In this document: one piece after another, positions 1 through 64,000 of the stretch
How positions within the stretch are numbered: position 1 is the stretch's first letter
Layout of the letters: each line of letters opens with the position of its first letter
DNA from: Cucumis sativus
Lineage: Eukaryota; Streptophyta; Magnoliopsida; Cucurbitales; Cucurbitaceae
DNA length: 64,000 nucleotides
Direction: 5' to 3'
Assembly (NCBI RefSeq): GCF_000004075.3
Contig: NC_026661.2
Location: 20,984,307-21,048,306 of the forward strand
Notes under the pieces: model-generated
What the model was told of the DNA's origin: nothing
Databases searched by the model: none
What the model saw: only the letters and a program-made list of their open reading frames with translations
Program-made: the position numbers and the translations under genes

Positions 1-125
1 AGTTTGATGTTATGCAGGCGTTCAGGGAGCTTAGAGCAAAGGCCCAACTGAAGAGAACCTTTGGAAAAGTGGGTAGAAATGAGAGTTCCCTACACAATAT
101 ACGTAGATTACTTGTGCTGAAATGA
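1..125 (+). CDS. 3' end of an unidentified protein-coding gene (partial)
   Basis: The frame starting at position 3 is open and runs to TGA at 123-125. It gives a basic C-terminal peptide of about 41 residues containing AFRELRAKAQLKR and ending LLVLK. A possible splice acceptor (TATGCAG at 11-17, in frame) means the final exon could start at 18, but the open frame continues upstream into DNA outside the window, so either reading works. The Arg/Lys-rich helical look and the abrupt change to AT-rich non-coding sequence after the stop support a real terminal exon. I do not recognise the family, and its distance from the next gene (about 3.2 kb) gives no functional clue. Confidence 0.55.
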   Translation, partial: FDVMQAFRELRAKAQLKRTFGKVGRNESSLHNIRRLLVLK

Positions 126-3100
126 AACTGCAATCATCTGAAGTCTTTCTGATCAATTGATTGCGTGACATGTTATTCTGCTGCATCAATCTGAATAACG
201 TAAACTCGACCGTGTTCCTACTTTCATGTTGTGTTCTTTGTTAAGATCTGGATGATCATGTGCTCTTCTCCTTGTTTCTTAAGCAAAAAGAAAAAACCAA
301 ATAGACAGAAGAAATCAATAACCTGAACTTCAATGATCATATGGAACAATCTTCTTGGAAAGTAATGCAACACGTTATGGGTATCTAAGTAGGGCCAATG
401 GAAATTATTACATTTTATATGGTTGTTCTATGATAACACACCACTGATTACTGTATCACTGTATTATGGTTTGATGAACTTGATGAAAATGAAGAATTCA
501 TCACAAAGGAATCAATCATCCCGACTTCAGGTAGTTTGACTTACCAACTTTATAAATTGATATCAAACAACTCAACTCTTGGATGATAGACACTATTAAT
601 GAAGAATTACACATTTATCTTTATCTAATCTTCTCTATTTCAAACATATACTTTTCAATTCTAACATACTAATAATACTTAAAAAAGCTTAGTGAAAATT
701 GATCATGGGAAGTTGATGCTTTTCCTTATTCCTTTTTTGTGATAGAATTAGGGGAGAGATATATGTGTTGTCATTTGCAAAACTTTCCAACATTGGCCAT
801 GTTTTCGTCTCCTGCCTTTTTTGTTTTTACTATTTAAGTACAACAATCATCAAAACGGAGATCTAATTTCATTTTAAAACCAAATGATGTAAAAGTTATA
901 TTTTGGTTGGAACAGAGTTTGAGATGTGAAAAAATTCTCAAAAATATTTTAAAATAAGATCGAATATCTCTTTATATTTATAAACATTTTTAGTACTTCT
1001 TTTAATTGGAAATAATTTTTCTATATATTAGCAAATGAAAATGACAAATGAAAGTTCTTTTTTTCTTTGGGAAGAGTTTTTAAAAAAAAAAAGAAAAAGG
1101 AATCGATATCGTGCAGAAAGTGGCAATAGATGAATAAATTGGTAATGAAAATATATGGATGTGTTTTGCATAAAAGTTGGGACCTTTGAATCTGCCTTTA
1201 TTTATGCAAAATATTAATGTGATATGTGAACTCATTCCATTAATTTCTGCTAAACTCATCTCATTGATTTCTGCTATCATTAATTTGAGATTCTTGCTTT
1301 TTCTAAATGTGAAGAAAAATAATTTACTTCTTCTATTGGTAACATCCTACCCAATTTATTCATTTACCATAATATAATTTAAAATGAATTTTTACATATA
1401 AATATCGTGAAAATGTTTACCTTATATAGAACAATTTTGAAAAAATAAAAAACTCAAAAAGCTAAATAACAAAAATATCACGCAATTAGCACAACCACAC
1501 ACACATGCGGAAAAAATAATTTTGTATCAAATATAAACAATCTTGTATCAAATTAAACAATCTCAGTACACGATCTTGTACCAAATCTAGTGCCGTATCA
1601 TATATTACTAAACCCTAAACCCTAAATCGTAAATGCATGTAAATTAATCTAGAAAAACATCCTACTCAATTTATTCCTTTAGCATAATAAATTTTAAATT
1701 GAGTTTTGACATTCTCACGTTTATTCTTGCTTTTTAAAATATAAAAACAACCATATATTAGTAACAACAATAGTAATAGTAGTAGTAGGATATAAAGTTG
1801 ACTATCTAAAAATTCATCTCTTGGGAGGATATTTAAAACTTTTCGAATATCACTTATAGAGACACCTTTTAGTATTCGAGCATCTCGAGATTGAGTATCA
1901 TACATTACTACAAAAACAAACGTGTGGTAACTCAGATGATCACTGTACGAATCTTTGATTTTTCAAAACTAAATAGTTCCTTTACAAAATGTTGAAACAT
2001 AGTTCAACATCCAACGAGACAAATCGAAGAAAAATTAAAAGTTTATTCCATAAAAAGAAAAAGGTTTTATTCTTGTCTATAATTTTATCTATTTATTTAT
2101 TTGTTTGTGTTAAGTAATCAAACCCTAATCAAAGGTCATCTCAATTACACTAAACTTACTTTCACTAATTACTTGGTTTTAAAACAAACTTTTCATACAT
2201 TTCCTTTTAGAAAATAAAAGGTTACAATGTTTTTTCTCTCTTTTGTGAAAGAAAAGTTTATAAATTGAGTTATAAATTTTAAAAAAAAAAAAAACTTATT
2301 AAACTCGATAAAAAATAAAACCAATCCCTAAACTTTTGTAGAAATAACAATTTAATTCTTACCTTTTACGATAACGATTTAATTCTCAACACTTTTCAAT
2401 TTACACTGATTTAGGCCATAAATTTTAACAAACAATAATTTAGTCTCCATGTTTAAAATTTATAACAATTAACTCCAATCACTGCAAATCTTTCCAAAAG
2501 TAAGTATGAACCAAAATTTATTAAAATTTAAAAGTAGAAGAACTAAATAATTATCAAGGAAATTTATCAAATTATGTAAAGTTGAAAAATTTAGGTAGAA
2601 AAGAAAATTAGTATTTAACTCCAAAGAAAAGATTGAAGGAATATCAAAATTTGAGAAGTAAAGAGGGGATGTCAAAGGGTGAATTATGAATTGTGAATGA
2701 ACACGTGGTAGTCTACTAGTGCTCCTCCGAAAGTTGGTGTTGGCCATTCTCGTCTTCTTCTTCCTTCTCTCTTCTCTCCTCTCTTCTCTCGTTAAAACCA
2801 GCAATAATATGTACCTTTTGTTTTTGCCCACTTTTCGACCCAATAAAAAGAAATGTTCGAACAAGACAATTCTAAATTGTGGCCCTTCTTCTCTTTTCTT
2901 CCTCTTCATTGCCTTTCTCAACTTCCCTTCACGTTTTCTTCCATTCAATTTCATCTTATTTCCTCCTCCTGCTGCACATAAACAAACTTCATCCCATATT
3001 ACAATTTTGTATAACATTCGAATATTCAAAACCTCTGTTTTGGTATATTCCATTCAGAACCCAGATGAGATTTGATCTCTTCTCCCATGAATTATCAATG

Positions 3101-3291
3101 GAATATGGTGACATGAGCTCGAACGACGGATTAGCAAGGTAATAGATTATCAGCAACGTACAGCAACAGGTATTAAAAAAACAAGAAAAGAAAGTGAGAT
3201 TTGAGAGTACCTTTTTGCGATTAAAGATTGTTGTTATTGTTGTTGGTTGGTTGGTTTGGTTGGTTTGGAGAAGCGATAACATATTGTAGTA
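126..3291. other. Intergenic region upstream of the BAC2 gene
   Basis: No convincing gene is visible. The left part is probably the 3' UTR of the partial gene. The middle is AT-rich and holds a degenerate direct duplication (about 1341-1400 and 1656-1715) with a short telomere-like run. Around 2310-2465 there are degenerate repeats of an 'ataacaatttaattct' type motif. A CT-rich tract near 2755-2800 and the sequence that follows probably belong to the promoter or 5' UTR of the BAC2 gene. An AAG|GTAATAG donor near 3140 and a TTGTAG acceptor near 3290 suggest a possible 5' UTR intron; this is inference. Confidence 0.5.
1608..1626 (+). repeat. Short interstitial telomere-like repeat
   Basis: The 19 bases from 1608 to 1626 contain about 2.7 units of the plant telomere heptamer CCCTAAA. 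It lies in a non-coding, AT-rich stretch inside a larger degenerate duplication. At this size it could equally be a promoter-type telo-box or part of an old dispersed repeat. Confidence 0.6.
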
Positions 3292-4391
3292 ATGGATTTC
3301 TGGCCAGAATTCCTTGCAAGCAGTTGGGGTAGAGAATTTGTTGCCGGTGGATTTGGTGGCATCGCCGGGGTAATCTCAGGCTACCCTCTTGATACTCTTA
3401 GAGTAATGCAACAACAATCGATATCTGGTTCTGCTTTGAAAATTTTTCGGAATATCATTGTTAACGATGGCCCTGCTGGTCTTTTCAGAGGCATGACTGC
3501 TCCTTTGGCCTCTGTCACTTTTCAGGTCGGTCTTATGATCTTATCCTTCTCCATGGATGTTTCTGTTCTCAAACTCCCTACAATGGCGGATTGAAATTCA
3601 AGGGCAGATACTGATTGATATTTTTGCATTTACAGAACGCCGCCGTGTTTCAGATCTATGCCGTTCTTTCTCGGGCATTCAACTCCTCCTCTCAATCCAA
3701 AATTGGAGACCCTCCAAGTTATAAGGCTGTGGCATTTGCAGGAGTTGGTACTGGAGCTCTTCAGAGCCTCATCTTGTCGCCGGTGGAGCTTGTGAAGATT
3801 CGCCTGCAATTGCAGAGTTCAAGCCATGCAATTTCTTCTTCTTCTTCTTCTTCTTCTTCTTCTTCTTCTCATAGAGGTCCATTGAGCGTCGCCAAGAGCA
3901 TCTACAAAACAGAAGGATTGAGAGGGATTTACAAAGGACTTACCATAACCATACTGAGAGATGCACCTGCACATGGCATCTATTTCTGGACATACGAGTG
4001 CATGAGAGAGCAATTTCATCCTGGCTGCCGAAAGACCAGCCAAGAGAGCGTCGGAACAATGCTGGTCGCCGGAGGGCTTGCTGGAGTTGCTAGCTGGGTT
4101 TTTTGTTATCCACTGGATGTATTGAAGACAAGAATTCAGGGTCAAACAAAAAGTTCATCTCGAAAGTACAATGGAATTGTGGATTGTCTTAGCAAAAGTG
4201 TAAGAGAAGAGGGTTATAGAGTGCTCTGGCGTGGACTAGGGACAGCAGTTGCCAGAGCATTTGTGGTAAATGGGGCCATTTTTGCTGCTTATGAGATAAC
4301 TTTGAGGTGTTTGTTTAGCAATGGAAGCAATCATACACAGCAATATGATTGCCCAAATTTGTCACAATCACAGAGTCCTAAAAAGAAATGA
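3292..4391 (+). CDS. BAC2: Mitochondrial basic amino acid (arginine/ornithine-type) carrier, BAC2-like
   Basis: Two exons, 3292-3525 and 3636-4391, joined by a phase-0 GT-AG intron, give 329 residues. The protein is a mitochondrial carrier family member with three repeats, each marked by the PxD/ExxK/R signature: PLDTLR near residue 30, PVELVK in the second repeat and PLDVLK in the third. Six inner-membrane helices are expected. The N-terminus (MDFWPEFLASSWGREF) and the GGFGG region match what I know of Arabidopsis BAC2, which exchanges arginine and other basic amino acids across the inner mitochondrial membrane and is linked to stress and proline metabolism. A run of about 12 serines encoded by a TTC/TCT microsatellite lengthens the loop after the second signature. 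The next gene is convergent. The family call is certain; substrate preference is inferred from homology. Confidence 0.93.
3833..3869 (+). repeat. Coding (TTC)n microsatellite giving a poly-serine run
   Basis: About 12 trinucleotide units in the second BAC2 exon are read as Ser codons. The run falls in the matrix-side loop of carrier repeat 2, between the PVELVK signature and the next helix, where length changes are likely to be tolerated. Confidence 0.9.
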
Positions 4392-5111
4392 ATTCCCTCA
4401 CCCTTTGATTTCTTGTTTTCATCTTCTATTTCAATTCTGGTATAAAATAATGTAGCAAAGAAGGATATGCTTCAGACTTATACAAAGTTATGCTAAAGCC
4501 TTGATTCCCCAATTTATCTAAATTCGTATCCCTAATTTTATGTGATGAAAAGTTGGGTTCTGAGAAGTTTGATAATCTATCAAGAATCAATTTATACAAA
4601 TTCAAGACCCGAAACCAAGTGGTTCCCTTGCGTTGTCTCTGAAAAAAGAAGAAACTATGCAAGAAAAACTGTGTAGATGTAATCGAAATCAGAAAGAGGA
4701 GATTAAATTACACGAGTTAGTCAAAATATGCCCCCAAAAAGAAAAGTTCTTATACCAAACGAAAGTAACTTCATGAATCACATATTTTAAAAAAATGCAA
4801 TGAAACCATCACGTCAGTGTAAAGCAAAGATCAGGGAAAGAGATAGGTAGCAATTCTGGAATTTTATATTGCATGAAAATCATTTCAATGTTGTAGAGTT
4901 TCACTGTAATGAATGAAGAATATATTCTAAATCATAGCTATGTATTCTCAACAATCCGGAAGAAGACGGTAAAAGATGTTCATCTCTAATTTGAATCTAT
5001 ACAGTAGAAGTATATTCTCAGAAACATACTAAAGAATTGTGTAAGAAGAAGATTATTTACTCTATTTAGAACAATTAGTCAGCCACTGAAGCAGACAGTT
5101 TGATCCGATTC
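4392..5111. other. Convergent 3' intergenic region
   Basis: This 720-bp stretch separates the stop codons of the BAC2 gene (+) and the PDX1.2-like gene (-). It should hold both 3' UTRs and poly(A) sites. No ORF or repeat of note is visible. Confidence 0.6.
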
Positions 5112-5978
5112 TCACGCGGGGCCAAAACCAAAAGCAGCTCGCGCCAGTGCTTCGGGATCGCTGTGATTCCTCACTGCCTCAATCATTCTTCTTAATCGGT
5201 CGCGAGGATTAGGGTATTCGAATATCTCCAATCCAAGAAAGATGCCATCACAACCTAACTGCATCATCAAAGCGGCATCCGCAGGAGTCACAATGCCTCC
5301 GGCCGCGTAATGGATTGCCGGTAGTCTGCCAAGTTCCCTGGTTTCTTTGACAAGATCATAAGGCGCAGCGATCTCTCGCGAGTAAGCGAAAACCTCATTC
5401 TCATCCATGTTATGTAAATATCTAATATCCGACATCACAGACCTCACATTACGCAACGTCTCCGTGATATGACCTGTAATAGAAGACATACCCCCTTGAG
5501 TCTTCACCATTATCGCACCTTCCTTTATTCTCCTCAACGCCTCGCCCAGGCTTCGACATCCACAGACAAAATGCGAGTCCTTAAACTTGTGTTTGTTGAT
5601 AAAATTCTCTGCATCCGCAGCCGAAGCTTCGTCGCTCTCATCGAAATGCTTCACACCAACACAATCAAGAATCTGCGCTTCGACGAAGTGCCCTATGCGG
5701 ATCTTTACGATTACCGGAATGGAAACAGCGCGCTCAATTTCCTTGAATAGCAACGGTTCAGGCATTCGTGATATACCTTCGTGAATCGGTTGGGAGAACA
5801 AAACACAACACGCCCCGGCTTCCTCTGCAATCTTTGCTTGATGTACGTCCTTAACTTCCACAATGACTCCGGTATGAACCCGAGCTAGTTCGTTCGTGGA
5901 AGAACTCGGACGCCCCGTGAATTCATAGATGGTATATCCGTTGGTGGGAAAAGGCGCGACCGAACTTTGTCCCGGCAT
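5112..5978 (-). CDS. PDX1.2: PDX1.2-like non-catalytic pyridoxal 5'-phosphate synthase subunit
   Basis: An intronless 288-residue SNZ/PdxS-type TIM-barrel protein. Conserved blocks are GHFVEAQIL, INKHKF, CGCRSLGEALRRI, APYDLV and TPADAALMMQLGCDG. True PDX1 enzymes use an Asp and two catalytic lysines; here the Asp position is Glu41, the first lysine is kept (Lys92, VKIRIGHF) and the second is Gln161 (VKTQGG), the same Gln as in Arabidopsis PDX1.2. The phosphate-binding GSG is GLE (FLGLEIF). The usual N-terminal VKVGLAQMLRGG block is missing, and the C-terminus stops about 20 residues early. The ATG at 5978 is preferred. The frame stays open to 6080 and would add a hydrophobic leader atypical of the family, but it could be real. 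PDX1.2 is known to stabilise PDX1 dodecamers under heat; the same role here is inferred. Its neighbour is KIN-13B, as in Arabidopsis. Confidence 0.85.
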   Translation of the reverse strand: MPGQSSVAPFPTNGYTIYEFTGRPSSSTNELARVHTGVIVEVKDVHQAKIAEEAGACCVLFSQPIHEGISRMPEPLLFKEIERAVSIPVIVKIRIGHFVEAQILDCVGVKHFDESDEASAADAENFINKHKFKDSHFVCGCRSLGEALRRIKEGAIMVKTQGGMSSITGHITETLRNVRSVMSDIRYLHNMDENEVFAYSREIAAPYDLVKETRELGRLPAIHYAAGGIVTPADAALMMQLGCDGIFLGLEIFEYPNPRDRLRRMIEAVRNHSDPEALARAAFGFGPA

Positions 5979-8900
5979 TATTCCAAAGACTTGAAAAAAA
6001 GAAACTGCAATAATTGTAGTTGAAAGAAAGATTGTGAGAAAAAGAGAAATATCCAACGCCTGTAAACTAGAAAGAATCAAAAGATTAAAGGAAGAAGACG
6101 AACGATGAAGAATGTAAGAGAGTTGGAGAAGATTCTTCGATTGGAATTCTTCAGAGAGCTTCAGTTCGTTATGGTGATAGTGAGTGAAAATGATGAATGA
6201 ATATTTTGTAGGATGAAGAAGTTATGTATTGGTGGGAAAATGCTTTGGAAACGTATGTCCAATGAAAAAATGTCACGTGTCATTTTTACTTCTTTGAAAC
6301 GTTTCTCTTTGATAGAGAAGTGGAGAGGAGAAGGATTTAGGTGTAGCTTATGGTATACTGCATGCACTTATCATTCTGATTTTAACTCGACATCCTTTCT
6401 CGTTACTACGTATTGGTATCAGTTGTGCTAAACTCTTGTGAGTTAGTTGCATCTAGATGCAACATAAAATTGGTAAAAGACTAAATAACTCTTCGCCTAG
6501 CGCGGAAATTGATAATTGCTATCAATGATATATATTATCAATGTATATCGTTAATAGTTGCTATAAGTGAGTTTTCAATTTGAGAAATGTATAGCATGGA
6601 TAGTCGCTCTCAATGATAGCTTCCAATTTGAAAAATGTGCTATTAGTTTCTTTGTTGATAACTGCTGACAAAGAATATGGATAGTTGCTATCAATGATAA
6701 CTTTCAATTTGATAAATCAATTTCTATTGTTAATAGTTGGAATGCATGCACTAACAGTAAACTTGGTGTTGACCGGTTAAAATTTGTTATATTTGTAAAT
6801 ATTTTAATGTTGTGCTATATATTTAATTAATGTTATGGTAGTGCCTTCCTTGGTTCACTTTTTCTCAACAAAGATATCACCCTAAACTATATTAATTAGG
6901 TTAAGTTATTGATAATGCAACTAAAATTCCACGTTAGTCAGATGTGAATAACCATGAGTATATAGTTGAGGATAATTATCTCCAATTAACTATGAAGCAC
7001 ACGTACTTCATGTGGATAATACAAACACACAAAAGGCATACTCATAGGCCGAGCACACAAAGATGACACTTGATTCCTCTTAAGAAAGCTAGTAATATGT
7101 CTCATTTACCATGATAAAGAATGTTACGAAACAATGAAAATATTTCAAAGAGGAAAAATGATCAAATAATAGATTTTCTTATATGAATATTCTCCCAGTG
7201 GGAGGTGGTATTCTAAATGGCCTACTATTTACGGTGGAGTGAGTTATAAATATTTCAGTTGAGAATTTATGATTGTTGTGACGATGATGAATGTGTGCAT
7301 AAGTTGGGGATTCTTCAAATATGTTGCAAAGATGAAACTTGTTAAGTTTTGACAAAATATTAGAAGTGCAGTTGTTCCACATAAAAAATATTAAAAAAAG
7401 GTCAAGAGCTTCAAATACTATAAAAGGAGTTTATGTCTTTTGAATTTTATAGTTTGAAATTTGAAAAATGGTGTGAGTAGCTGTCGGGGGTTTTTATGTG
7501 ATTGTAAAAGACGGTCCTTCATTCAAAGGAGGCAATTTTTGTGAAACAAAAAATAAAATCACGAGAAATTTTAAGACATTTTCATATCATTAGACTATTA
7601 TTGCTTATACGTAACCATGTTTAAATCATTATTAAACACATTTGTTATTGAGGTGTTCACCTACTTGTTTTCTTTCACACCATTAGAACTAAAATACATA
7701 ATGGGTCATGTTTGTTACCCTTACCAAGTTAGATCTAAAAGAAATAACTCATTTGGTTAAACAAAATAGACATTCCCATAAATATATGGACGAATCCATG
7801 TGGGACTATAAGGGGCACATGCCCTTTCAAATTATTACTCTTTTTTAATTTATACATTTTTAAATGAATCATAAACAAAAAAAATATATATTGTTTTCTA
7901 TCTAAACAAAGTCCACATTATCTTAAAAAAAAAAAAACCAATAAAGCGTATAACCAAAAATAAATCTAAGTAAATAATATCACCTAATTGTGTTAAAACG
8001 AGCCTAACTTAACTACAAAATTAAAGGTTCAATTCTCCCATTGACACATACTATATATTCATATCATATCAATGTAAAAACAATAAAAAGAAACGTGTAC
8101 TCGAATGTTAAAAAAAAAGAGGTAAGAGTAAAATTTTTGTATTTATTTTCAAATACAACCAGATAAACTAAAATATAAATATAATAAAATATCATAATCT
8201 ACGAGATATTTTGCTATTTTTATAAATATTTAAGGAGTTTTATCTTTAAAAGCATTTTTTTAAAAGTGAAATCGTAAAAAATAATAAATTTGATAAAATA
8301 TTTAAAACATATATAAAAAATTTTCAAATATTATCGTTGATAGTTACTTATATGTTTCGAGATAAAAATCTCAATTTCTATTCATTTTTTAATATTTTAA
8401 TTTAAAATTTAAAGTTAGGGTATTTTCAAATGTGTTTAAAGAAAATTTAGAAAATGAAAAGAAAGGATTAGAAACGTATATAATAATAATGGAAGGGCTG
8501 CGTTTGAAAGAAGGACACGTGGCAAAAATAGACGCGGCAGGGTCCCACATAATTTGAACGAGAAGGAGAGCGCGGAAATGATAAAAGCTTTTTTAAACTT
8601 AAATAAAACTCCTCGGACCCCACCACGTGGCATTTAAATTATTGGCCAATTTTCAAAATGCCCAACGTATCCCCACTAAAACGCTGCCGTTTTAAATTCT
8701 TCTCCACCGTCTCCACCTTCCACCTCCGTACTCCTACCGCCACTTTAACCATTTTACATTCCCACGCACACTATTTCACGCGCCGGGCGTCTGTCTTTCT
8801 CTTCGAAATATTCAAGGCCACTGTCTTTGTCTTTGGCTTTGGCTTTACTCAAACTCTCTCAAAACTCCCCAACTCTCTCCGCTCTGCTCACTCCCACATT

Positions 8901-9056
8901 CTTCCTCTTTTAACTTCTTTAAGGAAGCATCTGATTTTTGCGAGTTTGGATTGTGGTAGGCTCTGATTCAAGCCACTGAGTTGAATCGGATCCCGTTTTT
9001 TGTAATTGGTGTTTGCTTATTGTGGGAGGTCTGTTTTTTGGATCGGGTTTAGAGAG
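5979..9056. other. Divergent promoter region between PDX1.2-like and KIN-13B genes
   Basis: The left end is the 5' region of the PDX1.2-like gene, with a GAA-n2-TTC pair at 6128-6135 in a TTC/GAA-rich context. From about 6510 to 6740 there is a degenerate repeat. The rest to about 8450 is AT-rich with homopolymer runs and no credible gene. From about 8640 the base composition becomes CT/CCA-rich and is probably the KIN-13B promoter and 5' UTR. Confidence 0.5.
6511..6740 (+). repeat. Degenerate short-period repeat (TAGTTGCTATCAATGATA-type)
   Basis: Related units begin near 6511, 6554, 6600 and 6681, each containing a variant of ATAGTTGCTATCAATGATA, mostly followed by TTTCAATTTGA-like sequence. 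Spacing is about 40, 46 and 81 bases, so roughly multiples of 40. The copies are diverged and non-coding. Confidence 0.55.
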
Positions 9057-14462
<5,406 letters not shown>

Positions 14463-16057
14463 TGAAATTGTGCAGAAATGCAGCTCAAAACACCATGTGA
14501 AGAATGATGCATTCTCGGAATACCAAAATGGGGATGTGTTTTTTTTTTTTTTTTTTTTTATTACTTCTGATTTTCATGGGAACATTCCTAGAAATTGGAT
14601 ATCCAATTGAGGTTTTTGTGTGGCAATTTCCATTACATAGCGATTGGAGTGATTTCATACCTATTTCTTTTACCACAGAGGATATACTATTTGTAAAATT
14701 TGTTACCTTATTCTCCTCCAATATAAGAAATTTGCAATATTTTGGTTCACAAGATTTCTTTGCTATGCCTCTCATCACATCTTAGACACATCTCAATAGA
14801 TAAAACTTAAAGTTTTTTAAGACATAGAGTTGCAAATAGAACAATTAAATTCAAAATAATTAAAGTATGTTAGTAACATTTTAAAAAAAATGTAAATATA
14901 GTAAAATTTGTTAATGATAAGAGTTTATCACGGATAAAATACTTGTTTCACTCGTAAACTACAAAAGTCTATCGGCCATAGAAATCTATAACTGACAATC
15001 TTTTCTATATTTGTACTTCTTTTCTATATTTACACTTTTTTTAAATAATGTTATATACTTGATTATTATTCCTAAAATTGTTATCCATTACAATCAGTCT
15101 TTTAAAAACAACATTTTGGTCATGGGATTGCTATTTTACTTTTTAAATTTATTTTTCTGAGGTTTAAATTTAGTCTTTCAATAAATCTTTAAAATGGTTT
15201 TACTTTTTTCTTTTTTCTTTTTCTCTTGTTGGTTAACTTTTTCCCATAAATTTTAGAAACACTGTTCATATTCCTTTTTCTTTTCATGAAAATCTAAATT
15301 TTTATTAAAATTATTTCAAATAAATATAAAGATTAGATTTGAAAATTTAATTGTACATGAATGAAAATGTATTTGAAAGTTGTTGATTGAGCTATGTTAA
15401 TCAAAATAAACAAAGTCTAATATTTATAGCTGGATCCAATATGATCTATATGATCAAATCACTTCAATCCCATTTCCTTCCCTTTCCTATTACGATTTAA
15501 AATGTTGTATTTTGCAAACACAAATTGAATTTGAAACATTATTTCTGTTGGGAGAATTTACTAAGACATAAAAAGTGATTTCAAATAGATTCTTTTTCGT
15601 TTAAATTTAAATTTAAAAAGAAAAAGAACAAAATGTGTAGAGATGAATTGCCATTTGGGCTGTTTTTGGATCATAGAATCTTTGTTAAGAGTTAATGAAA
15701 AGTATATATAATTTCCTTCTTTGGAACAAGTTGTAGAGTGATATAATATAATTGCCTTTCCAAATCAATCAAGTTTGTTTCTTATATTGGAGAAAACCAC
15801 ACCAAATCAAGGAATTGTAAAGATCGACTTCTCAGACCCAAAAGCACAATAAATTTCAATTTTTTTTTTTTTTTTATTGGAAACTTTATACAGAAATGAA
15901 CAAAATGAGGCAATGAATCAGTAATCACACAAAAAGGCATATTCTCAGAAGCAATAGAGGAATACAAATATGGAAATACAATCAAACCAGATTTTCCAAA
16001 AAGAAGGAAAAAAAGGGAAAATAAGGTAAAAGATATAGTTCACTAACATGAAAAATT
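14463..16057. other. Intergenic AT-rich region between convergent genes
   Basis: This contains the 3' UTRs of KIN-13B (+) and of the unidentified gene (-). It has a poly-T run near 14539-14559 and another near 15860-15875. No gene is supported; short ORFs here contain homopolymer translations. Confidence 0.5.
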
Positions 16058-16687
16058 CTATAATCTCATGGACCCTATTCTTCTCTTTGAGCTGTTCACA
16101 CTCCTAGCTGAAGGCTCAGGAACAGAAATTTCAGAGTGCATGTCCATGAAAAACTTGTCCACAATTTCAAGATAAACAGGACTTCTAAGGCGAGAGTAAT
16201 AATGAATTGCTTCTTCTATATCCAATTCTTGTTCCATATCACTCCTATCCAACATCTCCAATTCTTTCATTTTTTCTACTAAACCATTACTTCTTGTACT
16301 ATTGTTTTTAACATCACCTTTTCTAAGATGGGAAGCTCCTGGTTTCTTCTTCTCTTTCACAGCTTTCTCTTGTTTGCTCCTTGGAGGGCTTTGTATTGCA
16401 ACGTTGGTGTCTTCTTGCTTCACATTTTCCTTGGATGCGATCATACTGCCTTTGTCAATGCTTCTCTTTGCAGCTTTTTGGAGTGTGGACTGCCACTCAT
16501 CATAAAAATCAATGTAGAGTCGATCTGTTGGATGGGTATGTTGTGGCTTTCCTTTGCTGCAAGATAAGGTGATCAAGGAAGTGGGTTTCTGCAGCTTTTG
16601 AAACCCTTTGAAGAATAAATTCTTGAAGTTTTCAAGAGTTTTATGGAAGAGGTTGTTGGTTTTGTGGATGGTTTTCTTTAGCAGCAT
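16058..16687 (-). CDS. Unidentified plant protein, single exon, basic and lysine-rich
   Basis: An intronless frame from ATG at 16687 gives 209 residues. The frame stays open to about 16720 but only through a non-ATG codon, so 16687 is preferred. The N-terminus is basic and amphipathic (MLLKKTIHKTNNLFHKT, then NFKNLFFKGFQKL). A middle aromatic motif, RLYIDFYDEW, is followed by a long Lys/Glu/Ser-rich, probably disordered part. The C-terminal third is acidic then ordered: DIEEAIHYYSRLRSPVYL, then VDKFFMDMH. The composition, the CT-rich probable 5' UTR (about 16769-16792) and the well-formed conserved-looking ends argue for a real gene. I cannot name the family. Its place between KIN-13B and eL37 corresponds to the slot of At3g16070 in Arabidopsis, which I recall as an unknown protein; orthology is a guess. 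Confidence 0.7.
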   Translation of the reverse strand: MLLKKTIHKTNNLFHKTLENFKNLFFKGFQKLQKPTSLITLSCSKGKPQHTHPTDRLYIDFYDEWQSTLQKAAKRSIDKGSMIASKENVKQEDTNVAIQSPPRSKQEKAVKEKKKPGASHLRKGDVKNNSTRSNGLVEKMKELEMLDRSDMEQELDIEEAIHYYSRLRSPVYLEIVDKFFMDMHSEISVPEPSARSVNSSKRRIGSMRL

Positions 16688-19361
16688 TGGGTTGTTACTG
16701 TAACGTGGTATAAAAATCAAAGGGCTTTGCTAACTCTCAGTCTGTTTGCAAGAAGAAAGAAACCTCTCTACCTCTCTCTCTCTCTCTCCTGCTTTGTTCA
16801 CTAAATATTTCTGCAACACAGAGAGAAAGAAAGAGACAATTCGTGTTTCTCGTGGTTACCTAAAGACAATGCCAGAGTAGGTGGAAATTCCAAGTCTTGC
16901 CTTTAACTTCCTCTCCTTCCTTTTGGGCCATTCTCTCTCTAAAAGTTGAAAATCTTAACCGCTTCAACTTTGATAATTTGTAGCACGGAATCCCATGAGC
17001 TTGAATGCTTCGTTTTTGACTACCTGTAGTGTAAAGAGCATGGCATTCACTAAGATGCAAAGCTAAAGATGGTGGGTGTTAAAAGTGTAATGACATTAAA
17101 TCCACTGTTTGACATGTACCTAATTGTTGTAAAGGCAATCCCCGGCCCATGAAGGACCCATTTGGCAAATGGTCCCAGCAAAAAATTAAAGAGAGATGTC
17201 CCCATGAAACAAAAGGGGAATTGGCAACATATTCATTTTTTGGTATTTCACACTGTCCTGTTTTCAATCAAGTACGTAACAGAAAGATTAATTCAAATTA
17301 GCAGAGTCAATTCACCATTGATCAAATTTTGAATGGCAGGTTTGCTGCATACTATCTTTTTTGTCCTATCAAACAATACGGCAATTAAGACAACTTTAGA
17401 ATTTAAACAGAGAAAAAGTGAGACAAGAATGATTCTGCCACAGCAAATGGCTTCCAAGTACCAATCAAGAATGAACTTTGCAAAATATCTATACCTCCTT
17501 AGAAGAATTGTACATTCAAACTGTCTTATTTCTATCTGTGATATAATATTCTAAAATAAAAAGAATCTTCAACTCGAACCAAGTAGGTATTATATCGTCG
17601 ACTAAGAACTTAAGAGTGTGTTTGGGCCAAGAAGGAATAGGAAGTTGGGAAGTATGGAGTTGCGAACTCTACTCCCTACTCCTTGTTTGACCTAAAGAGC
17701 CAAAGAGTTTGCAAGTCCCACAACTAGAAAACGTCAATAATTATGTCTTATTGACTCTTTACACTGTGGGCCCCAAAAGTTTACAACTCCCCAAAACTTC
17801 ATAACTTTACTCTTTGGTCCAAACCTCCCTTTAGAGGTTTGAATCATACTCACACAAATTGAACTAAAAAAATTCAAAAAATGAAAAACACAGTTAGTTT
17901 CAACTTGTAGGCACGGGTTGTGGAACGGGCAATTGGCCTTTCATGGAGAAACTAAAAAAGATGGCGAAATTTAGCACATATTGCAGTTACTTTTGCATAC
18001 TAAGTGGGTTTTGCTTACTCAACCTTGAAGACAATTCCAAATTCTATAATGTTCGTAATTCCAGACTCGACTTGATGGATCATAAATGAAACACATGGTT
18101 GATTGGGGAGAACTTTGTACATTAAAAAGGAAATGGAAGATTGCATTTGAATCAAGATATCTAATACATTTCATTTCATTTAGTTGATTTCTGTAAAAAC
18201 AATGGAGGCTGAGAGTTGTAACTTTGAATAACACAACACATTCTGTATTAAATTTCATTCAATGCAGTTGAGAAATCGTGGTCATAATTATGTGAGGCTA
18301 CTTTGGTCCCCAGTATGCAAAGGGATTGGTACTACCAAGGCACTCAACTGATGATAGGATAAGGTGCATCACTAATATCTTCAGAGCCAAGTCATTTTCT
18401 AAGTAAAAGCAACTGAATCCAACCTCCTAAACCAATCTAATTCCTGACTGTAAACTACTTTCTTTCAGACGCAGGGAAACGAAATTACAAATCAACTTTT
18501 TGACTTGAATTTATTAACTTTGACTACTTATGACCACACTGAGGCACAAACTTATATGGCCACACGCAGAGGCCCTATTTAAACGACCCCTATTAAGTTG
18601 GAAACCTGGGATTTTCTTTAAAGTGAAACCATCAATCACCATTTAAAAAAAATTAAGGATTGGATAACAACAGTCCATGATTATTGGTTGGTTACCTTGG
18701 AAAAGAATTGATAATCACGGAGCTTTTGAATAGCCAAACTGTTCCTTGATATGACAACAAGATTTGTCAAATGCTCTGCATGTGAAGACTTGATAATCTA
18801 TTTGGTAAAAGAAAACAAATCAGGCAGGTAGTCATTCAAACTGAAGCTGTGGCAAAGCATGCAAGTGGTGGTAGTATGGCATCAGTGAAATGCAAAAGAA
18901 CAAAGCTAGATCTTATTGTTCAATACTTACCCAGCTAGGCTCCCCAAAATAAAGTGTAGAGATCAATATGCTATACATCTTGGTTCTTAGTTGTTAAAAG
19001 CTTACACATTGTTGAAACATCTCAAAACTGTTACAAGAACTGATGGAAGAAAGCCACCACCAATATAATCTGTTGGGAAGAAATATAAATAGGGGCTAGA
19101 AGTGCATCATTTGTCCTAGAAGAAAGGTAACAATATATACATGTATAAGTTGGCTTGTTTCACAGATCCCACAATTCAATCGCAAATCTAAGTTACAGCT
19201 CATTTGACCTTTCCTACTGGGACCAACTGCCATAATCGAAATTATTGCTCAAAGTAAAACAATGGTGAAGAAAGGGTCTGTGTTGTGCCTTTCTCAAGTA
19301 AGTAGGGTATATGAATCTGCCTTCAATGACGACAAAATCAACGTAAATTTGTACTGTGGAT
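16688..19361. other. Intergenic region upstream of the unidentified minus-strand gene
   Basis: The start is probably the promoter and 5' UTR of the minus-strand gene, with a CT microsatellite at about 16769-16792. A candidate Tourist-like MITE lies at 17614-17830. The right half should include the 3' UTR of the DDX11-like gene. No other coding region is convincing. Confidence 0.5.
17614..17830. mobile_element. Candidate Tourist/PIF-Harbinger-like MITE
   Basis: About 217 bp with imperfect terminal inverted repeats: GAGTGTGTTTGGGCCAAG at the left and CTTTGGTCCAAACCTCCCT at the right. It is flanked by TAA (17611-17613) and TTA (17831-17833), resembling a 3-bp target duplication that is not exact. 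There is no coding capacity. Termini with GTTTGG and CCAAAC are typical of the Tourist group. Confidence 0.5.
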
Positions 19362-22300
19362 TCACCGTCCCATCTTTCTGTTAACTTTAAAAAACTGATT
19401 CAACCTTCGATGGACTTCACCATAATTCTCAGTTGAAGCAATGAGACAGTCCTTAATCCACTTCGGAAGCTTGTCAGCTGGGTGTGAAAAGCTTCTCTTT
19501 GAAGAATTAGATGTATACCGAACATCAACCAGTAAAATTGCTGCATAATCATTGATATGTCGAATCGCTCTACCTGTAAAAAAGGCAAGGAAGGCAGGCA
19601 TTAGATAAAGATAAGATGAAAGTGCAATGGTTTGGATGTAGAGAACACTACATTATCACTACAGTTCTAAAAGATCTAGGGCAAACTACCAATTGGTTGG
19701 CCAGGATTACTCATTCCAAGCCTGATCAAGATCTCATCTAGGCAAGATTCTTTTATTGCTGTAATTAACTAAGTGGTCAATTATAATAAAGCATAACCAA
19801 TAAACAACCAGATTTGGAGAGAAGTAAAAATACTAGCAGATTGCAACCAAACAATCAAGTCAGCCATTCTCTGATTGAGCTGAAAGTAATAGGCAATGAG
19901 CAAATCCAAACTACACGACTCGATTCAATTCGATAGTTCATTTAGGAGGATAACTATGTCTCCCATAATGAGAAAATGGAAACCATTACTTACCAATAGA
20001 TTGATTCACGGCTTTCATGCAAAGATTCTCATAATACTCTTTTCCTCTTTTGCAACTTCTCAAGATCTCTAAACCAGTTTCAACATCTCCACTAGGAACA
20101 TCATTATAAAACTTTGAACTCTTAATAGAATTCGAATTCCCCAGATTTTCAATATGCTTCACCCTCTCCATTAACTCAATGTCAGATGGACTAGGGTAGG
20201 GTAGGCCAACCATGACAATACACCTACCCATCCCATCGCTTAAGTTGATGCCTTCCGATATTTTTCCCCCAACAACAGCAAATAGCACCGCACCACTAGT
20301 AGACAAAATATTTTGTTTTGGATCCTTCTTAGACAATGCGTCGATGTTTTCCTTGTATTCCTTAAGAACAGATTCCACATCAGTATTTTTTCTAGGCTCT
20401 CTGAATATACGTTTTTTCTTCATAATCCTGTCAAGGATGCCTGAAGTTTTCCATAAACCATATACTTGTTCTTCATAATCAAATGAAGAGAAGAACACAA
20501 CAATTCCTTCTGGAACCACAGTTACTATATTACAAAGCAAAAGCCCTAGCTCCTTTACCTGTAAATTCAGGGCCATAAAGCAATCAGCTACTGTAAAACT
20601 AACAAGGAAACAAGCTGAGAAACTGAACAGTAAGAAAAAAAGTTAACTACTTTATATCTGAACTATCTGGAATAAAACAACAGGAATAATACAAAAACAT
20701 GAAAAATACAAGGTAAAAAGTGAAAAGAAAATGGGTATAAATCAACTCAAGCCTGTAATATCCTTACAATAGCAGATGAGCTTCTGCGGTTGTAGCTAAA
20801 ATCAAAAAGCTGACCAGAAGGACCAGAGGAAACAGCCATAGGCAAAATACTTTCCGGAGGAACAATGTGACTACATGAAAAAAAATTCAACTGAGAAGGG
20901 GGTAACCATGGAAAGAGTCGCTCTCTTGTTTCTTCAATAGGCTGTAAAGTTCCCCCAGCAAGAACAACAGCATGTGCTTGATCTACAACCTACAAGATTA
21001 ACTTAAGTCTCAGAATAAGGTATAATACACAAAATTCATGATGTAAATTTCTATTTTTTGCGAACCTCAGAAAATATCTTGTCGCCCCTAAGCTTAACAA
21101 ATTTTATACATCCTCCACGTTCCCCTAAGCCTGTTGGTCTGTTCTTAGAGATGATCATTTTTCCATCTCCATCAAAGTTAATAAGGGATAGCAGCATGTC
21201 AGCTAATGCCCTAAAGCTTGAGAGAGTACTTTCCTTCTCGTAACATTCTCCAGACGGTTTTATTCCCAAGTCATTTCTTGGTTTAATAGTTCTTTCTCCA
21301 TACCCACTAACCTGGAAAATTTACATCTTAACCTAATATAAGAAGAATCATTCAACATATGTGGATATAATTAGCAAATAAGAAGGATATACCTTGTGCA
21401 TGATGTTGCTTTCCTTAATATACTGTAGCAGTTTTACAAAGTTGATATTATCTATGTTGAGAGAGAAGAGAAAATCATTTATAGCCATTGAATAGTCCAA
21501 AGCACCATTTTTTCCAGTACTATCATTTTGGCAAGGTTCCACATAAGACGCTTCCTCAATGTGCAAGAGTTTAAGGAGAGCCCGAGTAACTATAATTAGA
21601 GTTTGAATATATCTCCGATTCCCTGGTCCCAAAAGACTGCAAAATCTTTCAAAATACCTCTCCATGTGGTGATGCACATTCTCCAGCTGTAGGTAAGTTG
21701 GGAAATTTGATATCAATAGGAAACAAAGTACTTAGAAACAGTTCTATAAAAATTAGACAGGGTAGCCCACTGGGTGCTGATTGTAGGACTTATAAATGGA
21801 CAACACGCAATCGATTCTATACGAAGATTAAAAATTCAAAAACACTTAACTGGATAAATAACCCAGTACCATGGTTCTATTTCTTATCAAAGTTCAAAGA
21901 TTGTATTGTGTTAGAATTAGTGGGCTTGGCCCAAGGAAAGATTTAACCTAATTTTCTTTCCTTTTTTTATCATAAGCTTGTTGTCTATTTATTTTCCCTT
22001 TCTATTCTTTGATTATATGAAATAATAATAAGAAAAGTTAGATTGTGATTTTTCTCCTGGTTCTCGAGTTTCCACATAACTCAGTGTCTATTTTCTTTTA
22101 CCGCTTTTAACATATTGAATAACTGAATTCAATAAAGTTGGTAGCCATACCTGCGAATAACTGACCTTTGAATCATGCATACTTATGAGTGAATCGGCTA
22201 AATTGTGTGCCTCATCAATAATTACAATACTGTTCTTCAAAACAAGGCCAAGAGATTCACGGGATGATTTTGATAGAAGAGATTGGTAAGGTAGGACGAT

Positions 22301-24923
22301 AAGATCAGCACCCTGGACCAAACTTCGGGAGCCATAATATGGACACGTTCCCACCTTTCTTCCAAGGTGAATAAGATCTTCAATGTCTAAGGCTTCTCTT
22401 TGAGAGATCTGACTCCTAAAATTCTTCTGTAGTTTTGGGTTTCGAAGCATTGGGCACCCAGAAGAAGCCTTGGTTCGGGACATTTTTCCTGCACCAGCTA
22501 ACTTCTGTAAATGGATGCAACCATAAGTTCATAGCAAACTGAGAAATCTTCAAATCCAATGATAGAAAGTACTGTTAACATTATTCTTTAACAATGGGAG
22601 AGAGATGCATGCGTCTGTGCAATATTGTGGCAAGCAATTATATAAAAATTCTGTCTCCTTAGAACTCAAGAACACAAACGTCAACCTAGAGCATATTCTG
22701 TTCAAGTAAGGTCATGCAATTCTATAAAACTTAGAGAAGACAAATTTACAATAGATAAAATGATGAATGAGTAAGGATGAACCCAATGCAACTATTTAAC
22801 AAACAAGGTGCCAGATGAAAAGTCTGAATTTCATACCACCTAAAAGTACCCTGTTTCGGAAGATCGATGAAAAATAAATAAATTTCATAATTTCCCATCA
22901 GTTTGATTTTCCTTCATAATTTTAGTTTCTTTTTATAAAAAAAATGTGTGTGACAAACTATAGTTAATTTAGTCAAATATGTGCATACTATTTACAATGT
23001 GGACAAAATTCTACTGCTAGTAGCAGGATGGTAAATGTTAGAATAATGAGCAAAACTAGGGTCCAACTTAAATGCTTCTTCAAAGAAAAAACCTCTTAAT
23101 TGCCAAATACACGCAGACACTTATTCTCAGAAAATAAGTGAGAATGAGAAGTCTGGAAACAGGCACTGTTTTTTAAGGTTTCGACTATTCTTTAGAATTA
23201 TAACTTGGCAAATGTAGAGTCTTCATAATTTCAATTTTGACAAGTAGTTTTTAAACTTTCATTGTGATATACAAGGGCATACAAGAAAGGAGACCAACCT
23301 TTAAATAGGACTTCCCATCCAAGAATAACCCCTAACTAATAATTACAATAGGTCTACGAGGCTTCCCCCCAAAATACCAATGAACATTTTGAGTTATAGA
23401 TAACAAGTTCCAATCTACCGCTGACGCTAGACTATCGCATACCTTGGCTTTGGATGTCTCAGTAGTCTTTTTCTTCTGAAGCTCCAAGCATTGTTCATTT
23501 ATGTGACTTGCACTACCAAGTTTGAGTACCTCTGAAACATGCATCAGTAGTGTAAGCAATACAGACACACACACAAACACATTAGACAAAAACCAGGAGA
23601 TATATGTACCTTCATTGATACAAAAAATCTTCCTAGAACCCAGGCAAATGACATTCAACTCACTTGCAAAGACAGTCTTCCTTAACTCCCTTATAAATTG
23701 TGATAGTTGTGAGTGTGTTCGACTACAAAAGTAAACTTTCAACTTCTCTTTATTAGATTCCTCTTGTTCTTCTTCGTCGTCGCTAGATGAACTGTTTGAA
23801 ACTCCACTGACCTTCCTCTTTGACTTCCCACTACTAAGAGCCACTTCATCGTCGCTTTCATAATCCTCCACCAAAAACTCTTGATCATCCATCTCCAGAC
23901 TATCATTTGGAGTATGCATATTCTTTTTTTCCCTTGTAACAAAATGGTCTTCCTCCTCTTGTGAAAATGAGTTCTGATGATTATCCTTGGAACCTTCTTT
24001 CTTATGTCTTCCTAATCCCATTCCAAATTCTTTAATCTTATTCTTCTTCTCCTGATTGCGATGGTCTTGACTTACAACAAACTTCCTCATCCAATCAGGC
24101 TCGTCGTCTGAATTAAACTGGATTTCATTTGGGCTGGTCTTGTCAGGCCCATCTTGTATCTCACCATTCTGTTTCTTCCTTTGGTCAGCTAACCATTGCA
24201 AAGTGCCACATATGATGCTTAGAGTTTTTCCCGTACCTACAGCAACAGAATAAACTTCAATCAAGAAATAGAAAAAAATATTTCTTTTCCTACAGAGGAA
24301 AAAGTTAAATAATTTTTTTCTTAAACTGAATTCTCACTAGCAAATACCCTCGAGTTTTACAAACACTGCAAATTGCTCAAATGCAACTACTTTTATCCAG
24401 AATCTTCGTCTCAAGAAAACGCCGCATTTCCTCCATCCACTCAAATTTATGATCAAACAACAGTATAAATTTATCCAACAATAAAGCAAAAAACATAAAT
24501 CGACTCCTATACTTCAGGCTCAAGCATTGTTCTGATTAGTATAGAAATAAATTCACCCAGACTCGAAATGGGACCCTATATTTCAACAATCGTAACGATC
24601 CAAATATCACGAAACCACAACTGAGCATCATAACCCAGTAATAATAGGTCACAGGTAATGAAAAGGGAATCTCGTAACGTATGAAACACGAGCGACAAAT
24701 GCTGTTCGAAGAACTAAGAAATACTTAATACTTAATCAGACCAAAAGCTACCGATGGAACTAAGAAATAGAAAGAAGAAGACGTAACCAGTGGGGCTTTC
24801 AAGCATGGAGATTCCGCCTTTGTTGAGATATTCGTACAGTGCCTTCATGAAATCGAACTGAATCGAGTATGGCTTGTATGGAAATGCCGGAAATTCGGGT
24901 TCCCATTGGTGTATTCTCTCCAT
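19362..24923 (-). CDS. DDX11: DDX11/ChlR1-like iron-sulfur DNA helicase
   Basis: Nine exons in transcription order: 24923-24788, 24236-23610, 23531-23443, 22504-22151, 21686-21393, 21311-21066, 20989-20768, 20558-19994, 19573-19362. All junctions are GT-AG and phase-consistent, giving 914 residues. This is an XPD-family superfamily 2 helicase: Walker A GTGKT at 46-50, DEAH at 381-384, motif V ISEGINLSDGMGR and motif VI QSIGRAIR near the end. Four cysteines fit the FeS cluster: C251, C269, C301 (SGCPML) and C338 (TCPYYGSR). The acidic insert of exon 2 (SSSSDDEEEQEES) before VYFCSRTHSQL is typical of ChlR1 rather than XPD, RTEL1 or FANCJ. In yeast and animals the family acts in sister chromatid cohesion and replication; the plant role is inferred. 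The eL37 gene is divergent from it with about 760 bp between starts. Confidence 0.93.
21909..22078 (+). mobile_element. LTR-like fossil fragment in a DDX11 intron
   Basis: It begins TGTTAGAATTAGTGGGCTTGG and runs through T-rich sequence to about CCACATAAC. The opening 22 or so bases match the inverted fragment at 12250 in KIN-13B intron 8, so both belong to one family. The TGTTAG start suggests a Copia-like LTR. No internal region or clear target duplication is visible; it looks like a solo or truncated LTR of considerable age. Confidence 0.4.
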
Positions 24924-25489
24924 CTTCTTCGATTCACGGCCTCAGTCGGCAGCCCAACCCTTTCGCGCCTTTTCTCTCTTAGTTATATTCAGTAGCCGTA
25001 GAGCGCGAAGCCGTATTTATACACAATGTTGTTTTCAAGTGAAATTATTTTAAAGTGCAAATCTCAATTATCACTCTAAGCTCAACCCTTTCCACTAATT
25101 TCATGTATAATCCTTAAAACACAAATACTAGTTGGTGATTAAATATTAATCCTTAAGATACAACACATGCATATTTATTTATTTATTTTAAAAAAAACCG
25201 AAAGTAGGAAATTCAAACCACAAATCTCGTGATTACCAATACACTTAAAATACTAGTAGAAGGAAGTTAAGTTAAAGGTTTAGTAATTCATCCAAACATT
25301 GTTTTATCTTAGTTTTACGTTTTAATCATGTCAACCGTGATTAAAGTGAAGTTAATACATTGGATTAACATAGAAAATAAGTGGCTTAATTAATAAAAAT
25401 ATATATCATCCACCTAAAATGGACTAAATCGAATTAGTGGGCGAACGGACTAAATTTAAAGTGGGCTGGAAACTTCCAAAGCTTTCAAT
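24924..25489. other. Upstream region of DDX11-like gene (divergent spacer)
   Basis: This is the left part of the spacer between the divergent DDX11-like and eL37 genes. It includes the DDX11 5' UTR and promoter. Nearest the helicase it is mixed in composition, then AT-rich. No separate gene is visible. Confidence 0.5.
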
Positions 25490-25672
25490 ATTGGGCCGGT
25501 TTAACTCACAAGCCCGACGAGTCAAACTTCGGGCCCGATTGTAAAAAGTGGGCCGTCCAGAAAGTGAAGCTCAAACCCTAAACGGTGTATTTCGATCATA
25601 TAAAAGACCCATTTTACTTGCTGCTATCCCCATAGCCAAACTGCATATAGAATTCTTCCGCCCTAGGGTTTC
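25490..25672 (+). promoter_or_regulatory. Ribosomal-protein-type promoter: site II elements, telo-boxes, TATA box
   Basis: Site II-like TGGGCC occurs at 25492-25497 and 25549-25554, and GGGCCC at 25531. A telo-box AAACCCTAAA lies at 25573-25582, and a reverse telo-box TAGGGTTT at 25664-25671 just before the start codon. ATATAAAAG near 25598-25606 is a good TATA box. Site II plus telo-box pairs are well known to drive plant translation genes in dividing cells, and they sit right before the eL37 ATG at 25687. Confidence 0.85.
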
Positions 25673-25686
25673 TTCGTCCTGCATCA

Positions 25687-26694
<1,008 letters not shown>

Positions 26695-27756
26695 GGTTTT
26701 GGAAGAAGTTCAATTTAATTTCAGTACCCACCTATAGTTTTCAGTAGGGGTTTTACTCATCTGAGAATCATTTCATATAATTTTGTTTTTTCTAGTTTTT
26801 GACTTTTCATGATTTAGTTGAACGATCGCTGTTTCTTTAAAATGTATTGTTTGAATTTTGGACAAATGATGAATCAGATTGTTCGTATTCTGCTACTTGC
26901 TTCTTCATTCTTCAGTATGCTCTATTACCCAACGCCCATTCGTTCCAAAGTTGCATCTGTTGGGAGAACATTGTCAAATCACTAGAATGATTAATTGGGT
27001 CATCTCGAAGGTTGTTTAATCAAAGCAAAACATTACTTGGATATTAGAAAATCTGTTTTCTCATACTAATGCTGTTTTAAGATGGGAGCCATTTTAATTT
27101 TTAGCTATAATAACTTGTGTTATTTTTGTACTTCAACGAATTTGGTATAGGAACATTCAGTTCAGACATTTATTAAGATACGAAATAGGCTGCCTTAGGG
27201 AGGGGAGGGTACGAGCGAGAACTGAGGTTATTTGATATATTGACTTGAAATTTCAAGCATAGTGTTGGAATTGTATATGAATTTTGAATTTGAAATTTTA
27301 TAGAATTCAAGCTAATCTTTTAAAAGGAGTTCCTAAAAACTAATTTTGTGTTCTTTGATTAAATTGTATGATTGTAAACTAACAATCATTGTTTTTCAAA
27401 CGAATTAACTGACAAACAACACTCTGCGGGTGGAGGATAAAATATCTGAATCAACGACAACCAAACCAACCCTTCCAAAATGGCAATCCACCTCAAATGT
27501 GAACAAATCTAAGACACTATACAAACCACCACAACGGAAAGTTGTTAATGCTGCACAAAAACAAAAATGGGGGAAGAAGACATTTCAGATGGTATAACCT
27601 ATAGAGGGGAATAAATGCTACAATTTCCAAATGGGGAGCAGTAGTAGACTCTAAACTGGAGAAACAAAAATGTAGTTGCCGTAAAGCAAAATCCATATGG
27701 TGTAACGGAATGCTGGAGTGATGCTTGTCCAAGAACATAGCATGACAAAGCAAATC
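26695..27756. other. Convergent 3' intergenic region
   Basis: It holds the 3' UTRs of eL37 (+) and of the PX-domain gene (-). It is AT-rich, and no ORF or repeat that I would defend is present. Confidence 0.55.
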
Positions 27757-30700
27757 TTAGACATGTGCATCGAGTTTGCCAAACTTCTCCTTTCTTTCGT
27801 GCAGCTGTTTGAAGACAGAATCAAGTTCTGGAAACAAGGTTAACAGCAATAGCTCAATGAGGTCCAGTGCCAATAGCTTCGTGCATACAGCTGACTGCAG
27901 TTTGCATTTTCACACAATCAAGAACAAGTCAATCCAAATTCAGCAGAGGAAAAATGAGTTTACATTGCTCATTCAATACATGCCAAATACCTGAAGGAAG
28001 TAATACAGATCCTTGGCACATTGCTCATACTCCTTTCGACCAACTAGCCCCACAATAGCAGGTGGAGCATTGGCTTCATTACGAAATTTCATGGTAAGTT
28101 GAGATCAAAACAGATGTTAATGTGAAAGTAACTTTAAAATTGAGCTTGAAGTGTGAACGTACTGATCATCAAGTCATACACAAGCTTTGCACGACGATCG
28201 GCTTCTTGCTGCTGCAGTTCCTCGAGGGATCGAGGAGATAGGATCTCGTTGGAGTTGTTGCCGGAAGTGGAACCTTCGGGTGATGGTGGTTGCTTTGGAC
28301 GCTTGGTTATGAATACCCCACCAGGCCATAAAATCTATTTGATTCACATTCGTACCCCCATCAATTAATCAGAGGCTATCTATGATATACATTTTTTGTT
28401 TTAGAAGCTCCAAATCAAGTGAAATTATTCTAGAGTTATGCAATAAATGAAAGGGGAATTGTTACGGACAAAAAAAAGTGAAACTATTTACATAATTTAG
28501 TAAAAGAAAGAAAGCAATGTATTTTGGTATATTTTGTAAATAGTTTCAATATTTTGCTATTTTTGAAAATGATCCTAAATGAAAATTAAATTTCTAGAAT
28601 AAAATCAGTGAAGCTAGAGATCATCCTATTGTATGGCCAACAGGAAGTACGACAACAATGAGAAAAGTTCATTTCGGTCTCATAAGTACCTGCTCGAGGC
28701 GGTTGATAGCGGAGGCCATGGAAGATCCCTTGCGAAAACGCTGGATTTTCTGAATCAACCAATCCTCAAGAGCATCCCCCATGCCCAATTGTAGCACCTG
28801 TTTTGCCACCCAAAATGCCTTTCTCCTGTAATACAACAGTAACACACACTCTACTATCAACCAACCGACTACAAATCTACTACAAAAGTAACATACGATC
28901 TCAATAGACAAATGAGAATAAATCTTCATAATCCAGCACCTGATCCATCCCCCATCTTGTAGTTGAAATATCACATCCACCAAATTAAATATTGGTACTG
29001 TTAAATTTGGCGGCACCCACTGCAAATAGTTCCAAACCAAACACCACATGTTACCTTACCCCTGAACGAAACAAATAGCCTGACTACGCATATATTAACC
29101 AGAATTTTCAGTTTCATCAACCAACTTTTTAATATTTTCATCAACCAAACAAGAAAAGGGAATATAAACATACTTTATATGAGGCTCATAATCATTGTAT
29201 GATAATACTCTTCTTTTGCTTTTGTTTCATTTTCAATAGTGGTAAGTCATTTCATTTCAAATAAGATAAATAAAAAACATAGTTATAACAATTTTATGTG
29301 TTATACGTCTATTGCTACTAAACAAAACATATGGTATCTTCGACCCAATTAATAAATCATATTCTTATATCAGTTTACTAAGTTATCAATACAATTCAAC
29401 ATTTTGTGACAGTAAGACTCAATAGAAACAAAATAAATAGATGGAGTGTGAAATTGAGATTTCCAAATTTCCTGACAGGAGATTAAAGAAAGACACCATA
29501 TTTAGCTCAACTGTATTGCTGCAAAAAGCATTGAAAACAATAGAGGGAGTTCAAAGATTACCTCAGTGGGCAACATTGGATCAGTCGCAGCGTCAAGAAG
29601 CAAATCAGAAGCCTCTCCAGATTTTTCATTCTCTTTCTGGTTCTCAGTATTCCCTGAGTTTTTATCAGATAATGTTCCATTCTCCTTCTGGTTCTCAGTT
29701 CTCCCAGAGTTCCTATCAGGCAATCCACTCTTCTCCGTAGTAGCATCTGAATCAATATCATAGTCGTCAAAATAATTTACAAACTTCCTGAAAATTTGTT
29801 TTTTACTTGAGAAATAGACGTGCCTTTTGAGTTCAATCTCAAGCCATTAGGCTGAAGTTTGGCTTTCGACTGCAATTTAGGCTCAAAGAATTCAGCTGTT
29901 GCGTGGTCTCTCCTCAGTGGTAATAATCCTGATAAAGGGCTGTTCGGGTTTGAAACACATCTATTATACTCTTCATGGGATTTATCAGCCGGATCAACTG
30001 TAACATTTTCCAACAAATATTAACAGATTAACGCAAACAAAGGATATAATAGTTGTTTATCAAAATTAACAAGATTTACCTGACAAAGTTTCGATGATGG
30101 AAAATGAATCCAAAAATATGTATGTCTGTGCGTATAAACATAGTAACAAAGATTAAACATCCTGGAACTGAGATTCAGGTCTCAAGGCTGATATCTAGTA
30201 GGTAAGTAAAGATCTAACCTGAGAATCAACACTGAGAAAGTCCCAAACTTCAATAGACCCTGAGATTCTCGGGAGCTGTATAAGCCTCTGAAGAAAAACA
30301 GAAAAGAAAACTGGTCAAAAGCTGTAAATAAAGAACTTAACGAACTATCATACAGGAAAAATAACTTCCCAAGAATAAAGAGTTAACCAAATACTCAAAA
30401 AGCATACTATGCTGCACTCGGCTCAACGGAACTGACAGCTGAAGCTTACATTAGCAACAGTACCAAAATCTCAACAACCAAAAAGTAACAAAATAGAATG
30501 GATAGACCCAGTTGAAAAATGCAATGATAATGCAACTCATATTCATTTTGTAAAAAGGATATACAACTAATAAGGTAGACAAAAATGATGAACCAGATAT
30601 TCAAGTAAGATAAATTTGGACCTTTAAATACTTATCGAGTAAATTACATCGTTCCTGAATAACAGGAAAATCTAATCCCGTGGAAAGGAAATGTTTTGGT

Positions 30701-33700
30701 GGCAAATGTAAATTGTACTCTGAAAACTCTTTTAGACGTCTGTGCAACTCCTCAAAATGGCTAAACCTGCAAGAACAAGAAAAACAAGTGCATGCGAAAG
30801 GTTAAAAAATAATAAATGAACTGATTAAAAAATAATAAATGAACTGATTAAAAAATAAACCTGGAGAATTTGTAGTACAAACCTTCTTTTGATAGACCAG
30901 CTATGATTATTATTTACATCTGTAACAGATATGGAATATACAGCAAATGTTCTCGAACCGCTCTTGACTATATTTGCACCCATCACCTGCATGCACAATA
31001 AACTCACAAAGTCACAAACAGATCATCATATGTGAAAATGAAGTTTCTACATGCTTAAGACTATAAACTATTAAGATTTCAATAATAACAAATAAATAAA
31101 TACCTCACATTTCAGCCTAAAGAATGAATCCACCATCTGAGAACTTTGTGAGTAATCGGTAGGAAGAATATGGGAAATTGAAAGTACAGATGAAGAAGCC
31201 GCTGCTCCGCTGTGAATTCTTCCTGAACTCTCCATATCAGAATCATCACTAGAATCGTCGTCATTTGCAGGTCCTAGAGGAGAATTTAGTATATCCTGCC
31301 CATCACCAGATATAAAGCTTGTTCTCTCAACCTCTTGCCAAACAGGTAACTTCTCACTGTTATGACGGGATCTTTTCCTTCCAGACTGATTCCTTGATAA
31401 CCTATTATTGTGATCTTTCCCTTTAACTGCCTTCTTAACTCTACAACCATCAGAACTCTCAAGCGGGTGATGAATGTGTGAAATTCCAGCATTTCTATTG
31501 TTTCTAGCATTCCACACTTTGGTTACAGGAGAGTCAAGGCCTGTAACATTGCTTGTTTCCTCATCTTCAGAAGTATTTCCATCTGAGTCAAGATCATTCA
31601 GGTGCATGACATCACGATCATTGTCTTGATAATGCATCACAGTAGAGTTATTTAGTATGTCTGAATCTGTTCGACAGGACGAACCATTGACTGTAAGCGG
31701 GTCAGTACAGCCTAAGTGAACAGTTTTGTTTTTAGAGCAATTAAGCTCGCCCTCATTTTCTATATCAATCGTTTTCGAGATTCTCTTCTCACGCTTCACT
31801 GAGATTGAAAGAGGCTTCCCTTGAGGGAGGCCATGCTGGGTATTCTTGTTTGATTGATTCTCATTTTCTTTCATTTTGTAGTTTCTCCCTTTTGCCCACA
31901 TGTTTTCAAAATGCTCAGGAGCTAGGGCCTTATCCTTTCTACGAGAAAACTGATCCAACTTTTCACCCCATTCTCCACTGTTATGTTTCTGAACAGTGTT
32001 TTCGTGAACATTTTGGGATGTCGGGGGCTCAGAGTTCCAGGACCGAGAAGATCGAGTATCAATTGAGAGAAGTGGATCCTTGGAAAAACTAGCATTGCAG
32101 TTGAATTTTGTAGGTAAGTTTGTAGGAGTGGTGGATTGTGCATTTTTCATCTGCACCAGCTCAACACCAGCCATAGAAGGATCAAGGAACTTGGAAAGAT
32201 CATCAGAGGGAATGCTTGGAGATCCATCAGTTTTGGACCCTAAATTTTCATGCATCGATTCCACTGTCTTAGGCTTTTTCATATTTATGACTAAGGATTC
32301 TATTCTTTCGTTAATAAACCTGTTATCAGGAATTTTGAAAATATATTACAGCATCTAGTCAGAATGACATTCTAACAAAACCAAAGAAAATAAATTGGTT
32401 AATACCTTGGGCTAGCTAAGTTTAAAACTGGCCGCATTACTGCAGAAGCAAGAAGCTCCCTTGCTGTATAGCGGAAGTATAAGCACTGAAGATTCTCATG
32501 CTTGAATGTATATAAAATAAGACCATCCATCACATGCTGCAAGACCTGTGTAAGGAAAATAATTCAGTTACTATGACATACAATTAAGTGCAAGGCACTT
32601 CCTCCTTGCAAGCAAATCCTATTGGACCTTGTATCATCCGTAGTCAAATATAGAATTGAGACCTTATGCTGAGCTTCAGAAGAAAATAAAGCAGGGTGCA
32701 ACCTGTTCTCCATAGCCAGGTGTTGTCTGAGTTCTGTATCCAATTTTTCAAGTGTGATGGTTCCTAACTGTCGTTTCTCTATTTTTAATTTAGTTGAACG
32801 AAAATTTTCCAAGTGTGTGCAGATGAGATTAATAAGATCCCTGCACCCAAATTTTAGCACCATTTTAGACAAGAAAAGCCGACAACTGTTGGACATAGTG
32901 CATAGATATGTCAGAAATTAACCTCATTAGAAGATCAATCAGATTAATATTCCTAAAGCGTCCAGCGATTTCTCCAAGCACACCATTGACAATGTTTATC
33001 AATTCCTCTGGACCTTCTTTATCGGGTGTTAAACGAGAATACCAAAGATCTGTCACCCACTCTGAAATTAAATGTCTACTGAAGTGATCTATTGCATCCT
33101 CAGCAACACGTGAATTAACTTTCCTTCTCCACTCTGACTTCTTTACAACTTTAGGAAACTCGAGAGGTTTCTCTTGAGAAATACCATGTTCTGGTAAAGG
33201 TCTACGTATATACGAAGCAGCTTTTCTCCTCATTTCTAAATCTAAAGAGAAATAGCGGATGAGGATGATCAGAAATGCAGCAGCAGGTAAATTTACCCAA
33301 ACAGATGAGCTTGTCACTGAAAAAGGAACAAAATAAATTTAAGATATCCATCCTCAAAAAGGAGAACACAAAAGTCAGCAGCAAAAATAATGCACACACT
33401 ATCTAAAGACTACGTCCTTGAAACTACAACTTGAGAGAGACAAGAAGTGTTGACATTGAGCATATAATTTCATGCTATGTAAAAGACTGCATCTTTAACA
33501 TATGAAGGCAAACCCATCTGGTTTCCCGGAGGAACTCAAAATAGATTGAAAAACCTCAACCAAGTCTCTTCACATAAACTTACAGTGCTAAGTTCTAACA
33601 GGAATGTGTGTCAGAGAGAAAAGGGAGGGGTGGGGGAGGGGAAACTTCTCCAATTGTTCAGAATGGTTCCCATCAAAAGAAGCTCGAACACAGAATACAC

Positions 33701-34439
33701 ACACACAGACACATATAGATATAAGCATCACGCACCAATGAAATTCTCTTAGAAAACTCCACAAACTATTTTCCATTAAAAACTGACTCATTGTGAAAGT
33801 GGTTTTCTTCATTGAAAAACAACCGATTCATTATATAAATTCAAGAACAAACTATGCAAGTGCAAAATAATGAACCGTTATTTCAACGATAGTGCACAAA
33901 AGGAGCAGTAAACCAAACAACGAACGGGGATTCAAATTATCCAGTGGAACGAGTGGGATTTCGTAATAATCATAGAATTACCAGTAGCCTCTCATTTTCT
34001 CTACGCAAAACAACATAGTTAATGCTGCTTTGAAACCATAACTCAATGAAAGCAAGTAACCATAATAATGTTAATGAACTAGAATTGTATCCGCAAGTGA
34101 AGTAGTGTTCTTCTGAGGCCTAAACATGTGGTTATGGCCATAAATGGTTAAAGGGGCTTGTGAGATTCAAGTTCCTACAGGTAATCCAACAACAATTCTT
34201 TTACAAAAGAAAAAGTAGAAGTCATGCGCATCGAATTGAATTGTACAGCATGCAAGCTAAAACAGATATCCCAAGATGGAGTAACTTCAATCAGATCATA
34301 ACAAAATTAAGCAAAAGAGAATCCATTTCTTACATGACATCATATACGATAAACCCACAATGCATATCACCAGAAAAAGAACCCGTTTCTTTGCTTCCTC
34401 GAGGAGGTCCCGAGGCGTAACCTGATTCTGCGAGCTCAT
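27757..34439 (-). CDS. PXA / PX / sorting-nexin-C domain protein (SNX13/14/19/25-like, plant type)
   Basis: About 16 exons in transcription order: 34439-34334, 33316-32923, 32840-32663, 32545-32406, 32319-31104, 30986-30883, 30766-30622, 30287-30219, 30125-30080, 29997-29807, about 29783-29562, 29019-28940, 28825-28690, 28334-28163, 28073-27991, 27894-27757; about 1,140 residues. Two N-terminal hydrophobic segments (VLFLVICIVGLSYMM; LPAAAFLIILI) suggest an ER or endosomal membrane hairpin. A PXA domain follows (DLWYSRLTPDKEGPEELI), then a Ser/Asp-rich linker in the 1.2-kb exon, a PX domain (SIKRRFSHFEELHRRL; LPPKHFL) for phosphoinositide binding, and a C-terminal nexin domain (WVPPNLTVPIFNLVD; RKAFWVAKQVLQLGMGDA). 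It resembles At1g15240, which I recall lying next to an eL37 gene as here. The junction between 29807 and 29783 is unresolved: the frames do not join by a normal intron. The acceptor at 28074 is weak. Confidence 0.88.
28480..28547. mobile_element. Small foldback element in a PX-gene intron
   Basis: A 68-bp palindrome: GAAACTATTTACATAATTTAG at the left is nearly complementary to the right arm TATATTTTGTAAATAGTTTC. It shares its ATTTACAAWATA core with the element at 48833-48932. It lies in the intron between the exons ending at 28690 and starting at 28334. Confidence 0.5.
29628..29729 (-). repeat. 51-bp coding tandem repeat in the PX protein linker
   Basis: Two adjacent 51-bp copies (29628-29678 and 29679-29729) encode two 17-residue units with the shared core NSGxTENQKEN. 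The copies are similar but not identical. The repeat lies between the PX and nexin-C domains. Confidence 0.8.
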
Positions 34440-37400
34440 TCCGGACCAGAAACAAACGAATTTGCAGTCGCGAGATATTAAAATGGAGCGAAATGAATTC
34501 AATCAAAGTAACCCCAGTTACCCAATGAAGAATCTTTCAAATTTCAAGCAGATGATGACCCAAGTTCCACACGAAAAGAAAACTCAGAAAGCCCCAATCG
34601 GAGATAGAAGCGATCACGAACTGGGTATCGAAAAATGAAGCCAAAGAATTGGGGAGAAATGGAAAAAATAAATCAAATCAAATCAGATGGTTAGTAATGG
34701 GTTAACTTCATTGTCAGTTCCACTTTTACACTTCATTGGGGATTGGGATTCGATTTTGGACATTGGAATTTCATCTGCTTCTTGGACGATTGGGATTTTT
34801 GAGATGGGAATATCGGAGATTTTTCATAACAACCATCACCAACATCCTCTAATTTTTCAATAATTGTTTTGGTCCATTCCTAACAAAGCAATTTTTGTTT
34901 CTTGAAAAATTAGTAAATAAATGAATCTGTCACAAGACGGAACCCAATTCAAATGGTTGAAGTTGAACACAATTTTGAATGCATTTTGGATACTTACCTA
35001 GTAGGTCTTTCAAAATCACCTTTCCAAAATTCGCCATAGCATTTACTTATATTGATAGCAACCAATTCAAAAAAATACATTACTATCACAAATAGTTAAA
35101 GTTATTCCATTACCAATGGTACAAAGTTTGGAGAGTCGTTTAATACGTTGTTATTTATCATATCCATTTTTCTCTATTGTTCTAAGTGACTTAAGGTTCT
35201 TATCAAAAAAAACTCAAAGATATTTATAAGTAGCTTACAAAGTTTTTATTTTAACACGATATAATAACAACAAATGTTAGTCGAGTTTTTGTTGGTCGTT
35301 CCTAGTATTTCAAAGGCGATTAGAAGAGTAAACAATGTGTATGTAATTTATTTATTTTCTCTTTCAATTATTCAAATGATAAGAACAATAACTTCTAAAC
35401 TAAAACCTACTTAAAGTATTTGGAAATGTTCGAGGATATAAGATTATAGTAACCATCTCTTTGCTACAGCAAATACTATTTAAAATTTTCAAATTAACTA
35501 TTTTAAAGCTCTTATCATTTTTTTTAAAATTCTTTGTCGCAGTATATACTATTTTCTTCAAAAACTAAAATAGTTAACATCTCGAACACATGTTATTATA
35601 ACTCAAACTAAAATAATATATACCTCCAACACAAACTATCGTAACTCGACTAAAGTAACCTAAGACTATAATAACGCACTCCTTGTCTCAAATGTTTTCT
35701 TTATGTTTTGATTCATATAAGTAGGACATTTTATTATATAATAGCAAATTATTTGGGCAAAGTCATTTTCGAGTAGACTTATCTTAAATATTGGATAGTA
35801 AAACATTACTATCAAATAATATAGAACTCATTTATCAAGTGTGAAAGTGAAACTATATATATATATATATATATTACATGTATAGTTAGATGTATACATT
35901 TTAACTTCGATATTATATGTTCTATTTTCTGAATTCACATATTATATTTACATGGTAGAGAATTGAAACGACCTAAACACCATAGACTACTTTTTGTTTT
36001 CTCTAACATGTATTGTTTGGTGCAAGGTTAAATTACAAATTTAATCAATCACTTCTTTTTTGTAGTAATTCTATAGGGTTTTCACATTATAGTAAACGTC
36101 CTATAAATTTTTAAATTTTTATGTTTAGTAGATACTTAATGTTTTTTTTATTTAATTTTCAAACTTGAAAAGATAAATGTTTCATTATACACGAAATAAA
36201 AGGAAATAAATAAATAATGTATTGCATTTTTTTTTTAAATTTTCTTATGTTGAAGAACGTATCACATTCGAAATTGAATCTTTTAAAATTAAAAAGTATG
36301 AATTTTAAAATGAGTTTTTTTTGTTTAAGAAGTATTTTTAAAAATAGAAAAATTGACTAACTATTTACGGTTCATAAAAAATTACTTTAAAAATATTTCA
36401 CAAAATATTATATATAAATTTTAAAACAAAATTAGCCCAAACTCAAAATTGAGGCCCTATAACTTGATCTTATACATGTTTGTCATGTGGGCTTCCTACA
36501 AGTTTTTGTTCTTATTTCTATCTTTTTATTTAAATAAAACATATCAAACCAAAAACCGAACTTCTAATTTCAAAATCGATACTAAAAGTTTATTTAAGAG
36601 TTTTTTCTTTTTTCTTTTTCTCTTCGGTTAACTGTCATTTGAATTTAAGATGATCTCGTCTCTTATTCTTAAATACATACACGTGTTTACATACATGTGT
36701 CAATAAGCTAAGTTCTGGTAAGTAATTTAAACAACTAGTAAACTTAGTAAATAATCAATCATGTATAAAGGAAAAATGACTTTAAAGTCACCAAATACAC
36801 CATAAAGGTTGGTGAGCATCGTGATTGAAAACCTACCGATATGGTTAAAAAAGAGAAGAAAAAAAACTTACGACTTTTCTAATTCTAGTTCTTATTGCAT
36901 TTTGATGCAGCGGCTACGAGAATTGAAAGCCTTCAAATATGGTCATATTTTAAGTATTATTTAGTTTTTATACTTTAGTACTTTTAAAATGTTCATTTTT
37001 ATTCGTATATTTTGAATTTGTTTCATTTTAAAATGTCTATCTCATTTTCTAAAGACAAAAAATCGGAGTATTAAAAACTAAAATAAACGTTTTAGAAATA
37101 CAAATATCACCAATATATATATATATATAAGTCGAAAGTAATATTTAAACTTACATATGTGACACACTTTTTCTTCATATTTTTCTCATACATATCTCAA
37201 TTAGTCACATTCATTTCTTAATGTAGTTCTTTTCGATATACTAATTTGGTAAATCACAATCATGTGGGGATGGGTTTCTAAGGGATATTCACTAATGTAT
37301 GTACTATCATCTTCGACTTTATAGCGATTTTGGAAGGGATTCGAAATCTCGAATAATTTACTCGTTTGTACATCTTCAATTCATCTTTGAGTTGGATAGT

Positions 37401-38218
37401 AAAGATATCATTCCATTATTAAAATAATAACAAAAATTCTGCATCCATTGAAACTTTAACGTGTGAGATATTTTCCGTCCATCACCAATTAATATTCAAT
37501 TTAGTTGTTTCCAAAGTTGTGATTCCAAATTCGAATTTTTAATTATTCTAATCGGTTAACAATATAATCCACTCTACTTTCCTTTTCTTTTTTTAGCATT
37601 CTAAGATTGTAATTCTCCTAACAATAACGATAACATTAAACTTACTGTTAGTCAAAAATCGAAAAATTAATAAAGATATTTTTACTTTATAGAAAAATCA
37701 AGTATAATTAATTTTATCTTTGTTTTACCGAGCATAGAGTAAATAGTTTGTCGATTTTTTTCTATTTTTGAAAAAACCAATAATTAAAACGAATAAAAAG
37801 AGCATTTTCCCGCTAAAGAAGTTTGAGTTATTAATCCAATTTTAGAATTTGGGGCTAAAACGATATTTGTTTTTGGAGAAACTAAGAGAGAATTTAGAAG
37901 AAAAGGAAAGGGAATATTCGATTAGGAGGGCTAAATTTCAAAAACAGGAAGGAATGGCATTTAATGTAAAAAACTTCAATATTGTGAGGGTATTTTGGGG
38001 ATATAGCAAACTCAACCGCCCATTGCTGTCCTCCCGTTGTTTCCTCCTATTTTCCAATTTCCGGTCGGCCTTTCACCTCGACACCACCAATTATAGTTTT
38101 TTAGAACTAAAATTTTCCCCTTCTTCTTCTTCTTCTTCTTCTTCTTCATCATCATCATCTCTTTCTTTCAATTCATAATCCCTAAAATTCTCCACCAGTT
38201 CCCTGTTTTTTTCATCCC
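34440..38218. other. Divergent intergenic region between PX and Rab7 genes
   Basis: The left end is the 5' UTR and promoter of the PX gene. The centre is very AT-rich, with (TA)n near 35855-35872 and 37110-37128, and a repeat-family copy at about 35570-35700. No convincing gene is present. The right end becomes pyrimidine-rich with a (TTC)n(TCA)n tract at about 38119-38160, in the probable Rab7 5' UTR. Confidence 0.5.
35572..35705 (-). repeat. Dispersed repeat, inverted copy of the 57.7-kb element
   Basis: Read on the minus strand, 35572-35640 (AGTTTGTGTTGGAGG ... TATTATTTTAGTTTGAG) matches 57719-57790 at about three quarters of positions by eye. Both copies end near a TTTCTTTATGTTT motif preceded by a CTCAAATG or CCCAAACG stretch, which suggests shared termini and a foldback DNA element. 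Confidence 0.5.
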
Positions 38219-40733
38219 ATGGCTTCTCGCAGGCGCATACTTTTGAAAGTCATTATCCTTGGCGACAGTGGGTGAGCTTTCAATTTTTATTATTCTTTTT
38301 TCTTTTGTTGCATTTTGATTATGGGCTCTGTATTTCGATTGGGTTTCTTCAATTTGAGAGAATCGAAGAGAGTATGGTGTGGGAATTTGGAAACTCATAA
38401 AGCCTGTCCTGTACCGCCTTTTTTTTTACCCTGTTGTTCCTTTATTGGATGTGATGGGGGTTCTTTTTTCTTTTTCCTAATTAAGTTTCTTCAATTTTTG
38501 GCAGCGTGGGGAAGACATCGCTAATGAATCAGTATGCTTTTGAACCCAAAGCTTTGAATTTTTGGTTTGGAAGACTTTTTATTTTTCGAGTTGTTTAATT
38601 TCCTGTTGGCGCTGCTACTTTTATTTGAATGACCAGGTATGTGAATCGTAAGTTTAGCAATCAGTATAAGGCGACTATTGGAGCAGATTTTCTCACAAAG
38701 GAAGTTCAGCTCGATGACAGGTTATTTACGTTACAAGTAAGTATGGCTATAGTTGTTGTACTGTTTTCTTCTGTTGGGTATCTTTGGTGGTATGTGGATT
38801 GGGGAATGTGTTTTAGTTAATGGGCTCTGATGGTTACCGTGGTTACCAAGCGTTAACAATTCATGCTAGGATTGGTCATTCATTGGCGATCTCTTGAAAT
38901 TCTAGTTTCTGCAATTGTGACGTTAAATCATAATATTTGAAATGAAAAGCAATGCAAAAAAAAAAAAAAAAAAATGGCAGCTGTTGATTGCTCCCTTACT
39001 CTGATAATATTTATCTTTGTCATTCCTCTCTGACTTGGTTAAATTTGAGATTGAAGTGTCACCCCTCCTTCCCTTGGTTGGAGTTTGGTTTAGTTTTATA
39101 TAAATATAGTCCTGTGTTTTATTTGTTTATTTTTCGTTGAGAAGGTGGTGTGGTTTTGCCTCGTAATGTTAATGTATTGAGATGGTCGATTTACATGTGT
39201 AGTGTCAAATTGCAGATTTGGGACACAGCTGGGCAAGAACGGTTCCAAAGTCTTGGAGTGGCCTTTTACCGTGGTGCTGATTGCTGTGTTCTTGTTTATG
39301 ATGTGAATGTTATGAAATCATTTGATAATCTTAACAACTGGCGAGAAGAGTTTCTAATTCAGGTTGGTGTTGATTCAGTGTAGATACTACATAGATAAAA
39401 GCCTATGGGATGTGTTTGTGCGTAATGACCTCTTGTCTTTTAATGATTAGGCTAGTCCATCTGATCCTGAAAACTTCCCTTTTGTCGTATTGGGGAACAA
39501 GGTCGACGTTGATGGTGGGAACAGTAGAGTGGTGAGTTTTGTCCAGTCTTGCTTTTATCATGGTTATCTGAATTACTAGGCCAGAGTGAGGATTTTTCTT
39601 TTCTGCTTTGGGGTAGATAATTTTCTAAGAAGGATTTGTTTGGTATTGTAGGTTTCTGAGAAGAAAGCTAAGGCGTGGTGTGCTTCAAAAGGAAACATAC
39701 CATACTTTGAGACGTCTGCAAAAGAAGGACTCAATGTCGATGCTGCATTTCAGTGTATAGCTAAAAATGCCCTTAAGAATGAACCAGAAGAAGAAGTGTT
39801 AGTATATTACGCTCCATTGAAATTCAACTGCAACTTCATTCCCCTCGTGATGAAATGTTTTTATTGGTTACATATGCAGCTAAATTTTATCTTTAGAAAT
39901 ATTATTGAAGTAGGTTGGTAGATAACATGAATACTAGAGCATCTTAGCAAAATAAGTTAAGGAATAAAACCAAAAGGGGGAAACTGCTGTCGTCATTTTA
40001 GGGTTACATTACGTTCTTCTATATCTGCTGAAAACTTACTCCAACAGTGCTCGGGAATATCCCTTCAGATTTTCTTGTTAGGATTCAAGTTGTCAATTTG
40101 TTTAAAATATTTATTTCAAAGCATACTTGAGGGATCTCTCACGATGAAAACTGCCAGTTTTGTTATGGATATAATGAGTAGAGTTGTCCTGTGTGTAGCC
40201 ATGTGCAACGCCCCAGGAAAAATCCCGATCCGAATCTTGGGCTTGGGGCATGGGTTACACCATGTCCCTGATCCAACTTAATTTTCCAAAGATTCTTCAC
40301 ATTCTCGATGAAGCAAGGACGGTAGCTGTATCCCTCGAAACCTTTAGAATAACACAATAGACATTGGAATGCCTGACACTCTGCATCGTTCTAATTTTTA
40401 CTGGAAGTTGCTGAAGATTTGAGTGACCGACAACTGATAAATGACTCCTCAAATGAATACAGTGCTAGCACATCATGATGATACACTATCTATTTAGAAT
40501 TTTCTGATCTTCATCTAACATAGTTGTTGTATTGTTCAACCTCTACAATATAGGGTTCTTGGTAGAGTTAACATCTGTTTCCTTGTAGAAGAGTTAAGAG
40601 TGAGTTGGAGTTTGTATTCCTTGCTTGTCACTAATTAGTGTTTTTTACTTTTTGGGGCAATGGCAGATACCTTCCCGACACGATTGACGTTGCAGGTGGA
40701 CGGCAGCAAAGATCAACAGGGTGTGAATGCTAA
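38219..40733 (+). CDS. RABG3: Rab7-type small GTPase (RABG3 subclass)
   Basis: Seven exons: 38219-38271, 38505-38531, 38637-38736, 39216-39362, 39451-39531, 39652-39797, 40667-40733, giving 206 residues as usual for Rab7. G-motifs: P-loop GDSGVGKT at 15-22, switch I region KATIGADF, switch II WDTAGQE at 62-68, NKVD at 125-128, TSAK at 157-160. The C-terminus STGCEC carries the CxC double-geranylgeranylation signal. Plant RABG3 proteins control late endosome/prevacuole to vacuole fusion and vacuole membrane traffic. Exon 2 is only 27 nt and encodes the second half of the P-loop. A TTC/TCA microsatellite lies in the presumed 5' UTR. The subclass member cannot be fixed by eye, but synteny points to RABG3c/d. 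Confidence 0.96.
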
Positions 40734-42709
40734 AAATGTTAAACTAACTAATGGATTCTGTCTACTTCCTTCACTGTATTTTATCTGTTGAATGTTTCCT
40801 CAAACCATATGGTTCAATCATATTAACATGTAGTAGTGGTCTAGAGATTGCTGGTAAAGTGTTCTACTTCTATTCTGTGTTGTACTTGTAATAACATTCA
40901 TTGATGTTTATATATTTTGCTTTAATCATTTGGGTGTCAAATAGAATAAAATACTTGAACCAATGTACAGAAGAAAATAACCTAAGTGAATATTAGGGTC
41001 ACCCAAGCTTGACCCTTTGATTATTCAACATGAGAAATGTTCATCAAGAACCCTAACTTGATGCATGCTTCTTGCTGTTGATACAATCTTTGTTTGCAAG
41101 TCTCCATTAGCATATTCTGAATTGAGGTTCATAAGTTGTACTAATTGATTGTTGACCTTCCAAGTACTAAACTATTCCTAGTAAGTACTAAACTATTCCT
41201 AGTACACTAGCGTATATTATTTTCATTTAGCATTTGACACATCATTAAATGATTTATTATGCTATCATATTTTACGGATTAGCACATCATTGTTAAAGAC
41301 TTCTTTTATGACAAACATTGAACGAAGGTTTTTAAAGTGTCACGAGATAAGTCAAGAGGTTTCTTTTCATTTTTTAAAATATGACCGACTCTGTTTTATC
41401 GGAGGATAGATCACTCATTCTTTCCAGAAGATTTTTTTTTGGAAAATACATGTTAGATTGATCTAATAACTAAAATAATGCTATTAACTTGACTCTTCCT
41501 TAAAAGATTATAATATTTTGAGAAACTCATTAATTTCGATCTTTATGTTTTGAAAAATTACTCTAGGTTTTTTTTTTTCTTTTGTTAACTTCACTAATTT
41601 ATCATTCGTTTGTTAAATTACGAATATAAATTCCTATTTTTCAAACGAACTACACAAACACGAGGATCTTATGTTGTCGTAGAAGGCAAATCAAAATCAA
41701 CCTTAATCTAGATAATGCCATAATCAAATAATTAAGTATAAAGGTTAACTTTAAATTTCTTAATCAAATAATGAAGCAACCAATTTCAAGAAGAAAACAA
41801 ATATTCTGATTAATTAATACACTACGATTACTCAATTGTGGAAATCTAGGGAGGAAAAATATGAAAGGGAAAAGGGAAAAAAAAAGGCTTCCTAAATTTT
41901 ACACATTTTGTCGGTACATAAGTTGCCTTTTTTTCACATGCCAAAAAATAAATAAAATAAAATAGCAAAGTTGAATAGAATTAATAATAATAATTTCATA
42001 AAAAATGATGAACTATTGGTTGGTTTATTATTGCATGTCTTAATCTTGTTGTTGTAACAACTCCATCACTAGCACCCGAATCCAATTTTGGTGTGACTTT
42101 ATGGGAATCTTCTCGTATTTAAACTATATAATATATAGTTGGTGACATTATAAATTCATTAAACAAAATTAATAATGATTGCCTTTTAACTTTTAACTTC
42201 CCAATGACACATTATTTAATTAAACATCAAAATAAGCCAATCTTTGTCCTATATATGAACATAACACCGTTAATAAGTGAGAGGTGGTTTGGTAGCTTTT
42301 AATTTTGATGAGATTTTGATATTAGAGATTAAATTAGTATACATTTATAAGTTAAAAGAAGCTAAAAATTTTAATAAGAAAGATGAGTAGAAGGTTCAAA
42401 TTTCCACCTGTAAATTAGATAATAATTTGCTGCCGACACTCATTCTCCCTACTAGTGGTTGTCCTTTGGCTTCAAGCTTTTAGGCCTTGCTTGCTTGGTT
42501 CTTCGAGCTTACAACATTTCATCTCCTTCCTACTTGGCCCTTTCGGCAAAGAGTTGAAGAATTATCCACAGAGCCTATACAAGTTTCTATATTGAATGTG
42601 TTAGTGCTTTGTTCTTTCTCCAACCCCATCTGGGTTCCCACTATTATGTGGTTTTTGTTCTGAAACTATCTTTCAATTATCATAATCTGTGTTACCATAA
42701 TCTTAAGAA
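40734..42709. other. Intergenic region upstream of the LEA-2 gene
   Basis: This holds the Rab7 3' UTR and then AT-rich DNA with a 21-bp tandem duplication at 41162-41203. The last few hundred bases are probably the promoter and 5' UTR of the LEA-2 gene. No separate gene is visible. Confidence 0.5.
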
Positions 42710-44296
42710 ATGCTTTCTACAAAATCTGAGTCTGATGTTACCAGTTTGGCGCCATCATCGCCTTCAAGGTCACCAAAGCGTCCAACGTACTATGTTCAGA
42801 GCCCTTCGAGATGTTCTAACGATGGGGATAAATCTTCCTCAATGCATACCACTCCAATCTATAACAACAGCCCAATTGAGTCGCCTTCACACCCGTCGTT
42901 TGGCCGGCATTCGAGGAACTCATCAGCGAGCCGATTTTCGGGCATTTTCCGGTCATCTTCTGGCAGAAAAGGAAGCAAGAAGCAGATTAGTAATGAAAAA
43001 GGGTGGCCTGAGTGTAATGTAATCATGGAAGAAGGACCTTATGATGACCTTGAAGACAAAGCTCTGTCTAGACGTTTTCAAGTTCTAATTGCTCTCCTGA
43101 GTTTCATTGCTTTGTTCACACTTTTCTGCCTCATCATTTGGGGAGCCAGTAGGCCTTTCAAGGCTCAGATTTCTGTCAAGGTAATTAAGTTACTAATTAC
43201 TGTGATATGATTTGTATTCCTTACACTCTTCTACTTCTAGATGATATCAACATGAGTTTAACAAACGATGTGATTACCTATGTTTTCTCGAGAAGAAAGA
43301 AATGACATGGTAGAAATTTTAACATAAAGATTCTATGTTCGAAGGAAAATAAAGAAACTAACTGCTTAAATCACTATGTTTAATCATCTATATCTATTCA
43401 TAAAAACTCTTGTAGCTGAATCGAAATTCAAATCTATGAAGCTAGATCATTTGGTTTGCGTCTCTCTTCTTGACCATGTCAAATTTCCAGCCATTCATGA
43501 ACAGAGACTTTCATTTTTTTTTATTAATGCAAAATCTGATTTCTTTCAGAGCTTGGCTGTGCACAATTTTTATGTTGGAGAAGGTTCAGATTCCACTGGG
43601 GTTCCTACCAAGTTGCTGACATTGAATAGCACGTTGAGATTAAGTGTATACAATCCTGCTACAATATTTGGCATTCATGTCACCTCCACACCAATTGATC
43701 TCATTTATTCAGAGATTGTTGTGGCCTCTGGTCAGGTAATAAACTATACCGAGCTTCTGTTTTGTTACTCATAACTTTGGAACTGATTGGTTCGGAAAAG
43801 AGCTTGGATTGGAGTCCAGCTTGCCTTAGGCAATGAAATTATGAATTTAAAACGAAGTCCGGTTTAGAATGAATTTCTAAGTACTTCAAAAAAGAGTCAA
43901 GTACTTCATTCCAAACGGACCCAATATCATCTTAAATAGGAATTTGTTACTGTTTCATCCTCGATCGCTAAGGACATAACTTTCATGCCTTGTGAATTGT
44001 GATTATCCTATGTGCAGTTGAAGAAATATTACCAGCCAAGAAACAGTCACCGGAGAGTATCTGTCAACTTGGAGGGAATAAAGGTTCCTATGTATGGAGC
44101 TGCATCAACTTTGACCGTTCCCCCAACAAGTAGCCCGGTTCCAATGACATTGGCGTTCAAAATCCGGTCACGAGGATACGTGGTAGGGCAGCTAGTAAAA
44201 ACAACACATATAAAGCAAATCTCTTGCCCTGTGGGTATTGATTCTACCAGCAACAAAGCCATCGTGTTCAAGAAGAATTCGTGCACTTACGAGTGA
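42710..44296 (+). CDS. LEA-2/NHL-like (LEA hydroxyproline-rich glycoprotein type) membrane protein
   Basis: Three exons, 42710-43180, 43550-43735 and 44018-44296, all phase 0, give 311 residues. The N-terminal 115 residues are Ser/Pro-rich and cytosolic in look (YYVQSPSR, SSSMHTTPIY, SPSHPSFGRHSR), with many potential phosphorylation sites. One transmembrane helix follows (VLIALLSFIALFTLFCLII). The C-terminal part matches the LEA-2 fold: NFYVGEGSD, TLRLSVYNPATIFGIHVTS, FKIRSRGYVVG, then ISCPVGID. The family includes NDR1/HIN1-like proteins. I recall the closest Arabidopsis relatives as At1g45688 and At5g42860, which interact with cellulose synthase machinery; that link is from memory. It is the only annotated gene here without an obvious partner in the conserved Arabidopsis series. 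Its second intron carries a small foldback element. Confidence 0.88.
43857..43920. mobile_element. 64-bp foldback MITE in a LEA-2 gene intron
   Basis: The ends GTCCGGTTTAGAATGAA and TTCATTCCAAACGGAC are near-perfect reverse complements, and internal AAGTACTTC motifs extend the hairpin. It resembles the very common plant GTCCGTTTGGAAT hairpin repeats. It lies in the intron between 43735 and 44018. Confidence 0.55.
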
Positions 44297-45799
44297 CTGT
44301 TCACACTGGAGTCCTAAATTTCGTACCCATTCAATTTAGTCTGTGTCTCAATGAATTTGATAAGAAATTTGTATGCAGATTGCTTTTTTGTTCGTTTGTG
44401 CAGAGATACCTCAGTATGAATAAAGAGTGGTTGCCTTTGTAAAGATCCATCTTTTTTATTCTGTTCAAGAAGTTTTACTAAACTGTAAAAGATTCGTCTT
44501 CCTTGCAATCATTTCTGGATGGCGTCAAATGGCTTAAAATTGGAAACAAACAATAACAACAACAGGAAACTTTCAAAATGAAAGCATACTTAAATTTCAT
44601 TACAGAAGATCAAGTTTTGGAAGAGAAGTAATCAAGAATTCTACACCGAAGGTGGTCCTAAATGTATTTTTATCTGAAGAATAGAGAATATGGTGAAGTT
44701 ATTGTCAAGATGAAGCTATGAATATAGGAATACTTGTGTTTATGATGTGAATTAACCAAAGGAACTACGGCCAATTTAGTGCTATTGATATTTTTCAATT
44801 GATATTTCTTGGTTCATTAAAGATCTCCCAATCTCCAATTTATTTTATATTGACGAGTTCTATTCCACAACTAGTGGGGGCCGGGTGGGTTTAATGCCAA
44901 AAGAAATTCTCTCATTGAAAGTAACAGAGAATATGTTCCCATTCTCTCTTCTTTCCTAGGTGGCAGGAAGACGTTTGTATTTCAACGTTTTTTCCAACTA
45001 TTTTTATCAAGCAATTGGATAAATGGTTGAGATTTTATAAAATTAGCATCAACAAGACATCGTTCATTTTGATCTGCTTCCCAAGTTAATCTCAGGATCA
45101 GATCTAATGCCTCAGGCCCTCATCCTTAAAACTGCCATTTTGTCTATTTAGACTGATCTCAGTGAAGAGTTTGTTGGGGTTCAGACCGCCTTTCATCGGA
45201 TGGCATCAAAGAATTCACGTGGATCCTTTACTTTGATCCACATCATAGATGGAGTAATTTTTTTTTTTGTTTCTATGAGCAAAATTATTTAACTTTAGGA
45301 CAGGAGTTAACAACCCTATCCCACATCGACTCATTGACAGAAAAATCCAAAGCAAAAACTTGGCTTCATTATTGGCCTCACCACCTTTATCCTTTCTTTA
45401 CCCATAATTATCTTTAGCGCAGGGAAAAGGGAAAGTAAGAGATAGAGAGAGAGAGAGAAAAGAGAGATTTTTCATTAATAGAATATTGTTAAAAGTCCTT
45501 AAAGTGGGGAGAGAAAATGACAGGAAAATAATATTTATCGGAAGATGTACCAGCTTAAAACTTGAATTTCAAAAGATTCCATCACATTTGGAAGAGGGGC
45601 TTCCAGAGTTTTTCCTTGTATAAAATCATCATCCATTTACCTCCTTCTTCGTGTTTCTTTGTTCCATTATACCCTTGGAAGAAGAAACAAAGAAACACTT
45701 GAGATTGGGATAATCTTTTCTGGTTTTGAAGATAAGACTCAAAAGAGATCGCCGAGAGTAAATCCCTACCAATTCTCTCTTTTCAGCAAAGGGGAAAGG
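44297..45799. other. Intergenic region with GA-rich promoter before the dynein-light-chain gene
   Basis: The left end is the LEA-2 3' UTR. A GA repeat (about 45434-45468) and the CTTC-rich following sequence probably belong to the promoter and 5' UTR of the dynein-light-chain-like gene. The frame of that gene is open back to 45659, but only through a non-ATG codon. No other gene is visible. Confidence 0.5.
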
Positions 45800-46273
45800 A
45801 TGTTGGAAGGTAAAGCTTTGGTACAGGATACAGATATGCCTGGCAAGATGCAGATCCAAGCCATGGACGCTGCTTCTAAAGCTTTGGATCTCTATGATGT
45901 TTTTGACTGCAAATCCATTGCTGCCCACATAAAAAAGGTCCTCTCTCTTTCTCCCTCCCCCTCGTTTGATGTGTATGTAGGAGGAAATGGTGGGTTGCAG
46001 ATGTTTTTTCTTGACTTTAACAGCAGAACCGTGTTGGTTTTGTGTATGTGTAGAAGACAAGAGGTCGGTAAGAGAATCTCAGGCTTTGATCCTTAAACTT
46101 GTTTGGTTGTTGATTTGCAGGACTTCGACAACAAATATGGAAGCGGATGGCAATGTGTGGTTGGTTCAAATTTTGGTTGTTTCTTCACCCACTCCAAGGG
46201 GTCTTTCATCTACTTCAAACTGGAAACCCTCAACTTTCTCATCTTCAAAGGGGTGACTTCTTCGGGCCCATGA
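45800..46273 (+). CDS. Dynein light chain LC8-type protein (plant)
   Basis: Two exons, 45800-45937 and 46121-46273, joined in phase 0, give 96 residues. The LC8/DYNLL fold is clear: a helical half with MQIQAMDAASKALDLY and IAAHIKKDFDNKYGSGWQ, and the beta half with CVVGSNFGCFFTHSKGSFIYF. Animal LC8 is 89 residues; this one has a short extra C-terminal tail (GVTSSGP). Angiosperms lack dynein heavy chains, so plant LC8 proteins are thought to be dimerisation hubs or nucleoporin and myosin partners rather than motor subunits. The ATG at 45800 is the first ATG in frame. It is convergent with the HPPR cluster. Confidence 0.93.
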
Positions 46274-46891
46274 TTTTCAGTTGGCGTTTTTTCTTTATTT
46301 GAATCTCTAGAGAATTTGAGAAGCAGAAACAAAAGAGGAAAGGCTTTCGCTTTCGCTTTCCTGTGGCTACGTCAATTCGATTGAAAGGGTAAAGTCGAAT
46401 CGAAGAAGCGTAAGGGAGATGGTAGGAAATGTACAAATTGACATTGTCGAATTGTTTGGATGTTTATGTTCAAAAAGCTTTTAATGCTTTTGTGGGTATA
46501 CTATGTAAATATTGAAATCAGGGGAGACGGTTCTTAATCCTTTTTCACGTATTTTCATTGCCCCTTTGCTTCGATATCTATTTTCTGCAAAAAATGGCTA
46601 ATTAATGGATAAAGAAAATCATTTACGGAAAATCTCCTTGTTGATTGAAATGGTCACAAATTGTCCAAGACTTGTCAATTGGAATCATATTTACAAATTG
46701 AAACCCCTAACAAGACCGCCTCTAAATAAGGGGCCAGCTTGAATGAGAAATGGACATATTTTTCATCCACCAAAGAATGCATGACAACGATCTTTCTCGA
46801 AAACATGAGAGATCATAAAACACCAATAAGATTAACACCCTAGCTCAAAAGTTTCAATGACTATCAGGAAATCTCTAAAAGTATAGCAAAA
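46274..46891. other. Convergent 3' intergenic region
   Basis: 618 bp between the stop codons of the LC8 gene (+) and the first HPPR gene (-). It should contain both 3' UTRs, and I see nothing else in it. Confidence 0.6.
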
Positions 46892-48237
46892 TCAAATCAC
46901 AGGAGTAATCAGAGGCTCATTCCTGAAATGTGCCTCCAAGTTCCTAATCACAAGGTCCGCCATTGCGATGCTGGTCTCAATGGTATCTGTTCCGACATGA
47001 GGCAGAAGAACTACATTATTAAGCTCAAGCAATTGTTCAGGAACGTGGGGCTCATTTTCAAATACATCTAGTCCTGCCCCACCTAAACGTCGTTCAAGTA
47101 GTGCTGAGACTAGCTCAGTTTCATTGACATGGGCACCTCGTCCAACATTGATAAGAATGCCATTTGGTCCTAATGCATCAATTACTTCTCTATTGACAAT
47201 GTGCTTAGTTTCTTCAGTCAGAGTGCATGACACAAACAGAATCTGGGAATTTGCAGCCAAGTCTAAGACGCTGGGAAAGTATTTGTAACCCCTGTGATGC
47301 TTTTCAGTCCTTGAGAAATAACCGATGGGGCAACCGAATGCTACTGCTCTTTTGGCAATGGCTGAACCAATTCTTCCCAACCCAATAATGCCAACTGACT
47401 TACCATTGAACTGAAAGAGACAACGACTAAATCAATCAACCAATCAAGTAACATGAATTAGCAATAGTTCCAAGATTAAAAGAGTGAGATAGCTACGATC
47501 AGGAAAAACCAGATGATGTGGAAAGCTAAAAAAAGAGTAATCTTGGAGGTTCAATCAGATTTGAATTTATGGAAAATTGGAAATGACAACATAACATCTA
47601 TTTAATATCCACCAAAATATCTATTATCTCAAATTCACGCCTCACAACCCGAAGGTCTCTCTCCTCTAGATTCCAGCTCAATCAAAACAATCAATATAAT
47701 CAAGGATTTTCTCTATAACCCTATAATCAATGCCAGACAGTAGATAATGCAACGACTAAAACCAGTTCACCAAAATCTTTAACCTATCGTAATTCGTAAG
47801 CAAAAGCAGCATACCCTCGTCCCCAATCCGAAGTCGTTTTTCATCCAAGACCCACTTCTAACGAACCGATCAGACTCAGAAATCCTCCTCAAAACCGCCA
47901 TGGCCAGTCCAATCGCAGCGTCGGCGACATCGTCAGTCAATACGTCGGGTGTATTGACCACCCTTATCCCCTTCTCCAAACATTTGGGCAAATCAATCTT
48001 GTCCAGTCCGACGCTAAAGGTAGCAACGATTTCCAAATTGGGGAAGGTATCAATCAAACGAGCGTCGGCGCCGGACTTGGTGCAGCCGACTACTGCTCTG
48101 ACTGATTGAGCGTTCAGTTGAAGGAAATCGGAGTCGAGAGGATGGTTCCAAAGCTTGAAGAGATTGAATCGTCCCTCGAGGTTTTGTTCAAGATAAGTGA
48201 ACATCTGAGTGGTCATTGCAACTCCTATGCTCTCCAT
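46892..48237 (-). CDS. Hydroxyphenylpyruvate/hydroxypyruvate reductase, tandem copy A
   Basis: Two exons, 48237-47815 and 47410-46892, phase 0, give 313 residues. This is a D-isomer-specific 2-hydroxyacid dehydrogenase: Rossmann motif GLGRIG (151-156), NADP(H)-favouring Ser-Arg after the second strand (YFSRT), and the catalytic triad Arg232 (NVGRGAHV), Glu261 (FENEP), His279 (LLPHVGT). The family reduces 4-hydroxyphenylpyruvate to 4-hydroxyphenyllactate and also hydroxypyruvate or glyoxylate in the cytosol. The start is MESIGVAMT; upstream frame is open only via TTG. It is the first of three same-strand copies and is closer to copy B (shared [25 protein letters not shown]) than to copy C. Confidence 0.92.
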
Positions 48238-48832
48238 TTTCAAAAACGACGAAATGTTCCGGCCGATTGGATCAACAATTTCCAAATATAAGAAAAATAA
48301 ATTAAAATAAAAGCTTTAATATATATATATATATAATTTTAATTAAAATATTTAACAACAAAATTTTGAATTTTATAAATTACGCAACAACACACATTTA
48401 ATAGGAAAAGTAGATTCAATTTTGATGGACTGAAACACATTTGATTACGTTTGATCTTGTTTATCAAATATTTCATAATTGCATCGAGAATATGAGTTTA
48501 TTTGAAAGAGAAAAATAATACAATAAAAAGTAAAAATAATAAAATTCAACCAATTTAAAATTGTGAGTATGACTAATTGAGACAAACTTTTAATTAGACA
48601 AATAAGGTCTAAGATAGATAGGAAATGGGAAGATAGAAAATTAGGCAAATAGGTCACAATTTCATAAATGTCTAAAGATTTGAATATTCATAGACTATAT
48701 TTTTCATCCAATTTGCCCCTATAATAATCATTTGTCTATTTCCAATTATTTCTTAATATCATTTTCATGAAATTATTTTCTTTAATAAATGTAAATATAA
48801 GATAAATTCAAAAATTCAATTATAAATTTGAC

Positions 48833-48932
48833 AAATTATTTACAATATATAGCAAAACTTTTAGATTATATCAATATCAATAATAGACAATAATAAAAGA
48901 TCTAAAACTTTGCTATACTTTGTAAATATTTT
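48833..48932. mobile_element. 100-bp MITE-like palindrome
   Basis: The 34-bp left arm (48833-48866, containing TTTACAATATATAGCAAAAC) and the right arm (48899-48932, containing TTTGCTATACTTTGTAAATA) are near-perfect reverse complements. The same TTTACAAWATATAGCAAA core recurs at 28480 and about 58570, so this is a family of short foldback elements. Confidence 0.65.
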
Positions 48933-49288
48933 AATTTATTTTGTTATTTTTAAAAATGTTCCTACACATTATCTTCTCGTAACAACTTCATCTTCTTCTG
49001 ATTGTGAAGGGCGATGTTGAATGTTGCGAGCTTATTCCTTACAACAATGCTTCATGTTGAATGTTACACACGAGATCTATGATAACACTGCTTCACGCAT
49101 AAAATATAATCAATATTAGTTATCAAATAAAATATCATATTATATATATTTGTGTATGTTCTCATGGAATTTTTAACTGAAATCTCAAGAAATTTCGGGT
49201 TATCCTATATTTCGATGAAATCTAGAGAAAGTTTTGAGTTTAAAATTTTCAATTTTATGTCCATGGTTATACACGATTCTATAATTTC

Positions 49289-49358
49289 ATTCGTCGTTGT
49301 CATATTTTACGAACATTGAAAAAATTCGTCGTTGTCATATTTTATGAACAATGAATAT
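49289..49358 (+). repeat. 35-bp direct tandem duplication
   Basis: Two adjacent copies of a unit starting ATTCGTCGTTGTCATATTTT, with a few differences, lie between the HPPR copies. It is non-coding. Confidence 0.75.
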
Positions 49359-49940
49359 TTTTCAATGTGCTACATTTTCTAATTTATAACTCTTCTAAAT
49401 TTTCAATTTTTGGAAATTTTATTTTAAGAGAAAATGAACTTGAAGAAAAAAAACAAGTATATGTTTATTTTTAAGTCCATCAAACCTTTTAATACATTAA
49501 TTTTTTGAGTTTAAAAAAAATATAACAGAACAATTTCGAAAACAGAAAAAGCTTACAGACCTACAATGAAAAATACAAAAAAGAATGTTTCAATCAACAC
49601 ATGATAAATTAGCCACTCGCGTGCAAAATATTCTTTGTATTCCATCGTTTAGATTTCTTAACGGTTTTTTTTTTAAAAAATTTGTTATATGATTGTTTAG
49701 ATTTAGCTATCTTAAATGATCATCACTTACAATATGTAATTAAATCACAATCAAAATTTCATTACTTTCCATAAAATTTTCCGAACATTATATTAATAGT
49801 TTCATAAAATTGATACACGATATTTCCATCCAAACCATATAGTAATTAAAAAAAACTTTAGTAAATAGTAGAAATTACTTTCCTTTTAGTAAAAAAAAAA
49901 ACCACAAATAAAGTAGAAATCAACATCATATATAACATAA

Positions 49941-51778
49941 TTAACTCACAGGAGTGATGAGAGGTTGATTCTTGAAATGAGCTTCCAAGTTGGCAATGAC
50001 AAGGTCAGCCATTGCAATATTAGTATCAATGGTATCAGATCCCACATGAGGCAGAAGCACTGTCTTATCCTGAAGCTCGTGAATCAATTGTTCGGGTACA
50101 TGGGGTTCGTTTTCAAATACATCTAATCCCGCTCCTCCTAAACGGCCCTCGAGCAATGCCGAGATGAGCTCGGACTGGTCGACATGAGCACCTCGACCGA
50201 CGTTGATAAGAATGCCATTTGGACCCAACGCATCAAGTACTTCTCGGTTCACAATGTGCTTGGTTTCTTTGGTAAGAGCACATGAAACAAACATAATCTG
50301 AGAATTCTTAGCCAACTCTAGAGGAGTGGGGAAGTATTTGTAGTCAGTGAGATGATGCTTTACGGTCCTTGAGAAATAATTGATGGTGCAACCAAATGCT
50401 TGAGCTCTCTTCGCTATGGCTGACCCGATTCTTCCTAACCCAATTATTCCTATCGGTTTGCCACTGAACTGATCACACGCATATATATAACCAAAATTAG
50501 ATTTTGGAAAAAAATTAGAATGTCTCACGTGAGAAACTTTTTTAAATTAAATTCTATATACCGTTTGATCTGGAAGAAATTTTAAATTAGGTTTAAAAGA
50601 TTTCACCCAATTTTTTCTTAATTATTCCTATAAATAATTGTGTGGTATTTAAAGAAGAATTATCAAAAATGAAAAAATTAAGTCTAACTAGTTTTTGTAT
50701 TCAGTGGTTTTTTTTTTTATTAGGATGGAAAGAAAAAACCCCTTTTTAACCTCAGAATAATAACTTTTTAAAAACGGTTTCATTTATAATATACTTTTAA
50801 AAACTAATTATAAGTATCAAATAATTATTTTTCAAAATCTTAAATGACAAATTGACTTTAAAAAAATAATAATTTCAAAGCTAATTGATAAAGTACATTT
50901 GCTTCTAAAAAAACTCAAAAATCAAACATCCTATCTTTTTAATACTTGTAGTTAAATATTATTTTAGTCTATGTAGATATGATAGTTTTATTTTAATCTC
51001 TATATTTTAATAAATCTTAAATGAATCTATTCGAATAATAATTACGTAAGATAAAAAAATTACTTTCAAAATTTATAGAAAAAGTTATAGATTAAAAAAA
51101 GTATTAAATAGTAAAATTAAATTTTATAAAAAATATATGACTAAACCTAGATAAAGTAGACTAAAATTAATAATTTAAAAATATATGACCTAAAACAAAA
51201 ATCCTATGTTAACTTAAAATAAATTAAGATATATGACCAAATTAATTGTCCAATAATATTTATTCAAATTAATAAAGACATTTTATTTAAATTCTTTTAA
51301 CAAAATCTAATATTATTATTATTATTATTTGAAAAATAAGTTGAGAGCTCTAATATACCTTAGTTGTCAATCCGAATTCACGACTCAGCCAAGAACCACT
51401 CCTAACGAACCGATCACACTCACAAATTCTTCTCAAAACCGCTATGGCGAGTCCAATCGCAGCATCGGCTACATCTTCAGTTAAAACGTTGGGAGTATTC
51501 GTAACTCTAATCCCTTTCTCCATGCATTTCTTCAAATCAACCTTATCCAATCCCACACTAAACGTTGCTACCATTTCCAAAGCCGGTAAGGAATCAATCA
51601 AATCAGCGTCGGCACCGGCCTGAGTATTGCAAACCACCGCTCTGATGGATTTGGCGGTGTCAGGATCCAACGTTGGACATTCCCAAAGCTTGAACACATT
51701 GAACCGCCTTTCAAGCTGCTGTTCAAGGTAACTCGATGTTGAATTGGTCATAGCAACTCCAATGATATTAGGTTCCAT
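49941..51778 (-). CDS. Hydroxyphenylpyruvate/hydroxypyruvate reductase, tandem copy B
   Basis: Two exons, 51778-51359 and 50468-49941, phase 0 with the intron at the same place as in copies A and C, give 315 residues. The Rossmann GLGRIG, Arg in [10 protein letters not shown], Glu in FENEP and His in LLPHVGSDT are all present, so it should be active. It differs at the N-terminus ([13 protein letters not shown]) and has small insertions ([20 protein letters not shown]). The Cys-containing VCNTQAGAD replaces the usual VGNASAGAD. It pairs with copy A by sequence and probably arose by duplication after the split from copy C. Substrate is inferred: hydroxyphenylpyruvate, hydroxypyruvate or glyoxylate. 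Confidence 0.92.
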
Positions 51779-52279
51779 TTGTCGATAAAGAAAATAAAAC
51801 TTGTTAATTTTGGGTTGCGATCTTTTTTTTTTTTGCTTTTCCTTTTTGTATGATTCAACTTACCACATTTCAAATATATAGTACGCTTCGTTTATTGCTT
51901 AACTTTTAAGCTAAAGTATTCTTTAAAAAAAAAACCTTTTGAGCAAAGAAAATAATAGTAATAAAAAAGAATTAGAAAGAAATCCAACCATGTATTTTAG
52001 AAGAATTTTCAAATATATAATTAAAATATGACAAAGTTTTAGATTATACGATGTTATATTCAACAATCGTATACAACACAATATAACACAAATTTTCAAT
52101 TCAAGCGTGCCTAACGAGAAAATTAAGTATTTTTTTTTATCGATTAATGAACTAAACATATCATTATAATCATAAAACGCCATCAAAATAATAAAAAATT
52201 ATTATTATTATTATCATTAATTTATTATAAATCAATACAATATCGATTATTAATAAAATAATAAAATTTGTTATATTTT

Positions 52280-52324
<45 letters not shown>

Positions 52325-54656
52325 TATAAGATTTTTGATTTCTTTTTCTTTATTCTAACTTTTTTAAAAAAACTATAAAAACGAAACTCTTTATCGTTAT
52401 CTTTATCTTTTCCGTTAGAGAATAATATTTGAAGGCATAAATAAAAGAGAAATATATATGTGGTTGAAAATTTAGATTGTGTTATATATTTTTTTGATAC
52501 ACGTCAATTTTCGTTTTCTACTTTTAGGAATTAGGGTAAATATATTATTGATATTATCATATTGAAATTTCAATTTTAGGAATATATAAACATCTATACT
52601 GTGGAATAATTTATAATTTAAATCTATCGTTTATTAAAAAAAATAAAGTAACACGATAATTTATTAGGTGTCAAATTATGGAGATGGAGAATACATATTA
52701 TATTTATTTTGTAAAAATATTCTTATTGATATGGAGAATACAAAAAAAGAATGTCTCAAACTTAATGTTGAAAAAGGTTTCTAAATATATTAATTAATTA
52801 TAAAAACAAAAAATCATCCTTAATTAAGAGAATATCAAACTTTTTAAAGGACACTGTTTTAATAAAGAAATGTATGGTCAAATTAAGAAATTAATACAAA
52901 AATGGTGAATTTGACATCAAAATCTATATTACTTTTTTTGTAATTGGGGAAAATAATTCTTTTCGAATAAAGATGCTATTAATTATTTTATTGCTATATC
53001 TATTGTCCACATACAAATAAGAGATATACTAAAGTCTTAAATTATACCTTTCTCTTTGTTTAAAAAAAAAAAGAAAAAAATTGACTAAGATTAAGTGTCA
53101 TGATGATGAAGTAATAAAATATTTTTTTGTACGACATTTCTAAAATTTATTGGTGCAAATTTATGTTGTAATAATGTAAAGTTGTTCCCTTGTAAGAATC
53201 GTGTTCTGAAATGACTTTTAGAATAAAAGTCTAGTGTGAACTCAAAACTAAAAAAAAGAAACGGAACGTTTAATATAGTAAGATGAATAAAGACGTATAC
53301 TTTTCTTAACTTTTTTTTATATATATATATATTGTGTACTTATCACGCTCGTTTTTTTTTTTAAAAAAAAATGTTTTGAGTGACCACCTACATAGAATTA
53401 ATTTTCTACGACTTTTTTTGATATCTAAATGTGGTAGAGTCAAGCGGGTTTCTTTGATATCTAAATGTTGTAGAGTCAAGAGGGTTGTCTAGTAAGATTA
53501 GTTGATATCCATGTAAGCGACTTAATATAAAAAATAGTCAATATTTCAATATTTATTTTAATTAGTTATGGAATATAATTATATTATTCATAAATTTATG
53601 ATTGATATTTTATGTTATCTTAATAATTTAATTATTAGTTATAATGATCTAATGAATTTATATGATTTAATTAAAAAATATTCCTTTATTGATATTTCAA
53701 ATAGTAATTAAATAATTAAATTCAATTATGACTGTATTACTAATTCTCTTACATTTTCAACAAATAATTATTTAGTTTTGATTTTAATATATGAAATTGA
53801 TAAATCCAACCCATTCATTTAACATCCAAACTTTAATTATTATGTATATCCACATACTTGAATTCTAGACATGGGAATATGAAGAAAAAAAAAATAGAGA
53901 TTCTAACCAAACAAGAATTTGTTCCATTATAGATTAATTTTAAAAATTTAATGGATAATTTTTTATTATAAATTTGTTGTTATTATTAATTTTAGGATAA
54001 GCTTCAACTTCTTTCAATTATTATTATTGTTTTGTTTAACATATTTTGTTAATATATGTGTCTTTTAAACAAAAAAAAATGGGACAAAGATATGTATAAT
54101 TTTGGTTAAGAAATGATTAAATTAAATTAGAAAAGATGAATTAATAAGAAAAATTGATTTATTCAATTAGTAATGTGCATTGATTTATTACTATTATTAT
54201 TTTGAGTAACTTCAACTTCTTTTAATTATTATTATTATTATTTTTATTTGTTTAATATATTTTTTAATAACATATTTGGTTAATATATGAGTTTTTTTAT
54301 TCAATTAGTAAGGAGTTTTCAATTTTGCCATTCAGTTTTGGATTATTCACAAATTGTAATAGAAGACTTCACCAAACAAATATCACAGATAGCATTTCCC
54401 CCAACAACGTTTATTAAGATATCTTCACATGTCATACCAACAGGGCTAAGCTATTACATCAGATTAAGAAAACTTGAACTATACCAACAAGGGATGAAAG
54501 CAATAATCATAGAAGATTCAAATTATGAACATCACCAGCTAGTATTCGTCGAATTGATTCGTTCACTCGATGTGTTTTGTCTGATGGTTACTGGCTGAGG
54601 ATGCCATGGAATTCTCCAGGCAACAGCGAAGGCTAATATTTGTTTCAATCACAAAA
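51779..54656. other. AT-rich spacer between HPPR copies B and C
   Basis: Very AT-rich. It holds the copy B promoter, a poly-T run of over 30 at about 52286-52318, a 36-bp tandem duplication (53417-53488) and, at the right end, the probable 3' UTR of copy C. A 103-codon plus-strand frame at 54287-54598 overlaps that 3' region and looks like chance. Confidence 0.5.
53417..53488 (+). repeat. 36-bp direct tandem duplication
   Basis: Two adjacent copies of a unit beginning TTTGATATCTAAATG and containing GTAGAGTCAAG differ at a few positions. It is non-coding, in the B-C spacer. Confidence 0.8.
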
Positions 54657-55683
54657 CTATACCACTGGAGTTAACAGAGGTTTATTGGAGAAGTGAGATT
54701 CCAGGTTTCCAAGCACAAGGTCAGCCATTTCTTTGCGAGTTTCAACAGTTCCACTTCCTATATGCGGCACCAGGACAACATTTTCGAGTGCAAACAGCTC
54801 TTGGGGGACTTCAGGCTCGTTTTCAAACACATCGAGTCCTGCACCGCCTAATCGGCCTTCAACCAGGGCAGCTACTAATTCAGGTTCATCGACGTGAGGA
54901 CCCCTCCCAATGTTGATGAGAACACCTTTTGGACCCAATGCATCAATAACTTCTCGATTAACGATGTGGTGGGTTTCTTTAGTTAGCGCGCAAGCAACAA
55001 TCAGAATATCTGAGTTGGAGGCCAACTCGAGAAGATTTGAGTAGTACTTGTACTTGGTGTCTTCCTTTTTTGTTCTTGAGTAGTAAGATATAGGACAGTT
55101 GAATGCTTCAGCTCTCTTGGCAATTGCTAAGCCAATCCTTCCCAAACCAATAATGCCAACCGATTTGCCAGAGAACTGAGAGGCAATAGCAATGCAATTT
55201 TTAGTACTTTTATAGATCAATAGGTTAGGTCAATTATAATTACAAAGACACAACTGAATACCTTATCCCTTTATACCTAATCAATAGGTTAGGTCAATTA
55301 AAATGTTTGCCAATGTAGCAACATCATAACCAAACAAGACATAAAAAGTTATGAAAGATAAAAGAATCCGAAGTCTTTTCTGCTTGCGTGATCTTTGGTT
55401 CTGAACATTAGCAAGAAATGTTCAGACATAAACACTAGAAAGTAGTTTTCACGTTCAAACCTTGTGTTCACCCTTTTCTTCATGCCCATAATTAACTGTG
55501 GGCATTATTGGCACAGGGCGAAGTTCAAACCAAAATACATATATAAAGATTGGCACTGATTTCTTGTTCTGTTAGTGAGAATGAACAGCAAGAGGAAACT
55601 CTAGCACTTGAAAATAAAATCAATGAACTTTCGAACAAACACATTAACTAATTGCAGATGCAAGAATAGAAAGAAAGAAATGA

Positions 55684-55720
<37 letters not shown>

Positions 55721-57329
55721 TTCTTGCACTGATCCTATTAGATAGAATAACGTTTGAATAAAGAAATACGCTGCACTTGGCTCAAAAAAGAAAACAGAAA
55801 CCCAAGTTCATTCAAGTCAATTGTCAGGGAAGCAAGGTGCAACCTAAGAATGGGTTTGCCAGAAGGGAAAAGCTAAATACCCTTTTGTAGCTGGGATTTG
55901 AACTGTCCCTAAGTTTTCAAACCTAACACTTAAAACTCTTGAGATATGATTTTTTTTTCTATTTGGTCATTGAAGTTTTAAAAGTGACCTGTTTGATGCC
56001 AAGATTTAAAGTTGATTTATAATAGTCCCACGAAGTTTGAAATTAGTTTCAAATTGATCCCCAAGTACAAGGAAAAATTGTCTAACTAATTTATAAAATA
56101 CACATCAACGAAGTCTAGTCATCATTCCATTATATTAACCAATGTTAACTCTACATAGAGACCTTTATCAAACTCCCGGGATCAATCATAAATCAAATAC
56201 AACCAGACCAAACATGTCACCCTGAAACCTTAATGACCAAATGAATGTTCTGACGCCCATGAACAGTGAAAAAGAAGTTCAAATCAAGGAACAAAAGCCT
56301 AACTTACTCTCTAAACAACAATTTCTCACCCCAAAATCTCTAACTGCAACACATTCACTAGGTTTGAAACTATGAAACATTATTACATCAACTAAAAAAT
56401 TCTTGTCTCCAGGCAGGCAAGAATCTCCAAATCCTAGATAATTGTTATTTCACACAAATGAAACATCTCTGCTAGCTAAAGCCACAGAACTAAGTATACA
56501 GTCAAAGAAAAATTAATTGGGAGAACTTAGTTCTTCTTATCTACAAATGGGAAGGATAATGCAATTATGAAAACCAATGCATTTTGAAAAAACAACACAG
56601 AATTTTGAACTTCTGGAAAATTTCAACGAGTAGACTCAGGTCTTAGGGAAACTTCTTCCTTGGTTACATAACCTACACAGTCAATACCACTAGAATTCAA
56701 CCACTTGAGTATTAGTACCACATCTTAATTGAATCAAGCAATCGACCATTTGAATTTGCTATCACTAACAACAATATAAATGATAAGAATGCTTCAACTA
56801 AACATGTTAGATAATAGTACCAAATCCAAGCAACAAACCCATCCTTCATTAATATCCAACCAAAGAAAATACCAGGTAGCATTAATTAAGCACAAAAACA
56901 CAGAACCTTGGTAGTCAACTTGTAGTTACCAATCTTCCACTTCCCGCTCCTGACATATCTATCGCATTCACACAACCTCCTCAGCACCGCTATAATCAAC
57001 CCAATCGCCAAATCCGCAACGTCTTCAGTTAAAACATCGGGAGTATTAGTGACCCGAATCCCCTTCTCCTTGCACTTTTTGAGATCAATCTTATCCAATC
57101 CCACACTGAAGCTGGAGACAATCTCCAACTTCGGCAAGGCATCAATCAAAGTAGCATCGGCACCAGCTGACGCATTTCCAACAACGGCACGAATCGAATT
57201 GCAATGCTCCGTGAGGAATTGCGTCTTCTGAGGAAATTGCCAGAACTTGTAAAGATTGAAGCGCTTCTGCAGCTCCCCCTCAAGGTAAGCGTTCATCGGA
57301 CAAGTCATGAGTACACCGATGGATTCCAT
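54657..57329 (-). CDS. HPPR2: Hydroxyphenylpyruvate reductase HPPR2-like, tandem copy C
   Basis: Two exons, 57329-56907 and 55175-54657, phase 0, give 313 residues from [12 protein letters not shown]. This copy is the closest of the three to Arabidopsis HPPR2 (At1g79870) as I remember it: [44 protein letters not shown]. The Rossmann GLGRIG, Arg232, Glu261 and His279 are intact. HPPR2 is a cytosolic enzyme reducing hydroxyphenylpyruvate, linked to tyrosine and tocopherol-pathway flux and photorespiration bypass. An in-frame upstream ATG at 57428 would add 33 residues rich in Ser and Pro ([14 protein letters not shown]), which could act as a targeting peptide; the internal ATG matches the other copies and is preferred. 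The 1.7-kb intron holds a (GT)n microsatellite and other repeats. Confidence 0.93.
55687..55716 (+). repeat. (TG)n microsatellite in HPPR copy C intron
   Basis: About 15 TG units in the single intron of copy C. Confidence 0.95.
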
Positions 57330-59367
57330 GGTTGAGAATTTAGGGGTTGGATTAGGGTTTTCGGAGGAGATGTAGTTGAATTTAGATGATGAAGATGAAG
57401 GTGGAGAAGAGGAAGATTCGATGCGCATAAACAAACAGAAAAGAAATGGTAATACCGAAATTATATTATAATTCTATTGATTAAATTAATTAATCAAGGT
57501 GATTAGCGGCTTCGACTTTAAGGTCAAACGACGACGTTTGATGGGAAATGCAAATACCGTTTATTCCGTTAAAGCGAAAAGTTTAGTCCTTAAAAAAATG
57601 GGAAATTTCCTTTTGGTCCTTCACTTTTGGGTACTATTTTTCTATTTCCCATTTTAGATTTTAAAATATTTTATTTTTTTATCTTTTGTGACGTTTTAAC
57701 TAAAAAGTAAGTTATTATTATAGTTTGTGTTCCGGGTGTAGATTATTTTAGTTTAAGTTATAATATTATGTGTTGTGAAATGAATTATTATAGTTTGAGA
57801 AGAAAATACGAAAATACACTCGATCAAAGAATAAAAAAACAATAAGTGTTAAATGTAGCAAATAGTAAATAGCAAATGAGGGGTTAAAGCTATAGTAATC
57901 TATTTACGGTAGCTATAAGTGGTTGTTATAGTTTCGGATAACCCTCGTCCCAAACGGTTTCTTTATGTTTAGAAACTTGTCATAATCTTTTAGTCGATAG
58001 ACACGTGTCTTAATCAATTGAGTTATATAAGTTTCTCCAATTGACAAAGACTTCAACGGATTTTTATATCAAATATTTGTCTTAGGAATATTTCTACTAA
58101 ACTTTCCATTTTGTATTCCGTAAGTTATTAGATTTTAAAACCGTCAAACAGATCAATGAATTAAAAGATAACACATTAGCTAATCTTGTCATCTTTTGAT
58201 AATTTAATTGTGAAGGAATTATTTCGGAGGTAGCAGAGTAGGGTTTATGTTGTTGGTTGAAAGCTAAAAAGCTAAGCCCTAAAGCCCTTTGATTTCAACT
58301 TAGGCTCTTACAGTCAAACATATTATTCAATTCACAATACACCTAATTTAATCTCATAAATGCGAAGATGACCTCTAAAGTGAACCATATCCAACCTTAC
58401 AATATTTGTTTTCAACAACTATTCTTATTTTCTAAATTAAGCTTTAAGTTTTTTCTTTTATTATTTTTTCTAAATCTTAAAACATGAAATAATACCAAAT
58501 AAATTAAAGTTTCCAACCCACAGATATTAATTTGTAAAATTTAAATTTTATATAAAAAAAAATAAGTAATTGTAAATAACAAAACTTCTAAAAATATTTA
58601 CAAAATATAACAAAACTTCATATTCAATGATAAACGCTAATAAACTTTTATCGATGTTTATTATGGATAGAATACGAAATATTGATTAAAAAATTAAGTA
58701 AAAAATGTATTTTTACCAATTAATGTGATGGAAGTTTTTAAAATTCGATGTTATAGTTGGATGAAGAATATCGATAAAAAAACCAATTTTGAATAATATT
58801 TTTAGAAACTTATTAAAAGAAATTTAAAAAATGTGCTAAAAAAACTTGGAACACGTGATTAAAAAATAATAATAATGTAGGCTATTTTTTTTTTTCATAT
58901 TAAGAGAGACAAATAAAGGCAATAAAGAAGACAGCTGGCAAAATCAACAACCAAAACACAAATTAAAGGAATAAAAGAGGAAAATAAAATAATAGTGAAA
59001 CTTTGTTCTGTAAACGACGTCGTTTCCAATACCAATTACGTGGGAAGAGGTGGAAAAAAAAATTGTAACTATACAAATTATATTTTAAAGAAGTCTATAA
59101 GAATAATTGTTTTAGTTTTCATCACCATAAATTGTGTTGTTCGTAATTGACATGAGTTGATATAAGAATATATAGAAACAAGAACATTTTGAAATGTTAA
59201 TTAGGAATTTAACTCTTTTGAGTTGAAGATTATTCCAAGAAGTGTGATTAAAGGGGTTTTTATTTTGTTCTTCTTCATTAAATGGAGACTTAGGCTTGAT
59301 GCAACAATTTATTCTAAAAATTAGAAAACATACCTAACATGTATCTTCAAAAATGGATATTCATTAT

Positions 59368-59404
<37 letters not shown>

Positions 59405-59935
59405 GGTTATGAATGAAGGATGGTTGTGTTTCCAAATCCTTTTTCAATTTTAGTAAAGTTTGACCTAAACCATCCAATTGAAGCACTGCTGAAAGAAAAG
59501 AAAAAACAGAAAGTAAGTTCAAAACATTTCTTTCTCTTTCTTTGTCTAACCAAATCATCCTTTTCTTAAGATGAACCTCACATTGTATCATTCTCCTTCT
59601 CAAAAATAGAAGGAGAAAAGGAAAGATCAATCCAATAACCAAAAAGTAAAACTAGCTAGAGAGAGAGAGTAAATAAAACAAAAAACTTTCCTTATTCTTC
59701 AGTTCAAAGGAGGTAAAGAGAAGCAAAACAAGAATATCTTAATCCACCTTTTTTTTTTCTTCTAGTTCTTCTCTAAATCCTGCTTGCTTCTCTTCCTCCT
59801 TTTTTTCTCAATTCTCTTCATTTTCTCTCTATGCTGTCTGAAATTCACTAGGCATTCATAATTAATCATCACCACCCAGTTGCCGGTTTGTTGTCTCTTG
59901 TGTTTTCCGTCAAACGTTTCGTCAAGAAACTAAGA
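57330..59935. other. Divergent region between HPPR copy C and the RopGEF gene
   Basis: The left end is the 5' region of copy C. A dispersed repeat lies at about 57718-57965 and a foldback fragment near 58568-58700. A (GA)n run occurs at 59371-59401. The last 250 bases are CT-rich and probably form the RopGEF promoter and 5' UTR. No other gene is visible. Confidence 0.5.
57718..57965 (+). repeat. Dispersed foldback-type repeat, related to the 35.6-kb copy
   Basis: The first 70 bases (TAGTTTGTGTTCCGGGTG ... TATTTTAGTTTAAGTTAT) match the minus strand of 35572-35640. The right end, CCTCGTCCCAAACGG then TTTCTTTATG, matches the right end of that copy on the plus strand, as expected for an element with long inverted repeats. 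It is non-coding. Confidence 0.5.
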
Positions 59936-62770
59936 ATGGTTCGTGCTATGGAGCAAGAGCACGAAGGTTTCAGGTCCAGATTCTTTCTTTTCAGAGGAAA
60001 TCATGAGAATACAGGCAGACATGCCAAGAGCTTGAGTGTGGAGAGTGCCAATGTATTTGACTCTGTCAATGAAGATGATTTGTCGACGTCGAGAAGCCAG
60101 GGATCGACACCGGTTCACAACTCTTCTGAGAAACACCAAGCTGGGCCACCACTGGCACCATCCAATCGATCTGAAAGGGCTTCAAAGCCAAAGTTGAGCA
60201 GCAAAGACAACGATCTTGCCGCTGAAAAAGAAGCCAGGGAGAAGATGGCCTTAGGTTCGTCTTTCTTTTTAGTCCTTAAAGACTTTCAAAACAAAAATTC
60301 TGATCCTTGTAACCGTTTTCTAATCTAATATCTACTTAACCAAGACTTACCTTAATCAACTTCAGCACATGCCACGTTTTCACACATTCTTGTTAATGTT
60401 AAAGACAAATATAGTTATTGTTTCAAGCCTTGGGACAACTTGGGACAAAAATAGACATTTTAGAGGTTGAAGGGCTAAAACAGAGCAAAAATAAAGTTTG
60501 AGGACCAAAAAGGACTAAGATAGTTGAAGGTTAGGTATCAAAATGAGGTCATTAGTTATTCTAGGTGGAAAGCTTTTTATTTGATTCTGCAATTAATTTC
60601 CTCTTCCAATTGGGTTATAATTCAGAAATGGAACAGATGAAAGAGAGATTTGCAAAGTTACTCTTGGGGGAAGACATGTCTGGGGGAGGGAAGGGAGTTT
60701 CCTCAGCCTTGGCATTGTCTAATGCAATCACAAACCTTGCTGGTACGTCCCTAAAATTTCTCACATTGTAGCCTCAGGAAATTTCTCCCTCAGTTTTCGG
60801 CTTCAAAATCATGCTGAACCAGTACAGAATTTTTTGTTAGATATGAATTGTCTTCCAATTTTACAGCTTCTGTTTTTGGAGAACAATGGCGTCTTGAGCC
60901 AATGTCAGTAGAAAGAAAAGCAAGATGGAGAAAAGAAATCGATTTGCTCTTATCCGTTACAGATTATATTGTAGAGTTCGTACCTTCACAACAAAAATCC
61001 AAGGATGGAACGAATATGGAGGTAACAATCCAATTTCAACTCTGTAATCAAAATCCATTGATATGAGTCTCACAAGCTTAGATTAGGAGAATATTACTCC
61101 TTCCAATTCATTAATACCCCGACCTTAAGCCTAATGATCCTACCTTTCTTTTTCTATCTTACAAGTAAGGTTTATTATTGTTATAGATCATGGTGACACG
61201 GCAACGAAATGATTTGCACTTGAATATCCCAGCTTTGAGGAAGCTTGATGCCATGTTAATTGTAAGAACTATGGCTTAAATTTACTTTATTTTTTCTTGT
61301 TTTTTTTCTGCTTCAGTCCAACGAATCCTATGTGATATTGGGGGTCTGCCATGACAAAATGCAGGATTGTCTGGATAATTTTAAAGACCAAAATGAGTTC
61401 TACTACGTATCAAGAGATGCCAATGACTCGGAGAAAGGAAATAACAAAAGGAACGATAAATGGTGGCTACCTACGGCCAAAGTTCCTCCAAATGGTTTGT
61501 CAGACATGTCAAGGAAGTTTCTGCAGTACCAGAAGGATTGTGTCAACCAAGTTCTCAAAGCAGCCATGGCTATAAATGCTCAAATCATATCAGAAATGGA
61601 GATCCCTGAAGACTACATTGAGTCTCTCCCTAAAGTAGGCAAAGTCAATTATGTTTGTAACAATTTCAAAATGAATCTTCAATCAAAATTAAGTTTTGTT
61701 TGTGGTTTTACAGAATGGAAGGGCAAGCCTAGGGGATTCCATCTACAAAAGTATAACAGTTGAGTTCTTTGATCCGGATCAGTTTCTCTCCAGCATGGAC
61801 CTAACATCAGAGCATAAAATCCTAGATCTCAAAGACAGAATCGAAGCCTCCATAGTGATTTGGAGAAGGAAGATGAACCAGAAAGATGGAAAATCTACTT
61901 GGGGTTCAGCAGTGAGTATGGAAAAGAGGGAACTATTTGAAGAAAGAGCAGAAACCATCTTGCTAATACTTAAGCACCGCTTCCCTGGAATTCCACAATC
62001 TTCACTAGACATCAGCAAAATTCAGTTCAACCGGGTAAAAGAACGCTCCTTCCTTGTCTATAATCTCATCTAAAATTATCAACAATCCAAACACAAATTC
62101 TAGAAACTAAAATCAAAGCTTCTCAACTTTAGGCTACATAAACAGATGCTTATTATAATTCTGCCCAACAACATCTTCTAAATGAGATGATAAATGTTTT
62201 TAGCCCATGTAATCCAATAGGAAATTAACAATCCTATGCCCATTTCTTTGACAGTGTGAGATCATAAAACACTGTCTAAAACAACACGTCCAAACATATT
62301 GTAAATACCTAGTTTCATAGTGTGATGAACCACCACAAACAAACTTACTCTTGGGTGAACTGCAGGACGTGGGGCACGCCGTTTTAGAAAGCTACTCCAG
62401 AATACTGGAAAGCTTAGCCTTCACAGTGATGTCACGAATTGAAGACGTACTCCACGCCGATGGGTTAACTCAGAACCCATCACAAATAGCAACAAGGAGG
62501 AAGCCGACGAGCGAACCCCCAATGGAAAAATTAGAAGAGTTGAACAACGGCCCAGAAACGCCGGCTTCAATGACGCTGTTGGATTTCATGGGGTGGGGAC
62601 AGGATCAAAACGAGACGGAGATGAAGAAGGAATCGTTTGGGAATTCAGATGATTTAAACTTGGATTCAGATCTGAAACAAGGGAATAAGGCAGGGAATAT
62701 AGTGACGAACAAGAAGGTTTCGTACCTGGAGAATTTGAGCGCTGTTAGAAGTCCAACGGCGCGCCATTGA
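59936..62770 (+). CDS. ROPGEF12: PRONE-domain RopGEF (ROPGEF12-like)
   Basis: Seven exons: 59936-60254, 60626-60742, 60867-61021, 61187-61261, 61365-61634, 61714-62034, 62366-62770, giving 553 residues. The PRONE domain spans about 107-455: [129 protein letters not shown]. RopGEFs load GTP onto plant Rho (ROP) GTPases downstream of receptor kinases. The variable N-terminus (1-106) is Ser-rich, and the C-terminal tail ends RSPTARH, which I recall as typical of pollen-type RopGEFs with an autoinhibitory tail. The 12-like assignment rests on position between HPPR2 and plastid S17, as in At1g79860. All introns are GT-AG. Confidence 0.94.
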
Positions 62771-63419
62771 AAAAGAAGAATAGATAGAGAGATGATTTGG
62801 ATGAAAAATTCCATCATTTTCAGTTATATACATTCCTTTTGTGTAAATAGGAAGAAGAAGAAGAAGAAGAATGAGATCAACCCTTTTTCTTTTCTTCTCT
62901 TAATTTGAATTTTGGAATCACAACTCTTTGTGTTTGTGTAAATCCAAAATTGTTATTATGTATCATTTGTATCAATCAATGTAGTCATTTTAGATTTATA
63001 TATTCAAAAATATCAAATTCCATTCCCAAACTATTATCTCACATCTAATCATAATTAAATAAAACACACTATGTTTAGATCATGATACACGATCGCGCAG
63101 TTTTTTTAAAGATAAAAAAATTATTTCAAATCCAAACAATTGTATTTACTAATAGTTCTTTTAAAAGTAAATGTGAAAATTATGAAAATAGTAAATGTGC
63201 ACAAACCTTTTGATTTATTTGGGTTAGATTTATGAAAATTAACCAAAATTTAACGTAATAATAAATAGTTAAAGATTTAGTAGGAAACGACATGTCGTTT
63301 TAAATAGCATCGTATATTGGTTACCATGTGTCATTCACACACGATTCACCCTCCTCCCGTTCATCTCTTCTTATCTTCGTCTTCTTCAATTCGGATAACA
63401 CAAAAATCCCTAAAACAAA
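62771..63419. other. Spacer between RopGEF and plastid S17 genes
   Basis: The RopGEF 3' UTR with a (GAA)n tract at about 62851-62870, then AT-rich sequence and the short promoter and 5' UTR of the S17 gene. I see no other gene. Confidence 0.55.
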
Positions 63420-63914
63420 ATGTCTATAACTCTAACTTCCTCATCCCTTCTTCAAATTCCTCCAGTACAGAGCTTGAAGAAGCTCTCAATTTCCTCCTCT
63501 TTCCTCCATGGCTCAACTCCTCTCTCATTCCTCTCTAAGCCCTCTTCCTCATCGTCGCCATTCCCCTCCCAAACCCCCAATTTCCTCCCCTCCATTAGGG
63601 CCATGAGGTCCCTCCAAGGCCGCGTGGTTTGTGCCACCAACGACAAAACCGTCGCCGTTGAGGTAGTCCGATTAGCGCCTCATCCGAAATACAAGCGCCG
63701 GATTAGAATCAAGAAGAAGTACCAGGCACACGATCCGGATAACCAGTTCCAGGTTGGAGATTTTGTGGAGCTTGAAAAATGCCGTCCGATTAGTAAGATG
63801 AAGACGTTCCTGGCTATTCCGGTTCCAGCGAGGAATTCGAAGAAGAAAGCGGTGGAAGGTGGTGAGGGAGGAGAGCTTGGAATTCCATTGGAGTCTCAGC
63901 AAGAACAGGTTTGA
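63420..63914 (+). CDS. RPS17: Plastid 30S ribosomal protein uS17c
   Basis: A single exon of 164 residues. The first 60 or so residues are Ser-rich with few acidic residues (SITLTSSSLLQIPP, SSSSSPFPSQ), a typical chloroplast transit peptide. The mature part begins near MRSLQGRVVCATNDKTVAV and contains the bacterial-type S17 OB fold: EVVRLAPHPKYKRRIRI, YQAHDPDNQFQVGD, VELEKCRPISKMKTFL. A short Gly/Glu-rich tail (EGGEGGELG) follows. It binds 16S rRNA in the plastid small subunit. In Arabidopsis the nuclear gene is At1g79850, next to ROPGEF12, as here. Confidence 0.96.
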   Translation: MSITLTSSSLLQIPPVQSLKKLSISSSFLHGSTPLSFLSKPSSSSSPFPSQTPNFLPSIRAMRSLQGRVVCATNDKTVAVEVVRLAPHPKYKRRIRIKKKYQAHDPDNQFQVGDFVELEKCRPISKMKTFLAIPVPARNSKKKAVEGGEGGELGIPLESQQEQV

Positions 63915-64000
63915 TTGATTGTAATTGGTTGGTTTTATGGATCTGAATATTGTTTGTGGTTTTGATGAATGACTCGTGAATGTTATATCGATGAGACTGG
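63915..64000 (+). other. 3' UTR of the plastid S17 gene, cut by the window end
   Basis: The last 86 bases follow the S17 stop codon and look like 3' UTR. No further feature is visible. Confidence 0.6.

Follow-up and report, generated by a model that had tools for sequence, protein, structure and literature searches.

The stretch of cucumber (Cucumis sativus) DNA analysed here ("the window", all 64,000 nucleotides of it, on contig C7) most probably belongs to a pair of homeologous copies of an old eudicot gene block, made by an ancient duplication of the whole genome (in all likelihood the cucurbit-common tetraploidization) and reduced afterwards by differential gene loss (we put the probability of this reading at about 0.93). 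An ancient whole-genome duplication would have copied the block; its two copies, one in the window and the other inverted on contig C3 (about 21.93-22.37 Mb), would each have lost different genes, with the survivors on both contigs keeping their order. Arabidopsis would hold other descendants of the same block, and the thinning of these by its own duplications would explain why the At1g79, At3g16, At1g52 and At1g15 intervals interleave on the window.

Thirteen gene slots occupy the window (Table 1), with the content and in the order that an earlier note had listed; the first begins with the BAC2 start codon at 3292 and the last closes with the RPS17 stop codon, which ends at 63914. The curated cut-off of the naming Pfam family was passed in 11 of the 13 slots. 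The LEA-2-like gene scores slightly below the PF03168 cut-off (25.0 versus 25.4 bits), and a Pfam search with the ORF at 16058-16687 gave no match. Rfam and tRNA scans across the window found nothing. Genes were assigned at the level of families, the best hit among paralogues being tested for PDX1 alone, via PDB: the best matches of its protein are chains named PDX1.2 (320 bits), with PDX1.3 at 297 and PDX1.1 at 289. The DEAD_2 helicase is presumably CHL1/DDX11-like. The top two PDB matches of RPS17 are 4v61 ('Ribosomal Protein S17'), which we take to be a chloroplast ribosome, and 5mmj ('plastid ribosomal protein uS17c').

Table 1. Gene slots along the window, in order.
Feature	Position	Strand	Basis
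Mitochondrial basic amino acid carrier (BAC2-like)	3292..4391	+	Exons 3292-3525, 3636-4391; PF00153, E 2.5e-50
PDX1.2-type SOR/SNZ protein	5112..5978	-	PF01680, E 1.5e-65
Kinesin-13-like motor	9057..14462	+	PF00225, E 4.9e-101
Single-exon ORF, no family	16058..16687	-	Gene-finder score 39.1
DEAD_2 helicase	18681..24923	-	PF06733, E 4.9e-10
Ribosomal protein eL37	25687..26694	+	PF01907, E 2e-27
PXA/PX/Nexin_C protein	27757..34439	-	PF02194, PF00787, PF08628; gene model of three predicted pieces
Rab7 (RABG3-type) GTPase	38219..40733	+	PF00071, E 3.6e-55; best PDB matches Rab7
LEA-2-like membrane protein (predicted)	42710..44296	+	PF03168, E 2.7e-5
Dynein light chain	45800..46273	+	PF01221, E 3.2e-33
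Three tandem hydroxyphenylpyruvate reductase (HPPR) genes	46892..57428 (46892-48237, 49941-51778, 54657-57428)	-	Copy 1, PF02826; copy 2, 76.7% identical to copy 1; copy 3, nearest PDB entry named hydroxyphenylpyruvate reductase
RopGEF (PRONE)	59936..62770	+	PF03759, E 2.5e-35
Plastid-type ribosomal protein S17 (RPS17)	63414..63914	+	PF00366

Most of the Arabidopsis orthologies considered here combine family membership with an assumed order of loci, and individual gene-to-locus pairs are best regarded as probable. The PDX1 gene presumably corresponds to At3g16050, which we take to be PDX1.2. The earlier note had described one series of At1g79 loci running down along the window and another of At3g16 loci running up. 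Both series, each of five loci, are indeed monotone, an order expected in 2 of 120 permutations for each. Their separation did not hold up: At1g79860, At3g16130 and At1g52240 suit the RopGEF slot equally well, all three being RopGEF-type numbers in published work. The earlier note had made no use of this overlap. At1g15240, LEA-2 and the unnamed ORF are members of neither series. Eight of the 10 distinct At1g79 and At3g16 numbers are tied to the expected gene name in published papers: At1g79900 (BAC2), At1g79890 (CHL1), At1g79870 (HPPR2), At1g79860 (the expected RopGEF name), At1g79850 (RPS17), At3g16080 (RPL37C), At3g16060 (KIN13B) and At3g16100 (RABG3c, listed with At1g52280 as RABG3d). At3g16120 appears in a published list as a bare locus with no name attached. 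Literature searches found no paper on interleaved collinear series with grape (all terms required jointly), and none containing at least two out of a set of six loci for RPL37, dynein and At1g15240.

The order of the block continues on both sides of the window, as expected if, in line with the earlier note's proposal, the genes descend from one ancestral block split by gene loss after duplication; this proposal is supported. On the right lies a GL2-type gene, which we take to be At1g79840, followed by an NPF/PTR2 gene; IST1 and coatomer genes lie on the left. Farther right, bHLH-like and Aux/IAA-like genes fit neither series; these names, like MFP1-like, lectin-kinase and PPR, were given by eye and not by family search. 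The lists of loci were extended into the flanks, with five numbers in each assumed: the At3g16 list (11 loci) has 0 of 55 pairs discordant and the At1g52 list (nine loci) 0 of 36, and the At1g79 list (11 loci) has three of 55 and is not monotone. Genes lacking a number (the lectin-kinase array, PPR, trihelix-like, LEA-2, unknown ORF, bHLH-like and Aux/IAA-like genes) and everything left of NUP50 were left out of these lists. The At1g79 series is broken once outside the window, where HSP70, RTEL1-like and OVATE genes run in the wrong direction if, as we assume, their At1g79 locus numbers are correct.

A search of the cucumber assembly itself (226.6 Mb, 88 contigs) located the homeologous segment on C3. 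All six anchors with a C3 partner (GL2-type, RopGEF, eL37, BAC2, DUF632 and coatomer) lie there in fully inverted order, and relative orientation is concordant for five of them; DUF632 is reversed, as a local inversion would give. The DUF632 and coatomer places are known from family matches only. The window and C3 copies share 71.5% amino acid identity for BAC2 (C3:21994409-21995471) and 72.5% for RopGEF (C3:21957566-21960302), and the eL37 genes of the window and of C3:21971890-21972340 are the sole two loci found genome-wide. The coatomer family has five loci; two of them are divided into exons, and each segment carries one of these two. Under uniform and independent placing, the chance of finding RopGEF, PDF2_C and DUF632 loci each no more than 65 kb from the eL37 gene on C3 is about 3e-7, for a radius picked after seeing the data. 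Ten window-side families or proteins were searched genome-wide: the C3 segment holds partners of RopGEF, eL37, DUF632, PDF2_C and coatomer, and none of IST1, dynein light chain, NUP50, PXA or kinesin-13, absences that we read as losses. Close copies of kinesin-13 occur at C1:13.65 Mb and C6:15.25 Mb, its other matches being weaker kinesins, and none is near C3:21.9-22.4 Mb.

Each of the two copies has lost different genes. In the stretches read, BAC2, eL37 and RopGEF are common to both. For nine window genes, the PDX1.2-type gene included, tblastn at 1e-4 gave no match within the 43 kb of C3:21955467-21998652. Conversely, three genes are found on C3 only, namely PsaH, a protein disulfide isomerase (PDI)-like gene and a third gene of unknown identity; across 314 kb of C7 none of them had a match below E 0.6, and PsaH has a single locus in the whole genome. 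The motif CARS occurs in the first thioredoxin domain of the PDI-like protein on C3; in an excerpt of a published table it is found only in At1g52260 and At3g16110. Published papers name At3g16110/At1g52260 as PDI-like and At3g16140/At1g52230 as PsaH, numbers that fall inside or beside the intervals named by the earlier note. Because of the CARS match and these named loci, the C3 set of PDI, RopGEF and PsaH probably corresponds to At3g16110, At3g16130 and At3g16140, and to At1g52260, At1g52240 and At1g52230.

In and around the interval from BAC2 to RopGEF, C7 kept 12 of 15 scored genes (three shared, nine window-only and three C3-only) and C3 kept six; RPS17 was not scored, and C3:21937297-21955466 lies outside the stretches read. 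Six C3 gene-finder models (h6-h10 and h12, scores 6.1-20.5), taken as repeats or spurious, were dropped before counting. One of these, h8, shows weak similarity (E 0.009) to the lectin-kinase region beyond the left end of the window. About 22 kb between eL37 and BAC2 on C3 is without window-like genes. We give roughly even odds to a scenario in which gene loss was strongly one-sided and C7 later underwent an inversion of ~30 kb just left of the window, from HSP70 to DUF632. If true, the pair could illustrate, on a small scale, how fractionation was biased once the cucurbit tetraploidization had taken place.

The divergence between the C7 and C3 copies is old: pooled corrected 4DTv is 0.585 over 290 four-fold sites, a measure used in place of Ks, which failed as a means of dating (NG86 Ks is undefined for BAC2; Ks is 1.0-1.9 for RopGEF, with an NG86 value of 1.9). 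These values would fit an old event; synonymous sites are near saturation, and three genes therefore cannot date it. The high divergence would also suit an origin of the pair in the eudicot gamma triplication, and clock values for the two events may overlap, since a review places the cucurbit event shortly after gamma (115-130 Mya is given at that point of the sentence). This alternative, a rival on dating only, is nevertheless unlikely. The At3g16 and At1g52 intervals each hold genes that are now C7-only together with genes that are now C3-only, a mix that a single, more recent split among cucurbit ancestors would account for, but that under gamma would call for several parallel retentions. 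Also against gamma are the count of eL37 loci, which is two and not three, and the placing of one split coatomer locus on each segment. We favour the published cucurbit-common tetraploidization as the source of the pair.

Far less probable still, and contradicted by the C3 copy, is the reading that the earlier note had preferred, namely that cucumber keeps a single, unfractionated ancestral order and that duplication and thinning took place in Arabidopsis only. The window does combine genes of the two Arabidopsis series in a single order, and one published paper reports that cucumber and its close relatives underwent no recent duplication of the whole genome; however, C3 carries another copy that is partly emptied, genes are missing from each of the two, and the window is without the PsaH and PDI-like genes that C3 kept. 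That common gene families simply fell by chance along an Arabidopsis interval is scarcely credible, even though most ortholog choices were assumed and Rab, carrier and kinesin genes belong to large families that match easily, given the two monotone series, the continuation of order beyond the window, the PDX1.2 best hit and the independent C3 copy.

Together, the results identify the window as one of two thinned copies, and the pattern is of a known kind, the usual remains of an old genome doubling rather than an ancestral block kept intact. What looks like a complete ancestral order can thus turn out to be just one of two thinned copies, and only a search beyond the window, through the whole genome, reveals this. 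The C7/C3 pair illustrates on a small scale how genes are lost once an old duplication has occurred, and it involves no new mechanism. It resembles blocks of the cucurbit-common tetraploidization (CCT / CucWGD1) in comprising two collinear, fractionated segments within one genome, with old synonymous divergence. The fractionated alpha/beta duplicate segments of Arabidopsis stem from Brassicales duplications, which are separate from the one behind C7 and C3; the likeness to them is that the same families occur at At1g79, At3g16, At1g52 and At1g15 numbers in order along the window, part of these being tied to gene names in published papers and the rest assumed. Lastly, the shared gene order, which spans about 200 kb and is interspersed with tandem arrays and further genes, does not differ in kind from conserved eudicot microsynteny.

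Gene models for the window (C7:20984307-21048306) came from a purpose-written, splice-aware gene finder of simple design, whose training set was the window together with 200 kb of left and 50 kb of right flank; exons of small genes were joined manually. From left to right, the window encodes a BAC2-like carrier, PDX1, a kinesin-13-like protein, an unnamed ORF, a DEAD_2 helicase, eL37 and a PXA/PX protein, followed by Rab7, a LEA-2-like protein, a dynein light chain, three tandem hydroxyphenylpyruvate reductases (HPPR), RopGEF and S17. The gene list and order in the earlier note were thus borne out, with 11 of 13 slots passing the curated cut-off of their naming Pfam family; the LEA-2 gene scored slightly below its cut-off and the unnamed ORF had no match in the Pfam family search.

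Several of these genes have features of their own. The BAC2 coding sequence carries a perfect TTC repeat (3833-3869, 12.3 copies) encoding a serine run that is missing from its homologue on C3, another contig of this genome. The PDX1 protein (5112-5978) is nearest to PDB chains named PDX1.2, then PDX1.3 and PDX1.1, presumably the Arabidopsis paralogues; in the alignment it shares with PDX1.2 a Gln at what we take to be the catalytic Lys site of active PDX1 proteins, and keeps Lys where PDX1.2 has Arg. S17 is nearest to 4v61 S17 and 5mmj plastid uS17c. The HPPR genes (46892-57428; 66-77% amino acid identity, pairwise corrected 4DTv, or four-fold-site divergence, 0.45-0.91) are, judging from their sequences, old tandem copies. 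The PDB entry nearest the third is one named hydroxyphenylpyruvate reductase, which we assume to be the Coleus enzyme. Passages of one paper put the identity of Coleus HPPR at 76% to At1g79870 and 45-48% to the other two Arabidopsis copies.

Arabidopsis locus numbers were assigned at the family level (PDX1.2 alone was compared among paralogues) and checked against gene names in passages of published papers. There the expected name was found for At1g79900, At1g79890, At1g79870, At1g79860, At1g79850 and At1g79990; for At3g15980, At3g16060, At3g16080, At3g16100, At3g16110, At3g16130, At3g16140 and At3g16180; and for At1g52190, At1g52230, At1g52240, At1g52260, At1g52280 and At1g52360, so that the RopGEF slot has a named member in each series (At1g79860, At3g16130, At1g52240). 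These passages give names for eight of the ten At1g79 and At3g16 numbers that the earlier note gave, but At3g16120 occurs in them only as an entry in a bare locus list. Across the window each of the two five-locus series runs in a single direction, as would only 2 of the 120 permutations of its loci. All numbers beyond those confirmed by name are presumed, including five in each of the lists that we compiled for window plus flanks, from which genes without an assignable number were left out. Discordant pairs in these lists numbered 0 for At3g16 (11 loci), 0 for At1g52 (9 loci) and 3 of 55 for At1g79 (11 loci). The claim that neither series is broken therefore holds inside the window but fails for At1g79 just outside it, where HSP70, RTEL1 and OVATE run in reverse.

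To the right of the window lie a GL2-type HD-ZIP IV gene (PF25797 and START) and an NPF gene (PF00854), followed by bHLH-like and Aux/IAA-like genes (recognized by eye) outside both series. The left flank contains IST1, DUF630/632, HSP70, OVATE, a second DEAD_2 helicase (presumably RTEL1-like), a sulphate transporter, NUP50, an MFP1-like gene (by eye) and a coatomer gene with WD40 and PF04053 matches, which we assign to the beta' type. A tandem array of lectin-type receptor kinase genes and fragments (by eye; window coordinates -20703 to -4640) lies between IST1 and BAC2, where it breaks up the collinearity of the block. At about -58765 to -28724, HSP70, the RTEL1-like gene and OVATE are reversed relative to the presumed Arabidopsis order and the adjoining DUF632 is flipped with respect to its copies on C3, probably reflecting a local inversion of ~30 kb.

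Genome-wide family searches and a reading of 43 kb of C3 (C3:21955467-21998652) revealed a second copy of the block.

Genes of the block copy on contig C3
Gene	Position	Source	Remark
GL2-type	C3:21933780-21937296	genome-wide family search	
PsaH	C3:21956019-21957155	43-kb reading	
RopGEF	C3:21957890-21959602	genome-wide family search	~12 kb from C3 eL37
PDI-like	C3:21962442-21966400	43-kb reading	thioredoxin domains
No known family	C3:21968113-21968553	43-kb reading	
eL37	C3:21972200	genome-wide family search	only locus besides window
BAC2 homologue	C3:21994409-21995471	43-kb reading	71.5% aa identity to window copy
DUF632, two genes	C3:22022389-22025197; 22033951-22036463	genome-wide family search	
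Coatomer	C3:22370422-22371919	genome-wide family search	exon-split, as is the copy on the window's contig

The six gene types common to C3 and the window's contig, C7 (GL2-type, RopGEF, eL37, BAC2, DUF632 and coatomer), follow one another on C3 in fully reversed sequence (arithmetically, 2 of 720 possible arrangements). Orientation is concordant for five; the exception is DUF632, which is compatible with the local inversion to which the At1g79 order also points. With uniform independent placing, and a radius chosen afterwards, RopGEF, GL2-type and DUF632 would all fall within 65 kb of C3 eL37 with a chance of ~3e-7. The coatomer family has five loci genome-wide, and the three outside the C7/C3 pair have long unbroken frames. 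Counting against a second copy, the C3 segment lacks a partner for five of ten window-side families searched genome-wide (IST1, dynein light chain, NUP50, PXA and kinesin-13); we read these as losses. Family matches on small contigs C48, C57, C59 and C62 score the same as places on C3, C4 and C1; part of the unplaced set may therefore duplicate sequence placed elsewhere, possibly inflating family counts.

The two stretches read share only BAC2, eL37 and RopGEF. Nine window genes (PDX1, kinesin-13, the unnamed ORF, helicase, PXA/PX, Rab7, LEA-2, dynein light chain and HPPR) had no match at 1e-4 in the 43 kb of C3. Relaxing the limit from 1e-4 to 1 added nothing but short, weak matches; leaving aside eL37's own final exon (E 0.005), the best was that of Rab7 (E 0.006-0.010; 31% across 42 residues), which lay within RopGEF. 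Conversely, the C3 genes for PsaH, the PDI-like protein and the protein of no known family found nothing better than E 0.6 in 314 kb of C7, and PsaH has one locus genome-wide. RPS17 stands outside this count, C3:21937297-21955466 lying beyond the stretch read. The ~22 kb between C3 eL37 and BAC2 (C3:21972341-21994408) holds low-scoring ORFs and no recognizable window gene; one ORF has weak similarity (E 0.009) to the C7 lectin-kinase region.

Because genes have been lost from each side (within the sequence covered, nine present only in the window and three only on C3), the window is itself a fractionated copy. A common ancestral block with fractionation, as the earlier note proposed, is supported, but the genome's own C3 copy refutes the note's further view that the unfractionated order survives here. 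In the first thioredoxin domain of the C3 PDI-like protein lies the motif CARS, which a passage from one paper's table shows for At1g52260 and At3g16110 alone. Its trio with RopGEF and PsaH has neighboring numbers in each of the At3g16 and At1g52 series, according to passages of papers (PDI At3g16110/At1g52260; RopGEF At3g16130/At1g52240; PsaH At3g16140/At1g52230). Most likely, therefore, the ancestral block contained this trio and the window copy later lost part of it.

Pooled corrected 4DTv between C7 and C3 was 0.585 (290 sites; BAC2, RopGEF and eL37), and Ks was near saturation. Passages of two papers describe a cucurbit-common tetraploidization in addition to gamma, the eudicot triplication. 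Since At3g16 and At1g52 hold genes now divided between C7 and C3, a single later split in the cucurbit lineage, which would have produced both copies, takes the fewest steps; an origin in gamma would need more and is unlikely. We place the probability that the pair stems from the cucurbit-common tetraploidization at about 0.75-0.8. Together, the earlier observation is sound in order and at the family level; the phenomenon is well known, and this case is an ordinary one.
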